This document shows, piece after piece, positions 1 through 64,000 of a DNA stretch of 64,000 nt; positions within the stretch are counted from its first letter, which is position 1, and the number at the start of each line of letters is the position of its first letter. The position numbers were made by a program, and so were the translations under genes. The stretch comes from Colwellia sp. (lineage in GTDB: Bacteria; Pseudomonadota; Gammaproteobacteria; Enterobacterales; Alteromonadaceae). The DNA is taken from positions 515 to 64,514 of the forward strand of contig NVWU01000019.1 in the NCBI GenBank assembly GCA_002733765.1. Direction: 5' to 3'. Under the pieces are notes generated by a model that saw only the letters and a program-made list of their open reading frames with translations, had not been told where the DNA came from and ran no database searches.

Positions 1-733
1 AGTTAACCACTGCATCGGTATGACCAATGGTGGGTTTGCTATAAACATTCCATTTCAACCGAGCCACTTCATTCAAAGCCTGTGTAATGATTTCTGGCGC
101 TAATCTATGTAGTTTATCTGCCTTAGCTTCTTGAGCTAAACCATTAAGCATTTTCCCTCTGAACTTCACCGATAACGCTCTAACAGGAAATAAATAGTGC
201 GCTTTACGACTGCCACACCATTGCTTGTCTTGGGTTAACACGCCACTTGGAATGAGGCAATGTAAATGAATGTGCCTACACAAGGTTTGACCCCAAGTGT
301 GTAATACCGCCAACATACCCAATTGACCCTCCATGTGATGTCGGGCAGTAGCGAATTCACTTAATGTTTGCCAGACAGCCTTGAAGAGAACTTTATAAAG
401 CACTTTAGGGTGTAATGTTGCCCAACCATTAAACTGATGCGGTAAAGTGAATACCACATGATGATAAGCGACAGGCAATACATCGGCTTGACGTTTGACT
501 AACCATTGTTCACGCGATTTACCTTGGCACACTGGACAATGTCGGTCACGACAAGAACAATACCATTGGGTATCTTGCTCACAGTGATTGCAGTACCATT
601 GATAACTTCCCATTACTTGAGTTCGACAATCCTGGAGGTGATGCAACACTTGCCATTGTCTTGGTGTGATGGTTTTCTTCTCAAGATATGGCAGCCCTTG
701 TGTGATAATTTGCTGAAGCAATGAGCCGTTCAT
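1..733 (-). CDS. IS91 family transposase, N-terminal 244 codons
   Basis: Rolling-circle (HUH, Y2) transposase of the IS91 type. The reading frame is open from the ATG at 733 to the window edge. The N-terminus carries a cysteine cluster typical of the zinc-binding transposase domain (C48, C51, C61, C66, C69), then a HUH metal-binding motif, RHIHLHCLIPSG, at about residues 153-164. The two catalytic tyrosines would lie beyond the window. The start overlaps the stop of the recombinase as ATGA, which suggests translational coupling within one mobile element. No frameshift is visible in the part shown, so the element may be functional, but that depends on sequence outside the window. Confidence 0.85.
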   Translation of the reverse strand, partial: MNGSLLQQIITQGLPYLEKKTITPRQWQVLHHLQDCRTQVMGSYQWYCNHCEQDTQWYCSCRDRHCPVCQGKSREQWLVKRQADVLPVAYHHVVFTLPHQFNGWATLHPKVLYKVLFKAVWQTLSEFATARHHMEGQLGMLAVLHTWGQTLCRHIHLHCLIPSGVLTQDKQWCGSRKAHYLFPVRALSVKFRGKMLNGLAQEAKADKLHRLAPEIITQALNEVARLKWNVYSKPTIGHTDAVVN

Positions 734-1581
734 GAGTGTTGCTCCAGTTGTTTGAGTAAATCAAACTGTGCTCCTTGCACAGCTTGGTAATGGGGTAGCC
801 AATGGGTATAGCGCACGGTGGTTCGAATATCTTTATGCCCTAGAATATGTTGCAATTCGGGTAGTGGCATACCAGCCATTAACTGGTGTGTGGCAAAGGC
901 ATGCCGTAAGGCATGTATACCTCCTTGTTTTAAAACGCCTGCATCAGCTTTAGCCTTGTAATACACTTTTTGAGGAGATGAGATGTTTAATGCTCTATCA
1001 TCGTAGTTTCGGCAGAATAAATAATTCATAGGACGAAATCTGTGCCAATAAACACGTAAAACGTGTAATAAGGTTTGTGATAACGGAATACGTCTATCTT
1101 TACCTCCTTTTGCTAAATGCACATGAATGACTTCTTGCTCACCATCGATATCATTTACCTTAAGGTTGGTGACCTCACTAATACGTAAGCCGCATCCATA
1201 ACACAAGGTAAGTAAAGTACGGTATTTAACATTGTTGCATACTGCTAAAATGTGCTTTACCTCTTGCGGACTAAGCAACTCAGGTATCTTCTGTTGTCGC
1301 TTCATTGGTGGTAACAACTGTACACTGAATGTTCGGCCAAGCACTTGACCATAAAAGAAATTCAGTGCATGGAAAGCCTGTGCACATGTGCTTGATGATA
1401 AATGACGCTCAAGGGTTAACGACCAAAGGTACTTTTTTAACTCACTGTCTTGTAATGTATCAGGGGAGCGGTGGGTATGTTTCGCTAAGTCGTAAACCCA
1501 ACGAACATAGGCTTGCTGTGTTTTAATTGAAAAGTGTCGTACTTGCATACAGTCAAGTAACTGTTGTCTGAGTGGTGTCAT
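730..1581 (-). CDS. tyrosine recombinase (IS91-associated integrase)
   Basis: Site-specific recombinase of the phage-integrase family, 283 aa. The N-terminal SAM-like core-binding domain covers about residues 1-85. The catalytic domain shows the full set of active-site residues: R133 in CGLRISE, K158 in LAKGGKD, H223 and R226 in HALRHAFATH, H249 in LGHKD and the nucleophile Y258 in VRYTHW. It lies directly upstream of the IS91 transposase with an ATGA overlap, so the pair is probably cotranscribed. Integrases of this kind accompany a subset of IS91 elements; their role in transposition is not settled. Length and motifs look intact. Confidence 0.88.
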   Translation of the reverse strand: MTPLRQQLLDCMQVRHFSIKTQQAYVRWVYDLAKHTHRSPDTLQDSELKKYLWSLTLERHLSSSTCAQAFHALNFFYGQVLGRTFSVQLLPPMKRQQKIPELLSPQEVKHILAVCNNVKYRTLLTLCYGCGLRISEVTNLKVNDIDGEQEVIHVHLAKGGKDRRIPLSQTLLHVLRVYWHRFRPMNYLFCRNYDDRALNISSPQKVYYKAKADAGVLKQGGIHALRHAFATHQLMAGMPLPELQHILGHKDIRTTVRYTHWLPHYQAVQGAQFDLLKQLEQHS

Positions 1582-1690
1582 AACTTGCCTCCAAAAAAAT
1601 GGTGATGTAGCAAGTTAAGTGTGGTTGGAATGCAAAGAAATGTCAGGGAGCGGGCACTCCCCGCGAAGCGGTTTAGTTCAACAGTTTATT

Positions 1691-1981
1691 AGAGGGGTGT
1701 AACCAATGTTTAAACACGGGTAAATCCCTTCTTTCATTTTTTGTATAAAATCACAATACCCTATAAAAAACGTTTAATCAAAAAGTTACAAAAAATAACT
1801 AAACTGGTTGATGTGTGAAAGAAGGGTATTTGCGCGCTTTCGTGTAAAAAGAAATAATTAGGTGGAAGGCTGTACAAATAGACAGCTATATAAAAATAAA
1901 GGTTAAGACTATTTTAATATTGAAATAACCCTTTTTAATAACGAATTAAACTAAGTGAAATATAGGGCTGGGCCACTTTAT
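1691..1981. other. intergenic, no gene seen
   Basis: AT-rich stretch between the IS91 end and the peptidase gene. I see no conserved ORF, RNA gene or clear terminator. It holds short A/T runs and could contain the promoter of lost genes. Confidence 0.5.
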
Positions 1982-2995
1982 CTAACATGATATAGCAAAC
2001 TCATTCGTTGCCTTGACTAAAGCATCAATTATTTTTGGTTCATTTGCCACATGTCCCGCCATTTCAATGATGGATAATTCAGCCTCCGGCCAGTGCTTTT
2101 TTAATTGCCATGCTTGTTCAACAGGGCACACCATATCATGGCGACCATGGATGATTTTTGTCGGTATATGTCGAATATTATCTATCTGTTCAAGTAGTGG
2201 CTCTTGGGCAATAAAGCACTGGCTCAATGAATAATACAGTTGAATAACCGCCGCAGCTTTATCTTCTTTTTTTATTGGGTTACCTGTTAAGTTACCTTTT
2301 GAGTTTTCATTAAAGCGTAAAGACTTTTGCCAATAAATAAGGCTTTCTTCCCAATGTTGTATTTTATTAAAAATAGCATTTGATACTGCTAGATTTTCAT
2401 CAGTGAGTTGTTGATATATGGTAGAAAGCGGTTGGGCTTGTTGTGAAAGCGGTAAATTTTCAACTAGGTTATTCCACGCATCAGGATAAATTTTAGCTGC
2501 GCCATTTTTGCTATAAACCCAATCAATGTCTTGTTGTCGTGCTAAAAACACTCCGCGTAATATTAAGCCAGATACTTGTTCAGAAAAATGGTGTGCGTAA
2601 TATAACGCTAATGTAGTCCCCCAAGAACCACCAAAAACCAACCATTTTTTAATACCAATATGTTGCCTTATTATCTCCATATCTTGAATAATATTTGCTG
2701 TTGTATTTTGTTGCAAAGCGCCAAGGGGGCGAGACCGGCCACAGCCACGTTGATCAAATAAAATTATATGATACAGCTTAGGGTTAAAAAAACATCGGTG
2801 AGATGGCCTACAGCCCGATCCCGGGCCACCATGTAAGAACACCACAGGAATACCTAAAGGGTTACCACATTGCTCAATATAAAGTTGATGTTCTACCGTT
2901 GAACTTTCACCTGTTTGTGTATCAGTTAATACGCCACTAGTCATGGGTAAGTGATAGTGACTAAAAGGCTCAATGGCAGGGTAGAGTGATAACAT
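1982..2995 (-). CDS. pip: prolyl aminopeptidase (proline iminopeptidase)
   Basis: Alpha/beta-hydrolase of peptidase family S33 that releases N-terminal proline from peptides; expected in the cytoplasm. The 337-aa protein has the HGGPGSG oxyanion-region motif at residues 55-61, the DQRGCGRS strand-loop typical of Pip at 81-88, the nucleophile S124 in GGSWGTT, the acid D287 in HGRHDMVCP and the base H315 in MAGHVANEP. Length fits the family. It stands 15 bases downstream of the ABC permease gene on the same strand and may be read through from that operon, although the function is unrelated. A helical lid insert lies at about residues 150-260. Confidence 0.93.
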   Translation of the reverse strand: MLSLYPAIEPFSHYHLPMTSGVLTDTQTGESSTVEHQLYIEQCGNPLGIPVVFLHGGPGSGCRPSHRCFFNPKLYHIILFDQRGCGRSRPLGALQQNTTANIIQDMEIIRQHIGIKKWLVFGGSWGTTLALYYAHHFSEQVSGLILRGVFLARQQDIDWVYSKNGAAKIYPDAWNNLVENLPLSQQAQPLSTIYQQLTDENLAVSNAIFNKIQHWEESLIYWQKSLRFNENSKGNLTGNPIKKEDKAAAVIQLYYSLSQCFIAQEPLLEQIDNIRHIPTKIIHGRHDMVCPVEQAWQLKKHWPEAELSIIEMAGHVANEPKIIDALVKATNEFAISC

Positions 2996-3010
2996 ATAAT
3001 TTATACCTAC

Positions 3011-3799
3011 TTATCTTTGTTGGCTAAATTTAGGACTAAAACTAATCAGTGCCAACACGGCTGTTATTACTGTGGCGCTCAATATTACGCTAAAAGCGCT
3101 TAAGTTGAGTTGGCCAAAAAGTGCAAATCGTAATAGCTCAACACAATAAGTAAAGGGGTTGTACTGGCAAAGCCAATAGATCCAAATACTGGCTTCTTGC
3201 ATTTTCCACAATGGATATAAAGCACTTGAAAGAAAGAACATGGGAAAAATAACAAAGTTCATTACTCCAGCAAAATTTTCTAATTGTTTAATTAAGCTTG
3301 ATAACAGTAAACCTAAAGCGCCTAAGAAAAAAGCAATCAGAAAAACCGCGGGTGCTGCGGTTAAATAACCTAACAGTGATATATCAACATCAACCAATTG
3401 CGCACAAAGTAAAAAAACATACACTTGCATTAACGATAAAAAAGCAATAGCAATCAGTTTACAGAATAATAAAAAGGGCAGGGGTAATGGGCTCATTAAT
3501 AGCACTTTCATGCTACCCATTTCTCTATCATAAACCATGGAAAGCGAGCTTTGCATGCCATTAAATAATACTATCATGCAGCATAAACCGGGAATGATAT
3601 ATTCTTGATAGGTGATATAGGTGCCATAAGGCTCCATAATAGAAACCCCTAATGCCGCCCTAAAACCTGCGGCAAAAACAATTAGCCATAACAGTGGCCT
3701 AACTAAGGCGCTAAATAAACGTGAACGTTGTTGAAAAAAACGAAAAACTTCACGTTTCACAATACCTAAGCAGCAATACAAATATTGGTTTAAGGTCAT
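3011..3799 (-). CDS. ABC-2 type permease of a quinoprotein-associated exporter
   Basis: Integral membrane subunit of an ABC transporter, 262 aa with about six hydrophobic segments and an ABC-2 membrane domain. It overlaps the ATPase gene by 4 bases (ATGA) and belongs to the set that accompanies PQQ-dependent alcohol dehydrogenases (Ped-type clusters). The N-terminal stretch REVFRFFQQRSRLFSALVRP is a typical ABC-2 amphipathic start. The substrate is not known; in alcohol-oxidising bacteria the system has been proposed to move alcohols, their products or a cofactor. The family assignment rests on the paired ATPase and neighbours more than on this sequence alone. Confidence 0.85.
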   Translation of the reverse strand: MTLNQYLYCCLGIVKREVFRFFQQRSRLFSALVRPLLWLIVFAAGFRAALGVSIMEPYGTYITYQEYIIPGLCCMIVLFNGMQSSLSMVYDREMGSMKVLLMSPLPLPFLLFCKLIAIAFLSLMQVYVFLLCAQLVDVDISLLGYLTAAPAVFLIAFFLGALGLLLSSLIKQLENFAGVMNFVIFPMFFLSSALYPLWKMQEASIWIYWLCQYNPFTYCVELLRFALFGQLNLSAFSVILSATVITAVLALISFSPKFSQQR

Positions 3800-4524
3800 A
3801 CTGCCTCCGTGTTTTGGGTTAAAGCAAAGTACAGTTGGTAAACATCAGTTACTTGGTATTGCTCACACAATTTACTGCTTTGGTCTTGTGCTTGAATTTC
3901 ACCTTTGTTGATAATAATAAGTTGATCAGTCGATTCTACTTCGTCCATTAAATGGGTTGTCCACAATACACAAATATCACGTTGGGTGCATAAATTACGT
4001 ACATAAGAAATAATGAGTAAGCGGCTTTCTACATCTAGGCCAACGGTGGCTTCATCAAGTAATAATACTTTAGGTTGATGAATAAGTGCGCGTGCAATTT
4101 CTACCCGTCGCCTATGGCCACCATTTAAGGTTCTTACTTTATCGTGTAAACGCTCAGTTAAACTTAATTGCGCTAAAATGATGTCTATATTTACCAGTGC
4201 TTTTTTTGGCGCGATACCATGTAAGGCAGCATAATAGAGCAGGTTTTGTTTTACTGATAAATCTAAATCTAAGGTACTTTGTTGAAAAACAACGCCCATT
4301 TGAGACATTATTTTTGATTTATTATCACTTAACTTATCTCCATTAATTTCAATAGTGCCATTAACAGTTTGCGTAAGCCCCGTTAATAAGGAAAATAAGG
4401 TACTTTTGCCTGCGCCATTTGGGCCTAATAAGATGTTAAAGCCATTGGCTAAGCTTAGGTTAATATTGTTAAGTGCTTTTTTTTTGCCGTAAGCGAAAGA
4501 TAGATTGTTGGTCACTATGCCCAT
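3796..4524 (-). CDS. ABC transporter ATPase, PQQ-dependent alcohol dehydrogenase system
   Basis: ATP-binding subunit, 242 aa. Walker A is GPNGAGKST at residues 34-42, Walker B LLLDEA at 154-159, and the H-loop lies in TTHLMDE near residue 194. The signature motif is LNGGH (133-137) rather than LSGGQ, followed by RRRVEIARAL; I recall this variant as a hallmark of the ATPase family linked to PQQ alcohol dehydrogenases. It pairs with the overlapping ABC-2 permease downstream and with the beta-propeller and binding-protein genes upstream on the same strand. Start chosen at the first ATG, just after an AGGAG-like site. Confidence 0.9.
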   Translation of the reverse strand: MGIVTNNLSFAYGKKKALNNINLSLANGFNILLGPNGAGKSTLFSLLTGLTQTVNGTIEINGDKLSDNKSKIMSQMGVVFQQSTLDLDLSVKQNLLYYAALHGIAPKKALVNIDIILAQLSLTERLHDKVRTLNGGHRRRVEIARALIHQPKVLLLDEATVGLDVESRLLIISYVRNLCTQRDICVLWTTHLMDEVESTDQLIIINKGEIQAQDQSSKLCEQYQVTDVYQLYFALTQNTEAV

Positions 4525-4540
4525 AATATTACTCCTTCAC

Positions 4541-5515
4541 TCACTTTATACTGTGCTTGATAGCCACACCCCAAGGGTAACGACCTACTTTAATTGATTT
4601 TGTCACTTTCATTTTATTGACATCAATAATAGATACATCACCACTAATACCATTGGTAGTAAGCAGTTGGCTTTGATCTTGATTTAGCGCTAATTGCCAA
4701 ACGCGGCGTCCCACTAATAAATATTTTTCAATCTCCATGGTTTTTCTATTAATTACGGCAACATGGTTAGCTGGCCCTAAGGCAACAAAAGCATAATGAC
4801 CATCAAGGCTTAATTCTATGCCTACCGGCTGAACTCTGTCTTTATGTATACCGCGAATTTTAAAGGTAAACTCCTTGGTGATTTCTTTGCTGGCAACGTC
4901 AATAACAACAACAGCGCCACCAATTTCAGAGCTTACCCATAACAGTTTGTTATCTTGAGTAAACTGTGCAGATCTAGGCCTAGCACCCACTAAGGTATTG
5001 GCAATGATTTTATTGGTTTTAGTGTCTATCCAATGCACCATATTGGTTGTTTCTGAGGTAACCACAACTAGGTTGCCATCAGGACTTACCGCAAGGCCTT
5101 CTGGTTCAACGCCAACATCAATTTGTGTCGTTACCATGCTAGTGGCAATATCTATTACCGTTAAAATAGCATCGTCTTCATTTGAGGTATAAATAATTTT
5201 ACCATTAGGGTGCAGGGCAATGGTTTCAGGATCTTCACCTGACGGTAGTTCACCCACAATTTCTTCGGTGGCTAAGTCGAGTATTTGAATGCGATCAGAG
5301 TCACTAGCGCATATGTAAGCAAGTGATTGGTCGTGATTAAAAATAATCCCCCTTGGCCTTTGACCGACAGCAATTTCTCTAATTACTTTTTGCTGTTCAA
5401 TATCTATCACCGAAATATTATCATCTTTTTCGTTGGTAACATAAGCAAGCTCACCCGCGCTCACTAATAAACTCTGGCTAAGTAAAAACAAGCTAAGTAA
5501 AAATTTAATTTTCAT
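4541..5515 (-). CDS. YVTN-type beta-propeller protein of the PQQ/ABC cluster
   Basis: Predicted periplasmic protein of 324 aa. A signal peptide (basic start, hydrophobic core, cleavage near SAGEL at residue 21) is followed by about seven repeats with the pattern YVTNxxDDxIxVID, for example at residues 25-38, then YICASDSDRIQILD, YTSNEDDAILTVID and later copies. That is the YVTN/NHL-like seven-bladed propeller family found beside PQQ alcohol dehydrogenases and their ABC exporter. It probably acts as a periplasmic accessory or binding protein. It lies 16 bases upstream of the ATPase gene in a four-gene minus-strand operon. Confidence 0.85.
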   Translation of the reverse strand: MKIKFLLSLFLLSQSLLVSAGELAYVTNEKDDNISVIDIEQQKVIREIAVGQRPRGIIFNHDQSLAYICASDSDRIQILDLATEEIVGELPSGEDPETIALHPNGKIIYTSNEDDAILTVIDIATSMVTTQIDVGVEPEGLAVSPDGNLVVVTSETTNMVHWIDTKTNKIIANTLVGARPRSAQFTQDNKLLWVSSEIGGAVVVIDVASKEITKEFTFKIRGIHKDRVQPVGIELSLDGHYAFVALGPANHVAVINRKTMEIEKYLLVGRRVWQLALNQDQSQLLTTNGISGDVSIIDVNKMKVTKSIKVGRYPWGVAIKHSIK

Positions 5516-5575
5516 AATGTACCTTTTAAAAGTAATGTTTTTAATATGAGTATTTGACTGTACGTATTTGAATCG

Positions 5576-6790
5576 TTAATTGGCATTGCACATTGACTCC
5601 TGTTGATCAAAACCTAACGTATCTAATTCAGTGATAGGATGCAAAATGCCCGCCTGAGGTGATTGAGACACTAAACCATGAGGTTGTATTAAGGCAATTG
5701 GCATTCTTAGTTGTCCGTTCCAAGGGCGAAAGCTCAGCTTGCGCCCTTTATACGCGGCCAACTTAAAGTCAGCTGATTTTATGTAAGCCGTTAATTCTTT
5801 CACTGCGGATGTATTTGTTTTATGAACCGCTTGGGCAATTGATCTAACGGCAAGGTAGCCAGTAAAATCAATCTCATTCATATAGCGAGAGGTTAATTTA
5901 GTAAAGCGTGTTTGTAGTTGTGCCGCTCCCCATTGCTCTATTACGTTGTGCCAAGATAATGCTTCAAGCCCAGCAGAGCCAACCACAGGTCTAGGGAGAT
6001 ACGTGTTAAAAGGAATGTACTCGGCAAAATCTTTAGTTTGGTCGGCCACATAAACCACATCATATTCTTTTGATGTTTGGGTAAAAAGTGGAATTTCTTG
6101 CTGGGCGCTTCGTCTGAGATCGGTATCAAAACTCCATGCTTTTTCAGAAATTATTTTAAGACCATAGCGTTTAGCTGAGCGTTTAAATGATGTAGCTAAG
6201 GCAATATCAGCGGGCTTCTCGCCACGAATTAACAACACTTTTGTTAAACGTCGATAAAGTAGCCATTGGGCCAATGCATCTGACTTCATCGCATTACTTG
6301 GCGCGGTATGTAGAATAGTATTTAAACATTGGCTATGACGTAAATCGTTTGAGAACTCACTAATATTGAACAATAAAATGTCTTTGTTTTGTGCCCACAA
6401 ATTGATTTTAGTTAATACAGGTAATGGCGCATCAAGGATAAAAAGTGCTTTCCCGTTCTTGAATTCTTCTTTTAAATGAGTAAATAAGTTTTGCTGTTTT
6501 TTAAACTCAAAGGATGTCAGGGAAAAGTGTTGCTGTAAAAATTTCCCGGTGGTATTTGAATCATTTATTGCTAACCTAGCTCCTTGATAACCACTGTCAC
6601 TGGCCATTTTTATAATATTTGATAATGCTGGCGCGTGCTGTTTTTGTAGCTTTATATAGGTGATATCAATAGATAAAGGCATTGAAAAAGCACTAATACT
6701 CGTTATAAGGCTCGTTAAAAGCATAAAAATGATTAAGGGTCGTTGTGTTAATTTTTGACGAAAATTTCGTTTTAGTACAGGTTTTTTCAT
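5576..6790 (-). CDS. periplasmic substrate-binding-like protein of the PQQ/ABC cluster
   Basis: A 404-aa protein with a signal-anchor or signal peptide at about residues 18-38 and a type I periplasmic binding fold resembling the branched-chain amino acid (LivK-like) receptors. Phrases such as SDALAQWLLYRRLTKVLLI and YDVVYVADQ fit the two-lobe fold. A divergent LivK-like family is a regular member of PQQ-dependent alcohol dehydrogenase clusters together with an ABC-2 exporter, and that context is present here. It is the first gene of the minus-strand operon and is transcribed divergently from the cytochrome gene. The ligand is unknown. Confidence 0.75.
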   Translation of the reverse strand: MKKPVLKRNFRQKLTQRPLIIFMLLTSLITSISAFSMPLSIDITYIKLQKQHAPALSNIIKMASDSGYQGARLAINDSNTTGKFLQQHFSLTSFEFKKQQNLFTHLKEEFKNGKALFILDAPLPVLTKINLWAQNKDILLFNISEFSNDLRHSQCLNTILHTAPSNAMKSDALAQWLLYRRLTKVLLIRGEKPADIALATSFKRSAKRYGLKIISEKAWSFDTDLRRSAQQEIPLFTQTSKEYDVVYVADQTKDFAEYIPFNTYLPRPVVGSAGLEALSWHNVIEQWGAAQLQTRFTKLTSRYMNEIDFTGYLAVRSIAQAVHKTNTSAVKELTAYIKSADFKLAAYKGRKLSFRPWNGQLRMPIALIQPHGLVSQSPQAGILHPITELDTLGFDQQESMCNAN

Positions 6791-7059
6791 GGGTTTTCAA
6801 TCTCAGTTAGAGAAGTTATAACGTTTTATTATTTATCATCATATAGTAGAAATGGACTGAATTATAGGTTGAATATTTGTAGTGTAACTTATGTTAACCG
6901 ACTGTTTTTTAATTATTTATCTTTATTTATTATGGTTGGCGTTAATAAAAACCATACTAAAGGATGAGGTGAACGTATCTAAAGTACAATTCGGAAATAA
7001 CAAACTATTCGCTAGACTAGCTTTATACAATTTAAAAGTAGATCCAAGAGGTTTTAAAA

Positions 7060-7503
7060 ATGACTAAGTTAACTTTGAAGCATAAATGCTTGATTGCCTG
7101 TATATCTTTGTTTTCGTATGGTGTATCGGGTCATGGATCGGTAACGCCACAATCAATAGACACAGCTGAATTACCTCAATTAGGGGAAGAATGGCTAGAA
7201 AGAAACCCTTATCGCGAACTAACGGGTGATGTGCGTAAAGCAGTACTTGATATTGGTGCGTCAGCATACAATCAAAATTGTGCTCGTTGTCATGGTTTAG
7301 GCGGTGTTTCTGGTGGTATAGCCCCTGATTTACGTATGCTAGCAACGGATTATGATGGCGACGAATGGTATGGTTATCGCGTACAAAACGGTGCGGTGCG
7401 TAACGGGGCTGTTTATATGCCAAAAATGACTGAACATTTATCTCAAGAAGCGCTTTGGTCTGTTAGAACTTGGTTAGAATCTGTTAGTAATGAAGAAGAG
7501 TAG
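7060..7503 (+). CDS. pedF: cytochrome c550, PedF-type
   Basis: Small periplasmic c-type cytochrome of 147 aa. A signal peptide covers about residues 1-24. The haem-binding motif CARCH is at residues 74-78 and the likely axial methionine is M120 or M123 in YMPKM. Length and layout match the c550 electron acceptors of PQQ-dependent alcohol dehydrogenases such as PedF/ExaB. It would carry electrons from the quinoprotein at 8561-10324 to the terminal oxidase. An AGAGG site lies about 10 bases before the ATG. Its last codons overlap the next gene by 14 bases, which suggests coupling. Confidence 0.88.
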   Translation: MTKLTLKHKCLIACISLFSYGVSGHGSVTPQSIDTAELPQLGEEWLERNPYRELTGDVRKAVLDIGASAYNQNCARCHGLGGVSGGIAPDLRMLATDYDGDEWYGYRVQNGAVRNGAVYMPKMTEHLSQEALWSVRTWLESVSNEEE

Positions 7504-8380
7504 TTCTCATTTACTTTTGTTTGCCTTTAGCTGTTGCTGGCTTTTTTGTGCAACAGTTTTTTCTCGATCTTATGATGACATTATAGAAAGTAATGAAATT
7601 GTTATTGCGGTCTATAGTGACTTTCAGCCTTTTTCTTATGTAGATAATGGCGAAGAAAAGGGCATAGATGTCGATTTAGCATACGTTATCGCAAAAAAAC
7701 TCGGTGTTAAACTTCGTCTACGTTGGATGACAGCCGATGAAACTGTTGATGATGACTTACGTAATAACCTTTGGAAAGGACACTTCCTTAACCGAACCGT
7801 CGCTGACTTGATGTTAAGAGTGCCATACGATAGAGACTATTCTTTATTACGTGATGATATTGGCGAGTTAGTGCATCAGCATGTTCATATGTTTGCGCCT
7901 TTTCATACTGAATCTTGGCAGGTTATTTTTAATAGTAAAAAAATTGACTCAGTAGAAACGATTGCCGTTTTTCAATATCATGATATTGGTGTTGAAGTAG
8001 ATTCTATTCCTCAATTTTACCTCACGTCTGCCTTTCAAGGTCGCATGAGAGATCGCGCTAAACAATACCCGTCAATTAGTGAAGCCATTAGTGCCATGAC
8101 CGAAAGTAAGGTTGACGCAGTAATGGGACTTACCAGCCAAATTAGTCACTATCAAGGTGAACTTTCTAAAGTCAACTATCCTCTGGCTAAAAATGCATTT
8201 CCTATGATTGGACGACAACAATGGGATATCGGTATGGCCGTTAAAGCCGACTATCGACAATTAGGTTATGCGGTAGCTGATATCGTTGAAAACATAGTAA
8301 ACACAGGTGAAATGCAGACTATTTTCGCTAAATTTAATGTTATCTATAAAATACCTAATCTCTATAAAACCGCTGAATAA
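7490..8380 (+). CDS. quinoprotein dehydrogenase-associated binding protein
   Basis: Periplasmic solute-binding protein of the type II fold, 296 aa, with a signal peptide ending near residue 25. The early motif IVIAVYSDFQPFSYVDNGEE followed by KGIDVDLAYVIAKKLGVK is that of amino-acid-type ABC receptors. A branch of these receptors is regularly encoded next to PQQ alcohol dehydrogenases and a c550 gene, as here (MoxJ/XoxJ/PedG-like role). In methylotroph systems the XoxJ relative is thought to help enzyme maturation; whether that applies here is inference. The ATG lies inside the end of the cytochrome gene, so translation is probably coupled. Confidence 0.82.
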   Translation: MKKSSSHLLLFAFSCCWLFCATVFSRSYDDIIESNEIVIAVYSDFQPFSYVDNGEEKGIDVDLAYVIAKKLGVKLRLRWMTADETVDDDLRNNLWKGHFLNRTVADLMLRVPYDRDYSLLRDDIGELVHQHVHMFAPFHTESWQVIFNSKKIDSVETIAVFQYHDIGVEVDSIPQFYLTSAFQGRMRDRAKQYPSISEAISAMTESKVDAVMGLTSQISHYQGELSKVNYPLAKNAFPMIGRQQWDIGMAVKADYRQLGYAVADIVENIVNTGEMQTIFAKFNVIYKIPNLYKTAE

Positions 8381-8560
8381 GTAGTCATCCTAAATGATGA
8401 GGCAAATTCATACTGCTGTGCAGTAGTTAACATAAGAACAACATTTTATGATTAATAGAACCTGCATAATTCAACTAAATTTAGCAAGTTACATCAATGT
8501 ATAAATAGCAACAATAGCAACAAAAGCAAATTATAGATTCAATTCCATGAGGGAAAAACA

Positions 8561-10324
8561 ATGATTAAAACGACTAAAACTAAAGCATTGTCATTATCGA
8601 TGATGGTCTCATTAGCGCTAACAGGTATGGCAAATGCTAATGTAACCAACAAAGATATTTTAAATGACCAAATGACAACGGATGATGTTGTTTCTTATGG
8701 CCTAGGCCTTAAAGGACAACGATATAGTCCATTGAAAAAAATCAATAATGAAACGGTTAAAGAAATGCGACCTGTTTGGGCTTTTTCTCTTGGTGGAGAA
8801 AAACAACGCGGACAAGAATCACAACCAATGATTAAAGATGGTGTTATGTATATAACAGGGTCTTATTCTCGTGTTTTTGCTATTGATGCCAGAACAGGTG
8901 ATGAACTTTGGCAATATGATGCAAGATTACCTGATGGCATAATGCCTTGTTGTGACGTGATTAACCGTGGTGTTGCTTTATATGGTGACTTAGTTATTTT
9001 TGGTACGCTAGACGCTAAGCTAGTTGCGCTTCATAAAGATACTGGTAAAGTCGTTTGGAAAAAGAAAGTAGAAGATTATAAAGCCGGTTATTCAATTACT
9101 GCTGCACCAATTATCGTTAAAGGTAAAGTTATCACGGGTGTTGCTGGTGGTGAATTTGGTATTGTCGGTAAAGTAAGAGCTTATGACGCTAAAAACGGTG
9201 ATTTAGTATGGGAACGCCCTACCGTTGAAGGCCATATGGGTTATATCTGGAAAGATGGCAAGAAAATGGAAAACGGTATCTCTGGCGGTAAAGCCGGACA
9301 AACGTGGCCTGGTGACTTATGGAAATCAGGTGGTGCGGCTCCATGGAATGGCGGTACTTATGATGCTGATGTAGATTTACTATTTTTTGGTACGGGTAAC
9401 CCTGCACCTTGGAACTCACATTTACGCCCGGGTGATAACTTTTTCTCATCATCTCGTTTAGCGCTTGACCCTGATACAGGTAAAATTGTTTGGCATTTCC
9501 AAACTACACCGCATGATGGTTGGGATTTTGATGGTGTAAATGAATTAGTTTCTTTTGACTACAAGCAAGATGGAAAAACTATCAAAGCGGCAGCTACTGC
9601 TGACCGTAATGGTTTCATGTATATACTTAACCGCGAAAATGGTGACTTCATTAGAGGCTTCCCATTTGTCGATAAAATTTCTTGGGCTTCAGGCTTAGAT
9701 AAAAACGGTCGTCCTATTTACATTGATAGCAACAGACCAGGTAACCCTGCTGATTCTAAAGATGGCAAAAAAGGTACCATTGTTACCGCAACACCATCTT
9801 TCCTTGGTGGCAAAAACTGGATGCCAATTGCTTACAGTAAAGACACTGAATTATTTTATGTACCATCAAACGAATGGTCTATGGATATTTGGAATGAACC
9901 AACGGCCTATAAAAAAGGCGCGGCTTATTTAGGCGCTGGCTTTACTATTAAAGCAAATCATGATGATTACATTGGTGTTTTAAGAGCAATGGATCCTAAA
10001 ACGGGTAAAGAAGTTTGGCGTTATGAAAACTATTCACCGTTATGGGCTGGTGTGTTAGCGACTGCAGGTAACTTAGTATTTACCGGTAACCCTGAAGGCT
10101 ACTTGTTAGGTTTGAATGCTAAAACAGGCGATGTTGAATATAAGTTCAACACTGGCTCTGGTGTTGTAGGCTCTCCTGTTACATGGGAAATGGATGGTGA
10201 GCAATATATTTCAGTCTTATCTGGCTGGGGTGGCGCTGTTCCTTTATGGGGTGGTGATGTAGCTAAACGTATTAAACACTTAAACCAAGGTGGCAGTGTT
10301 TGGACATTTAAACTACCTAAATAG
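8561..10324 (+). CDS. PQQ-dependent alcohol dehydrogenase, lanthanide-type signature
   Basis: Periplasmic quinoprotein of 587 aa that oxidises alcohols with PQQ and a bound metal, passing electrons to cytochrome c550. A signal peptide ends near MANA (residue 27). Tryptophan-docking propeller repeats run throughout (for example [12 protein letters not shown] and NAKTGDVEY). The vicinal disulfide pair is C130-C131 in MPCCDV. The catalytic aspartate D322 in GWDFDGVNE is followed two residues later by D324. That second aspartate is the known marker of lanthanide-dependent enzymes (XoxF, PedH), whereas calcium enzymes carry Ala, Ser or Thr. No haem domain is present, so it is a type I enzyme. The substrate is unknown; the PedF partner favours ethanol-like or aryl alcohols over methanol. 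Confidence 0.92.
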
Positions 10325-10364
10325 ATAATATTTAGTTAAGTTAATGTAAGAATAGAATGAAGAA

Positions 10365-10394
10365 TAAAAAGGTTGCCATTGGCAACCTTTTTTT
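10365..10394. terminator. bidirectional rho-independent terminator
   Basis: Perfect 7-bp stem GGTTGCC (10371-10377) and GGCAACC (10381-10387) with loop ATT, flanked by an A-run on the left and a T-run on the right. It lies between the convergent quinoprotein and ygiQ genes and can serve both. Confidence 0.9.
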
Positions 10395-10420
10395 GTTTTG
10401 TTATTTGAGTATAATAATTG

Positions 10421-12697
10421 CTACTTGGATTTTCTTTTAAATTGATCACTACTAAAGCGCGTTAAACCTTTTTGAGCTTTATTCTTAGCGCTATGTTGTT
10501 TTTGACCAGGGCTTGTTTTGAAACCTTTCGCGTTATTCTTACCTGGTTTATGACTGTTTTTCTGATTTCTTTGTTCATTACGCGTTTCTCGCGGTACTAA
10601 ACAGTTTGGCGCTGAGCCTATCAGTTTAGTTAAGCCCATTTTAGTCAGCGCTTCACGGATAATGCCCCAGTTAAGCGGATCATGATAACGTAATATCGCC
10701 TTATGCAAACGTCGTTGAATAGCACCTTTAGGCACGGCAACTGAACCATCTTTTTTAGCTATATTTTTAGTTGTCACATTCCGTAATGAATTAATTTCTG
10801 TATGGTAAAGTGTGGTTGCATTGGCCAGTGGTGAAGGATAAAAGTTTTGTACTTGATCTAATTTAAAGTTATTTTCTTTAAGCCATAATGCCAAATTAAC
10901 CATATCCTTATCGGTTGTACCTGGATGCGCAGAAATAAAATAAGGAATTAAATATTGCTTTTTACCTGCCAGTTTAGAGTAATGATCAAACATTTCTTTA
11001 AACTTGTTATAACTGCCCATACCGGGCTTCATCATATTATTTAGCGGGCCTTCTTCGGTATGTTCAGGCGCTATTTTTAAATAACCACCAACATGGTGTG
11101 TAGCTAATTCTTTAACATACTCAGGATCTTTTATCGCCAAGTCATAACGTACACCAGACGCAATTAGTACTTTTTTAATGCCTTTTACTTTTCTGGCTTT
11201 TCGGTAAAGCTCAATCGTTGGCGTGTGATCGGTATCTAAATGACCACAAATTGTTGGCCACACACAAGAAGGTTTACGACATGTCGCTTCGGCTTTTTCA
11301 CTTTTACAATTTAGCTGATACATATTGGCGGTTGGTCCGCCTAAATCTGAAATCACACCGGTGAAACCGGGAACTTTTACTTTAATATCTTCAATTTCAG
11401 CAATGATTGACTCATGAGATCGTGATTGGATAATACGGCCCTCATGTTCAGTTATGCTGCAAAATGTACAACCACCAAAACAACCTCGCATAATATTAAT
11501 TGAGGTTTTTATCATGTCATAAGCAGGTATTTTTGCTTTGCCATAACTCGGGTGGGGTACACGTTGGTATGGTAAACCAAACACACCATCCATCTCTTCG
11601 GTAGACAACGGTTTTGCGGGTGGATTTAACCAGATAATTCGATTGCCATGACTTTGTACTAATGGCTTAGCAGAAGTAGGGTTTACTTCTTGATGAAAAA
11701 TACGTGAGGCATGCGCATACAATATTTTATTATTTTTAACTTGCTCAAAGGTGGGTAAGTTAATATAGGTTGTTTCCCACGGTTTTACTTTTTCTTTCCA
11801 CGATTTGTTCTTTTTGTATGTTGGCGCGACAGAAGTAATTTCAATAATTTGCGCTGTTTTAGTAATATCTTTTTCAATACTGTCTGTTTGTGATTGTTCA
11901 GCGTTGTCCTCACATGACTGTGCTGTCATGTCTTGATACGGGCTTGGTATCGCATCTATTTTGCCTGGGCGATCAATGTCACGCGAGTCTATACCTTTCC
12001 AGCCGGGTAATGCTTGTTTCGCTAAAAAGGCACTACCGCGCACGTTGGTAATTTTTTTAACGTCTTCTCCACGGGCAATACGGTGAGCAATTTCAATGAG
12101 AGGTCGTTCGGCATTGCCATAAACAAGCAGGTCTGCTTTGGAATCAAACAATACCGATTGACGTACTTTATCAGACCAATAATCATAATGAGCGATACGG
12201 CGCAAGCTTGCTTCAATACCGCCAATAACGACAGGTACCGCTTTATAAGCTTCTTTACAACGTTGAGTATAAGCGGTTACTGCTCTGTCTGGGCGTTTAC
12301 CACCTTCATCGTTTGGTGTGTAGGCATCATCATGTCGCATACGACGTTCGGCAGTGTAGCGGTTTATCATTGAATCCATATTGCCGGCAGTCACACCAAA
12401 AAATAAATTAGGCTGACCTAATTGCATAAAAGCGTCTTTTGATTTCCAATCAGGTTGAGCAATAATACCAACTCGGAACCCTTGAGATTCTAACATACGA
12501 CCAATAATAGCCATGCCAAAACTAGGGTGATCAACATATGCATCACCCGTAACAATAATAATATCGCAACTGTCCCAACCTAAGATATCCATTTCTGCGC
12601 GAGACATAGGGAAGAAGGGGGCTGTGCCATAACACTCTGCCCAATATTTAGGGTATGAAAATAAGTTACGTTCTGTGTTATTGGTTAAGGGGATCAA
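10421..12697 (-). CDS. YgiQ family radical SAM protein
   Basis: Radical SAM enzyme of the UPF0313/YgiQ family, 758 aa. The iron-sulfur cluster motif CFGGCTFC (C406, C410, C413) follows the family phrase IMRG. The N-terminal domain reads [23 protein letters not shown], which is highly typical of YgiQ. A Cys-rich stretch, [21 protein letters not shown], follows the radical SAM core and may bind a second cluster. Compared with the family I see a polar low-complexity insert at about residues 255-300 and a basic, Lys/Asn-rich tail after residue 700. The biochemical function of YgiQ is not established. It appears to be a single-gene unit. Confidence 0.92.
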
Positions 12698-12908
12698 GCC
12701 GTAGAGTCTCTAATTTTTAAATGTAATTTAAAATCATTATACCATACAGTTTAAGTAAGACTCTAACAGAGGGCTTAGAACGTTTTATTTTAGTTTAGGG
12801 TCTGTTGATCTTTCGCGGTTAAATTTTGTTCGAGATAAAAGCATTTTAATCGCGGCGAGTAGTGTGTAGCCTAGTTACTCTGTACTAGCGGTGGTTATTT
12901 ATACGCAG

Positions 12909-13037
12909 GTAACTCAGAGAAGTGGTATTGATAAAGATACACTACAGAATTTAATTGAAACAGGTGAATGTGTTGTCAATATAGTAAACTCAGGTTTATT
13001 AGAAAAAAGGAACCTTACAAGTGCAAGCCTAAACTAG
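12909..13037 (+). pseudogene. flavin reductase-like domain remnant
   Basis: A short open stretch reads VTQRSGIDKDTLQNLIETGE then CVVNIVNSGLLEKRNLTSAS, the conserved middle of flavin reductase (FMN-binding split barrel) proteins, where KDTLxNIxxTGEFVVNIV and MNLTSA are typical. It has no start or C-terminal domain and ends in a stop. I read it as a decayed fragment; function is lost. Confidence 0.55.
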
Positions 13038-13674
13038 CAATTAGTTGATTCTGTCGGCAAAATGGGTAGAGATCACTTTAGCTAACGTCTACAAATGTAG
13101 AACTTAAGCGCCCTTAAATATTTTTTACTTTCTATTGAGGATGACAACTAACACACAAATAATAAAGATAAGTAAGTTGGCTGCGTTTTACTTTGTTCAA
13201 TATTCTAGTCAACTAGTTTGAGTTAATTTGCTAATAGATTGCAGGAAAAACACCTCAAAAAATATCATAACCTTTATTAATACTCATTTTTAATTTAAAT
13301 ATAAATTTTTATGGGATTCAATTGTCATTAAGTTTTCTATATTGATGATCGCTTTCATTTTGCGATCATGGACAAAGAATTGAATTTATAAACGTAGTCT
13401 TTAATTCTTTTGAACGATGCCAGAGACATGCTCTATATTAGTCGTAATGTTGCCGGACTCATCTTCGCTATGCGTTCTTTACTTCAATGATCAATAACCA
13501 AGTGCCCCCCTTTGGATTGGGCCTGCCCTGTTATTATGAACTAGTCTTATTTTATTGGTTTTAATTCGCTACGACGGATTTAGTGCTACCAGTATAGTTA
13601 CTTAATTTTTGGTTTAGAAATATATACATCAATGTTAGCCGCACCTTTATTTTTATAAATAGTACAAAAATTAA
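13038..13674. other. degenerate intergenic DNA, no gene seen
   Basis: About 640 bases between two gene remnants. Stops are frequent in all frames and I recognise no protein family. Given its neighbours it is probably decayed coding DNA. Confidence 0.45.
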
Positions 13675-14270
13675 ATGCGACCGACGCTAGTAGTATTACC
13701 AGGCGGTCTATTAATGGTATGTACTTTTTCCTTTACCGGTAAAATGGCTGGAAAAATATCACCATATTATTTGATCATATTCGGTTTACTACTTTTTTTC
13801 CTGTCAATCTACTTGACGGCAGATGCTGATTATTTAACCTTGATGAGAGCGTTTATGATTTAGATTTTATACAGCTGTACCGGCTTGCCCCTTACATTGC
13901 CGGTACTCAATTTATTTCATCATTAGCCAAAGTATTATCTAGACGGTCAGCGCTCTTAATTTCATTCGCATGCTAGGCGGTGTTTTTGGCATAAATTTAT
14001 TGATGATGTATTAAGAACAACGCATTGGCATACACAACACCGTTATTTCAGTGAAACTTGGTAAATCCTATGAACCTTTTACATTTTATAACTGAGGCTG
14101 GCGTAAGTGCTAAATAACAGAAATATGAGCATTTGGGTACAGGTGCAAAGAAATTTCGAGACAGACTGTCTTCATTAGTTTCCAGTATATTTTTTGTCAC
14201 TGCCGTGGTTTTTATATTACGGATAAACTATTATTTACGATGTCCTTTAAAGCATTATAGATAGGACTCT
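13675..14270 (+). pseudogene. DHA2 (EmrB/QacA-like) MFS transporter remnant
   Basis: Three in-line fragments in different frames match the drug:proton antiporter DHA2 pattern. The first, from 13675, reads LPGGLLMVCTFSFTGKMAGK then ISPYYLIIFGLLLFF (compare PGGxxMxxxxPxxGrLaDri in the family). The second, around 13950, reads SALNFIRMLGGVFGINLL and then, after a stop, EQRIGIHN, which matches the NLMRxLGGSxGIAL ... EQR segment. A hydrophobic tail lies near 14170-14220. Stops and frameshifts separate the pieces and the N-terminal half is missing. The gene is dead. Confidence 0.65.
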
Positions 14271-14437
14271 ATGCTAAAAAACTCTTGTATTTATAACTAT
14301 AAATACCTTTCCTCTGTATGTACTACAAGCTAATAGTAAGCTTTCGATCAACGCTGGTAATTTAATTTTTCAATAACTATTTTTATACTTGCAGTGAGAA
14401 TTTTGTTACTGTACAGTAAGCCATATGCGAGCCATAG

Positions 14438-14454
14438 GTTCCGCGTAGCGAAAC
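14438..14454. promoter_or_regulatory. candidate operator A (TTCCGC-N3-GCGAAA)
   Basis: Imperfect palindrome GTTCCGC-GTA-GCGAAAC, 57 bases upstream of the TRAP binding-protein start. It matches four other sites in the window (see 29691, 30568, 36076, 38015). Its core CGCGTAGCGAAA is also shared with a transposon-linked repeat at 39459, so it could instead be a repeat-element scrap. Confidence 0.4.
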
Positions 14455-14510
14455 TAAAAACTATAATAATAAAGCATTTATATCATAATTACTTGTTGAG
14501 GAATTAAATA

Positions 14511-15566
14511 ATGAATTTAAAGAAAAAATTGGCCATGGCGGCAATATTGACAGCATCTGCAGTACCGGCTTTTGCTGCAACGGTTCTCACCTATGGTGAA
14601 CCAGGACCAAACCGAGGTTCCCGTGCAAAAGCAACAGAGTGGTTTGCTCAGGAAGTAGATAAACGCTCGGGCGGCGACCTGAAAATTGATATCATATGGG
14701 GCGGCGCTTTGTTTAAAGCCAATGCATCACGTCAGTCTGTTGCAACAGGTGTAGCCGATATGGGCACAATTATTGCGGACTACTTTCCAAAAGAAATGGT
14801 CTCTTATTCGTTAACAAACTTGCCATTTAAAAATCAGGATCCCTGGGTTGGACTTAAAGCGAGCTTCGACCATATGAAATCAACCGACATAACACGTAAC
14901 CTGGCGAAGCAAAATTTAGCCTTTGTAACATCATACACAGTGTCTGACGTTATCTTGATGTGCAAAGGTGATGCTGTCCGTTCACTTGCCGATATCAAAG
15001 GCAAAAAAATACGCGGTGTCGGTGTTTACGGTAAAATATTTGGCGATCTCGGTGCAAATCTGGTTGGCATGAGTATCTACAAAGCTTATCAAGGATTGGA
15101 TAACGGATTAATTGATTGTAGTCAGGGTTACAAATCATCTAGCAAAGCGTTAAAACACCACGAAGTAGCAGACAGTCTGACCCAATTATACTGGGGAATT
15201 TATACGGGGCTTGGAATGTTTATTAATAAGGATGCGTTGGCACGTTTGACTCCATCTCAGCGTAAAGTACTTGATGAAGTGGGCGCAGATTTTATTGATC
15301 ATTTAGGCCGGGATGTCATGAATAACGATAATGCTGCGATAAAAGCCATGGCAGCAGGTATTAATGGTCGCAAAATAGATATATTCAGTCTGCCAAGTGC
15401 TGATTCAGAGAAATTGATTTCAGCGGGTGAACCATATATTGCCAAGTGGGCTAAAAATGCCTCTAAAGTCGGACTAAAAGGCAAAGAACTGGTTGCAAAC
15501 TATAGGGCGTTACTTACTAAGTATAGTAAAGAACGTGATGATAAAGGCTATCCTTGGTTCCGTTAA
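14511..15566 (+). CDS. dctP: TRAP transporter substrate-binding protein (DctP family)
   Basis: Periplasmic receptor of a tripartite ATP-independent transporter, 351 aa. A signal peptide ends at about residue 22 (VPAFA). The mature part starts with LTYGEPGPNRGSRAKATEWF, and the family phrase LADIKGKKIRGVGVYGKIFGDLGA with YKAYQGLDNGLIDC marks the DctP fold; an arginine in the KIRG segment normally contacts a substrate carboxylate. GAGGAA precedes the ATG. It is the first gene of a dctPQM operon. The substrate cannot be read from sequence; the adjoining IclR gene and the acyl-CoA catabolic genes suggest an organic acid, possibly a dicarboxylate or alicyclic acid. Confidence 0.9.
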   Translation: MNLKKKLAMAAILTASAVPAFAATVLTYGEPGPNRGSRAKATEWFAQEVDKRSGGDLKIDIIWGGALFKANASRQSVATGVADMGTIIADYFPKEMVSYSLTNLPFKNQDPWVGLKASFDHMKSTDITRNLAKQNLAFVTSYTVSDVILMCKGDAVRSLADIKGKKIRGVGVYGKIFGDLGANLVGMSIYKAYQGLDNGLIDCSQGYKSSSKALKHHEVADSLTQLYWGIYTGLGMFINKDALARLTPSQRKVLDEVGADFIDHLGRDVMNNDNAAIKAMAAGINGRKIDIFSLPSADSEKLISAGEPYIAKWAKNASKVGLKGKELVANYRALLTKYSKERDDKGYPWFR

Positions 15567-15590
15567 CCTATTTATATAGAGTCTATTTTT

Positions 15591-16121
15591 ATGCTCAAAA
15601 AAATTGAATTAGGCGCTTTACTCGCCTCTGGAGTGTGTATTGTCGCACTCCTTCTTATGATCACTCTAACCGTGATCACACGTAACCTTTTTGGTTGGGG
15701 AGTTACCGATGACGTTATTATTGTCCGTGAACTCATGGTTGGGGTTGTTTTTCTACCGCTGGCTTATGTCACTGCAGATTACAGTCATGTCACCATTGAA
15801 TTTTTATTTAATCGCATGGGTAAGCGACTGAAACTATGGATTCTTGCTGTTGGGACGCTCATAAGCCTATTGATATTGTTCCCACTTGCCATTGCTGCAT
15901 GGAATGAATTTTTTCATGCAGCAAAAAGCGGAGCTTATTTCTTTGGGGAATTAGATCTCCCTGAATGGCCTGGTCGATTTGCCTTTTTCGCTGGGGCGGC
16001 ACTGTTTATTGTACGTTTGACCCTTATCTGCATTGCAGATATCCGTGCTGCCATTGGTGGTGATACTAAATATCTTATTCAGCGTACTGACGCTGAACAC
16101 GATCCAATTGAAGAAGGTTAA
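15591..16121 (+). CDS. dctQ: TRAP transporter small permease (DctQ family)
   Basis: Small inner-membrane subunit of the TRAP system, 176 aa with four hydrophobic segments at about residues 5-28, 45-63, 82-105 and 124-147. The motif VIVRELMVGVVFLPLAYVTA with a following SHVTIEFL is typical of DctQ. It lies 24 bases after the receptor gene and 3 bases before the large permease gene, so the three are cotranscribed. It would form the membrane complex with the DctM protein. Confidence 0.9.
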   Translation: MLKKIELGALLASGVCIVALLLMITLTVITRNLFGWGVTDDVIIVRELMVGVVFLPLAYVTADYSHVTIEFLFNRMGKRLKLWILAVGTLISLLILFPLAIAAWNEFFHAAKSGAYFFGELDLPEWPGRFAFFAGAALFIVRLTLICIADIRAAIGGDTKYLIQRTDAEHDPIEEG

Positions 16122-16124
16122 TAT

Positions 16125-17465
16125 ATGGATCCACTAATTTTAGGGCTCGTCGGGTTTGCCTGTGCGTTGCTTTTGCTTATGTTACGTGTGCCGATTGCTT
16201 TTACTTTGGCCGGTGTATCGTCTGCATTTATATTTTTATTTTTTGCCATGCGAACCGGTGGTTTTGACATTGACCGAGCGGTGGGACCAACCCTATCGAT
16301 GGTCTCAGCTAATACCTTTGATTTGGTACATTCTTATGATCTAAGTATGATACCGCTCTTCGTGCTTTTAGGTCATATCGCCTATCATACTGGTATTACT
16401 ACTGATATCTATCATGCTGCTCGAGTTTGGTTAAGGCGCTTACCTGGCGGTGTTGCTATGGCCTCTGTTTTTGGCTGTGGGGGATTCTCTGCTATTACTG
16501 GCTCGAGCATAGCTTGCGCTTCAGCGATGGGTAAAATCTGCGTGCCAGAAATGCTACGTATGGGTTACGATAAGCGTCTTGCTACTTCTACCGTAGCTGT
16601 AGGCGGCACACTCGGTTCGCTGATCCCACCAAGTGTATTATTTATCGTTTACGGTATTTTTACAGAAATGTCAGTCAATCGTCTTTTTCTGGCGGGTGTT
16701 TTACCCGGTTTACTATCCTTAGTCGGTTTTTTGCTGGTGATTTACCTCTGGGTAAAGAAAAATCCTGATGCTGCCCCCTATGACTGCAAAACATTAGAGC
16801 ATGGCGAACGTAGAAGAGCAGCAATCAAATGCTGGCCGGCATTGCTGTTATTTTCAATAATAATTGGCGGCATTTATGGTGGTTTATTTACAGCAACGGA
16901 AGCCGCAGCGATCAGCGCCTTTTGTGCTATTGTTATTGGGGTAATCCAAAAACGACTTGATTGGCAGCAATTTATTCAATCAATCAAGGAAACTTGTATT
17001 CAGACCACAACCATCTTCTTTATTGCTGCTGGAGCAAAAGTTTTTGTCGGTTTTGTTGCGCTAACGGGTATGGCTCCTGCACTGGTAGGAGTAGTAGAAT
17101 CTGCCGAGGTGTCTCTATGGTTATTGTTGATAATGATAGCCGGTGTGTACTTACTGCTAGGTATGTTTTTGGACCCACTGGGCATTATGGTACTTACCCT
17201 ACCTTTCTTGGTCCCTATGGTAGAAGGCTATGGATTAGACTTGATCTGGTTTGGAGTGGTAGTGATAAAACTACTTGAAATAAGCTTGATCACTCCACCG
17301 GTAGGGTTAAACGTTTTCGTCATCGCTAGTGTCACTAAACCTTCGGTTGCGGTATATGACATTTTTATGGGGGTTGGACGATTTCTGATAATGGATATCA
17401 TAGTCCTGATTGCGATTATCGCTTTCCCTATAATATCATTACTATTGCCCAACGGTATGATGTAG
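16125..17465 (+). CDS. dctM: TRAP transporter large permease (DctM family)
   Basis: Polytopic inner-membrane translocation subunit of 446 aa, usual length for DctM. Family phrases include MIPLFVLLGHIAYHTGI, FGCGGFSAITGSSIACASAMG, GGTLGSLIPPSVLFIVYG and ITPPVGLNVFVIASV near the C-terminus, which form the sodium and substrate sites in related structures. It uses an ion gradient to import the solute delivered by the receptor encoded two genes upstream. Last gene of the operon; a long hairpin follows its stop. Confidence 0.92.
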   Translation: MDPLILGLVGFACALLLLMLRVPIAFTLAGVSSAFIFLFFAMRTGGFDIDRAVGPTLSMVSANTFDLVHSYDLSMIPLFVLLGHIAYHTGITTDIYHAARVWLRRLPGGVAMASVFGCGGFSAITGSSIACASAMGKICVPEMLRMGYDKRLATSTVAVGGTLGSLIPPSVLFIVYGIFTEMSVNRLFLAGVLPGLLSLVGFLLVIYLWVKKNPDAAPYDCKTLEHGERRRAAIKCWPALLLFSIIIGGIYGGLFTATEAAAISAFCAIVIGVIQKRLDWQQFIQSIKETCIQTTTIFFIAAGAKVFVGFVALTGMAPALVGVVESAEVSLWLLLIMIAGVYLLLGMFLDPLGIMVLTLPFLVPMVEGYGLDLIWFGVVVIKLLEISLITPPVGLNVFVIASVTKPSVAVYDIFMGVGRFLIMDIIVLIAIIAFPIISLLLPNGMM

Positions 17466-17473
17466 TTACTTTA

Positions 17474-17515
17474 TATTATTCGCGGTTTGGCCAAAGGGGC
17501 ATACCGCGAATAATA
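17474..17515 (+). terminator. long hairpin after TRAP operon
   Basis: Perfect 13-bp stem (17474-17486 with 17503-17515) around a 16-base loop, nine bases after the dctM stop. There is no T-run on the plus strand, so it may act as an RNA stabiliser or a weak terminator. Confidence 0.6.
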
Positions 17516-17855
17516 CATACCAAGATACACATTAACTGTCATACTCCATTTTCCACTTCATAATCACACTTAAATCTTTAACAGCGTATATACAAAACAG
17601 AATAATACAGTGGTTATGGGCTTATAACTATGAACGACCTAACATAGGAATTGGCGGTATTACTCTGATTCAAAAATTAAAATTAAAATTAAAATTAACA
17701 CAGAGAAAAGAATCTACTGTTGACTTCCATTAAAAATGGGGGATTACTATATCCATGAGGGAAGGATAAAATTATGTTCCAATTACAAAAATCCCTTTGT
17801 GGTAAATAAAGGTCTTGTAACGTACTCTGAGAAATGATTAAACTAAGATATAGAG
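17516..17855. other. intergenic with AAAATT tandem repeat
   Basis: Noncoding stretch between convergent dctM and iclR-type genes. About four tandem copies of AAAATT lie at 17673-17698. No gene or RNA recognised. Confidence 0.6.
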
Positions 17856-18656
17856 CTAAAACCGAATTAAGGTTGCTTCTATATTGCGTACCATACTCTT
17901 TAATTGTGGCGCAACCTCTGTACTCAAGAATTCTTTCGACAATCGAAAGGCGGGTCCGCCAGCATTGAATACATAAATTTGTCCTTGAGTAAGTTTCAAC
18001 GGAACAGCAATAGCATTAGTATCTCGCTCCCAATCGCCCCAGGAGTAGCAATAACCATATTCTTGATAGCTTTCCATCGCTTGATCAATACCAGCTTTAA
18101 TCGCTTCGAATTTATCACCAAATTTTTCTTTGTAATGTCTTAAAAAAAAGTCTCTCTCTTCTTCTGATAATGCTACTAAATAAGCTCGCCCAGATGCTGT
18201 AGTTGCCATCGGAATTTTGTCGCCAATATCTTTCTTAAAAGTGATCATGTCTTTTGGAGCACAATGTTCAACGTAAATCATATCCAATCGGTCTCTATCT
18301 GCCAGACCTAACGATGTACCAGTTACAATTGAAAGCTCTTTCATTAAGGGCTTCGCCACTTGGCGAATGGCAAGGTTAGAAACAAATGCATAACCCAATG
18401 CCAACACACCTGCTCCAAGCTGGTATTTTTCCAAACGCTCCGAATAAGTAAGGTAGCCCAAGTTTGTCAAGGTATAAGTCAACCGAGATATACTTGATTT
18501 AGGCAATCCGGTTCGTTGAGAAATTTCCTGATTGCCAAGAAATCCGTCTCCCGGGTTAAATGCCCTTAATATATCTAACCCTCTGGCAAGTGCTTCGACA
18601 AACTTACGATCTACTTCCCCTTTTTTATCTCTCGGCATACCGGTCATTGTATTCAT
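17856..18656 (-). CDS. IclR family transcriptional regulator
   Basis: DNA-binding regulator of 266 aa. The winged helix-turn-helix is at about residues 22-85 (SQRTGLPKSSISRLTYTLTN, then LGYL and KYQLG) and the IclR effector domain follows, with phrases VAKPLMKELSIVTGTSLGLA, IPMATTASGRAYLVALSEEE and AIAVPLK. Members commonly control catabolic genes for aromatic, alicyclic or organic acids and respond to a carboxylate or CoA ester. It sits between the TRAP operon and the acyl-CoA catabolic operon, so it is the best local candidate for the regulator that reads the repeated TTCYGC-N3-GCRGAA palindromes. That link is inference. Confidence 0.9.
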   Translation of the reverse strand: MNTMTGMPRDKKGEVDRKFVEALARGLDILRAFNPGDGFLGNQEISQRTGLPKSSISRLTYTLTNLGYLTYSERLEKYQLGAGVLALGYAFVSNLAIRQVAKPLMKELSIVTGTSLGLADRDRLDMIYVEHCAPKDMITFKKDIGDKIPMATTASGRAYLVALSEEERDFFLRHYKEKFGDKFEAIKAGIDQAMESYQEYGYCYSWGDWERDTNAIAVPLKLTQGQIYVFNAGGPAFRLSKEFLSTEVAPQLKSMVRNIEATLIRF

Positions 18657-19003
18657 TTTTCACTACTCAATTGTTTATTTCACTAGAAGTATTGACTTGT
18701 TTTAACTGCCGATACGCTTATCAAATTATAGATATCATAATCGCATTTTTTTCTATAAAAATAAACTATATACGTCAGTTTAAAGATACAATTTCTAGAT
18801 TAATGGAGAAAAATATATAATATCATTGCGGATCAGATGCGTTTTAAAGTAAGCCGGCTATTAACGATGAGGAGAAAAATAGTGATGATAAAACTTGAAG
18901 TTATTCACGTTTTATCAATAAAATTACATGCCTATGCAGATAACTCAGGATTGAAATGCACTGTTCATATAAATATACTGTATAGATAGGCATAATCATA
19001 AAC
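18657..19003. other. intergenic, no gene seen
   Basis: AT-rich DNA upstream of the IclR gene leading into a transposase remnant. I find no copy of the TTCYGC palindrome here, so autoregulation through that motif is not supported. Confidence 0.5.
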
Positions 19004-19294
19004 ATGTCAGAAGCAAGCTTTTTAGCTTGGCTAAACAGTTTAGTACCGAAGTTGATTGCTCGAAATATTTACAAAAAAATTAAATGGCCAAATGGCTTTA
19101 TTTGTCCCTACTGTGGTAAGGACCATCACTATAAAATTGCCTGTCACTATTTATATGAGTACACGCAATGTAAAAAGCAAACATCAATCACGGCAGGAAC
19201 ACTTTTTCATGGTAGTAAAATCACCTTAATTCAGTGATTTTGGGCTATCTATTTTCTTGGCTACGATAAGGGAAGTATATTAACGAACCGCTAG
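19004..19294 (+). pseudogene. IS1595 family transposase, N-terminal remnant
   Basis: The open part encodes 77 aa with the zinc-ribbon of IS1595 transposases: CPYCG near residue 35 and CKKQTSITAGTLFHGSKI near residue 57. A TGA stop then interrupts the frame, but the next codons still read FWAIYFLGYDKGSI, the continuation expected in this family (WFLAIYLLxxxKKGIS). After another stop similarity fades. The DDE-type catalytic domain is lost, so this is a dead insertion sequence. Confidence 0.8.
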
Positions 19295-19990
19295 GCTTAT
19301 TTTTAAAAAAACTTAGGATAGGTATAAGATATAAATGAATGATACTGACAAGGTGAATAACAAAAACGTAATATAAAGCAGGGGAATAAAAATAGGTGTT
19401 TTGACTAAAGGCTAAAAGGATATTTATTGAAGCCAAGCCCACGACTCAGATCAAATTATCTACCAGAACAAGACATTATTCGAAAACAGATTAGATTGTC
19501 ACATCGGATACTTTTTCTTTTGCCTCAATACATATAGAACCTAGATTTCTAAGTTTTACATTGTGTTTTTCTGTTGTGAAAATAACGAAATTTAATGGTG
19601 CAGCAATTGCCCCGTTTAAGATTGCTAGTTCAAAATGCTTATAATTATGCATAATTATATCTTATTGTTAGTTTGTAATTTCTGTTTATAAATTTGTTTA
19701 CTAATTGAAACGATATACTAGTTTGCAGGTGTTTCTGTTTTATTCTTAGACTAAAATGTGAGACTCAATTACCACCTAAGCCAGTGATAATAATTCTTCC
19801 AAAAATATTGGATACTATTCATAATTTTTTTGAAACTTGATATACTAGCGACGACTTATTCCAACTAAAATACAAGCTGGAATAAGTCCTTATATTTTCA
19901 TTAACCTGTAATAAAATCGAAGAGTAATATAAATAGATTAGCTTTAGTTGTAATGTGATAGCATCAACTTCACAACATATTTATCAGTGC
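19295..19990. other. intergenic with an 11-bp inverted repeat
   Basis: About 700 bases without a recognisable gene between the dead transposase and etfA. A perfect inverted repeat GACTTATTCCA (19853-19863) and TGGAATAAGTC (19878-19888) with a 14-base loop could end the etfA transcript, although no T-run follows. Confidence 0.55.
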
Positions 19991-20917
19991 TTACAACGCA
20001 TTCTCTAACTCAGGTAAAGCTTCAAATAGATCTGCAACGATACCGTAATCAGCAACTTGGAAGATGGGCGCCTCAGGATCTTTGTTGATCGCAACAATAA
20101 CTTTCGAGTCTTTCATACCCGCAAGATGTTGGATTGCACCAGAAATACCTACAGCAATGTATAAATCTGGCGCTACAATTTTTCCTGTTTGGCCTACTTG
20201 CATGTCATTAGGTACAAAGCCAGCGTCTACAGCAGCGCGTGATGCACCAATTGCAGCACCTAACTTGTCAGCAATACCATCTAATAACTTAAAGTTATCG
20301 CCATTTTGCATGCCACGGCCACCTGAAATAACTACGCTTGCTGCGCTTAAGTCTGGGCGTTCTGAAACAGTTAATTCATCACTTACATGGCTTGAAATAC
20401 CAGCATTTATCACATTATCTAGGTTTGTGATGTCTGCAGAGCCATCACAAGCAACGGGATTAAACCCTGTTGAACGAACGGTAATAACTTTTTTATCATC
20501 TAAACTTTGTACTGTTGCAATAGCATTACCTGCATAGATAGGACGCACAAATGTATCGGCACTTTCTACAGCAATAATGTCTGAAATTTGAGCCACATCT
20601 AATAAGGCTGCAACGCGAGGCATAAAGTTTTTTCCTGTCGTTAATGCGGTCGCCATAACAACGCTGTAATCAGCAGCTAATTCAGAGACTAATAAACTGA
20701 CGTTTTCAGCTAGTTGATGCTCATACGCTGTACTGTCTGCAACTACTACCTTTGCAATTCCATTAACTTTCGATGCCTTTTCTGCAACGGCTTGACAGTT
20801 ATGACCCACAACTAAAATAGTGATATCACCACCAATTTTTTGTGCCGCGGCAACTGTTTTTAATGTATCAATTTTTAACACATTATTATCGTGTTCTGCG
20901 TAAACTAAAATACTCAT
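19991..20917 (-). CDS. etfA: electron transfer flavoprotein alpha subunit
   Basis: FAD-carrying subunit of ETF, 308 aa. The C-terminal FAD domain shows SGGRGM (198-203), ASRAAVD (225-231), GQTGK (242-246) and GISGAIQH (257-264). ETF takes electrons from acyl-CoA dehydrogenases and hands them to ETF:quinone oxidoreductase. It overlaps etfB by 4 bases. Both are the last genes of a long minus-strand beta-oxidation operon, so this copy may serve mainly the acyl-CoA dehydrogenases encoded nearby. Confidence 0.96.
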
Positions 20918-21666
20918 GAGATCACCTTTGCTTCATTTTTTAACTTTTCAACTAATTCATCAATTGATTCAACAATGAGACCTGCTTCACGCTCTCTAGG
21001 TGGTGTAACTTTTAACAAGTTGGTACGTGCCGTTAAATCAATACCAAAATCAGCAGCCGATTTTACTTCTAATGGCTTACGCTTAGCTTTCATTATGTTC
21101 GGTAAAGATGCGTAACGGGGTTCATTTAAACGTAAGTCAGTAGTAATAATCGCGGGTAAGTTAAGCGAAATTGTTTGTAAACCACCGTCTACTTCACGTG
21201 TTACGTTAACTTTGCTCTCTTCAACCTTAACTTCAGAGGCGAAAGTACCTTGTGCTAAACCTGTTAATGCTGCAAGCATTTGACCTGTTTGGTTGTTATC
21301 GCTATCGATAGATTGTTTACCTAAGATAACCAATTGAGGTTGCTCTTCTTCAACAACTTTTTGCAGTAATTTAGCAATATTTAACGCGTCTAAGTTTTGG
21401 TCTGTTTCAATTTGTATCGCGCGGTCGGCGCCAAGAGCGAGTGCTGTTCTAAGTTGCTCTTGGCAACTTTTATCACCAATAGAAATAACAATAACTTCAG
21501 TTGCTGTGCCTGCTTCTTTAAGGCGAACAGCTTCTTCTACGGCTATTTCACAAAATGGATTGATTGCCATTTTAACGTTAGCTAAATCAACGTTTGAATT
21601 ATCAGGTTTAACGCGTACTTTGACGTTATAATCAATGACACGTTTGATGGGTACTAGTACTTTCAT
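20914..21666 (-). CDS. etfB: electron transfer flavoprotein beta subunit
   Basis: AMP-binding ETF subunit of 250 aa starting [20 protein letters not shown], with the family region [17 protein letters not shown] and the AMP site in [20 protein letters not shown]. The stretch [20 protein letters not shown] contains the recognition-loop leucine region that docks to acyl-CoA dehydrogenases. The ATGA overlap with etfA ensures equal expression. The gene follows two thioesterase genes on the same strand. Confidence 0.96.
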
Positions 21667-21724
21667 TAGATTTACTACTCCTCTATGGATTATCCGTTAA
21701 GATTTCCGTTGTTAGTTTTTTAAT

Positions 21725-22162
21725 TTATTCACTATTATGTGTCAATTCTTTTTCTAATAAAGTGAATGCTGCATTAGAAAGGTTAATCTTGCTTTGCATT
21801 TTATGGCTAAAGGAAACAATAATACTTTTACTTTTAGCCGCAACTTTTTGATGTGTTTCACTATAAATAATTTGACTTAAAGTAAACCTATCTTTGCTTA
21901 GTTTCTCGACTTTGGTCGCAATGATAATATTATCAGGATAGGTAAGGGGAAACTTAAACTGGCAATCGATATATGCAATAACAAAACCAAGCTTAGCTTG
22001 CCCAAGCGCAGATCTAATATGACTATCCGTAAAAAATTTAACCCTACCTTCTTCATAGTAACGAAAATAATTACTGTTATTTACATGTCCTAACATATCC
22101 ATATCTCCCCATCTAATGGGGTGCTTTAGTTGATGAGGGTAATGATATAATTGATCGTTCAA
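21725..22162 (-). CDS. acyl-CoA thioesterase, 4HBT/YbgC-like hotdog
   Basis: Hotdog-fold thioesterase of 145 aa. The signature HPIRWGDMDMLGHVNNSNYF at about residues 15-34 carries the catalytic aspartate D20 or D22 and matches the 4-hydroxybenzoyl-CoA thioesterase/YbgC family; YYEEGRVKFF follows on the hotdog helix. It would hydrolyse an acyl-CoA formed in the surrounding pathway, relieving CoA trapping. Substrate unknown. It lies between the PaaI-like and etfB genes with 58-base gaps and probably shares their transcript. Confidence 0.85.
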   Translation of the reverse strand: MNDQLYHYPHQLKHPIRWGDMDMLGHVNNSNYFRYYEEGRVKFFTDSHIRSALGQAKLGFVIAYIDCQFKFPLTYPDNIIIATKVEKLSKDRFTLSQIIYSETHQKVAAKSKSIIVSFSHKMQSKINLSNAAFTLLEKELTHNSE

Positions 22163-22220
22163 AAAAAGTCTCCTCTTTTATGATAATGTGTTAATTGTGT
22201 GACTATACGTTAGAATTGGG

Positions 22221-22619
22221 TTACTCCTTTCTATAACGAAATACTCCTTGCCCTGAAGCAATTAAATTGTCATAAGAATCGTATACATCGGCAGAACCAT
22301 AATAGATATTTCGACCAGAAGCAGTAACTCTTCCAATAGCAAAAAGCTTATTGGATTGTGCTTGGCCTAAAAAATTAATGTTTAAAGATAAAGTTAATGA
22401 TTTTTTATAGTCCAGAAGATCTTCGCTATATGCCCCTGATAATGCAGTTGCAGCATCCAATAATGCAGATGTAAAGCCGCCATGGGGAATACCTGAACGA
22501 TTTAGATGTTCAGGCTTAAGCTCAACACTTATTTTAATATAATTTTCTTGCCATTCTTCAATCACAAAACCTAAGTGATCATTAAAGGGAGGCATTTTTT
22601 TTTGTGCCCAAGGTTTCAT
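22221..22619 (-). CDS. PaaI-like hotdog thioesterase
   Basis: A 132-aa hotdog protein of the PaaI/ACOT13 type. The motif LNRSGIPHGGFTSALLDAAT at about residues 39-58 contains HGG and the downstream acidic residue used for catalysis in this group. PaaI-type enzymes clear stalled ring-hydroxylated or alicyclic CoA thioesters. Its position in the beta-oxidation operon, next to a second thioesterase, suggests a release or proofreading role. Substrate not determinable. Confidence 0.85.
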   Translation of the reverse strand: MKPWAQKKMPPFNDHLGFVIEEWQENYIKISVELKPEHLNRSGIPHGGFTSALLDAATALSGAYSEDLLDYKKSLTLSLNINFLGQAQSNKLFAIGRVTASGRNIYYGSADVYDSYDNLIASGQGVFRYRKE

Positions 22620-22628
22620 TTTATACTC

Positions 22629-23363
22629 TCACTTTCTGCTTCTTGCGGCTTGAGATTCTTCACTTTGAAGTAACTTATTGAAAATTACTAACTCATTTTT
22701 AATAACATCATTAAGTATTGTATGCTGAGTTGCTTTAAGGAGTTTTTTTGTCGTACGCAAGGCATTTTGAGGTTTGATCGCTAAGGCTTTTGCTTTGGTT
22801 AAGGCAAAATCAAATACTCCAGATTTGTCTATTTTCTGATTGACTATACCGAAATCAATAGCTGTTTCCGTATTAAAAGCATCGCACAGCATTAATATTT
22901 CAGTGGCTTTACGATAACCAGCTAACTGAGGAACAAGCAAGCTTGACCCTCCTTCGGGGCAAACACCTAAATCGACGAAAGGCATTTTAAAATAAGTTTC
23001 TGATGCATAAACAAAATCAAAATGAAGTAACATGGTTACTCCTATACCAATGGCAACGCCAGATACTGCTCCGACGATCGGTTTTGGGTAGTTATGTAGT
23101 TCATATAATAAAATTGATGCAGGTGATACTTTATTAGGATCACGACTATCGAAATCTTTTAGATCATTACCCGCTGAAAACGCATCATTCGTCCCGTGTA
23201 TAAGTACTACTTTAATACTTTCATCGGAAACGCTATCTTTCAGTGCTTCAGCCATAGCATGATACATTAAGTTGTTTAACGCATTTTTTTTCTCTGGACG
23301 ATAAATACCTATATGTAATACACCACTATCCTTATGAATTAATATATTTTCTTGATATTTCAT
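22629..23363 (-). CDS. enoyl-CoA hydratase/isomerase family protein
   Basis: Crotonase-fold protein of 244 aa. The first oxyanion segment is AFSAGNDLKDF at about residues 61-71 and the second is SGVAIGIGVTMLLHFDFVYA. The third motif, LGVCPEGGSS, has one glutamate at the place of the second catalytic acid of hydratases, whereas the first position (after GIG) is not acidic, so it may be an isomerase (ECI/PaaG-like) rather than a hydratase. It is in the same operon as the PimF-like enzyme. It is a weak candidate for the missing cyclohex-1-ene-1-carboxyl-CoA hydratase; similarity to BadK is only at family level. Confidence 0.8.
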   Translation of the reverse strand: MKYQENILIHKDSGVLHIGIYRPEKKNALNNLMYHAMAEALKDSVSDESIKVVLIHGTNDAFSAGNDLKDFDSRDPNKVSPASILLYELHNYPKPIVGAVSGVAIGIGVTMLLHFDFVYASETYFKMPFVDLGVCPEGGSSLLVPQLAGYRKATEILMLCDAFNTETAIDFGIVNQKIDKSGVFDFALTKAKALAIKPQNALRTTKKLLKATQHTILNDVIKNELVIFNKLLQSEESQAARSRK

Positions 23364-23374
23364 ATTTGCTGTAC

Positions 23375-24352
23375 CTATTTATTATTCAGACGGTTTAAAC
23401 GACAGAGAGCCAAATCATATTCTGTTTTAAAGCGTTCAACGATAGTAGATACATCAGTAATATCTGCAATACTGCCTAATCCTTGACCTGCACCCCAAAT
23501 GTCTTTCCAAGCCTTAGGTTTACTACTGCCAGAGGAGCCAAATTTCATTTGATTTTTATTGCCTCCTGCTAAATTATCAGGATCTAAGCCCGCATTAGAA
23601 ATACTCGGCTTGAGATAGTTTCCATTAATGCCAGTAAATAATGAGCTATAAACAATATCTTTCGCACTATGTTCAACTAACATGTTTTTATATTCTTGAT
23701 CAGCATTAGCTTCTTTGGTTGCAATAAAGCGCGTTCCTATATAGGCAAAGTCAGCACCTAAAGCCTGTGCTGACAGTATAGATGCACCATTAGCAATGGA
23801 GCCAGATAACGCAATAGGGCCATCAAAAATTTTTTTTATTTCACTAACTAAAGCAAAAGGACTTAACGTACCCGCATGGCCACCTGCGCCAGCACACACT
23901 AGGACTAAACCATCTACACCAGCTTCTATTGCTTTTTCAGCATGACGAACATTAATAACATCGTGAAAAATAATGCCACCATAAGCATGAATACGTTTGA
24001 CTAATTTAGCATCTAAAGCGCGTAAGCTTGTAATAATGACCGGCACCATATATTCAATACAAGTATTTACATCATCCTCTAAACGGTCATTGCTCTTATG
24101 AACAATTAAATTAACCGCATATGGGGCAACGATCGCGTTAGGGTTATCGACCTGATACTGATCTAACTCAGTTTTGATTGTTGTTAGCCATTCACCAAGT
24201 AATGATTGAGGACGCGCATTTAGTGCCGGAAAAGATCCTACAATACCTGCTTTACATTCTGCGATAACTAACTCTGGTCCCGAAATGATGAACATAGGAG
24301 CACTGATGATAGGTAAATATAATTTATTTTGTAACGTTTTTGGAATTGACAT
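23375..24352 (-). CDS. nitronate monooxygenase-like FMN protein
   Basis: A 325-aa TIM-barrel flavoprotein of the nitropropane dioxygenase/NPD family. It starts with KLYLPIISAPMFIISGPELV, and the phosphate-binding region reads VDGLVLVCAGAGGHAGTLSP and later ALGADFAYIGTRFIAT. Relatives include nitronate monooxygenases, FabK-type enoyl reductases and flavin reductases of uncertain role. Members frequently appear inside fatty-acid or dicarboxylate catabolic operons, as here, where an oxidoreductase role on an acyl-CoA is possible. Specific function unknown. Confidence 0.78.
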   Translation of the reverse strand: MSIPKTLQNKLYLPIISAPMFIISGPELVIAECKAGIVGSFPALNARPQSLLGEWLTTIKTELDQYQVDNPNAIVAPYAVNLIVHKSNDRLEDDVNTCIEYMVPVIITSLRALDAKLVKRIHAYGGIIFHDVINVRHAEKAIEAGVDGLVLVCAGAGGHAGTLSPFALVSEIKKIFDGPIALSGSIANGASILSAQALGADFAYIGTRFIATKEANADQEYKNMLVEHSAKDIVYSSLFTGINGNYLKPSISNAGLDPDNLAGGNKNQMKFGSSGSSKPKAWKDIWGAGQGLGSIADITDVSTIVERFKTEYDLALCRLNRLNNK

Positions 24353-24433
24353 ATGACTCCCTAAAATATATTCGATGTGATGAAAAAAAATTGGTTATGC
24401 TATAAAACGGACATAACTAATTTTATAACTCGT

Positions 24434-26530
24434 TTAGCTGTTGGCCCACTGGCTTAAGGTTTTTTCTTCTGCGACAAGTTGTTTTAATAACTTTGCAGGT
24501 TGCCAAAACGCTTCACCGTAACGGGAGCCAAACTCACAAATGGTTTGATAAACTTTTTCTAAACCAATGGTATCAGCATAAAACATTGGACCCCCTCGGT
24601 AGGCTGGAAATCCATAACCGAATACGTAAACTACGTCAATATCACTAGGGCGTTGTGCAATACCTTCCTCAAGTATTTTAAAACCTTCGTTGATCAAAGC
24701 AAAAGTCAAACGCTCTAAAATAGTAACGTCATCTATTTTTTTGCGTTTAACGCCTTTATTTTTGGCTTGTGCTTTAATCACCTCAAGTACTACAGGGTCA
24801 GCAATACGTTGTCTAGTTTCGGGATCATATTTGTAATAGCCAGCACCAGTTTTCTGACCTAAACGGCCCATCTCATATAAAGCATCCGCAATACAATAGG
24901 TTCTGGCATCACCCTTTTCTTCATCAGTTAAGCCTTCGCGCGCTTTATAGCCAATATCTATTCCCGCTAAATCGGCAACCGCTAATGGCCCCATTGCCAT
25001 CCCAAAGCTTTGCATGACGGTGTCTATATCTTGAGGTGTTGAGCCTTCAAGTAAACATAATTGAGCTTCACGAGCATATTGGCGCAACATGCGGTTACCA
25101 ATAAATCCATAACTAACTCGAGATAAAACAGGGACTTTTTTTATCGTTTTAGCTATGGCCATTGATACCTCTAATACTTTATCGGACGTTTTATCGCAAC
25201 GTATTATTTCAAGTAATTTCATTACATTAGCAGGGCTAAAAAAATGAAGACCAATAACATCTTGAGGTCGAGAAGTTGACTCTGCAATTAAATTTACGTC
25301 TTGATAAGAAGTATTACTCGCTAAAATAGTGCCTTGCTTACACACTTTATCGAGCTTAGCGAATACTTGTTTTTTGATGTCTAGGTTTTCAAAAACTGCT
25401 TCAATAACCAAATCCATTTCAGCTAAATCATTATAATCGGTTGTGCCTGTAATCAGTGCTTGACGTTGAGCAGCAAGCTCAGTAGTCAATTTACCTTTAT
25501 TAACGGTCATCGCGTAATTTTTAGCGATAATATCTTTACCGCGTTGCAATGCTTCATCGTTAATTTCAAGTAAAGTAACGGGGATACCAACATTAACAAA
25601 GTTCATTGCAATGCCACCTCCCATTGTACCGCCACCAATAATACCCACTCGTTTAATATCTTTTAGCTGAGAGCCTTTTGGTAAACCTTTTATTTTTGAA
25701 GACATTCTTTCGGCAAAAAACATATGACGTAATGAAGCAGACTGTGGTGATTGCATGCACTCTACAAATAGCGTTCGTTCAATTTTAATACCTTCATTAA
25801 AAGGTTTGTTCAATGCAGCTTCAATACACTCAACAATACGCTGCGGTGCTTCTTGTCCGCGAAACCGTTTACTTAATTTTTCTCTAAATTCAACGAAAAA
25901 TTCAGCTGAAGAGTTTTCTTTATCAACGTCTAAATCCCTTACTCTTTTAAGCACCGCACCTTGTGCAATTACTTCTTTGGCAAAATCTAGTGCAGCGGTA
26001 AGTAAATTACCTTCAATCACTTTATCAATTAAACCCATACTTAGCGCTTTAGCGGCCGTAATGGGCGTGCCAGTAGTAATTAAGTCAAGTGCGGCTTTAA
26101 CACCGGCTAACCTTGGTACTCTTTGTGTTCCACCTGCACCAGGTAACAGACCTAGCTTAACTTCAGGTAAGCCAACTTGAGCGGTAGACAATGCACAACG
26201 ATAGTGACAAGCCAGCGCAGTTTCTAATCCTCCACCAAGTGCTGTTCCATGAATCGCGGCAATAATAGGTTTTTGAGATGCTTCGACAAGATCAAGAAGT
26301 TCAGGTAATGAAGGATACACAGGTTGTTTACCAAACTCTGAGATGTCTGCTCCAGCAATAAATGTACGTCCCTCGCAGATCAAAATTAACGCTAAAGATG
26401 CATCATTTTGTGCTTGTGTAACCGCATCCAGAATACCTAAACGTAATGCCTGAGAAAGCGCGTTAACTGGCGGGTGATTTAAACGAATAACACCGATATC
26501 ACCTTCTAATTGATAACTAACAATTGTCAT
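24434..26530 (-). CDS. pimF: bifunctional enoyl-CoA hydratase/3-hydroxyacyl-CoA dehydrogenase, PimF-like
   Basis: Multifunctional beta-oxidation enzyme of 698 aa. The N-terminal crotonase domain has GTALGGGLETAL (E103) and LPEVKLGLLPGAGGTQR (E123), the two hydratase glutamates. The NAD-binding dehydrogenase domain starts at GIIGGGTMGGG (296-306) and carries the catalytic histidine in GLHFFSPANVMKLLE; two C-terminal domains follow. It hydrates an enoyl-CoA and oxidises the 3-hydroxyacyl-CoA. The length and the ligase-thiolase-PimF order match the dicarboxylate (pimeloyl-CoA) operon of Rhodopseudomonas palustris better than FadB/FadJ, which form a complex with FadA/FadI. The Pim name is inference from context. 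Confidence 0.85.
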   Translation of the reverse strand: MTIVSYQLEGDIGVIRLNHPPVNALSQALRLGILDAVTQAQNDASLALILICEGRTFIAGADISEFGKQPVYPSLPELLDLVEASQKPIIAAIHGTALGGGLETALACHYRCALSTAQVGLPEVKLGLLPGAGGTQRVPRLAGVKAALDLITTGTPITAAKALSMGLIDKVIEGNLLTAALDFAKEVIAQGAVLKRVRDLDVDKENSSAEFFVEFREKLSKRFRGQEAPQRIVECIEAALNKPFNEGIKIERTLFVECMQSPQSASLRHMFFAERMSSKIKGLPKGSQLKDIKRVGIIGGGTMGGGIAMNFVNVGIPVTLLEINDEALQRGKDIIAKNYAMTVNKGKLTTELAAQRQALITGTTDYNDLAEMDLVIEAVFENLDIKKQVFAKLDKVCKQGTILASNTSYQDVNLIAESTSRPQDVIGLHFFSPANVMKLLEIIRCDKTSDKVLEVSMAIAKTIKKVPVLSRVSYGFIGNRMLRQYAREAQLCLLEGSTPQDIDTVMQSFGMAMGPLAVADLAGIDIGYKAREGLTDEEKGDARTYCIADALYEMGRLGQKTGAGYYKYDPETRQRIADPVVLEVIKAQAKNKGVKRKKIDDVTILERLTFALINEGFKILEEGIAQRPSDIDVVYVFGYGFPAYRGGPMFYADTIGLEKVYQTICEFGSRYGEAFWQPAKLLKQLVAEEKTLSQWANS

Positions 26531-26555
26531 AAACTAATTCCTTACTTTTAGAAAG

Positions 26556-27755
26556 TTAAACACGCTCAATGACTACAGCGATACCTTGACCAATACCAAT
26601 ACACATTGTCGCTAATGCATATCGACCACCCGTTTTTTCTAATTGGCGTAATGCCGTCATCATAATACGAGTACCACTTGCCCCCAAAGGATGACCAATC
26701 GCAATCGCCCCACCATTTTGATTAACACGAGGATCATCAAAAGCAATACCGAGTTGTTTCATGCAACCTAGTGCTTGTACTGCAAATGCTTCATTAAATT
26801 CTAAAACATCCATATCCGCTAGCGTTAAACCCGCCCTTGTTAATGCTTTTTGTGAAGCAGGTACTGGCCCTAAGCCCATAACACGTGGTGCTACACCTGC
26901 AATGGCACCGGCAATGATTTTACCGCGAGGTTTAATACCCGATTTTTCACCCACTTCTTTACTACCAATAATCATTGCAGAAGCGCCGTCGTTAATGCCT
27001 GAAGCATTACCCGCGGTAACTACGCCATCAAATAATGGTCGTAATTTACCTAGTGCTGCTGTTGTTGAAGATGGACGTGGATGTTCATCAGTTGATATTG
27101 AAAGTGCTGGCTTCTTACGACCTTGTGAAACATCAATTGGAATGATCTCATCGTTAAAATATCCAGCTACTTTCGCCGCTTCATATTTAGTTTGAGAGGC
27201 CGCCGCAAATGCATCACATTCTTCTCTGCTAATATTTAAAATACTCGCAATATTGTCTGCCGTTTCAGGCATTGAATGACCGCCATACTTTTTAATGATT
27301 TCTGGGTTAGTAAAGCGAGCACCCATTGTTGTATCAAACATTTCTTGCTGTCTAGTAAAAGCTGAGCTTGCTTTAGCTAAAACAAAAGGAGCGCGACTCA
27401 TCGATTCAACGCCACAAGCAACAAATAATTCCCCTTCATTTGTTTTTACACACCTAGCTGCATCCAATGCTGCAGCTAGGCTTGAACCACACAAACGGTT
27501 AATAGTTAAACCGCCGCTCTCTATCGGCAAGCCAGCTAATAGTCCGGCAAAGCGAGCTACATTTCGGCTATCTTCACCCGCCTGATTCGCATTACCGGCA
27601 ATCACATCTTCATAAAGACTTAAATCAAAATCGTTGCGTTGTACTAAGGTTTTTATAAGGTGCGCAAGCATATCATCTGGTCGAACAGAAGATAAAACGC
27701 CTCCATGACGTCCAAATGCGGTTCTTGCGGCATCATATATATATGCATCTTTCAT
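26556..27755 (-). CDS. pimB: acetyl-CoA acyltransferase (thiolase), PimB/PcaF-like
   Basis: Thiolase of 399 aa that cleaves a 3-ketoacyl-CoA with CoA. The nucleophile C89 lies in INRLCGSSLAAAL, the catalytic histidine in NEAFAVQALG and in GGAIAIGHPLGASGTR, and the second cysteine in ATMCIGIGQG. Wording such as EDSRNVARFAGLLAGLP is typical of the PcaF/PaaJ/PimB group that handles dicarboxyl-CoA substrates. It is flanked within 30 bases by the CoA-ligase and PimF-like genes. Predicted step: 3-oxopimeloyl-CoA to glutaryl-CoA plus acetyl-CoA. Confidence 0.88.
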   Translation of the reverse strand: MKDAYIYDAARTAFGRHGGVLSSVRPDDMLAHLIKTLVQRNDFDLSLYEDVIAGNANQAGEDSRNVARFAGLLAGLPIESGGLTINRLCGSSLAAALDAARCVKTNEGELFVACGVESMSRAPFVLAKASSAFTRQQEMFDTTMGARFTNPEIIKKYGGHSMPETADNIASILNISREECDAFAAASQTKYEAAKVAGYFNDEIIPIDVSQGRKKPALSISTDEHPRPSSTTAALGKLRPLFDGVVTAGNASGINDGASAMIIGSKEVGEKSGIKPRGKIIAGAIAGVAPRVMGLGPVPASQKALTRAGLTLADMDVLEFNEAFAVQALGCMKQLGIAFDDPRVNQNGGAIAIGHPLGASGTRIMMTALRQLEKTGGRYALATMCIGIGQGIAVVIERV

Positions 27756-27763
27756 ATTTTTCC

Positions 27764-29611
27764 TTATGAATTTATATAATTAACTAAGACTGGAAAGGCG
27801 ATTAACAATTTAGCGACTATCTCTTTGTCTTGTGTATTTGATAATTGAATGTTTACAACCTGGCCTTTTTCTGGATCAAATACTGATTCAACTTGGGCCG
27901 TGATTTTATTTGTTTCAAACAAAGTATTAATACTGAATTCTGTTGCATTATTACGTAATAATGGTTTGAAAATTTTCCCTACAGCAGTTAACGGTATGCT
28001 ATCGAGTATTTCGATACGTTTAGGAATTGCAGCTCTTTCGCTAATATGCTCTTGGCAATGTAAAAGTAATTCAGATGAAGTAGTTTTTTTCTTATTTTCT
28101 ACAACTACATAGGCAACAGGTACCTCTCCTGAATGAGCGTCAGGTTGACCTATAGCAACCGATTGGATGACACCAGGATGCGCCATTAAGACATCTTCAA
28201 TTATCTGTGGATCAATATTATGACCTCCACGGATAATCAAATCTTTTGCTCTACCAGTCAGCTGTATATGTCCTAACTCATTAATGACACCTAAATCACC
28301 AGTATTGAACCACTCATTTTCGATCCATGCGCCATCATTATCACTTTCATTCAAATAACCTTGAAAGATATTAGGACCTTTTACCAAAATAATGCCAGGT
28401 TCATTAGTTGCACAAATACGGCTAATTTTATTATCAATGAGTTCAACAGCAATCACGCGGGAATATGGTATGCCATTGCCAACGGCAACCCCGTTAACAT
28501 CATAGTCAGGCAATACTCTAGCAATTAAACAGGATGACTCTGTCATGCCATAACCATTGGTCACATTGCAATTAAACTTTTGCTGAAAAGATAATTTTAA
28601 TTCAATAGGTAAGGGCGCTGAACCGCAGGCAGCATGCTCAAAACAGGTAATATCAATTTTTTCATCCTGTTGTTGCAATAAAACAGACATGATGGTGGGT
28701 ACGGTAGGGAACCAGCACACTTGATATTTATTAACAAAATACCACCAATTCTTCACCGTATTTTGGCTTCTAAATCCTTCGGGGGTCATAATAACAACCG
28801 TACGACCTGCACAAAATATTGCTAAGCTCGCGGCAATAACACCAAAGACATGGAATAATGGTAATGCATTTAAAACGGCGGATTTACCATGAGATGTATT
28901 AAATTCTGCATAAATTTGAACAACAAAACTAATATTGTCATGAGATATTTTTGCAATTTTTGGGTGGCCTGTTGTTCCTCCTGTATGGAAGTACATCGCA
29001 ATATCATCACCCTTAGGTTGTAAATATTGCGCCAATCTCTCACTAGGTTGGGTAGATATAGCACTATTAAAATTAGTAATGGTTAATTTTTTATTACTGA
29101 TATCACCATTGGTATTATCGAGTACAAGTATATGTTCAAGTGATGGAACGCGTTCAATAATCTCATGAACTTTTTTACCTAATTCAGTTGTATCATCAAG
29201 CGAAACAGTTACTAATAGCTTTGTTTTTACCTCATTTAAAATTTCAACAATATGATCAACTTGTAAAAGGTAGTTAATAGGGTTGGCAATTCCCACAACT
29301 TGGGAAGCCCACATACTAAGGTGGGTTTCAGTCAAATTGGGAAGTAAAATAGATACAACATCTGTACGTTTAACGCCTAGTGTTTTATAAAGGTTTGCTG
29401 TTTGATTAATTTTCTTGGCTAAAATAGAAAAAGTTAGTTTTTTGGCTACCTCATCTCTAGAAGCCGTTAAGTGCTCAGCTATGGCTATATCCCCAGAATA
29501 TTCCTCTGCAGCATGGCAAATTACATCGTATGTTGTTCTACAATGATATCGGTCTTGGTAGCCTATTTCTTCTAAATTAGCGATTAACTCTAATTCTGTT
29601 GGTTTGGACAT
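27764..29611 (-). CDS. acyl-CoA synthetase (AMP-forming), PimA-like
   Basis: Adenylate-forming CoA ligase of 615 aa. The phosphate loop is HTGGTTGHPK at residues 209-218, with ALPLFHVFG, NGYGMTES, NTGDLG and GRAKDLIIRGGHNI in the usual order; the C-terminal catalytic lysine is in TAVGKIFKP. It is longer than many ligases, with about 50 extra residues after that lysine. It is the first gene of a minus-strand operon (ligase, thiolase, PimF-like, NPD, crotonase, two thioesterases, EtfB, EtfA). A dicarboxylate or alicyclic acid is a reasonable guess for the substrate, but the sequence also fits a general medium-chain ligase. Confidence 0.85.
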   Translation of the reverse strand: MSKPTELELIANLEEIGYQDRYHCRTTYDVICHAAEEYSGDIAIAEHLTASRDEVAKKLTFSILAKKINQTANLYKTLGVKRTDVVSILLPNLTETHLSMWASQVVGIANPINYLLQVDHIVEILNEVKTKLLVTVSLDDTTELGKKVHEIIERVPSLEHILVLDNTNGDISNKKLTITNFNSAISTQPSERLAQYLQPKGDDIAMYFHTGGTTGHPKIAKISHDNISFVVQIYAEFNTSHGKSAVLNALPLFHVFGVIAASLAIFCAGRTVVIMTPEGFRSQNTVKNWWYFVNKYQVCWFPTVPTIMSVLLQQQDEKIDITCFEHAACGSAPLPIELKLSFQQKFNCNVTNGYGMTESSCLIARVLPDYDVNGVAVGNGIPYSRVIAVELIDNKISRICATNEPGIILVKGPNIFQGYLNESDNDGAWIENEWFNTGDLGVINELGHIQLTGRAKDLIIRGGHNIDPQIIEDVLMAHPGVIQSVAIGQPDAHSGEVPVAYVVVENKKKTTSSELLLHCQEHISERAAIPKRIEILDSIPLTAVGKIFKPLLRNNATEFSINTLFETNKITAQVESVFDPEKGQVVNIQLSNTQDKEIVAKLLIAFPVLVNYINS

Positions 29612-29690
29612 TTAAAGCGCTCACTCTAATACAAGTTGTAATTATTGATTAATACCATGACATTAACAATGCAACAAGGTAATGAATTGT

Positions 29691-29707
29691 ATTCTGCAGT
29701 GCGGAAT
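29691..29707. promoter_or_regulatory. candidate operator B (ATTCTGC-AGT-GCGGAAT)
   Basis: Near-perfect 17-bp palindrome (6 of 7 arm positions pair) located 80 bases upstream of the acyl-CoA synthetase start. It belongs to the recurring TTCYGC-N3-GCRGAA set and could control the nine-gene minus-strand operon. Confidence 0.55.
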
Positions 29708-30567
29708 TGTATTTTGCAAGTGTTTTTTGAAGGCTATCAATTTTGTACTTTATAAAATAACTTTATGATCTAATCGTTATTTAGCTATTTATCACTTCAT
29801 TGACGGTAAATCCAGAACCAATATTGTTCACTATTTAAAAGTTTCCAGAGGTATCGCAAATATTTAAAAATATCTTGATGAGTAAACTGATGATTTAAAT
29901 GAAGATTAATATACAGGTCTTCTAGTAAATATTAACAGGGGCATGCTTGAATATTTTAACTACTTTGTTAAAGGTAACAGTACACTAGCTAAAGATAGGC
30001 ATTTATAATCTAAAAACGATGATATTTAATACGAAAAATAATATTTATCGTCTTTTTATTACTACGTTTTATAGATAACACGCCGTATGCTAAAAAATTA
30101 AAAGGGCATCCAGAAACTATAAAAAATCATCACAGGGAATGATCTTCAATATTTCCTTAAATATACAACTTTCATAAAATAATACTCTAAGCTTAAGCAG
30201 AGTAACCTTATTCTCCCACCCCTCATTTGTCCTCGGTTGACGGCGATAAGTATGATAACTATAAAAATAACAAACAACGACATACCAACCCAATTAAATT
30301 TTTCGAGATGTTATTGTTCATCTGAAAATCTACTTGGCAAAAAATAAATAGATAATACTAGGCTAATAAAAAGCAACAGGTAATATTAAATAGGAAACAT
30401 AACTCCAATCGGTAAGGTCTACAACATTCCGCTTCAGTTGATAATGTAAGTTGTTTTTCATTTTATAGATTTACATTACTTAAAATACAAATGAAGATTC
30501 TCGCATTACTCATCTAATAATCTAGCGGTGAAATTACAATTACATCTTGAGTTCCTATGGCTCATAT
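29708..30567. other. long divergent intergenic region
   Basis: About 860 bases between the operators of two divergent catabolic operons. No ORF of note and no RNA gene recognised; very AT-rich. It may hold promoter elements for both operons or a decayed gene that I cannot identify. Confidence 0.5.
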
Positions 30568-30584
30568 GTTTCACTGTGCGGAAT
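30568..30584. promoter_or_regulatory. candidate operator C (GTTTCAC-TGT-GCGGAAT)
   Basis: Weaker member of the palindrome set: the right arm GCGGAAT is perfect, the left arm pairs at 4 of 7 positions. It lies 34 bases upstream of the first acyl-CoA dehydrogenase gene, where a repressor would block transcription. Confidence 0.45.
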
Positions 30585-30618
30585 GGTTTTTGTTTATTTT
30601 GTGTGATAAGGATTTATA

Positions 30619-31770
30619 ATGATTCGAGATCAAGAAATGTTGAATCAATTTCTCGACAGTATTTCAAGATTTGTTAGAGAGCGTTTAGTCCCTGCGGAAA
30701 ATGAAGTGGCAGAAAATGATGCCATTCCAGATGATATTGTTCAAGAGATGAAAGATATGGGCTTGTTCGGTATGACTATTCCAGAAGAGTATGATGGCTT
30801 AGGTCTTACTATGGAAGAAGAAGCGCTTGTCGCCATTGAATTAGGTAGGACATCACCTGCCTTTCGTTCACTGATTGGCACTAACAATGGTATTGGCTCT
30901 GCAGCTATTGTATTTGACGGGACAGAAAAACAAAAACAAACCTACTTACCTAAATATGCAACAGGTGAACTTATCGGTTCTTTTTGTTTAACAGAGCCCG
31001 ATGTTGGCTCTGATGCCTCAGCAGTTAAAACAACTGCGGTAAGAAAAGGCGATGAATATATAATTAATGGCACCAAACGTTTTATTACTAATGCACCAAG
31101 AGCTGGGACATTTACGGTAATGGCTCGCACTGACCCATCTATTAAAGGAGCTAAGGGGATCTCTGCTTTTATAGTAGATGCGTCTACCCCAGGAATTATA
31201 CTTGGACCTAAAGATAAAAAAATGGGTCAACAAGGCTCTCATACCTGTGATGTGATTTTTGATAATTGTCATGTCCCCGCTGAAAACATAATTGGTGGTG
31301 TTGAAGGGAAAGGTTTTATAACGTCAATGAAAGTATTAGATAGAGGTCGTCTTCATATTTCAGCGTTAAGTGTTGGTATTGCCGAACGTTTAATTGATGA
31401 CGCTTTAAGATACGCTACAGAAAGAACCCAATTTGGTAAACCTATTGCTGAACACCAAATGATTCAAGTCATGCTAGCTGATAGTAAGGCTGAAGCTTAT
31501 GCTGCTAAATGTATGGTTTTAGATGCTGCAAGACAAAAAGATTTAGGCAAAAAAATAAGTACAGAAGCATCTTGTTGTAAATTATTTGCAACCGAAATGG
31601 TGGGTCGAGTTGCTGATAAAGCCGTACAAATTCATGGCGGCGCTGGCTACATTTCAGAATACGCAGTAGAGAGGCTTTATCGTGACGTCAGATTATTTAG
31701 ATTATACGAAGGCACGACACAGATACAGCAAATGATAATAGCCAGAAATATGATTAGAGATATTAAATAA
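30619..31770 (+). CDS. acyl-CoA dehydrogenase, canonical homotetramer type
   Basis: FAD-dependent acyl-CoA dehydrogenase of 383 aa. The family signatures are CLTEPDVGSDASAVKTTA near residue 118, RTQFGKPIAEHQMIQ, and VQIHGGAGYISEYAVERLYR; the catalytic base is E364 in LYEGTTQIQQ. The AAGGAT site lies just before the ATG. It introduces the 2,3 double bond and passes electrons to ETF. It is the first of three consecutive acyl-CoA dehydrogenase genes. A decayed sibling lies at 42010-42440, very similar in the LEEIGG...MEEEALxxxELGR and MVGRVADxxVQ segments. Substrate chain unknown. Confidence 0.9.
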   Translation: MIRDQEMLNQFLDSISRFVRERLVPAENEVAENDAIPDDIVQEMKDMGLFGMTIPEEYDGLGLTMEEEALVAIELGRTSPAFRSLIGTNNGIGSAAIVFDGTEKQKQTYLPKYATGELIGSFCLTEPDVGSDASAVKTTAVRKGDEYIINGTKRFITNAPRAGTFTVMARTDPSIKGAKGISAFIVDASTPGIILGPKDKKMGQQGSHTCDVIFDNCHVPAENIIGGVEGKGFITSMKVLDRGRLHISALSVGIAERLIDDALRYATERTQFGKPIAEHQMIQVMLADSKAEAYAAKCMVLDAARQKDLGKKISTEASCCKLFATEMVGRVADKAVQIHGGAGYISEYAVERLYRDVRLFRLYEGTTQIQQMIIARNMIRDIK

Positions 31771-31796
31771 ATTAAATACAACGAAGGATTTGCAAG

Positions 31797-32996
31797 ATGA
31801 ATTTAAATTTTACCGAGGAAGAACAAGATTTCCAGCAAGAAGTTGGTCAATTTTTGCAAGAAAAATTGCCAAAAGATATTGCTGAAAAGACCAAAAATTC
31901 GTTACATTTATCAAAAGATGAATGTAACGAGTGGCAAAAAATACTCCATAAACAAGGTTGGTCTGCTATTAATTGGCCAGTTGAGCACGGAGGCACTGGT
32001 TGGACGCCAACGAAAAAATATATTTTTGCTAATGAATGTGCCAAAGCAGGTGGTCCCGATGTGATCCCTTTTGGTTTAAAAATGGTTGCCCCTGTTATTT
32101 ATACTTTTGGTAATGACGAACAAAAACAACGTTTTTTGCCTGATATATTGGCCAGTAATGTATGGTGGTGTCAGGGTTATTCAGAACCTGGTGCAGGTTC
32201 TGACCTTGCGTCTGTTAGAACAACTGCGGTGAAGGAAGGAAATAAATATGTAGTTAACGGCACTAAAACTTGGACAACATTAGGGCAACATGCCGACTGG
32301 ATATTCTGTTTAGTCCGCACAGGTGAGCCTAGTGCTAAAAACCAAGAGGCGATCAGTTTTTTATTAATTAACATGCACGATCCTAAAATCACTGTATCAC
32401 CCATTATTACCATCGATGGTAAACATGAGGTTAATGAAGTTCATTTTGATGATGTTAGTGTGCCAGCAGAGAACCTGATCGGAGAGGAGGGCAAAGGCTG
32501 GACATATGCCAAAGTACTCTTAACTCATGAACGTACTGGTATTGCCCGAGTTGCTATATCTAAAGATCGCCTAATTCAATTAAAGGTATTAGCTCAAACA
32601 TCTCCTGATGGAGAGAATAAGTTACTGGATGATGCTATTTTTTCGCAAAAAGTCGCACAAGTAGAAATTGATCTATTAGCGTTAGAATATACTGAATTAC
32701 GAACACTTTCGGCTATTAGTACTGGTCAAGCACCGGGGCCAGAATCTTCAATCTTAAAAATTGTGGGCACACAAGTTATCCAAGCAATCGATGAGTTATA
32801 TGTAGAAGCCGCTGGTTATTACTCAATGCCATTTGTCCCTGAACAGTTCCATGATGACTTTGATGGGCAGTGGATTGGCCCAGATATGGCCACTAATAGT
32901 TCATTACGTTACTTTAATAATCGCAAAGCTTCCATTTATGGCGGCAGTAACGAAATTCAAACTAACATTATCAGCAAAGCCGTTTTAGGTCTTTAA
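31797..32996 (+). CDS. pimC: acyl-CoA dehydrogenase, PimC-like large subunit
   Basis: A 399-aa acyl-CoA dehydrogenase of the branch that forms heteromeric enzymes (PimC; also the steroid-side-chain FadE alpha/beta types). N-terminal EEQDFQQEVGQFLQEKLP, then CQGYSEPGAGSDLASVRTTA and NGTKTWTTLGQHADW fit the large subunit. At the place where canonical enzymes carry YEGT the sequence is IYGGSNEIQTNI, so the usual C-terminal catalytic glutamate is absent; enzymes of this branch take the base from elsewhere. It is followed 20 bases later by a partner gene. Predicted substrate pimeloyl-CoA is inference from the BadI product and the surrounding genes. Confidence 0.78.
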   Translation: MNLNFTEEEQDFQQEVGQFLQEKLPKDIAEKTKNSLHLSKDECNEWQKILHKQGWSAINWPVEHGGTGWTPTKKYIFANECAKAGGPDVIPFGLKMVAPVIYTFGNDEQKQRFLPDILASNVWWCQGYSEPGAGSDLASVRTTAVKEGNKYVVNGTKTWTTLGQHADWIFCLVRTGEPSAKNQEAISFLLINMHDPKITVSPIITIDGKHEVNEVHFDDVSVPAENLIGEEGKGWTYAKVLLTHERTGIARVAISKDRLIQLKVLAQTSPDGENKLLDDAIFSQKVAQVEIDLLALEYTELRTLSAISTGQAPGPESSILKIVGTQVIQAIDELYVEAAGYYSMPFVPEQFHDDFDGQWIGPDMATNSSLRYFNNRKASIYGGSNEIQTNIISKAVLGL

Positions 32997-33016
32997 ATTA
33001 GCATTAGGAGTTTATT

Positions 33017-34138
33017 ATGGACTTTTCATTAAGCAGCGAACAACAAATGCTGCAAGATAGTGTGTCAAGATTTATCCTCAACGATTACAATTTTGAAACG
33101 CGTCGAAAAATACTCAAATCAACAGCAGGTTTTAGTCAAGAAAATTGGAATTTATTTGCTGAACTCGGCTGGTTAATGGTGCCATTTACCGAAGAAGACG
33201 GCGGTTTAGGTGGCTCCATGGTCGACCTTATGCTTATCATGGAAGAGTTTGGCAAAGGCATGGTAGTTGAACCTTTCCTTGCTACTGCTGTTATGGCCGG
33301 TGGTTTAATTGCCTTAGCAGGTAATCAAGAGCAAAAAAATGATTACTTACCAAGAATCATGGAAGGTCAACTGCAAATGGCTTTTGCTTATGCAGAACCA
33401 CAAAGTCGTTATAATTTAAACAACGTAAAATGTAGCGCTATCAAAACAAATGGTGAAATTGTTATTACAGGTCAAAAATCTGTTGTATTAAATGGTAATC
33501 ATGCCGATACGTTAATCGTTGCGGCACGTACTTCTGGTAATACAAATGACAACAATGGCATCAGTTTATTTCTTGTTGATGCCAATCACTCAAGCGTTAA
33601 ACGTGAAGGTTATGCAAATGTTGACGGTCACCAAGCGGCTGATATTTGGTTTGATGAAACACCGACCCTTGGATTGTTAGGTGAGCAAGATAAAGCCTTT
33701 CCTGTTATTAATAATATTATTGATAAAGCCACGTTAGCGATTTGTGCCGAAGCTGTTGGTGCAATGCAAATTGCACATGAGCGTACATTAGAATACGCTA
33801 AGACACGTAAACAATTTGGTCGTACTATTGGTTCTTTCCAAGCTATTCAACACCGATTAGTTAATATGTTTATAGAGCATCAACAAGCTAAATCGATACT
33901 GTTAATGGCAGCATTAAAAATGGATAGCAATAATGGAAATGATGAAAAAGCATTATCAGCGGCGAAAAGTCGTATTGGTAAAGCTGCTAACTTAATTGGT
34001 CGTGAAGCAATACAACTTCATGGTGCTATAGGGATGACTGATGAACTTGATGTTGGTCATATATTCAAACGTTTGACCACCATTCAATTTTTGTTTGGCA
34101 GTACTGATACACATACAAAACGTTTTTCCTCGTTATAA
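33017..34138 (+). CDS. pimD: acyl-CoA dehydrogenase, PimD-like small subunit
   Basis: A divergent 373-aa acyl-CoA dehydrogenase. It starts MDFSLSSEQQMLQDSVSRFI, has FAYAEPQSRYNLNNVK in the flavin region and TRKQFGRTIGSFQAIQHRLV and AIQLHGAIGMTDELDVGHIF in the C-terminal helices. The expected YEGT catalytic segment is FLFGSTDTHTK, without a glutamate. Such subunits work as heterotetramers with a PimC-like partner, here the gene immediately upstream. An AGGAG site precedes the ATG. A terminator hairpin follows its stop, so it ends the three-gene operon. Confidence 0.78.
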   Translation: MDFSLSSEQQMLQDSVSRFILNDYNFETRRKILKSTAGFSQENWNLFAELGWLMVPFTEEDGGLGGSMVDLMLIMEEFGKGMVVEPFLATAVMAGGLIALAGNQEQKNDYLPRIMEGQLQMAFAYAEPQSRYNLNNVKCSAIKTNGEIVITGQKSVVLNGNHADTLIVAARTSGNTNDNNGISLFLVDANHSSVKREGYANVDGHQAADIWFDETPTLGLLGEQDKAFPVINNIIDKATLAICAEAVGAMQIAHERTLEYAKTRKQFGRTIGSFQAIQHRLVNMFIEHQQAKSILLMAALKMDSNNGNDEKALSAAKSRIGKAANLIGREAIQLHGAIGMTDELDVGHIFKRLTTIQFLFGSTDTHTKRFSSL

Positions 34139-34159
34139 TTAATATAAATTATATGCTGA

Positions 34160-34200
34160 AACGCCTTAAATTGATTATATTAATTTAAGGCGTTTTTCGT
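34160..34200 (+). terminator. rho-independent terminator after acyl-CoA dehydrogenase operon
   Basis: Perfect 13-bp stem AACGCCTTAAATT (34160-34172) and AATTTAAGGCGTT (34182-34194) with a 9-base loop, followed by T residues. Confidence 0.9.
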
Positions 34201-34541
34201 TAGTGAACTTAGTTTATTATTTAATCTATATTAACAGAGTACTGACTTACACTTTCAATGTAATGGATAACGAGATATCAAAAGTATGAAGCGTAGGTAT
34301 ATTCAATATTGAAAATAACAAACTAAAAAAACTGGTTGTTTAGTCTGTTTTTTATACTTAAATTTGCACTCTCAATTTGGTCATGTTTTTTGCATGCCTA
34401 TGCAATTGATTTAGGTAGTTGAGGTTGAGATAGTTATTAGCAGACTAATTTACATCAACATGCAGTAAGGAACGGCCTGTAAATAAACGATATTTTTCAT
34501 CCATAGAACCGCATAATGCCGAATATCCTGCACATAAAAAA
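34201..34541. other. intergenic, no gene seen
   Basis: Noncoding DNA between two convergent transcription units. No ORF or RNA gene recognised. Confidence 0.6.
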
Positions 34542-34561
34542 GGGGAAGCAAAAGCTTCCCC
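34536..34561 (-). terminator. rho-independent terminator of the porin gene
   Basis: Stem GGGGAAGC (34542-34549) and GCTTCCCC (34554-34561) with loop AAAA; the A-run at 34536-34541 gives the U-tract on the minus strand. Confidence 0.9.
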
Positions 34562-34596
34562 AAAAATATCCGTGAGAGGATCACACAACAAAAGTT

Positions 34597-35631
34597 TTAT
34601 AGCGTGTATTTAAATGATAATTGTGCGTAGTTTGAATCCGCATCAGCTTGACGCATTGAGAAGTTACCAACTTCAACACCAACAGCTAATTGTTTAGTTA
34701 AGTTAGTGAATAAGTTAATACTCCATTGGCTATGTTCTTTATCTGCGATATCTGATTCTGCATGACCGTATTGGATGGTACTACGTAGGCTTTCATTCCA
34801 GAAATGACGATAATTAACAAGATATGCTGTCGTTTCTTCAACTTCATCACCAACGAAATCTTTCGCAAATGCGATACCTACATAGCGACCTAACTCACCT
34901 TGGTGAATTTGGAATTTTAAATCATCTTTACCGACAGTTTTAATTTTACCGGCAACTGAAATACCAAAAGCACTTTCACTGCTGCCAGTAGAGTTGGTTA
35001 AACTACGAGCTAAACCTGAAACTGACACATTACCCCAATCACCTTTAAAGTTGTATCGAGCAACCATATCTGGCATTGAATCATTGCTAGGATCACCACC
35101 TACAGATTCAGGGTTTTCGAGAGATATTTGGAAATTACCACTAGTGTAGCGAATTTGCCCTTGGCGAATAAATACGATACCAACGGTAGCGCCTGCAAAG
35201 TCTGCGGTTTCACCTAATGCACTGGTGTTCATAAACGTTGACCATGTTTGACCCGCTAGTATATTTTTATATTTTATGAATGCATGACGCAAACGCGGGT
35301 TACTTGAATTGGAAATAGTTTGGGATCCTCCTCCACCTAGAAAATCTAGCTCAATAAAACCGGTTACATCGCCATGAACGTACTTACTATTAAAACGAGT
35401 TTCATTCGCATTGAATCTAATTTGCGATTTATTTTCCTCTGTTGTCGCTGCAGTACCGATCCAGAAATCACGATAAGCAACATCACCATCAACGTAACGA
35501 ACGTCAAGTTTAATATAACCACCAAAACTCAGGCTATCCGTGTCTGATATTTTAAGTGTATTTCCAGCGTTGGCTGAACCTGCTAAAGCTATAAAGCTTG
35601 TTGCTAAAAATAATTTTTTCTTATTGAACAT
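34597..35631 (-). CDS. DcaP-like trimeric outer membrane porin
   Basis: Outer-membrane beta-barrel of 344 aa. A signal peptide ends at SANAG (residue 22). The mature start LSFGGYIKLDVRYVDGDVAY, then RFNANETRFNSKYVHGDVTGFIELDFLGGGG and GQTWSTFM, is the pattern of the DcaP-like family; the C-terminus ends in aromatic-alternating YAQLSFKYTL as expected for a barrel. DcaP was named for its link to dicarboxylic acid catabolism in Acinetobacter. The gene lies between the PimC/D-like operon and the glutaryl-CoA dehydrogenase gene, which suggests uptake of the acid across the outer membrane. Confidence 0.85.
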   Translation of the reverse strand: MFNKKKLFLATSFIALAGSANAGNTLKISDTDSLSFGGYIKLDVRYVDGDVAYRDFWIGTAATTEENKSQIRFNANETRFNSKYVHGDVTGFIELDFLGGGGSQTISNSSNPRLRHAFIKYKNILAGQTWSTFMNTSALGETADFAGATVGIVFIRQGQIRYTSGNFQISLENPESVGGDPSNDSMPDMVARYNFKGDWGNVSVSGLARSLTNSTGSSESAFGISVAGKIKTVGKDDLKFQIHQGELGRYVGIAFAKDFVGDEVEETTAYLVNYRHFWNESLRSTIQYGHAESDIADKEHSQWSINLFTNLTKQLAVGVEVGNFSMRQADADSNYAQLSFKYTL

Positions 35632-36479
35632 TGTATATCCCCTATTTTATGATTTTCCTCAAAAATACCGAATGTATTTCCGTGAGGTCGTATTTTATAT
35701 AGAGCTTTGAGCTCTTTGTTATTGTTTTACTGCTTGCTTATAACTAGGTTGTCATCAATTTCAATGTTGTTGAAGTTAATGACACCCTCATTATTCTTCT
35801 ATGGTGGTTAACGGTTCTTCACTTTGGCTTATATTAGTGACATATAGTTTTCACATATTATTTTCCCTACGCTTGTTCTCATCAATGCTTCAACAAGAAC
35901 AATGTCATCTGGTTTGGATATATATTTTTTCATCGAAAATTTTATTTTATCGTCACTTAAAAAAAGGGCTAACATCTAGAAAATCAGTGAGCCTCATGAA
36001 TTGTATGAGTTCTGCTGGTACCAATCGTTTTTTAACAAATAGATAACAGCACCAATAGTTTTATTGTAGCATTTAGTTCCGCAAGGTGGAACCTGTAGTT
36101 CATATATAAAGTTAAGGAATATAGTGTAAAGGAGAGCGTAAGTCACAATGTAGAGATACTTTTTCGTGTACCTTAATTATTAAAATATAAAAAAGGTTGT
36201 TGATAGAATGCTAAAATGTATTTAAATTTTAGATTTCGTCCGTTATCTTGTGGTTTTTTGTTCAATAATGATTTCTGATTGAGGTACTTATGTGATTTGT
36301 TTCGAGCGACTTTAAGGAACTTAATACCGTTATTTGGCGCCGATAATGGATGAAGGAGAAGAGAGTGTTCTCTGAATCTTAATAAATAAGACATCACCTT
36401 AAACACAATGAATGTAGGGTTTAAAATTGTAAAACAATTTGTTGCCGTATTTTTGTTACATTCATTGATACAATACTTG
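35632..36479. other. intergenic, no convincing gene
   Basis: About 850 bases between the porin and transporter genes. Short open frames (for example 81 codons from 35801 and 77 codons on the minus strand from 36406) show no family motifs. The stretch contains candidate operator D and is otherwise AT-rich. Confidence 0.5.
36076..36092. promoter_or_regulatory. candidate operator D (GTTCCGC-AAG-GTGGAAC)
   Basis: 17-bp palindrome with 6 of 7 arm positions paired, one of five related sites. It is 445 bases upstream of the porin start, rather far for direct repression, so a lost gene or long leader may be involved. Confidence 0.5.
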
Positions 36480-37901
36480 CTATATTAACACGACGAGAAA
36501 AATATCTAAGACCACTAGAACTATCACACTAAAGCAACCATTCCATTCTAGACCCAATTGTTCTGGTGATACACCGATGACTTTGGCTCCAAATCGCACA
36601 GAGGCAGTAAACGGTGATATGCCAATTACAATGGCCCAAGTTAGCATCATTACTAACGCTATAGTTGTAGGCATAGATCCAACAACGGGTAATTGTGACA
36701 AGACACCGGCCAACACTGTTACGGAAATCATGGGGTTGATGAATATGAATGAACAGAGAATAATTGTCCAAGAGGCCAATATTAATATGCTCGATGGGGG
36801 CATGTTTAAATAAGCCAACTGAATGGCAATCCAGTCTAGATCTAATACACCTAAAAGTAGTCTCCCAATTGCTATCGAGCAAGAAAAAAATAGAATTTCT
36901 GAGCGCTGGACAGGTAATTGTTGAAAAATTTGTTTTTGAAAACGTTTTATGGTTAATTGAGCTGAAATAGTTTTACTATGGTTATGATTAAACTGCATGA
37001 ATATCCATGCAGCACTGACTATTGGTGCGCTGATCAATACAGAGCTAATGGGGCGCAGTGGCGTAGATACTATTAGTATAGTTGATAAAGTAGCTAAAGT
37101 TATTACTACGATACCAATGGGTATACTCACTTTTAAATCCGATAAATTACCGGAGACGGCCGGTACCAGATGGCGCAGGTGTTTTGGTGCATTGATATAA
37201 TCTAACCACGCTCCAAGTAAGAGCATTGCCACAGTCATGTACAACCCATAGGGCAAAATGTCTGTCCACTGAAGTTTAGGGATAGTAGTAACTAATAAAG
37301 CTATAGTTACGGATGTAGGTGCCCATAAAGGAATACTACAAAATCCACGCATAACCGCCATCATCATGCGACGTTTTCTTGCTTGTTCAATACGAGGATC
37401 CATTGCTTTGCTATTGTGACTTAAACCTTGTTGGACCATAGTGCCCAATAAGTTTACCGAACCTAAACTCATTAATATACCAAGGATATGAGCTGTTACT
37501 GTGAGCATAGCATAACGTCTAGTAGGCTTTTGTTCTAATAATGCAAGGCCTGTTAAGCGTATTGAATTAGAAGTTAACGCTGCATCTTTTAACACCCCAA
37601 GAGCAATTAATAAGAATGAAAAAAATGCAACGCTATTACAAATAGCACTTAACTCTTGCAATGTTATTTGTGAGCTTAGAAACAAAATGAGGGTAAAACT
37701 TGCAGTGATACTAGTTAATAATTTTGCAGTTAAGTCAAGGCGGCGCCATTCAATCATGGTAAAAAATACTAGAGCTATAACCGCTACGATCGCTGCAGGA
37801 GTATAACTTGCCCATTCAGATATTATCGTCATGATAAAAATAATCACAATACAAAGTGACGAGGAAGCAGGTAATTTAGAATTCAATATATTTTTGTGCA
37901 T
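36480..37901 (-). CDS. polytopic membrane transporter, family not recognised
   Basis: A 473-aa inner-membrane protein with roughly eleven to thirteen hydrophobic segments. It has a polar loop near residues 130-135 and a basic loop with RIEQARKRRMMMAVMRGFCS near residues 168-190. Mid-membrane proline/glycine phrases, SIPLWAPTSVT and SPFTASVRFGAKVIG, recur in both halves, which recalls the inverted-repeat design of the ion transporter superfamily (ArsB/NhaD, DcuC, CitM groups). I cannot name the family. It is divergent from the glutaryl-CoA dehydrogenase gene and shares the operator E region. A decayed piece of a related gene lies after aliA (48246-48290), which ties it to the alicyclic acid genes; a carboxylate carrier is a guess. 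Confidence 0.6.
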   Translation of the reverse strand: MHKNILNSKLPASSSLCIVIIFIMTIISEWASYTPAAIVAVIALVFFTMIEWRRLDLTAKLLTSITASFTLILFLSSQITLQELSAICNSVAFFSFLLIALGVLKDAALTSNSIRLTGLALLEQKPTRRYAMLTVTAHILGILMSLGSVNLLGTMVQQGLSHNSKAMDPRIEQARKRRMMMAVMRGFCSIPLWAPTSVTIALLVTTIPKLQWTDILPYGLYMTVAMLLLGAWLDYINAPKHLRHLVPAVSGNLSDLKVSIPIGIVVITLATLSTILIVSTPLRPISSVLISAPIVSAAWIFMQFNHNHSKTISAQLTIKRFQKQIFQQLPVQRSEILFFSCSIAIGRLLLGVLDLDWIAIQLAYLNMPPSSILILASWTIILCSFIFINPMISVTVLAGVLSQLPVVGSMPTTIALVMMLTWAIVIGISPFTASVRFGAKVIGVSPEQLGLEWNGCFSVIVLVVLDIFLVVLI

Positions 37902-38014
37902 AGGTCAACGGTGAATTGTCTTAGTTAGTTAATCGAAAGTTATAACAAGGCACGTTATTTTTAGCTCTGCAGCTAAAAATATTAAAATTAAATAAACGCC
38001 ATTGTTACCTTATC

Positions 38015-38031
38015 ATTCCGCTGAGCAGAAC
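38015..38031. promoter_or_regulatory. candidate operator E (ATTCCGC-TGA-GCAGAAC)
   Basis: 17-bp palindrome with 5 of 7 paired arm positions, placed between the divergent transporter gene (114 bases from its start) and the glutaryl-CoA dehydrogenase gene (100 bases from its start). It could serve both. Confidence 0.5.
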
Positions 38032-38131
38032 TCACTATGTAAATGTTGTTTATTTGTTTTTGTTTTAAGGTTAAAGTATAAAGAGTGAAAATAAATTCAA
38101 CCATATAATAGTAAATAAACGGAGTCACCAT

Positions 38132-39313
38132 ATGAGCCAAAAACTAACCGCCTTTAATTGGCAAGATCCAATGTTTCTTGACAGTCAACTAACCGAAGAA
38201 GAGCGTATGATACGTGATACCGCTTATGATTATTGTCAGGAAAAGCTTTTACCACGTGTTCTTGAAGCAAATAGACATGAACACTTTGACCGTGAAATAA
38301 TGAGTGAATTAGGTGAGCTAGGTCTTTTGGGTGCTACCTTACCTACTCAATATGGTGGCAGCGAAGTAAATTATGTAAGTTATGGTTTGATCGCTCGTGA
38401 AGTAGAGCGTGTAGATAGTGGATATCGTAGTGCCATGAGTGTGCAATCATCTCTTGTTATGCATCCTATCTATGCTTACGGTACTGAAGAACAAAGAATG
38501 AAGTATTTACCTAAACTTGCTTCGGGTGAATGGGTTGGCTGTTTTGGTTTGACTGAGCCTAATTCAGGCAGTGATCCTGCGTCTATGACTTCTCATGCGA
38601 CCAAAGTGGATGGTGGTTATTGTTTAACTGGTAGTAAAATGTGGATCACTAATTCACCAATAGCCGATGTTTTTGTTGTTTGGGCAAAGCTTGATCGTAA
38701 AATTCGTGGTTTTGTGCTTGAAAAAGGGATGGAAGGCTTATCTGCACCGAAAATTGAAGGCAAGTTTTCTTTACGTGCCTCAATAACTGGTGAAATTGTT
38801 ATGGATAATGTTTTTGTGCCAGAAGAAAATATGTTTCCTGAAATTAGAGGGTTAGCAGGACCTTTTGGTTGTTTAAATAAAGCGCGTTTTGGTATTGCTT
38901 GGGGCGCGTTAGGAGCGGCAGAATTTTGTTTTAATTCTGCCCGAAATTATACATTGGATCGCCAACAATTTGGTCGCCCTTTGGCTTCGAATCAGTTAAT
39001 TCAAAAGAAACTTGCAGATATGCAAACTGAGATAAGTATTGGCTTACAAGGCTGCTTACAAATGGGCCGTTTAATGGATGTTAATCAATGTCCGGTTGAG
39101 TTGATTTCTCTATTGAAGCGTAATAATTGTGGTAAATCACTTGATATTGCACGAGTTTCTCGTGACATGCATGGTGGAAATGGTATCAGTGATGAGTTTG
39201 GCGTTATTCGTCATGTAATGAATCTTGAAGCAGTCAATACCTACGAAGGTACTCATGATGTTCATGCTCTAATTTTAGGTCGTGCCATCACTGGTTATCA
39301 GGCTTTTTGCTAA
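38132..39313 (+). CDS. gcdH: glutaryl-CoA dehydrogenase
   Basis: FAD enzyme of 393 aa that oxidises and decarboxylates glutaryl-CoA to crotonyl-CoA and CO2. The stretch [20 protein letters not shown] at residues 98-117 contains R99 and S103, equivalent by spacing to the substrate-carboxylate ligands of the human enzyme. The catalytic base is E372 in [11 protein letters not shown], and the C-terminal [16 protein letters not shown] is diagnostic. This is one of the safest calls in the window. It supplies the exit of odd-chain dicarboxylate oxidation (pimeloyl-CoA to glutaryl-CoA) to central beta-oxidation. Confidence 0.96.
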
Positions 39314-39366
39314 TAACTAGCACATAAGTAAACATTAAGTTTTTCGATTTTAGTTGTACATTGTCG

Positions 39367-39379
39367 AGGCCTCTGGCCT
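39367..39379. repeat. small perfect hairpin near insertion sequence
   Basis: AGGCC-TCT-GGCCT, 54 bases after the gcdH stop and before the IS200-type element. No T-run follows, so it is a poor terminator; it resembles the TCT-looped hairpin at 44768 in front of the second IS200 remnant. Confidence 0.4.
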
Positions 39380-39457
39380 TGTGTGATTAGTAGACATCCG
39401 TTCTATACTTAGCTGTTGTGAATGATGGCATACAGCAAAGATTAAGTGGATTTAACA

Positions 39458-39980
39458 TCGCGTAGCGAAAATCTTGGGGGCTTGTCCCAGTCTATATTAT
39501 TTAGTACATGGAACTTCAAAGAAATTCGCACCATGTTTTCAGGCTTATGTATCATTTTGTCTGGATATCAAAATATAGACACAAAGTGTTTATGGAGCCT
39601 ATCGTGCAACGATGAAGGCGATTATCCAAAAGATTGGATATGATTACGATATTGATATAGTAGAACTTGAAATCCCAGAAAATCATATTCATATGGTCGT
39701 GAGAAGTGTTCCAAAGCAATCACCGAGCAATGTGATGCAAGTCATAAAAAGTATTACAGCACGTGAATTTTTCAGGATTTATCCTGAAATTAAGAAAAAA
39801 TATTTTTGGGGTGTAAAATTATGGACTCAAAGTTATTTTGTCGAAACGATTGGTAATGCGAATGAAGAAATAATTAGAAAACATGTGTAAGAGAAGTTGA
39901 CTGAATTAGATCAGAAAGAAATACATTCAGATCAGCTAGACTTGTTCTAAAACTCGGTCGCTTGCGGCCGAGTTTTTTAT
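39458..39980 (+). mobile_element. IS200/IS605-type element, inactivated
   Basis: Contains a broken TnpA gene. The left region carries GCGTAGCG (39460-39467) and a GGGGGCTTGTCCC hairpin (39476-39488); the right end has an 8-bp hairpin CTCGGTCG-CTTG-CGGCCGAG (39953-39972, one G-T pair) followed by T-run. Subterminal hairpins at both ends are the recognition sites of this family. It has cut the oxidoreductase gene on its right. Boundaries are approximate. Confidence 0.65.
39508..39949 (+). pseudogene. tnpA: IS200/IS605 TnpA transposase, frameshifted
   Basis: A Y1 HUH transposase. The first part from the ATG at 39508 reads MELQRNSHHVFRLMYHFVWI then SKYRHKVFM; the frame is lost near 39594 (ATGGAGCC where ATGGGAGCC would restore it) and continues in another frame with YRATMKAIIQKIGYDYDIDI. 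The HUH motif ENHIHMVV and the catalytic tyrosine in WTQSYFVETIGN are retained. A TAA at 39887-39889 interrupts the C-terminus, after which EKLTELDQKEIHSDQLDLF continues to a final stop. One deletion and one nonsense change make it inactive. Confidence 0.8.
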
Positions 39981-40328
39981 CGGTTTCTAATATGTTGTCT
40001 TCTTCATAATCGATTACATCTGTGTCTAAGGATTTAAAATGCTCTATTTTTTTTTCACCACTTGTGGTGGCTATTATTTTGGCGAGCTGAATGGATGCAT
40101 ATGCAACCCCGCCGCCAGCCCCATGAACTAAAATTGTTTCTCCAGGCTGCAACGGACGATTACCAAAAATCATACTCCATGCTGTTAAATAGGCCACGCC
40201 TAATGAAGCAGCTTCATTGATGTTAACATCAGTAGAGATTGGCAAAATTGAATTCTCAGGTATAGAGATGTACTCTGCGAATGTCCCGTTTCGATTTTCT
40301 CCAAGGATTTTAATTTCATTACACAAGG

Positions 40329-40336
40329 ATTGTTTA
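40329..40336. repeat. target site duplication, left copy (ATTGTTTA)
   Basis: Direct 8-bp copy matching 41559-41566, flanking the ISAs1 element. Eight to ten bases is the usual duplication size for ISAs1. Confidence 0.88.
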
Positions 40337-41558
40337 CCACGGCTAGCGCATTTTAATCCCTGACTCCAACAGGGTTGAGCGATATTCATCGTCTAACCCT
40401 GCCATCTTCTTTTTGGCTTTCATGCTGGCTTTTTTCGTTTCATCTTGTTTGAACAATGCCATCGCTATTTTTCTCATGACGTTAAACACTAGCGGACCTT
40501 GTGCTTTTCGAATACGTGATTCATCTTCTCGAAACGTCATATCAAGCACCCAATGCATACTTTCCACTTCCCAATGGCTACGCACTGAATCTAGCGCTAG
40601 CTTTCCATCTAAGCCTAATGAGCTAATATACCAACGTGTTTCGGTCGTTTCTTTTCCTGTCGTTTTCTCAATAACATCTGATGTCACTTTGATAATGCTT
40701 TTTAAACCTTTCCACTGATATTTTTTATCTAACCACGATTTTTCAATGAGTAATTGCTGGCAAGTTCTTGTTTCTATCCTCCCATGCCCTGAGCTGATAT
40801 CACTGTGTTGGGAAAATATTTCATCAGATAAACTTTCTCGCTTCTTTTTATGCCACCACGCTTCAAGTTCAGCCTGCATACCCGAATGGTTGCCCTTTAG
40901 CGCCAGAATATAATCTGCTTTTTGCTTGATAATTTGTTTCGCTATTTTACTTTGGCAGCCCATAGCATCGAGAGTAATAATGCTATTTTCAATATCTAAC
41001 ATGGTTAACAGCTCTGGGATGGCGGTGATTTCATTGGTTTTATTACCAACCGCTACTTGCCCTAACACTAGCTGATGCTGGCAGCTCCAAGCGCTAACGC
41101 TATGGAGGGCATTTTTTCTATCTTTAGTCGAAAAGGAGCGCCGTGCCGTTTTTCCATCAATCGCAATAACATCACAGCCCGTATTTTTGATCAGTGAGGA
41201 TATCCAGGATTGAAAAGCATGCTCAATTTCATCACTTTTTAATCGACAAATAACACGAGCGATGGTGTCATGGCGTGGTATTCCTGCTTCAAATGAGCCA
41301 TATTGACGTAACCAATCTAGCTTTATATGCCCGAAGTTTTCAATATCCTCCCAGCCTTCAGAGCCAGACATGACGGCACTTATCGCGAGTAATAGGATAT
41401 CCATCAGGTTATGTTTTTTACAACGCTCAATGCGTGGGTCAGAAATCGAATCAAAATGTGTCAAGAAAGTCGCGCTCATGTTAGTTACCTCAATGTATCA
41501 TATTGAGATCTGATCGCGACTAAAGTAAAAAGTTCAATTTATAATGATCTTGCCGTGG
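40337..41558 (-). mobile_element. ISAs1 family insertion sequence, intact
   Basis: 1222-bp element with ends CCACGGC and GCCGTGG and partly matching inner terminal sequences, flanked by the 8-bp repeat ATTGTTTA. It contains one full transposase gene. Removing it and one repeat rejoins the oxidoreductase reading frame (SGK to KQSLC), which confirms the boundaries. Confidence 0.9.
40343..41479 (-). CDS. ISAs1 family transposase
   Basis: DDE transposase of 378 aa. The N-terminal DDE_Tnp_1-associated domain reads FDSISDPRIERCKKHNLMDI with SGSEGWEDIENFG; the catalytic residues are the D in VIAIDGKTARRS, the D in ITLDAMGCQ and the E in HWEVESMHWVLDMTF. The Y-2-R-3-E6-R-like signature is present as MTFREDESRIRK. 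Length is normal, there is no frameshift, and the stop lies 6 bases inside the element end. It is the only apparently active insertion sequence fully inside the window. Confidence 0.92.
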   Translation of the reverse strand: MSATFLTHFDSISDPRIERCKKHNLMDILLLAISAVMSGSEGWEDIENFGHIKLDWLRQYGSFEAGIPRHDTIARVICRLKSDEIEHAFQSWISSLIKNTGCDVIAIDGKTARRSFSTKDRKNALHSVSAWSCQHQLVLGQVAVGNKTNEITAIPELLTMLDIENSIITLDAMGCQSKIAKQIIKQKADYILALKGNHSGMQAELEAWWHKKKRESLSDEIFSQHSDISSGHGRIETRTCQQLLIEKSWLDKKYQWKGLKSIIKVTSDVIEKTTGKETTETRWYISSLGLDGKLALDSVRSHWEVESMHWVLDMTFREDESRIRKAQGPLVFNVMRKIAMALFKQDETKKASMKAKKKMAGLDDEYRSTLLESGIKMR

Positions 41559-41566
41559 ATTGTTTA
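41559..41566. repeat. target site duplication, right copy (ATTGTTTA)
   Basis: Second copy of the ISAs1 target duplication; see the left copy at 40329. Confidence 0.88.
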
Positions 41567-42009
41567 CCCGAGATGCAATATTTGCAAACAGAATAAAATT
41601 CTGCAGGGTATAATATTACTCTGTCCCCAATTTGAATTTTTACCAACTTCAACAACTTCAACAATTCCATCGACGCCGAGTATGAGAGGTAAGCTGTGCT
41701 TTATGCCATTGCCGTTATCTCTCATATAAAGATCCACTCTATTAATGGAGCTGGCAAATAATTTTACTGTTGCCCATTTTTTAGGTCTTATTGGTTTTGG
41801 TTCAATTTGAATTGATAGACCTTTTATTCCGCGCGAAGTTAACATAGCTGATTTCATAACCCATCCAGATAGGTCAATATGTTTACATATATTGTAATTG
41901 GATATGTCCGTATAAACAAGAAGTATTGTATTAAAATATTTTTTTAGGATTAAAAATATAAATAAACGTAAATAGATTTACATAAAATTAATTTAAATAG
42001 GAGGAGGTA

Positions 42010-42440
42010 ATGGCATTGATTTTCAAATACGAGAACAACTAATCATACCCGCTGAGGAAAAAGCTGCCGAGAGTGACTTAATACCGGAATAAATTTTGAA
42101 AGAAATGAAGGAGCTTGGTTTTTTTGATTGCAATTCTAGAGGAAATTGGCGGTATTGGGCTAAATATGGAAGAGGAAGCATTGCTTATGTTTGAACTGGG
42201 TCGCGCCGCTCCAGCTTTTAGATCTTTAATAGCTACAAAGGTAGGTATTGTTTACATCTAAAATGGTTGGCCGTGTGGCCGATAGAAATGTCCAAGTTTA
42301 TGGTGGAAATGGCTATGTTAGGGAGTATTGTGCCGAACAGTTATTTAGAGATGCTCGCCTATTTATAATTTATAAAAAAATGACGCAATTCAACAAATCA
42401 TTATTGCTAAAATATGGTGAAAGACGCCAGAGAAAAAATT
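42010..42440 (+). pseudogene. acyl-CoA dehydrogenase with large internal deletion
   Basis: Pieces in different frames match the acyl-CoA dehydrogenase at 30619: FQIREQLIIPAEEKAAESDL with a stop after IPE, then ILEEIGGIGLNMEEEALLMF with ELGRAAPAFRSLIAT, then a jump of about 220 residues to KMVGRVADRNVQVYGGNGYV and QLFRDARLFIIYKKMTQF. The catalytic segment YEGT has become IYKKMT. At least two frameshifts, one stop and one deletion. It lies between the broken oxidoreductase and badR. Confidence 0.85.
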
Positions 42441-42443
42441 GGT

Positions 42444-42938
42444 TTATGATTTATCGTCGGGGTCTAGAGCGCTAAGGTTTTCTAGTAATTTATCTAAATA
42501 ATGAATAACGTGAATTTTGTCTGTAGTTGAAAAACCCTCTAGTGCAGTATCATAATATGAGCCAATATTTTGGCTCATATCGGTTTGCCATAATTTTTGT
42601 CCCGCTTCAGTTAACCTTATCAATCGCCGTCTACTATCTTCGCTTGAAACAGTGCGCTCAATTAAATTTCGTGATTCCAATCTAGATAAAAGGCCGGTTA
42701 AATTTTGACGGCTCACCATTAAAAAAGCGGCTAAATCGCTGACTGCAATTCCATTTGATGACTCTACTCTAGTTCTAGATAATGCACCAATGATTGCCCA
42801 TTGTTGAGTGGTGATGTGACTCTGCTCTAAAGCGCGGGTACCCGTTTTATGCATCATGTTGGCGCTTTGATAAAGTCGAAAAAAAAGCCTGTTATCCAGA
42901 CTAGCGGCAAGGGTAGAACGATCTTTTTTTTTATTCAT
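42444..42938 (-). CDS. badR: MarR family regulator, BadR-like
   Basis: Winged-helix repressor of 164 aa. The DNA-binding part reads ITTQQWAIIGALSR at about residues 41-54, SDLAAFLMVSRQNLTGLLSR near 68-87 and the wing SSEDSRRRLIRLTEAGQKLW. MarR proteins act as dimers released by small carboxylates or CoA esters. It is divergent from badH-badI, the same arrangement I recall for badR in Rhodopseudomonas palustris, where BadR controls cyclohexanecarboxylate genes. A perfect inverted repeat overlaps the badH -35 box in the shared intergenic region. Regulator identity is strong by context, moderate by sequence. Confidence 0.8.
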   Translation of the reverse strand: MNKKKDRSTLAASLDNRLFFRLYQSANMMHKTGTRALEQSHITTQQWAIIGALSRTRVESSNGIAVSDLAAFLMVSRQNLTGLLSRLESRNLIERTVSSEDSRRRLIRLTEAGQKLWQTDMSQNIGSYYDTALEGFSTTDKIHVIHYLDKLLENLSALDPDDKS

Positions 42939-43021
42939 TTTTTATTGTTCATTTTTTATTATTTATTATTTATTTTCTCATTTTATATCCAGATAGGAGG
43001 AGGGTCAACTTTTTTTGATAT

Positions 43022-43068
43022 TAATTATATGTAAATAGCTTGACATATAATTATGATTTTGATTATAT
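43022..43068 (+). promoter_or_regulatory. badH promoter with overlapping inverted-repeat operator
   Basis: Perfect 11-bp inverted repeat TAATTATATGT (43022-43032) and ACATATAATTA (43043-43053). A consensus -35 box TTGACA (43040-43045) overlaps the right arm, and a -10-like TTATAT follows at 43063-43068 with 17-base spacing. The layout is that of a MarR repressor site blocking RNA polymerase; BadR is the obvious candidate. Confidence 0.7.
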
Positions 43069-43187
43069 GATTTTGCACACTTGATATTTCTTACACTGTC
43101 TAATTAAATCGATGAAGTAGATAAATCAAAGGTACATAGCATTATTTTTTTTGCGATGGTCAAATAATTAAATTAAGGAGAATGTTT

Positions 43188-43955
43188 GTGAAAAGTTTAA
43201 AAGGTAAATTAGTTGTCGTAACTGGTGGTGGTGGTGGTATTGGATCAGCCACTTGTATAAGGTTTGCAAATGCAGGTGCTCGAGTTGCTGTTCTTGATTT
43301 AAATGAAGATTCAGCAAAAAAAGTTGTTATTAAAATAAAAGACAATGGCGGGGATGCAATTGCTGTTGGTGTTGACTTAACAGACTATGAATTAACCGTA
43401 AAAGTAGTTAATGATATTGAAGCAAATTTTGGTTCCATTGATATTTTAGTGAATAATATGGGTTGGGATGTCTTTACACCATTCTTAAAGAGTGGACCTG
43501 ATTTTTGGACTAAAATTATCGACATTAATTTACGTGGTGTATTGAATGTAACTCACCCTATTTTAGAGAAAATGGCAGAACGCGGCTGTGGGCGCATTGT
43601 CTCAATTGGCTCAGATGCCGCTCGTGGTGGTTCGTCTGGTGAGTCAGTATATGCCGCTTGTAAAGCGGGTGTTATTGCATTTTCAAAAACAATTGCGCGA
43701 GAACATGCACACCAAGGCATTACTGCAAATGTGGTTTGTCCTGGTGTGACAGAAACGGCAATGTTGGAAAATTTTATGGAAAGTGCTGGTGATAAAGAAA
43801 AATTACGTAAAGCTTTCACACGGGCAGTTCCTATGGGGAGACTCGGCGCGCCAGATGATTTGGCAGGAGCCATTCTATTTTTTGCTAGTGATGATGCATC
43901 ATTCATTACTGGGCAAGTGATATCAGTTTCTGGCGGATTAACAATGCATGGGTAA
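43188..43955 (+). CDS. badH: 2-hydroxycyclohexanecarboxyl-CoA dehydrogenase
   Basis: Classical short-chain dehydrogenase that oxidises 2-hydroxycyclohexane-1-carboxyl-CoA to the 2-keto ester with NAD. Counting from an upstream ATG at 43182, the cofactor loop is TGGGGGIGSATC (14-25), the catalytic residues are S144, Y157 and K161, and NNMGWD lies at 91-96. Phrases SIGSDAARGGSSGESVYAAC and GQVISVSGGLTMHG match what I recall of BadH closely. I prefer the GTG at 43188 because AAGGAG ends only one base before the ATG but seven before the GTG, giving MKSLKGKLVVVTGG. It is first in the badHI pair. Confidence 0.88.
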   Translation: MKSLKGKLVVVTGGGGGIGSATCIRFANAGARVAVLDLNEDSAKKVVIKIKDNGGDAIAVGVDLTDYELTVKVVNDIEANFGSIDILVNNMGWDVFTPFLKSGPDFWTKIIDINLRGVLNVTHPILEKMAERGCGRIVSIGSDAARGGSSGESVYAACKAGVIAFSKTIAREHAHQGITANVVCPGVTETAMLENFMESAGDKEKLRKAFTRAVPMGRLGAPDDLAGAILFFASDDASFITGQVISVSGGLTMHG

Positions 43956-43967
43956 GGGGAAAGTTTA

Positions 43968-44753
43968 ATGGAATATCAAGATATTAACTTCGACATTAAA
44001 GATGGTGTCGCAAACATTCAAATTAATAGGCCTGAAAAATATAATGCCTTTCGGGGGCAAACTTGTGAAGAGCTCATCCATGCATTTAATAAAGCAGGAT
44101 GGGACAAGTCTGTTGGGGTTATTGTTTTTTCAGGAGCGGGAGAAAAGGCTTTCTGTACTGGGGGAGACCAGTCTGCACATGAGGGGCAATATGATGGGCG
44201 AGGCACTATTGGCCTACCGATGGAAGATTTGCACACTATAATCAGAGATGTTCCTAAACCCGTTATTGCTAAAGTACAAGGTTTTGCTATTGGTGGCGGT
44301 AATGTGCTTTGCACCATTTGTGATTTTACAATTGCAGGAGAAAAAGCAACTTTTGGCCAAGTTGGACCTAAAGTTGGCTCAGTAGATCCAGGGTTTGGAA
44401 CTGCATTTTTAGCGCGAGTTGTTGGCGAAAAGAAAGCCAGAGAAATGTGGTATATGTGTCGCCGCTATTCAGCATCTGAGGCTCTTGAAATGGGGTTAGT
44501 AAATAAAGTAGTCCCTAATGAAGAATTAGATGCCGAAGTGAACCAGTGGTGTGTTGAAATTATGGAAAAAAGCCCGACTGCATTGGCCTTAGCTAAGCGT
44601 AGTTTTAACGTAGATACTGAACATCAACGTGGCATTGCTAGTTTAGGAATGCTCGGTTTATCATTGTATTATGATACTGATGAAAGTAAAGAAGGTGGCA
44701 TTGCTTATCAAGAAAAACGCAAGCCTGATTTTAGAAAATTCTATAATAAATAA
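43968..44753 (+). CDS. badI: 2-ketocyclohexanecarboxyl-CoA hydrolase
   Basis: Crotonase-superfamily ring-cleaving hydrolase of 261 aa that opens 2-ketocyclohexane-1-carboxyl-CoA to pimeloyl-CoA. The sequence follows BadI nearly word for word: AFCTGGDQSAHEGQYDGRGT, GFAIGGGNVLCTICDFTIAG, FGQVGPKVGSVDPGFGTAFL. The residues named for BadI catalysis are present: S138, D140 and Y235. MenB, the nearest relative, lacks the BadI-specific tail LYYDTDESKEG. It follows badH by 12 bases. This is the defining enzyme for the alicyclic pathway in the window. Confidence 0.92.
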   Translation: MEYQDINFDIKDGVANIQINRPEKYNAFRGQTCEELIHAFNKAGWDKSVGVIVFSGAGEKAFCTGGDQSAHEGQYDGRGTIGLPMEDLHTIIRDVPKPVIAKVQGFAIGGGNVLCTICDFTIAGEKATFGQVGPKVGSVDPGFGTAFLARVVGEKKAREMWYMCRRYSASEALEMGLVNKVVPNEELDAEVNQWCVEIMEKSPTALALAKRSFNVDTEHQRGIASLGMLGLSLYYDTDESKEGGIAYQEKRKPDFRKFYNK

Positions 44754-44763
44754 TTTAATTTAG

Positions 44764-45310
44764 GTAAACCACCGCCTCTGGCGGTGCGATTCAAAAAGGC
44801 TTTGCCGTTAAGGTGTGCGAATTTGAGAGACTGGCAGAGCCAAGCTCACGTTAAGCATTATTGAAAATATCACATAGTTTTTGTTCCAAAATAGCAGAAA
44901 AGCAATGTACGGCTCTATAAGAAGAGATATAGGTAAAATATTAAGAGAATAATGTAGGCAACAAGGTGTTGAATTAATAGAAGGTTATGCGATGAACGAT
45001 CATATTCCTATGCTATTGATGATCCAGCTTAAATTTAGTGTTTCTAACACTGTTGGTTTTCTTAAAGAGAAATCAGTAATTCGAATATTTAGAGACTACT
45101 TACAAGTAAAGCGGAATTTTATAGAACATCATTTTTGGGCAAGAGGCTACTGTGTTAGTACTGTTGGTTTAGACGAACAAGTAATCCGAGAATATATTAG
45201 AAATCAAGAGAAAGAAGAAAAAGTGACAAGAGCAGATGCAATTGTCAGGAATTTAACTACAGCCACTTCTAAGGACTTTTATCATACCCCAGCTTTGTCG
45301 GTGGTTGCTG
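44764..45310 (+). mobile_element. IS200/IS605-type (IS1004-like) element, dead
   Basis: Starts with a 7-bp hairpin CACCGCC-TCT-GGCGGTG (44768-44784) and contains a decayed TnpA gene; the right end shows CCACTTCT...GTCGGTGGTTG sequence near 45263-45307. It lies between badI and aliB, 30 bases before the aliB start, and so replaces the natural leader of aliB. Confidence 0.65.
44890..45278 (+). pseudogene. tnpA: IS200 TnpA transposase remnant with mutated HUH motif
   Basis: Codons upstream of the open frame read RKAMYGSIRRDIGKILRE, stop, CRQQGVELIEGYAMNDHIPM, the known IS200/IS1004 N-terminal pattern. The metal-binding HUH motif is DHIPMLL: the second histidine is proline (CCT for CAT). WARGYCVSTVGLDEQVIREY with the catalytic tyrosine survives. 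The frame slips near 45223; the alternative frame reads QEQMQLSGI before a stop, the usual end. Stop, missense and frameshift together show it is inactive. Confidence 0.82.
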
Positions 45311-45341
45311 ATTGAAAAATTCGAGTAAGGAAAGAATTAAA

Positions 45342-46499
45342 ATGATAAGTATTTATGAAACTGAAGAAATAACATCTTTAAGAAACATGGCAACTAAATT
45401 TGCTATGGAGAAGCTTGCTCCAGGTTATCAAAGTAGAGAGAAAAGTGCAAAATTTGAACCTGAACTTATACATGAAATGGGATCATTAGGCTTAATTGCA
45501 CCCGAATTACCCGAAAAATTTGGCGGTTTAGGTGTTGGTTCTATATATTCAGGCGTAATTATTGAAGAATTGTCACGCGGTGATTTTAATTTTGGCTATA
45601 TCTCGTTATTGGCTTCTTTAAATGGGCATATACTCGCTACATATGCCCATCCAGATTTGGCAGAAGAATGGTTGCCTAAATTAATTTCTGGAGAAATTAT
45701 GCTGGCGATTGCTTTGACGGAGCCAAAAGGAGGGTCAGATGCGGCTAGTTTAGGGCTGAAGATGGTTCGAGACGGCGATCACTATGTTTTAAATGGAGAA
45801 AAAACTTCAATTTCTGCCGCTGATCAGGCCGCTGCTACGATTGTGTTTGCACGCACAGGCAAACAAGAGGATAAAGCTCGTGGTGTTTCTGCCATTTTAG
45901 TACCTATGAATTTGGAAGGGATTTCAACCACCCGCTTTGACGATCTTGGTCAGCATGCAATAGGTCGAGGTTCAATATTTTTCGATGACGTACGCGTTCC
46001 TGTCAAAAACTTATTGGGTGATGAAAACAAAGGATTTCATCAGGTGATGCAAGGGTTTGATTTCTCGCGTTCATTAATCGGCCTGCAATGTATAGGAATA
46101 GCCCAACAGAGTTTAGATGAGACCTGGCAACATGTCGCGGAACACAAAGCTTTTGGTAAACCATTAGCATCTTTTCAAGGTGTATCTCATCAACTTGCCG
46201 CATTCGATACAAAGATTCAGGCGGCTCGCCTTTTAAGCATGCATGCATTGTGGCTGAAGGATCAGGGCTTAGATCATACTGCTGAAGCGGCTATGACCAA
46301 ATGGTGGCTACCACTTCTTGCTTATGAAACTATACATTGTTGTCTGCTTATGCACGGTCATTACGGGTATTCGAAAGAATTACCATTTGAACAGCGTTTG
46401 CGCGATGTGCTTGGTTTACAAATTGGTGATGGTACGGCAAATATAATGAAAACAATAATTGCAAGGGAACGCGCCGGTCGGGACGTGGTCGGTAATTAA
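45342..46499 (+). CDS. aliB: cyclohexanecarboxyl-CoA dehydrogenase
   Basis: Acyl-CoA dehydrogenase of 385 aa from the ATG preceded by GTAAGGA at ten bases; an upstream TTG at 45312 lies in insertion-sequence DNA and is unlikely. Family motifs are AIALTEPKGGSDAASLGL, RSLIGLQCIGIAQQSLDETW and MHGHYGYSKELPFEQRLRDV. The catalytic base position is D363 in QIGDGTANIM, aspartate where most family members have glutamate. It would desaturate cyclohexanecarboxyl-CoA to cyclohex-1-ene-1-carboxyl-CoA with ETF as acceptor. The call rests on resemblance to AliB and on the badHI-aliBA order. Confidence 0.82.
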   Translation: MISIYETEEITSLRNMATKFAMEKLAPGYQSREKSAKFEPELIHEMGSLGLIAPELPEKFGGLGVGSIYSGVIIEELSRGDFNFGYISLLASLNGHILATYAHPDLAEEWLPKLISGEIMLAIALTEPKGGSDAASLGLKMVRDGDHYVLNGEKTSISAADQAAATIVFARTGKQEDKARGVSAILVPMNLEGISTTRFDDLGQHAIGRGSIFFDDVRVPVKNLLGDENKGFHQVMQGFDFSRSLIGLQCIGIAQQSLDETWQHVAEHKAFGKPLASFQGVSHQLAAFDTKIQAARLLSMHALWLKDQGLDHTAEAAMTKWWLPLLAYETIHCCLLMHGHYGYSKELPFEQRLRDVLGLQIGDGTANIMKTIIARERAGRDVVGN

Positions 46500-46532
46500 A
46501 AAACAAATGTATAGTTTTGGGGAGGAAATGTA

Positions 46533-48179
46533 ATGAAATTTGACGCTATATTGATAGAGCCGCGGATCAAGGAAATGACTGAAAAAGGGTCCTGGCAGGA
46601 CAAAACAGTCAACGACTATTTTGATATTTGTTTGAAACAGTGTCCAGATAAATGTGCGGTGACATCAATTATTATCGAGACTGGCGAGCGGACGGATTTA
46701 ACTTATCGTCAATTGGATATTTTAGCCAATCAAATTGCTACTGGTCTATCCAAACTTGGTATTAACAGAAATGACGTTGTTTCGTGTCAATTACCAAATT
46801 GTTGGCAATTTATTGCTACCTATTTGGGTTGTTCAAGAATTGGTGCCGTATTTAACCCCGTTATGCATATTTTTCGCGAGCGTGAGCTGTCTTTTATGCT
46901 CAAACATGGCGAAGTTAAGTTGTTTATTGTGCCAAAAATATTTCGTGGTTTTGATCATCAAGCCATGGCAATTGGGATGCAGTCTGAGCTTCCAGATTTA
47001 AAACATATAGTTGTTTTGGGTGGTGAGGATGAAGTGTCATTTGATACATTATTACTTGATCCGAATTTCATAGACGAAGCAATACAAAATAATATTATTT
47101 TAAAAGAAGTACACTCGCCAAATGAAGTTTGTCAACTTATCTATACATCAGGCACCACGGGTGAACCCAAAGGTGTCATGCATACCGCGAATACGATGTA
47201 TTCTAATCTTGTCCCATATGCAGCAAGGCTAGATCTAACCCATAATGATGTGGTGCTTATGGCTTCTCCTATGGCGCATCAAACCGGCTTTATGTATGGG
47301 TTGTTAATGCCAATTCAATTAGCTGCAAGTGTTGTCTTATTGGATAGTTGGGACAAGAAAATTGCTGCAACTATTATTGATGAATTAGGTTGTAGTTTCA
47401 CCATGGCATCAACACCTTTCTTGATGGATTTGGCCGATGCCGTTGAAGAATATCAAACAGATTGTAAATCTTTGAAAACATTTCTTTGTGCTGGAGCAGC
47501 CATACCAGGTGCGATAGTTGAACGTGCCAGACTAGTGTTAAGTGCAAAAATTGTCTCTGCTTGGGGAATGACAGAAAATGGTGCTGTGACTCTCATTAAT
47601 TTGGATGATCCAGATGAATATGCTGTGAATTCAGATGGATATCCATTGGCTGGTATGGAAATTCAAATTCGTGATCCCAATGGAAATGTAGTGCCCACAA
47701 ATCATGAGGGTGAATTATTTGTTCGAGGGTGTTCAAATTTTGGCGGATATTTAAAGCGCGCACACCTGAATAATCAAGATGCGGATGGTTGGTTTGATAC
47801 GGGTGATATCGCAAAAAAAAATAATAAAGAATATATTCGAATTTGCGGTCGTTCTAAAGATATTATTATCCGCGGAGCCGAAAATATACCGGTTGTTGAA
47901 ATTGAAAATATACTATTTAAACATCCAAATATTTTGACCCTTGCCATTGTTGGTTATCCAGACGAGCGATTGGGAGAGCGGGCATGTGCCTTTGTGGTTG
48001 TCAAACCAGGTAAGAGCTTTGGGTTTGATGATATGATCAGTTTTCTCGATAAGCATCATGTTATTAAACAATATTTTCCCGAACGGTTAGAATTGAAAGA
48101 CAATTTACCATCAACAGCTTCAGGGAAGGTACAAAAATTTTTGTTGCGTAATATTTTGCTTGAAAAAATGGAAAATTAA
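46533..48179 (+). CDS. aliA: cyclohexanecarboxylate-CoA ligase
   Basis: Adenylate-forming CoA ligase of 548 aa. The P-loop is YTSGTTGEPKG at residues 204-214, the adenylate motif SAWGMTENG, then WFDTGDIA, GRSKDIIIRGAENIPVVEIE, and the C-terminal catalytic lysine K532 in TASGKVQK. The N-terminal wording LIEPRIKEMTEKGSWQDKTV and FRERELSFMLKHGEVKLFIV matches my recollection of AliA. It activates cyclohexanecarboxylate with ATP and CoA, the entry step of the pathway. It follows aliB by 33 bases after a GGGGAGG site and is probably cotranscribed. Confidence 0.85.
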   Translation: MKFDAILIEPRIKEMTEKGSWQDKTVNDYFDICLKQCPDKCAVTSIIIETGERTDLTYRQLDILANQIATGLSKLGINRNDVVSCQLPNCWQFIATYLGCSRIGAVFNPVMHIFRERELSFMLKHGEVKLFIVPKIFRGFDHQAMAIGMQSELPDLKHIVVLGGEDEVSFDTLLLDPNFIDEAIQNNIILKEVHSPNEVCQLIYTSGTTGEPKGVMHTANTMYSNLVPYAARLDLTHNDVVLMASPMAHQTGFMYGLLMPIQLAASVVLLDSWDKKIAATIIDELGCSFTMASTPFLMDLADAVEEYQTDCKSLKTFLCAGAAIPGAIVERARLVLSAKIVSAWGMTENGAVTLINLDDPDEYAVNSDGYPLAGMEIQIRDPNGNVVPTNHEGELFVRGCSNFGGYLKRAHLNNQDADGWFDTGDIAKKNNKEYIRICGRSKDIIIRGAENIPVVEIENILFKHPNILTLAIVGYPDERLGERACAFVVVKPGKSFGFDDMISFLDKHHVIKQYFPERLELKDNLPSTASGKVQKFLLRNILLEKMEN

Positions 48180-48250
48180 TGCAGTTTTTAGATAAAACCG
48201 TATTGGTGACGGGAGCAGGCGGACCCATGGGTTTTGCGATTGCCCAAGTC
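48180..48250 (+). pseudogene. short-chain dehydrogenase, N-terminal fragment
   Basis: Begins with ATG directly after the aliA stop and reads MQFLDKTVLVTGAGGPMGFA then IAQ, the start and cofactor loop of an SDR enzyme, and then runs into unrelated sequence. It occupies the position where badK would be expected. No other part of the gene is present. Confidence 0.65.
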
Positions 48251-48290
48251 ACCATCATTACGTTACAGGCATAGATCCAACAACAATTCA
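48246..48290. repeat. decayed copy of the 36480-37901 transporter gene
   Basis: GCCCAAGTCACCATCATTAC and then CAGGCATAGATCCAACAAC match 36635-36692 in the same strand sense (GCCCAAGTTAGCATCATTAC ... TAGGCATAGATCCAACAAC), apart from an 11-base gap and few substitutions. The exact 17-base match GGCATAGATCCAACAAC makes chance unlikely. It is a scrap of a paralogous minus-strand transporter gene. Confidence 0.65.
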
Positions 48291-48359
48291 CAAAGTTTTA
48301 AAAAGCACGATGTAAATTGATAATAATTTATCGTAAAAAAGTCAGGCTTTAAGTGATAT

Positions 48360-48552
48360 GCCAATATTATTTCTGGTGAACGAGTTCAAATGGATACCTG
48401 TAAAATAACGCCTTTATCAATACAAATTAGTTAATGATTGTACTCGATATAGGATATTAAGGTTTTATAAACAGATAACGTTTGTTGATACACTTGATTT
48501 TGTTGAAGCGGTTATCGACGGAGTGTCTTTTCCTATTAAAACTGATTGATAA
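48360..48552 (+). pseudogene. IS481/IS3-like integrase core remnant
   Basis: Two frames joined by a small deletion near 48411 read GERVQMDTCKI and then LYQYKLVNDCTRYRILRFYK, followed by TLDFVEAVIDGVSFPIKTD and a stop. This is the first part of a DDE integrase catalytic core (first Asp in VQMD, second in NDCTRYR). Flanking sequence is not recognisable. A dead transposase fragment. Confidence 0.6.
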
Positions 48553-48691
48553 GTCTTACTTCTCTATATGTTCTGGTGTGAAAGCTGATAAGCCGCTAGC
48601 CTTATTATTAAAAAAAGGTATAAAACAAAAAATCATGATGCGATAGTAGCAATAGTCGAGCTGTTGACATTATAAATATCACTTAACGCTT
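48553..48691. other. intergenic, no gene seen
   Basis: Noncoding, AT-rich DNA between the transposase remnant and the LysR gene stop; nothing recognised. Confidence 0.5.
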
Positions 48692-49567
48692 TCAGTAATT
48701 CCAGGAAGCAGTCGCGGTAAAATCTACAAATTTAGTGATCTCTGTTAAATTTTCACTTTTTCCCCATTCTAAGCCAATCGTTCGTTTACTCTGGTCTTCT
48801 GCCAGTGGCAGTGTCGTAATCCTAGATGAAGTGTAATGCTGCGGCACAATGGTAATGCCAACTTCAGCTTCTACTAGTGCTAATGCACGTTCATCCTGAT
48901 TAGTGACATAAGCCATATTCAATTGCACATTATGCTGCTTAAGCAAGTTCTCAAACACTGGTCTATGTTCACATTGAATACGGGCAATGAATAGTTCATC
49001 GTTTAAATCTTTAATACTGACAAAAGTAGATCTGCTCAAATGATGATCCCGTGCCATGGCAACTACATAGGGCTCTGAGAATAACTCTTTCGAATAAATG
49101 AACTGACGATTAGCGGGTGACTTTTCTTGCAATATTGTTAGCGCCAGATCAATTCTTCCTTCGCGCTCTAGCTTGTGTATCTCGGCCGCACTGGCATCAA
49201 TAATATGAAGTTTTAAATCAGGATTTTCTAAACGATATTGCTTAATTAATCGGGTTACAAAGGTAATTGAAAGTGTATTAATTACCCCTAATTGAAGCCT
49301 ACGTTGTACATCATGCTGTTTTAATTCATCCTTAGCTCTGGCACATTCTCCTACAATAAGCTTTGCCCTTTGAAGCAGTTTTCGTCCTGCTGGCGTGAGT
49401 ACTACATTGCGTTTATTACGAATAAATAGCTTAACACCGACCTCAGTTTCCAGTTTAGATATTGAGGAAGATAGCGCTGGTTGCGATACAAAAGCACGCT
49501 CTGCTCCCCTAGTAAAGCTTTCTGATTCAGCGGCGGCTAAAAAATAACGTAATTGTTGTATTTCCAT
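48692..49567 (-). CDS. LysR family transcriptional regulator
   Basis: Regulator of 291 aa from the ATG at 49567, chosen because AAAGG lies eight bases ahead and MEIQQLRYFLAAAESESFTR is the classic LysR start; the frame is open for seven more codons upstream. The helix-turn-helix reads AFVSQPALSSSISKLETEVG, LFIRNKRNVVLTPAGRKLL. The effector domain follows from about residue 88. It is divergent from the HCCA-isomerase-like gene and probably controls it. The inducer is unknown. Confidence 0.92.
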   Translation of the reverse strand: MEIQQLRYFLAAAESESFTRGAERAFVSQPALSSSISKLETEVGVKLFIRNKRNVVLTPAGRKLLQRAKLIVGECARAKDELKQHDVQRRLQLGVINTLSITFVTRLIKQYRLENPDLKLHIIDASAAEIHKLEREGRIDLALTILQEKSPANRQFIYSKELFSEPYVVAMARDHHLSRSTFVSIKDLNDELFIARIQCEHRPVFENLLKQHNVQLNMAYVTNQDERALALVEAEVGITIVPQHYTSSRITTLPLAEDQSKRTIGLEWGKSENLTEITKFVDFTATASWNY

Positions 49568-49725
49568 GTCATAACCTTTACTTATCATTATGATTAAAAT
49601 AATTAATTTTACTTATTATAAATGAAGCATTAGATTGTTATCAACCGATAGATGATAAATGAGATAGAAAAGAAGCTGAAGTTGAATACTAACGATGCAC
49701 TCAAAAAATAACAAAGGACAATCCA

Positions 49726-50313
49726 ATGACAAAAACTGTTGATTTTTACTATGACTATATTAGCCCCGCTTCTTACTTAGCCTGGACACAATTGACTGAT
49801 ATATGTAAACGTCATAATGCTAGTATAAATTATAAACCGGTGTTTCTAGGGGGTATACTCAAGGCCAATGCTTCTAATAGTCCGGTGTTAATTCCGGCAA
49901 AATGGGAGTGGATGAAAGCTGACCTTTTTCGCTACGCCGAGTATTACAATGTTCCTTATCAGCTTAATCCACATTTTATTTTTAGTACACTTAACGCACT
50001 GCGCGGCGCTATTTGGGCCTTATCAAATAATCAAATTGAAGCTTACAATCAAGCAATGTTCAATGCGGCTTGGGTTGATGGTAAAGACCTCTCAGATAAT
50101 AATGTATTGGCTGACATACTCGAAGAAGCGGGTATTGAGTCCGCTACTGTATTGGAGGCTATGACTAACTTAGAAGTAAAATCAGCATTAATTCAGTCAA
50201 CAGAAGAGGCGGTAAAACTAGGTATATTTGGAGCACCTTCTATGATTGTTGATGGAGAAATGTTCTTTGGGCAGGATAGGTTGATCTGGGTTGAACGAGC
50301 ACTTTCTAAGTAG
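49726..50313 (+). CDS. 2-hydroxychromene-2-carboxylate isomerase family protein
   Basis: DsbA-like thioredoxin-fold protein of 195 aa, kappa-class GST/HCCA isomerase family. It begins VDFYYDYISPASYLAWTQL; S13 sits at the glutathione-contacting serine of the family. FSTLNALRGAIWA and GIFGAPSMIVDGEMFFGQDR near the C-terminus are diagnostic. Known members isomerise a chromene carboxylate in naphthalene breakdown or conjugate glutathione; here no naphthalene genes are present, so the role is open. The divergent LysR gene is its likely regulator. Confidence 0.85.
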   Translation: MTKTVDFYYDYISPASYLAWTQLTDICKRHNASINYKPVFLGGILKANASNSPVLIPAKWEWMKADLFRYAEYYNVPYQLNPHFIFSTLNALRGAIWALSNNQIEAYNQAMFNAAWVDGKDLSDNNVLADILEEAGIESATVLEAMTNLEVKSALIQSTEEAVKLGIFGAPSMIVDGEMFFGQDRLIWVERALSK

Positions 50314-50348
50314 TTATTATTAAAAGCGTAAACGTAGACTTATAGCAT

Positions 50349-50769
50349 TTATTTATCGCTAGTAAGCTGGTCTTGCTTTATTTTTTTCATTTTAAATTTC
50401 TGTATTTTTCCAGTGACGGTTATTGGGTACTCAGTAACAAAGTCTATATGTAGAGGTGTTTTAAAGTGCGCTTGTTTCTGTTTGACCGTAGCCAATGATA
50501 AGGTTTTTTAAATTCATCTTTTCGATAAGACGATTCATCAGTTCTATAGGGCAAGTGGCACCAGCCATCATCCCTGTTCTTAATGACGGTACATCGTAAT
50601 TATCAAATTTAGGATGATCTAATTCGACCATGAACATGGTTGAAACGCCGTGTAATGCAGTACACTTTTCTTTTTCAACAGCTTGTAATGTTTTTAATGG
50701 TTCAAATGCTTCGGATGGAAAAACCATGGTTGCACCATGACTTATTTGAGTAATAACCGATACTAAACA
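50349..50769 (-). pseudogene. AMP-dependent acyl-CoA ligase with internal deletion
   Basis: The upstream part reads ISHGATMVFPSEAFEPLKTL, then KCTALHGVSTMFMVELDHPK and [12 protein letters not shown], the middle of a FadD-like ligase. After ETS the frame changes and the text is [20 protein letters not shown] then [19 protein letters not shown] with a stop, the extreme C-terminus with the catalytic GK. About 200 residues between the two and the whole N-terminal half are missing. Not functional. Confidence 0.82.
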
Positions 50770-51567
50770 CTAGCCTGCATAAATATCAAAAAAGAAATAC
50801 AGTGTGGTAGCAATGCTAGCCACAATAACAAAGTATCTGACATGTTTTTGGGGGAGTTGGCGTGATACATGCGCGGCAACATAGCCTCCGGCTAAAGTAC
50901 CAGACAATACAATAGTGCCTTCATACCAAGCAATTACATCATTATAAATAAAGAGTGCAATGGCAATCAGTGATACAGCCGATGATATTAATAGTTTTAA
51001 GCCATTCATGGCATTAATATTGGTGTGGCCAGCTAAGGCTAAATAGCTGAGTGTAATTATTCCCAATCCTGCATTGAAAAATCCACCATAGGTTGACACC
51101 CCTAAGAGTATTATTAACAATAAAATTCCGCCGATAGATGATGCGTGTCGATGATTGGCGGCCATTTTTTTAAGACTGGTATTAATTTGTCCGCCAAAAA
51201 TAAATAGTACGGTAGCAAATAACAGTAACCAAGGGATGGCCTCTCGAAATACGGCTTCAGGTGTTTGCAATAATAGCCAGGCTCCAGAAATACCGCCGAT
51301 TAAGCCGATGATTATAATGAGGAGTAGTTCATCTCTATGATCAGCAATTTCTTTTCGAAAGGCATAAGTACCGCTAATATACCCGGCACATGAGGCAAAG
51401 GTATTGGTCGCATTGGCTATAATCGGAGGAATGCCGACAAAGATAAGAGCGGGAAATGTAATGAAACTTCCGCCACCAGCAATTGAGTTTAGAACACCGC
51501 CAAAAAAGCCTGCGAGGAACAGAAATAGTAGTTCAAGTGACATTGTTAACAATAATCCTGTCAACAT
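50770..51567 (-). CDS. TSUP family (TauE/SafE) membrane exporter
   Basis: Integral membrane protein of up to 265 aa with about eight hydrophobic segments. The signature FFGGVLNSIAGGGSFITFPA near the N-terminus and its repeat FGGGFFNAG-like STYGGFFNAGLGIITL in the second half define the sulfite exporter TauE/SafE family. The likely start is the second methionine (51543, MSLELLFLFL), since MLTGLLLT lacks a clear ribosome site, but this is uncertain. TSUP proteins move organosulfonates, sulfite or other anions; the cargo cannot be told. It abuts the broken ligase gene downstream. Confidence 0.85.
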   Translation of the reverse strand: MLTGLLLTMSLELLFLFLAGFFGGVLNSIAGGGSFITFPALIFVGIPPIIANATNTFASCAGYISGTYAFRKEIADHRDELLLIIIIGLIGGISGAWLLLQTPEAVFREAIPWLLLFATVLFIFGGQINTSLKKMAANHRHASSIGGILLLIILLGVSTYGGFFNAGLGIITLSYLALAGHTNINAMNGLKLLISSAVSLIAIALFIYNDVIAWYEGTIVLSGTLAGGYVAAHVSRQLPQKHVRYFVIVASIATTLYFFFDIYAG

Positions 51568-51840
51568 GAAAAGGGGCTAGACGATAGCATATTTGCATTG
51601 AATCCAATAGATTAAATGCATTAGACGGGGTGATTTTATAACGTTGGATACAAAGAAATAATGTGATTATTTAGGAAAGGAAAATCAGTATAAAAAATAA
51701 AGCGGGAGGTGTTTTTTTGTTACGGCAGGAGAATTAACAGAAAAATGATCAATGAATATTTATCACATCATTTTGATGAAAAGATGAAGATAACGTTGGT
51801 GTTGAATGATAAATGCGGGGTTAAATGAGAGGACTATTAA
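51568..51840. other. intergenic, no gene seen
   Basis: Noncoding stretch between the convergent-neighbour purU terminator and the TSUP gene start; probable promoter region for the TSUP gene. No RNA recognised. Confidence 0.5.
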
Positions 51841-51843
51841 TCC

Positions 51844-51873
51844 TCAAAAAGAAGCTACCGCCTTTAGACGGTA
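51844..51873 (-). terminator. rho-independent terminator after purU
   Basis: Stem TACCG (51856-51860) and CGGTA (51869-51873) with extra inner pairing, followed on the minus strand by a run of T with one C (complement of AAAAAGAAG). Placed about 28 bases after the purU stop. Confidence 0.7.
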
Positions 51874-51901
51874 TCTAGTTCAGTTAATTACGCTATTGGT
51901 A

Positions 51902-52780
51902 TTATTTACCAAATACGACGGCTTTTTTACCATGTAAGAAAATGCGATGCTCAATATGACAACGAACCGCGCGAGACAAGGTTAAACATTCTATATCACG
52001 TCCTTTAGCCGCTAAATCTTGCGGATAATAGCTGTGATCAACTGTCTCAACGCCTTGGCTAATGATTGGCCCTTCATCGAGATCATCACTCACATAATGC
52101 GCGGTAGCGCCAACAAGTTTAATGCCACGATCATAGGCTTGATAATAAGGTCTAGCGCCTTTAAAACCAGGCAATAATGAATGATGAATATTAATAGCTT
52201 TACCCGAAAGTTTTTTACACATTTCACTAGAAAGCACTTGCATATAACGTGCTAATACCACTAAGTCGGCTTCACAATCTTGAATGATCTGCCAAACCTT
52301 GGCTTCTTGTTCTGGCTTGGTTTCTTTACTGATAGGCAAATGATAATAAGGAATGTCATGCCATTTTGCTAGCGCTTCTAAATCAGGATGATTAGAAATG
52401 ATCGCCGGAATTTCAATATTGAGATCGCCAGTGCGATATCGATATAATAAATCATTAAGACAATGATCGTGCTTTGACACCATGATCACTACTTTGGATT
52501 TATAAGGGCTTGATGCCAGTTGCCATTGCATCTCAAATTCACTGGCTCGTTGTTCAAATTGCTGGCAAAAATCTTCTCGGTTAAATTCTGTAGCGGTATC
52601 GGCTCTAAATTCTATACGGATAAAAAAACGATCTTTATCCGTATCATCAAACGAATGAATTTCATTAATATAAAACCCATTTTCAAACAAAAAACGGGTA
52701 ACAACATCAACCGTGCCTGGTCGGCTAGGGCAGTTTGCGGTGATAATGTGAGTTTGTGGTACTGGATTGATATCGGACAT
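51902..52780 (-). CDS. purU: formyltetrahydrofolate deformylase
   Basis: Hydrolyses 10-formyl-THF to formate and THF; 292 aa. An N-terminal ACT domain (about residues 8-85) is followed by a formyltransferase-type domain with the catalytic triad N197, H199 and D235 in INIHHSLLPGFKGAR and VSDDLDEGP. GAGGAACGAA precedes the ATG. In betaine-catabolising Pseudomonas a purU gene accompanies sarcosine oxidase, where it disposes of the one-carbon units loaded onto THF. It lies 170 bases downstream of soxG, behind a nested inverted repeat, so it may have its own promoter. Confidence 0.94.
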   Translation of the reverse strand: MSDINPVPQTHIITANCPSRPGTVDVVTRFLFENGFYINEIHSFDDTDKDRFFIRIEFRADTATEFNREDFCQQFEQRASEFEMQWQLASSPYKSKVVIMVSKHDHCLNDLLYRYRTGDLNIEIPAIISNHPDLEALAKWHDIPYYHLPISKETKPEQEAKVWQIIQDCEADLVVLARYMQVLSSEMCKKLSGKAINIHHSLLPGFKGARPYYQAYDRGIKLVGATAHYVSDDLDEGPIISQGVETVDHSYYPQDLAAKGRDIECLTLSRAVRCHIEHRIFLHGKKAVVFGK

Positions 52781-52803
52781 TTTCGTTCCTCTATTTTTAT
52801 TTA

Positions 52804-52890
52804 AAAACCGCTAAAGCTGATTAATACCAATTGCAGTAATGAATAGATCATTCATTATTTCATTTGGTATAATCAAACGTGAGCGGTTTT
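52804..52890. repeat. nested inverted repeat between soxG and purU
   Basis: Three concentric perfect stems: AAAACCGCT (52804-52812) with AGCGGTTTT (52882-52890), ATACCAA (52824-52830) with TTGGTAT (52864-52870), and AATGAAT (52838-52844) with ATTCATT (52850-52856). On the minus strand the outer stem ends in a T-run, so it can terminate the sox transcript; the size suggests a small mobile hairpin repeat. Confidence 0.65.
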
Positions 52891-52954
52891 GTTATTATTG
52901 CTACATCCCCTTAACGCATTGAAACAATGGTTTTAAAGGGGATGCTAGTGCTAT

Positions 52955-53551
52955 TTAAACAATGGTTAGGCCGTATTCTTGGCTACCTTGTTGGATCCAT
53001 AACCAAACATAGTCAGAAAAGCTACGACGCACAACCAGTTGAAATTTGTCTTCGCTAACGCGCAAGATATGTGCACCCGTTTTAGCAAACGTGGTACCAA
53101 CAACCTTACCAACAGGAAAGCTATCAAGGTGTAAATCATAACCAGTCGATTTTTTCATTAGCTCGATAACATTGCTGCCACTCAATTCTAGTATAGTTTG
53201 CGCACCGCTAATATCACTGACCGCAAAGTGGCCTTTTAGATAAGAGCGGAGTTTTTGCTCGACATCATATTCACTGCCTGAAGCAACAACAATCAACCAC
53301 TCATCAGGCGCTAACCACATAATTTGGGCAAGTGTACTTTTAGCACTACTACAAGGTGTGATTGGTAGTGCCACCCCTAAAGCTTCTTTGACACCAGCCA
53401 AAAACTCGGCATCTTGAGAGTTGCCACGTAAGTTAAGGTGACCCAATAAGGCGGCCTCATGCAAAATAATACCGCCAGAGTTTGATTGCCCAATTAATTG
53501 ATCAAGCTGAGCATGGTGCAACGGTGATTCTACCTGGATTGAATTAGACAT
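52955..53551 (-). CDS. soxG: sarcosine oxidase gamma subunit
   Basis: Small subunit of heterotetrameric sarcosine oxidase, 198 aa from the ATG at 53551. I chose this start because GGGAG lies about ten bases upstream and MSNSIQVESPLHH is the usual start; the longer frame to 53620 would run within soxA. The family is related to the GcvT/YgfZ fold, with PCSSAKSTLAQIMWLAPDEW and DISGAQTILELSGSNVIELM as recognisable segments. The start overlaps the soxA stop by 8 bases. It ends the soxBDAG set. Confidence 0.9.
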   Translation of the reverse strand: MSNSIQVESPLHHAQLDQLIGQSNSGGIILHEAALLGHLNLRGNSQDAEFLAGVKEALGVALPITPCSSAKSTLAQIMWLAPDEWLIVVASGSEYDVEQKLRSYLKGHFAVSDISGAQTILELSGSNVIELMKKSTGYDLHLDSFPVGKVVGTTFAKTGAHILRVSEDKFQLVVRRSFSDYVWLWIQQGSQEYGLTIV

Positions 53552-56500
53552 TTTGACGGTCTCCCTTTGGATCATAAAATACTGGGCTGCAAATTTCAGC
53601 TTCAACGGTGGTGCCATCACTTAATGGCAAGAATACACTTTCGCCTTTACGGCTAATGCCACCTTTAACGACGGCTAAAGCAAAAGAATATCCCATACAA
53701 GCACTGTAATAACTTGAGGTGACATGGCCAACCATCGTCATTGGAATACTTTGATTTTTCTCAAAGACGATTTGTGCGCCTTCAGGTAATACAAATTTTG
53801 GATCTTTTGGTTTCAACCCTACCATTTGTTTACGATCGTCACGTTTATTATCAAATCGGGTCCAAGAGCGTTTACCAATAAAGCTAAACTCTTTCTTCTT
53901 CCCAACTACCCAATCCATATCTAAATCTTGAGGCGTCACCGAGCCATCAGTGTCTTGTCCAACAATGATAAAGCCTTTTTCTGCCCGTAAAATATGCATG
54001 GTTTCAGTACCGTACGGGGTAATATTAAATTCTTCACCCGCCGCCATTACCGCTTTCCAAGTATGCATACCGAAGTTCGCTTGCACGTTAATTTCAAAAG
54101 ACAGTTCGCCAGTAAAAGAAATACGGAAAATACGTGCTTTAACACCTGCAACTGTTGCTGCGCGCCAGTCCATATATTTGAAACTGTCATTACTGACATC
54201 AATGTCACAAATTTTTTCTAATACTTTACGTGAATTAGGCCCAGAGATGGTCATCGTTGACCAATGATCAGTTACGGTTGAGAAATACACCTCCAGTTCA
54301 GGCCATTCGGTTTGATGCCATAGCTCTAACCATTGCAATACGCCTGCCGCGCCGCCTGTGGTGGTGGTCATAATAAAACGATTTTCTTCAAGACATACGG
54401 TAACGCCATCATCAAAGACCATACCGTCTTCTTTACACATCACTCCGTAGCGACATTTTCCTACGCCTAACTTGCTCCATGGGTTGGTATAAACACGGTT
54501 TAAAAATTCTCGTGCGTCTTTGCCTTGGATATCAATTTTACCTAAGGTGGAAGCATCTAAAATGCCGACACTGTTACGTGTCGCCAAACACTCACGTTCA
54601 AGTGACTGTTGCATGGTTTCACCCGGTTGAGGGAAATACCAAGGACGTTTCCATTGGCCAACATCTTCAAACTCAGCGCCATTATCAAGATGCCATTTGT
54701 GCATGGCACTAAAACGTGCAGGATCAAATAAATGCTTAACATCGGCGCCGGCTAATGCACCAAACGTTGTTGGTGTATACATTGGACGGAAGATTGTTGT
54801 GCCGGTTTCAGGAATTGTTTTACCTAACGATTTAGCCGTAATAGCCATGCCGTTGATATTACCTAACTTACCTTGATCGGTACCAAAACCTAAGGCAGTG
54901 TAGCGTTTAACATGCTCGATAGATTCAAAACCTTCACGATTTGCCAGTTCAATACCAGCGGCCGTGACATCATTTTGATAATCGACAAATTGCTTAGGCG
55001 CTCGACTGGTTTTTTTCACGTGCGGTATGTGAAATAATGCCATTGAGACATCTTCTTGTGGATCGGTTGTTTTCGGTAATTGACCGGTATAACGTCCTTC
55101 ACCTTTGCCCGCGGCTTGTGCAGCCACTGCGCCGGTAGTGAAACCATCACTGATCACTTTCGATAAAGCGTAAACGCCTTCAAGTCCACCGCAACTATGC
55201 TGTTGTTGTACGGTATCACCCGGTACAAACCCAGCAATCTCATCTTTCCAAACCGGACGAGAGCCAGTATGTGATGATAAATGAATAACGGGGCTCCAAC
55301 CGCCAGAGCTAGCAACCGTATCACAAGAAAAATGTTTCGCCGCACCTGTAACGCTATGATTCTCTGGATTTATTGGCGCAATATCAACACCTTTAACGCG
55401 TTTGCCGCCTTTGACTTCAATAACAGCATGACCAAAAATGACGTTAATGCCTAGTTGCTTGGCTTTATTCACCAATTCGCCACTTGATGCTTTACGAGTA
55501 TCAACGATGGTCACTACTTGGCGACCTGCTTGATGCCAGTCGATAGCCGTTTTGTAAGCATTGTCGTTAGTGGTCATTAAGACTAATTTGTTACCCGGCA
55601 CAACATCATAACGATTAATATAGGTAGAGACCGCGTTCGCTAGCATACACCCTGGCACGTCATTATTACCGTATACCAAAGGACGCTCATGAGCTCCAGT
55701 GGCTAAAATAACTTGTTTTGCTCTTACTTTGTGCACACGTTGACGGGTACTTTGTAACTGATGCTCACCTAAATGGTCGGTGCGGCGTTCGTTTATACCG
55801 ACTAGGTTATGATCGTAATAACCAAAAACAGTACTGCGTGGTAATAACATGACGTTGTCCATATCGCTAAGCTGCGCCACTGTTTTTTCAACCCATTGAC
55901 TGGGTAGCTGACCGTCTATTTGCTGGGTAGAGCATAATAAACTGCCACCAAATTCATTTTGTTCATCACTAATAATAACGCGTGCGCCAGTTTGTGCCGC
56001 AGACAATGCTGCTGCTAACCCTGCAGGGCCACCGCCAACAATCATCACATCACAATGATGATGCATTTTGTCATAACTGTCTGGATCGCTTTGTTGTGGA
56101 CTAGCCCCTAAGCCAGCACCTTTGCGGATCAAGTGTTCATAAGACATCCATAATGATTGCGGAAACATAAAGGTTTTATAATAAAATCCAGGTGGCATCA
56201 TTGAGCCACCTAGCTTGCCAACTGTTGCCATTAAATCGAAGTTAACATTAGGCCAACCGTTAGTCGAGCTTGCAGTCAGCCCTTGATAAAGATCGGTTTG
56301 TGTTGCTCTTGGATTTGGAATAGTAGTCGCTTGGCTCGAACCAATTTGGAAAATTGCATTAGGCTCTTGCGAGTCACTGGTAATGATACCGCGGGGACGT
56401 GAATATTTAAAACTACGTCCTACTACATCAACACCGTTGGCTAGCAAGGCTGACGCGACGGTATCACCTTCAAAGCCCTTATACTCTTTGCCGTTAAAGC

Positions 56501-56567
56501 TAAAAGTTAAGGTGCGATTACGATTAATGCGTTTGCTGCTTCCAGCTATTCGATTAACTTGGCTCAT
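53544..56567 (-). CDS. soxA: sarcosine oxidase alpha subunit
   Basis: Large subunit of 1007 aa. The N-terminal ferredoxin-like domain contains EGDTVASALLANGV and RSFKYSRPRGI; the dinucleotide-binding domain starts VMIVGGGPAGLAAALSAAQT near residue 175 and binds NAD; the C-terminal half is a GcvT-like THF-binding domain (SAMHKWHLDNGAEFEDVGQW, then LDASTLGKIDIQGKDAREFL). The enzyme oxidises sarcosine to glycine, passing the methylene to THF as 5,10-methylene-THF and making hydrogen peroxide. The ATGA overlap with soxD is visible. Length is normal for the family. Confidence 0.96.
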   Translation of the reverse strand: MSQVNRIAGSSKRINRNRTLTFSFNGKEYKGFEGDTVASALLANGVDVVGRSFKYSRPRGIITSDSQEPNAIFQIGSSQATTIPNPRATQTDLYQGLTASSTNGWPNVNFDLMATVGKLGGSMMPPGFYYKTFMFPQSLWMSYEHLIRKGAGLGASPQQSDPDSYDKMHHHCDVMIVGGGPAGLAAALSAAQTGARVIISDEQNEFGGSLLCSTQQIDGQLPSQWVEKTVAQLSDMDNVMLLPRSTVFGYYDHNLVGINERRTDHLGEHQLQSTRQRVHKVRAKQVILATGAHERPLVYGNNDVPGCMLANAVSTYINRYDVVPGNKLVLMTTNDNAYKTAIDWHQAGRQVVTIVDTRKASSGELVNKAKQLGINVIFGHAVIEVKGGKRVKGVDIAPINPENHSVTGAAKHFSCDTVASSGGWSPVIHLSSHTGSRPVWKDEIAGFVPGDTVQQQHSCGGLEGVYALSKVISDGFTTGAVAAQAAGKGEGRYTGQLPKTTDPQEDVSMALFHIPHVKKTSRAPKQFVDYQNDVTAAGIELANREGFESIEHVKRYTALGFGTDQGKLGNINGMAITAKSLGKTIPETGTTIFRPMYTPTTFGALAGADVKHLFDPARFSAMHKWHLDNGAEFEDVGQWKRPWYFPQPGETMQQSLERECLATRNSVGILDASTLGKIDIQGKDAREFLNRVYTNPWSKLGVGKCRYGVMCKEDGMVFDDGVTVCLEENRFIMTTTTGGAAGVLQWLELWHQTEWPELEVYFSTVTDHWSTMTISGPNSRKVLEKICDIDVSNDSFKYMDWRAATVAGVKARIFRISFTGELSFEINVQANFGMHTWKAVMAAGEEFNITPYGTETMHILRAEKGFIIVGQDTDGSVTPQDLDMDWVVGKKKEFSFIGKRSWTRFDNKRDDRKQMVGLKPKDPKFVLPEGAQIVFEKNQSIPMTMVGHVTSSYYSACMGYSFALAVVKGGISRKGESVFLPLSDGTTVEAEICSPVFYDPKGDRQNV

Positions 56568-56863
56568 GATTGGCCCTCTTTACTAGCAGTAACATTGGGC
56601 TCTTGACCCATTTTGTAGGTTTCCATAATTTCATAGGTCACCGTATTTCTAGTCACGTTGAAATACTTGCGACAACCTGCCGCATGTAGCCACATCTCGT
56701 GATGTAAACCGCGCGGATTTTTACGGAAAAATAAGTAATGTGCCCATTGCTCATCACTTATTTCTTCTGGATTGAGTGGGCGCTCGATATGAGCTTGCCC
56801 AGCAGGGCTAAACTCTTCTTCTTCGCGCATCTCTTCACAATAAGGACAGTGGATAAGTAACAT
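56564..56863 (-). CDS. soxD: sarcosine oxidase delta subunit
   Basis: Zinc-binding small subunit of 99 aa. Ligands C6, C9, H60 and C64 are present in HCPYCEE and WLHAAGCRKYF. It structures the interface of the tetrameric oxidase. Four-base overlap with soxA and a 12-base gap after soxB show a tight operon. Confidence 0.95.
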   Translation of the reverse strand: MLLIHCPYCEEMREEEEFSPAGQAHIERPLNPEEISDEQWAHYLFFRKNPRGLHHEMWLHAAGCRKYFNVTRNTVTYEIMETYKMGQEPNVTASKEGQS

Positions 56864-56875
56864 AATAAATTCCTC

Positions 56876-58126
56876 TTAGTGGGCAACGCCGGCTGCGCCG
56901 TGTTCGTCAATTAATTCGCCTGATGAAAAGCGATCGATACTAAAGGGTTTTGCTAACGGGTGTGGCTCATCTTTGGCTATAGTATGGGCAAATACATGAC
57001 CTGCGCCAGGTGTAGCCTTGAAACCACCCGTCCCCCAACCACAGTTAAAATAAAGTCCTTTAATATGTGTTTTTGAAATAATAGGGCAGGCGTCTGGACA
57101 CGTATCAACAATACCGCCCCAAGCACGATTAAGGCGCACACGACTGAAAATTGGAAACATCTCGATAATTGCCGCAATAGTATGTTCAACAACATTGAAT
57201 GAACCACGCTGACCATAGCCAGTATAACCATCGATACCCGCACCAATGACCAAATCACCTTTATCAGATTGACTGACATAACCGTGAACATGATTGGACA
57301 TTACTACCGTGTTTAAAATCGGTTTTAATGGCTCTGACACCATCGCTTGTAATGGATGGGATTCAAGCGGTAATTCCATGCCCACCATTTTAGCAATAAC
57401 ACTTGAATTACCGGCGGCCACACACGCGACTTTATTTGCTGAAATAAACCCACGGTTGGTTTCAACACCTTCCACCGCACCGTCTTTACGACGAATACCA
57501 GTGACTTCGGTTTGTTGTAATAAATCAACCCCTAAAGCATCGGCTGCACGGGCAAAACCCCAAGCAACGGCGTCGTGACGAGCCGTACCAGCACGTGCTT
57601 GCCATGAAGCGCCCATTACTGGGAAACGTGCACCTTTAGAACAATCTAAAATAGGCACCATTTCTTGTACTTGTGCGGTGGTAAGTACTTCACCATCAAT
57701 GCCGTTAAGACGGTTGGCATTAACGCGACGTTCAATATCACGCATGTCTTGTAGTGTATGTCCTAAGTTTAATACACCTCGTTGACTAAACATCAAATTA
57801 TAATTGAGCTCTTGTGCCAAACCTTCCCATAACTTTAAGGAGTGCTCATATAAGTGTGATGCTTCGTCCCATAAATAGTTGGAACGGACAATGGTGGTAT
57901 TACGCGCGGTATTACCGCCGCCTAAATAGCCTTTTTCAACCACCGCTATGTTAGTGATACCATGTTCTTTAGCTAAATAATAAGCAGTTGCCAGACCATG
58001 TCCACCACCACCAATGATCACTACGTCATAGTGCTTTTTAGGAGTAGGATTACTCCAAACCCGTTGCCAATTCTCGTGGTAACTTAACGAGTGTTTTAAT
58101 AAACCAAATCCTGAATATTGTTGCAT
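56876..58126 (-). CDS. soxB: sarcosine oxidase beta subunit
   Basis: Catalytic subunit of 416 aa from the ATG at 58126, preceded by AAAGG at seven bases; an upstream ATG at 58165 adds 13 codons and lacks a clear site. The FAD motif is [20 protein letters not shown] near residue 36. H184 in [11 protein letters not shown] is at the place of the histidine that carries covalent FMN in known enzymes. [10 protein letters not shown] and [20 protein letters not shown] are family hallmarks. It oxidises sarcosine at FAD. It follows glyA by about 73 bases. Confidence 0.95.
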
Positions 58127-58199
58127 GGTCTTACCTTTTTCTAAATTATATTGTTGGATAAACAAGGAGACCTAAGTGACTTAGATCTCGGCGTATCAA

Positions 58200-59453
58200 T
58201 TAACTATATACTGGGTTTTTATCACATAAGTCCAAAACTTTATTACGTACATCCGTAATCGTTTGTTCATTTTCAATATCGTCTAATACATCACAAATCC
58301 AACCGGTGAGCGCTGCCGCTTCAGTGAGTCCAAAACCACGACTGGTGATTGCCGGTGTGCCGATACGAAGACCACTGGTGACAAATGGCGATTGGGGATC
58401 GTTAGGGACTGAGTTTTTATTTACCGTAATATTGGCACGACCTAGCGCTGCATCTGCCTCTTTACCGGTAATACCTTTATCGATTAAATCCAGTAAAAAC
58501 AAATGATTATCAGTACCACCAGATACCACGTTATAACCACGCTGTTGGAATGTTTTTGCCATTTCACGTGCATTGTCGATAACATTTTGTTGATACTCGA
58601 CATAACCTTCAGATAAAGCTTCTTTAAAACAAATTGCTTTGGCAGCAATCACGTGCATTAAAGGGCCACCTTGACCTGCTGGGAATACCGCTGAGTTTAA
58701 TTTCTTCGCTAGTTCGTCATTTTGTTTTGCCAAAATTAAACCGCCACGAGGGCCACGTAATGTTTTGTGCGTGGTAGTAGTTACTACATCCGCAATAGGC
58801 ACTGGGTTAGGGTAAAGCCCAGCAGCGACCAAACCAGCAACGTGCGCCATATCGACAAAAAGCCACGCGCCAATGCTGTCAGCAATGTCACGAAAACGCT
58901 GCCAATCAACCACACGTGAATAAGCAGAGAAGCCAGCAATGATCATTTTCGGTTGATGTTCTTGAGCAAGACGTGCGACTTCTTCATAGTCAATCTCACC
59001 TGTTGCTTCATTTAAACCGTATTGAACCGCGTTATAAATTTTACCTGAGAAACTTACTTTAGAACCGTGCGTTAAATGACCACCATGCGCTAAACTCATA
59101 CCCAATACCGTTTCACCCGGCTTGAGCAATGCCATAAAGACAGCAGCATTAGCTTGTGAGCCAGAATGGGGTTGTACATTGGCGTAATCGGCACCGAATA
59201 ATTCTTTGGCACGATCAATAGCTAGCTGTTCAATAACATCGACATGTTCACAGCCGCCGTAATAACGTTTGCCTGGATAACCTTCCGCATACTTATTGGT
59301 CAGTTGACTACCTTGGGCTTGCATCACGCGTGCACTGGTATAGTTTTCTGAGGCGATCAGTTCAACGTGATCTTGTTGACGTTTGTCTTCCTGCTCCATT
59401 GCTTGCCAAATACTGTCATCGAAACCTGCTATTTGATCATTTTTGTAAAACAT
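58200..59453 (-). CDS. glyA: serine hydroxymethyltransferase
   Basis: PLP enzyme of 417 aa that converts glycine and 5,10-methylene-THF to serine. The Schiff-base lysine is K230 in [25 protein letters not shown] and [15 protein letters not shown] are classic. Here it uses both products of sarcosine oxidase, glycine and methylene-THF, which explains its place at the head of the sox operon. A GGAG site and a small GC-rich hairpin lie just upstream of the ATG. Probably a dedicated copy rather than the housekeeping one. Confidence 0.96.
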
Positions 59454-59572
59454 TTTCTTTTCTCCGCGGCTAAACCCGCTGTGGTTTTTTTGTTTTGGTT
59501 TTATTCGATATTAGCTTGCAAAATAATGTGTAACCATTCCGCTAACGTCTTTCTTACATCTATTTACGACAT

Positions 59573-59610
59573 AAAAAAAAAAGATGATATTTTAGTTAAA
59601 ATATCATCTT
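59573..59610 (-). terminator. strong terminator between gbcB and glyA
   Basis: Perfect 13-bp stem (59581-59593 with 59598-59610) around AGTT; the A-run at 59573-59580 gives a U-tract on the minus strand. It separates the gbcB transcript from the glyA-sox operon. Confidence 0.92.
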
Positions 59611-59699
59611 CGATTGTTGGTCATAAATATCATTATTACGTTGAGTAAGTTTATAATTCCAGTTGAGATCTGCATCTGCAAGTGGCGCGGATATAAATG

Positions 59700-60797
59700 T
59701 TAATATTCAACTGAAACATTACCTTGAGGGACACTGCAACAGCTTAATATATATCCATCGGCAACATCATCTTCGGTAATACCACCGTTATGTGACATTA
59801 CGACTTCACCATGAGTTTTTTTCACTTTACAGGTACCACATATGCCCATACCACAAGCTTTAGGAATGTGAAGACCAACTTTTGATGCGGCTAAATGTAC
59901 GGTGCCACCAGGTTGAATCTTGACCGATTTACCCGTTTTGCTAAATGATACTTCTATCAATGTATCGTCGTCGATAGACTCGCCTGCAGCATCTTCCATT
60001 TGTTGTTCTGCGTCGGTTTTTGCTTCTTCCGGCGGCGCACCAAAGCTTTCTTCATGGTAATTAGCCATGTTAAAACCGATCCTTTCTAACATGCTTTTTA
60101 CTGCAGTCATATAAGGTGTTGGTCCGCAACAATAAACGGTACGCTCGTGAAAGTCAGGTGCTATCATTCGAAGTTTTTGTTCATCGAAGAAACCAGTGAA
60201 ACCACTCCAACTATCGCCAATGTCATACTTTTCACAAATAAAATTGAGATTGAAGTTAGTTATTCTAGAGTCCATATACTCAAGTTCACGACGATATATA
60301 ATGTCTTTAGGAGTACGGGCACTATGGGCAAAAATCATATCTACTTCACCGTTGGTATCAAACCACCAACGGGCCATGGACATGACGGGTGTTATGCCGA
60401 CACCACCAGAGAGTAATAAAACTTTTTCGGCAGTAATATCAATGCAATTGAATACACCTACTGGGCCATGCACTGCGATTTGATCACCTTGTTTAAGGTT
60501 GTCATGTAGCCAATTAGATACTTGACCTCCGGGCATTCTTTTTACGGTGATTGAAAAACTGTATGGCACTGAAGGAGATGAAGAAATAGTGTAACTACGT
60601 AATACTTGAACACCGTCAATTTCTAATTCTAGCGTCACAAATTGGCCTGGTTTGAAAAAGTGCATTACAGGCTCCGAGCTCGTAAAGCAATAAGTACGAG
60701 CATCAACGGTTTCGTCAATTACTTTGACACATTGAACATTGTGTCGTCCGTTGGTCCATGTTTTTGTGTTAACCAAGTGCTGAGGAGGGGGGGTCAT
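59700..60797 (-). CDS. gbcB: glycine betaine demethylase reductase subunit
   Basis: Ferredoxin-NAD(P)H reductase-type protein of 365 aa. The FAD-binding part has LRSYTISSSP near residue 69, the NAD part LLLSGGVGITPVMSMARWW, and the C-terminal plant-type 2Fe-2S cluster is ligated by C315, C320, C323 and C353 or C354 in KACGMGICGTCKVKK and LSCCS. It passes electrons to the Rieske oxygenase encoded divergently. An acidic linker (EEAKTDAEQQMEDAAGE) joins the two parts. Together they demethylate glycine betaine to dimethylglycine with release of formaldehyde. Confidence 0.93.
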   Translation of the reverse strand: MTPPPQHLVNTKTWTNGRHNVQCVKVIDETVDARTYCFTSSEPVMHFFKPGQFVTLELEIDGVQVLRSYTISSSPSVPYSFSITVKRMPGGQVSNWLHDNLKQGDQIAVHGPVGVFNCIDITAEKVLLLSGGVGITPVMSMARWWFDTNGEVDMIFAHSARTPKDIIYRRELEYMDSRITNFNLNFICEKYDIGDSWSGFTGFFDEQKLRMIAPDFHERTVYCCGPTPYMTAVKSMLERIGFNMANYHEESFGAPPEEAKTDAEQQMEDAAGESIDDDTLIEVSFSKTGKSVKIQPGGTVHLAASKVGLHIPKACGMGICGTCKVKKTHGEVVMSHNGGITEDDVADGYILSCCSVPQGNVSVEY

Positions 60798-61128
60798 AAG
60801 TGTGTCCGAATTTTATAGTTATAGTCATACGATGCGCTAAGTGCTTATTTGATACTTAACTAAAAGCGACATTGATCTAGTGGTTTTTACCATGTTAGGA
60901 ATTATTCCATTAAGTACTAATATTGATTTAGATCAACTTATTTTTAAAATACTTTTTTTTAGTCGGTATTAATCAAGTTCTCGGTCGTTTTTAGGTAAAT
61001 TGATTAACGCCGAGACACTCACTATCTAACCAATAGCGTAGGTGAACACTTGATTAGTTGAAGTTGTTCATTATTTGAATAAAAAGCGACATTTAGTTTG
61101 TCGAATAAAGAGAATAGAGGAATTACTT
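60798..61128. promoter_or_regulatory. divergent gbcB/gbcA control region
   Basis: About 330 bases between the divergent demethylase genes, the expected site for control by a GbdR-like AraC activator. I see no clear palindrome or named motif; AT-rich with a T-run near 60950. No regulator gene lies in the window beside it. Confidence 0.5.
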
Positions 61129-62412
61129 ATGTCTTGTTCACATGAACACGAAAATTTATTGGTTACTTCACCAAGCAAATCGGCTAAGGCCGTTGCTGAC
61201 ACCTTAGAAAAACATCCAATAACATTTTCTTTACCACAGCAGTTTTATAGCGATGCCGATGTTTTTCAAGTAGAAATGGAACAAATTTTTTACAAAGAAT
61301 GGTTATTTGTCGGTATCACTGGTGAAATTCCAGACAATGGCAATTTTATTACCTTAGATATTGGCGATAATCCGATCACTGTTATCAGAGATCAAAATGG
61401 TGAAGTACGCGCTTTTCATAATACTTGTCGTCATCGTGGTTCTAAAATTTGTTTAGTTAAACAAGGAAAGGTACCTAAACTAGTATGTCCTTATCATCAA
61501 TGGACCTACGAATTAGATGGTAATTTACTTTTTGCTGGTACTGAAATGGGCGATGATTTCAATAAGGATGACTATGGTCTGCACAAAGTTAATTGTCGTG
61601 TTGCTGGTGGTTATATTTTTGTATCTCTTAGTGATAACCCAACCGATATCGATGGTTTTTTTAACGATTTAACTCACTATTTGGAACCTTACGATTTAGA
61701 TAACTGTAAGGTTGCGGTAGAAAGTACCTTAGTTGAAGATGCTAACTGGAAGTTAGTGATTGAAAATAACCGTGAATGTTATCACTGTAGTGGTAACCAC
61801 CCTGAATTATTAAATAGTTTATTAGAGTGGGATGATACGGAAGATCCACGTGCTAGTGATGAATTTAAAGCACAGGTAGCCGCTAAACAAGCAATGTGGG
61901 AAGAGGAAGGTATTCCTTACAAGCATGTTTCTCATGGCCACGGTTTACGTAATCGCATCGTTCGGATGCCATTGCTCGAAGGCACTGTATCAATGACGAT
62001 TGATGGCAAAGCCGGATGTAAAAAATTAATGGGTCGCATTAAAAACCCAGACTTGGGTTCAATGCGAATTTTGCATTTACCTAACTCGTGGAGCCATGCG
62101 ATGGGAGATCATTTAATTGCCTTTCAAGTGATACCGTTAGGCGCACAAAAAACACAAGTAACCACTAAATGGTTAGTGCATAAAGATGCAGTAGAAGGTG
62201 TTGATTATGACGTTGCCAACTTACGTCAAGTTTGGGATGCAACCAATGTGCAAGATAGAACGTTAGCTGAGAACAATCAAAAAGGTATTAATTCTAAGGC
62301 ATATCAACCAGGGCCTTACTCAACCACTTTTGAGTTTGGAGTGGTTAATTTTATCGATTGGTTCAGTGATACCATGCAAAAAAACATTAAAGCGTCACCT
62401 GAAAATAGTTAG
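61129..62412 (+). CDS. gbcA: glycine betaine demethylase Rieske oxygenase
   Basis: Ring-hydroxylase-type Rieske oxygenase of 427 aa from the ATG at 61129, preceded by AGAGG at eight bases; an upstream ATG at 61075 has no site. The Rieske ligands are C100, H102, C120 and H123 in TCRHRGSK and CPYHQWTY. The mononuclear iron motif includes H219 and H224 in NNRECYHCSGNHPEL. This pattern matches GbcA/stachydrine demethylase types. It removes one methyl of betaine with O2 and electrons from GbcB. A BCCT carrier gene follows about 1 kb downstream. Confidence 0.93.
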   Translation: MSCSHEHENLLVTSPSKSAKAVADTLEKHPITFSLPQQFYSDADVFQVEMEQIFYKEWLFVGITGEIPDNGNFITLDIGDNPITVIRDQNGEVRAFHNTCRHRGSKICLVKQGKVPKLVCPYHQWTYELDGNLLFAGTEMGDDFNKDDYGLHKVNCRVAGGYIFVSLSDNPTDIDGFFNDLTHYLEPYDLDNCKVAVESTLVEDANWKLVIENNRECYHCSGNHPELLNSLLEWDDTEDPRASDEFKAQVAAKQAMWEEEGIPYKHVSHGHGLRNRIVRMPLLEGTVSMTIDGKAGCKKLMGRIKNPDLGSMRILHLPNSWSHAMGDHLIAFQVIPLGAQKTQVTTKWLVHKDAVEGVDYDVANLRQVWDATNVQDRTLAENNQKGINSKAYQPGPYSTTFEFGVVNFIDWFSDTMQKNIKASPENS

Positions 62413-62501
62413 TCAGATGAAGTATTTAAAAGCGTTTTTGAATAAGTAGTTAATGGTAGATTGTTAACTATGTTGTTGAGTTAATTAATAGCTCACCTTA
62501 A

Positions 62502-62530
62502 AACCAGTGATTTACATCACTGGTTTTTTT
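62502..62530 (+). terminator. rho-independent terminator after gbcA
   Basis: 10-bp stem AACCAGTGAT (62502-62511) and ATCACTGGTT (62516-62525) with loop TTAC and a run of T. Confidence 0.92.
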
Positions 62531-62622
62531 TGCATGGCTTTATAGTAATTTCATTAAATTATGCAAGGCAATATCGCGCATTTTTAAAAACAACAGGATA
62601 TAATAAAATATTAGCTAACAGA

Positions 62623-62650
62623 GCGTAGCTAATATTTCGGGGCTTGCCCG
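62623..62650. repeat. GCGTAGC...CGGGGCTTGCCCG repeat
   Basis: Resembles the left region of the IS200-type element at 39460-39488 (GCGTAGC followed after about 9 bases by a GGGGCTTGYCC hairpin). Probably an insertion-sequence end or a dispersed REP-like unit. Confidence 0.4.
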
Positions 62651-62940
62651 GTGCTATGTGGAGCAAAGGATTGGAAAGTAATTAAGATTGATGCTCAACT
62701 AAGCAGGTTAAAAAATACAGACGTTTTGACAAATGGTATACCTACAAGACATTTAATAGGAAAAATAATCCAAGGAATTAAGGCTGAAAGCTTAGTTTCA
62801 TTTTTTATTTATTTCCTCAATTCTGTTCGCCAAAATAAAGGAAAAAACATATTAGCTTTGATGGTAAAGCGAGAGATTTACCCTCGATCAGACGTAAGTT
62901 GCTAAGCGTAATAAAAAGTCATTCGTTAAAAGGCAGTGTT
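62651..62940 (+). pseudogene. ISAs1-like transposase, N-terminal remnant
   Basis: An 84-codon frame reads LCGAKDWKVIKIDAQLSRLK, NGIPTRHLIGKIIQGIK and FLNSVRQNKGKNILAL, the order of the ISAs1 N-terminal domain (CGAexWxxI ... NGIPSHDTxxRV ... first catalytic IAIDGK). At the catalytic site the frame slips: the neighbouring frame has DGKARDLPSIR. No start beyond GTG, and the rest of the transposase is gone. It differs from the intact ISAs1 at 40337 and is an older insertion. Confidence 0.65.
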
Positions 62941-63404
62941 GCAGATAAAGTGCAATGGCCTGATTGAGTTCATGAACTTAGGGTAGAAATTTTACTTGGT
63001 TAAAAATCAATAAAAAGAGGATTCCGCCTTGTTAAATTAGACCAATAAAACTCATTTATTGATCAGTTATTGAGGGTTAAAAGACTTGTCTAAAGGCATT
63101 TTAAATTCTAGCCAAATTCCGTATCGTCACGTAGAACGGGTATAGGTCGGTACATGTTATCTCTGTGTCGTGTTTAGATACCTTGATCTAAATCAACTCT
63201 GACTTAATGGAACAAGTTGATTATTTTAATTAACTTGACAAAAATTTATTTTAAGTGAATCAAATTATAACTAAGGCACTTATTAAGAATAAATGTAAAT
63301 GCACACTTTTTATCTAGATGCTTATAAACTGGTACCTAAATTAACAGTTTATAGAAATCTATATTTTACTTATACTTATAACAACTAAAAAAAGGTGGTT
63401 TCTC
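62941..63404. other. intergenic upstream of the BCCT gene
   Basis: About 460 bases with no recognisable gene. The last 200 bases probably hold the promoter of the carrier gene, but I see no named motif. Confidence 0.5.
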
Positions 63405-64000
63405 ATGGTAGCGAATCATGGTCTGTTAAAAGGCATGAATCCAGTTACAACGCTTATATCAATGGCTATAATTGCGCTGTTTGTTTTGGGCGGTGTATTT
63501 TTCACTGAACAATCAGCGGCGTTATTTACGGCGGTATCTGGTTGGATATTGGCTTATCTTAAATGGTATTATATTGGCATTGTTGCAATGTTTTTGTTTT
63601 TCTGTATCTGGTTGGCATTTAGTCGCTATGGTAATTTGCGCCTAGGTGATGATGACTCTAGACCTGAGTACAGTAATTTCTCATGGTTTTCAATGTTATT
63701 TAGTGCGGGAATGGGCATAGGTTTAGTGTTCTGGTCTATTGCTGAGCCTATTTACCACTTTCAAAGTAATCCATTTATTACCGAAGGATTAACGCCGGAA
63801 GCAGCGCAAGTTGCAATGCGCCTAACCTTTTTCCATTGGGGACTTCATCCATGGGCAATTTATGTGGTTGTTGGCTTGTCGTTGTCTTATTTTTCTTATA
63901 GAAAGAAACTACCTTTGACCATCCGCTCTGCACTTTACCCATTAATTGGTGATAAAATGTACGGTCCAATTGGACATGCGGTTGATATACTAGCTGTATT
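63405..64000 (+). CDS. BCCT family betaine/choline/carnitine transporter, N-terminal part
   Basis: Sodium- or proton-coupled importer; 198 codons lie in the window and the gene continues beyond it. The ATG follows AAAGGTGG. The first segments read MNPVTTLISMAIIALFVLGG, then a DUF-like LGDDDSRPEYSNFSWFSMLF and the unwound helix GMGIGLVFWSIAEPIYHF, the substrate and sodium site of BetP-type carriers. It lies downstream of the betaine demethylase genes, so glycine betaine is the likely cargo. Short N-terminus without the long BetP sensory extension. Confidence 0.93.
   Translation, partial: MVANHGLLKGMNPVTTLISMAIIALFVLGGVFFTEQSAALFTAVSGWILAYLKWYYIGIVAMFLFFCIWLAFSRYGNLRLGDDDSRPEYSNFSWFSMLFSAGMGIGLVFWSIAEPIYHFQSNPFITEGLTPEAAQVAMRLTFFHWGLHPWAIYVVVGLSLSYFSYRKKLPLTIRSALYPLIGDKMYGPIGHAVDILAV

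Follow-up and report, generated by a model that had tools for sequence, protein, structure and literature searches.

The window, that is, the whole stretch of 64,000 nucleotides that was analysed, belongs to a contig of 93,689 bases in a draft genome of 4.05 Mb (98.9% complete, 0.5% contaminated), in which a search for 16S rRNA gave no match; its YgiQ has 69% identity to the Aeromonas protein and 66-68% to those of several enterics, as is consistent with a gammaproteobacterium. It carries a group of bad-ali genes, lying among the remains of other genes and of mobile elements; all the genes dealt with here are intact in the program-made list of open reading frames, and the five bad-ali genes are of full length. 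The features of this part, named by predicted function, are the following:

40343 to 41479: ISAs1 transposase gene, intact, near the bad-ali genes
42018 to 42412, plus strand: decayed acyl-CoA dehydrogenase (ACAD), where many alphaproteobacteria carry an ACAD upstream of badR
42444 to 42938, minus strand: badR, MarR-type regulator, divergent from badH (Pfam MarR)
43030 to 43045, plus strand: putative BadR operator, TGTAAATAGCTTGACA, containing TTGACA, a possible -35 box of badH
43182 to 43955, plus strand: badH, 2-hydroxycyclohexanecarboxyl-CoA dehydrogenase (best family TIGR03206)
43968 to 44753, plus strand: badI, 2-ketocyclohexanecarboxyl-CoA hydrolase (TIGR03210, 482.2 bits, cut-off of 467.6 passed)
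44754 to 45315, plus strand: additional DNA separating badI from aliB; it contains a truncated transposase open reading frame of IS200-like (Y1) type at 44992-45315 (Pfam Y1_Tnp)
45342 to 46499, plus strand: aliB, cyclohexanecarboxyl-CoA dehydrogenase (TIGR03207, 592.6 bits, cut-off of 575.35 passed)
46533 to 48179, plus strand: aliA, cyclohexanecarboxylate-CoA ligase (TIGR03208, 798.7 bits, cut-off of 792.3 passed)
48179 to 48247, plus strand: likely remnant of an SDR gene, first codons only; several relatives have an SDR gene directly 3′ of aliA

The original prediction had placed these genes at or near the same coordinates, and they are real: the reading frames are intact, BadI, AliB and AliA stand above the curated cut-offs, and the divergent gene is matched by Pfam MarR. 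The score of AliB was taken on the frame listed from TTG 45312, although, by eye, ATG 45342 looks the likelier start. BadH, with 367.8 bits to the curated NCBIfam model TIGR03206, falls under the cut-off of 431.2, this family still being its top match; the cut-off itself is probably to blame, because the BadH of the intact Salipiger cluster misses it too (382.3 against 431.2). In identity, BadI reaches 88% and AliB 82% to their Thalassobius homologues (that of BadI from Thalassobius vesicularis), and BadR 68-70% to the MarR proteins at the matching position in the Salipiger and Thalassobius clusters.

The order marR (reversed), badH, badI, aliB, aliA recurs in 54 of 80 named loci, these being the best 80 of 340 relatives from a scan with the BadI of the window, a choice by closeness that favours the nearest kin. 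In Rhodopseudomonas palustris the order is badH, badI, aliB, aliA, badK, with badR divergent, according to the published description (PMC9795900), so that the predicted likeness to that bacterium stands for badR, badH, badI, aliB and aliA. A badK is lacking: in the stretch from badR through aliA neither the open reading frame list nor the profile searches gave one. The step that is missing is the hydration of cyclohex-1-ene-carboxyl-CoA. The closest protein of the genome to the hydratase of the Salipiger cluster is 47% identical to it and passes the cut-off for PaaF. Clusters of this kind are described by Sanz and Diaz: badK is absent from most clusters of the Burkholderiales, and where it is absent there is mostly a badK-like gene at another place in the genome (PMC9795900).

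The spacer between badR and badH shares with that of the Salipiger plasmid a run of 19 identical nucleotides (43029-43047), the longest run in 500 shuffles being 10. The published BadR operator is CAAN4TTG (PMC9795900); this exact form is absent from the spacer of the window and is present in 30 of 66 spacers, and a form with one mismatch, common to the window and Salipiger, lies at 43033-43042. A fuller palindrome, TGTCAATATATTGACA, reaches at least 11 of its 16 positions in 66/66 spacers versus 58/1320 shuffles that kept composition only, scores that are partly circular, since the motif was composed from some of those same spacers. Where the TTGACA stands ahead of badH, a consensus scan gave no promoter, so that a -10 box for this gene is only putative.

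The surroundings of the operon bear scars. The decayed ACAD survives as stretches in three frames with a large internal loss, and these are 65%, 68% and 44% identical to the Salipiger ACAD over 55, 44 and 50 residues, respectively; an intact ACAD pointing at badR from upstream is found in 11 of the best 80 of 340 loci, as well as in Salipiger. For the SDR remnant, 18 of the 25 best matches lie directly behind aliA and 7 elsewhere, with low scores (best E 2.5e-4). Between badI and aliB there is a gap of about 590 bases, or 601 by the measure that gives a median of 73.5 (range 21 to 4797) in the 54 loci of the same order among the best 80 of 340; the Y1_Tnp match covers only positions 49-121 of the 121 in the model, the truncated transposase is present as a single copy in its genome (its sole match is itself), and the consensus scan found no terminator in this gap on the operon strand. 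A fragment of an IS1595 zinc ribbon also lies near the bad-ali block. Given the decayed flanking genes, the operon may be on its way out.

With regard to origin, of 147 genomes sampled from the family only that of the window has a BadI over the cut-off, and none of the four others sampled from the genus has one; across the class (369 sampled genomes, its own included) there is a BadI match at 1e-100 in 12 and one over the cut-off in three. In trees of BadI, AliB, AliA, BadH and MarR, made by a quick method with SH-aLRT support only, the gene of the window falls each time amid Rhodobacterales and Hyphomicrobiales, among the rows listed, its exact sister varying from one tree to another; after filters on identity and length the rows, window included, numbered 96 for badI, 73 for badH, 65 for aliB, 64 for aliA and 69 for marR. 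The top 20 rows of the scan, at 82-88% identity and with T. vesicularis first, bear alphaproteobacterial names except for two called Proteobacteria. As for plasmids, 69 records hold BadI homologues at E 1e-60, a count that includes MenB, the best two being from Rhodobacterales, and one cluster resides on a conjugative plasmid of Marinobacter salarius. The branching of the five genes within Rhodobacterales/Hyphomicrobiales, together with the single BadI over the cut-off in 147 family genomes, argues that the bad-ali genes were acquired horizontally, apparently from some donor among the alphaproteobacteria. The GC3 of these genes (0.23-0.31) is that of the host (0.24-0.39 in 17 other genes of the window), and three alphaproteobacterial loci (L044, L049 and L124) have 64-67% GC overall; the transfer would thus be old, or would have passed through an AT-rich go-between. 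A chimeric assembly as the source of the foreign genes was set aside on the same agreement in GC3.

On the other side of these genes, toward the start of the window, lies a second group, in which the following features could be recognized:

19991 to 21666, minus strand: etfB (20914-21666) and etfA (19991-20917), below the cut-off of each listed model
22629 to 23363, minus strand: crotonase-family protein (PRK06023, 195.3 bits, below the cut-off of 282)
23375 to 24352, minus strand: nitronate monooxygenase/FabK-like flavoprotein (profile matches)
24434 to 26530, minus strand: FadJ/PimF-like hydratase-dehydrogenase (profile matches)
26556 to 27755, minus strand: 3-oxoadipyl-CoA-type thiolase (PRK08131, 625.1 bits, cut-off 622)
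27764 to 29611, minus strand: acyl-CoA ligase belonging to the pim-like operon (subfamily PRK07529, 632.6 bits against a cut-off of 632)
30619 to 31770, plus strand: acdX, acyl-CoA dehydrogenase, with 67% identity to the ACAD that lies upstream of badR in Salipiger
31797 to 32996, plus strand: PimC-like acyl-CoA dehydrogenase, large subunit (TIGR03204, 468 bits, below the cut-off of 623.85)
33017 to 34138, plus strand: PimD-like acyl-CoA dehydrogenase, small subunit (TIGR03203, 378 bits, below the cut-off of 652.7)
34597 to 35631, minus strand: DcaP-like outer membrane porin (PF19577, 44 bits, cut-off 27)
38132 to 39313, plus strand: gcdH, glutaryl-CoA dehydrogenase (630.8 bits to the solved enzyme 3gnc)

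In this layout the genes of the ligase, thiolase, FadJ/PimF-like and FabK-like proteins, crotonase, thioesterases (which the block also holds) and EtfBA face those of acdX and the PimC-like and PimD-like subunits. The glutaryl-CoA dehydrogenase, EtfBA and DcaP-like porin that had been named beforehand are all borne out, EtfBA at 63% (EtfB) and 57% (EtfA) identity to their counterparts in the Salipiger cluster and GcdH at 72% to its downstream ACAD; GcdH has, besides, the segments GYRSAMSVQ and NTYEGTHD, with the active-site Arg and Glu. The supposed fit of the bad-ali genes with a PimC/PimD block fared worse, both subunits being under their cut-offs, even if TIGR03204 and TIGR03203 are still the best family for each, and the block being found in relatives without BadI. 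Three genomes of the family (G002, G069 and G130, from two other genera) have no BadI over the cut-off and encode proteins close to PimC (86-93% identical), to acdX (93-95%) and to the ligase (78-83%); one of them, G002, has the genes for ligase, thiolase and PimF next to acdX-pimCD. The pim-like block is therefore independent of bad-ali, and what was supposed to be one system has the look of a foreign cassette placed next to a resident block. A link between the two is favored by adjacent pimC and pimD homologues near badI in three loci (L075, L104 and L108) of the best 80 of 340, and by the Salipiger plasmid, on which bad-ali is joined to a FadJ, a thiolase, the ACAD related to GcdH and EtfBA. 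The acdX gene is a candidate for a pimeloyl-CoA dehydrogenase, and it may have replaced the decayed copy upstream of badR.

Other genes of the neighborhood can be noted in passing. A hydrophobic protein of 473 residues (36480-37901) is a membrane protein by eye and was matched by nothing in Pfam or the PDB. At 14511-17465 there is a TRAP transporter, which was considered as the counterpart of the one in the Salipiger cluster and rejected as not close (DctP 25%, DctM 39%). P450 enzymes, which could supply ring acids, are represented in the genome by two matches.

In our confident, if not certain, reading, the segment 42444-48179 represents a bad-ali operon of Rhodobacterales/Stappiaceae type that was gained by horizontal transfer and that would feed the pim-like block and GcdH. 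Its basis is the identity of the genes by curated models and trees, their order, the alphaproteobacterial affinity, the conserved operator-like site and the decayed flanks, and from these we infer the activities, the repression, the identity of the hydratase and the coupling to the pim-like block. AliA would convert cyclohexanecarboxylate to cyclohexanecarboxyl-CoA, which AliB would oxidize to the 1-ene; this would be hydrated by an enzyme whose gene lies elsewhere, BadH would oxidize the resulting alcohol, and BadI would open the ring hydrolytically to give pimeloyl-CoA, none of the steps from AliA to BadI requiring oxygen. BadR would repress badH-aliA from the operator in the spacer, and one of the CoA-esters formed on the route would probably release it. 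AcdX or a dehydrogenase of PimCD type, together with the PimF-like enzyme and the thiolase, could then carry pimeloyl-CoA through β-oxidation; glutaryl-CoA would result, and GcdH would take it to crotonyl-CoA. Points that weigh against this explanation are the missing badK, the BadH score under its cut-off, the roughly 590 bases with a truncated transposase, which make the expression of aliBA less than certain, the decay of the flanking genes, a GC3 that is the host's, the choice of the loci by closeness to the BadI of the window, and the distance of FadJ (41%) and thiolase (53%) from their Salipiger counterparts.

Among the alternative explanations, the one that would remove the pathway altogether, with BadI as a MenB and BadH as a generic SDR, is hardly credible. 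The original prediction had itself named such a grouping as a ground for its refutation, and the trees do not refute it: in them BadI splits from five annotated MenB with support of 100/100 (rows hand-picked), it passes its own TIGR03210 cut-off and scores lower with MenB models, and the BadH of the window joins 18 other BadH, apart from 25 generic SDRs, with 99/96 (rows again hand-picked, the SDRs being drawn at random out of 42). What can be said in its favor is that BadH misses its curated cut-off and that the three catalytic residues cited for BadI, S138, D140 and Y235, are in 5/5 annotated MenB as well. Their presence in the BadI of the window, as had been claimed, is correct, and their use as evidence for BadI fails, because the MenB share them and one BadI homologue (L038) has F in place of Y235; in other words, these residues cannot separate BadI from MenB.

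That the operon is a decaying relic, the whole route having died after transfer and IS insertion, is more plausible than that, and still quite improbable: the decayed ACAD upstream and the likely SDR remnant downstream, the truncated IS200 gene within the operon with the ISAs1 gene close by, and the lack of badK all speak for it, whereas all five genes keep an unbroken frame of full length, the active-site residues of BadI are kept, and so is the operator-like site in the spacer. Somewhat more room, on balance unlikely though it is, must be given to an operon for another ring acid, such as a cyclohexanecarboxylate with substituents or an acid derived from terpenes, since AliA stands just 6 bits over its cut-off and a role in monoterpene degradation has been proposed for a badKHI cluster without aliAB (PMC9795900); the window, however, has both aliA and aliB, matching the curated families for cyclohexanecarboxylate, and its gene order and regulator are of the type of those clusters.

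If we accept, then, an acquired operon for cyclohexanecarboxylate, bad-ali genes are now placed in a family in which none of the 146 other sampled genomes has a BadI over the cut-off, the case points to a transfer from alphaproteobacteria with the regulator and an operator-like site retained, and it offers a concrete candidate for the breakdown of a model naphthenic acid. One could go further and picture a pathway caught in assembly, an alphaproteobacterial bad-ali cassette set beside a pim-like block resident in the family, whose flanking ACAD and SDR would have decayed because acdX and related enzymes, already resident, could take over their work, and whose regulator and operator would have been retained in the AT-rich host; this we put forward tentatively, being a little more inclined to doubt than to believe it.

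A close known arrangement is that of plasmid pPABY2 of Salipiger abyssi, whose annotation joins bad-ali to FadJ, a thiolase, the ACAD with 72% identity to the GcdH of the window, EtfBA and a TRAP transporter. Both have badH-badI-aliB-aliA with a divergent MarR gene and the 19 identical nucleotides of the spacer, and the window has homologous ACADs, FadJ, thiolase and EtfBA, FadJ (41%) and thiolase (53%) not being close; unlike the window, the plasmid has a single continuous run, flanked by an ACAD and an SDR that are both intact, with an enoyl-CoA hydratase next to it. The dicarboxylate operon pimFABCDE of R. palustris comprises a ligase, a thiolase, a FadJ-like protein and a pair of large and small dehydrogenase subunits. 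The window has each of these, although its PimC and PimD are under the cut-offs and their arrangement is other than that of pimFABCDE.

It had been suggested that the cluster could represent an unreported aerobic system, a claim that has to be given up, as both aerobic growth and a wide distribution are already published: a badHI mutant of Aromatoleum sp. CIB showed that this bacterium grows aerobically on cyclohexanecarboxylate through the bad-ali pathway, and such clusters are listed for Marinobacter, Pseudomonas, Cupriavidus, Rhodococcus and others, many of them aerobes (PMC9795900). The bad-ali genes of the window are therefore a new example of a described pathway and no new system; in the openly licensed PMC literature no title on bad-ali genes in Alteromonadales or Colwellia was found. 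The window differs from R. palustris and Aromatoleum sp. CIB in lacking badK, in its AT-rich and apparently gammaproteobacterial genome, in the extra DNA between badI and aliB, and in an operator-like site one base off CAAN4TTG (PMC9795900). With both it shares badR, badH, badI, aliB and aliA and a chemistry predicted to be independent of oxygen, which works aerobically in CIB, and with R. palustris also the gene order beside a divergent badR (PMC9795900).

The pim-like block, in which ligase, thiolase, PimF-like and EtfBA genes face an acyl-CoA dehydrogenase gene (acdX) and PimC-like and PimD-like genes, and the bad-ali operon have the following features beside or near them in the window:

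14511-17465 (+), TRAP transporter DctPQM, adjoining the pim-like block
17856-18656 (-), IclR regulator accompanying DctPQM, also adjoining the block
19004-19237 (+), fragment of an IS1595-type zinc-ribbon transposase, immediately left of the pim-like block
36480-37901 (-), hydrophobic protein of 473 residues
40343-41479 (-), intact ISAs1 transposase gene

The carrier for the pim-like block is possibly the hydrophobic protein, which found no match in the Pfam and PDB comparison, and homologues of which, at 59-62%, lie close to acdX-pimCD in two sampled family genomes, G130 and G002. The DctPQM genes, on sequence comparison, show no close similarity to their TRAP counterparts in the Salipiger cluster (plasmid pPABY2 of Salipiger abyssi).

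The ISAs1 transposase shares 81% identity with copies carried by Moellerella and Pseudoalteromonas plasmids.

Elsewhere in the window's own genome, one stretch (L143, G000:C20:8000-27000) strings together genes of the crotonase, dehydrogenase and thiolase types, among them a PaaF that scores above its cut-off, and probably encodes a phenylacetate pathway.

What looks like a broken bad cluster lies on a 46-kb plasmid of Paracoccus sp. MC1862 (L125): badI is found there with a short ORF of the AMP-binding type and a pair of MarR genes, badH and aliB being absent from the annotation.
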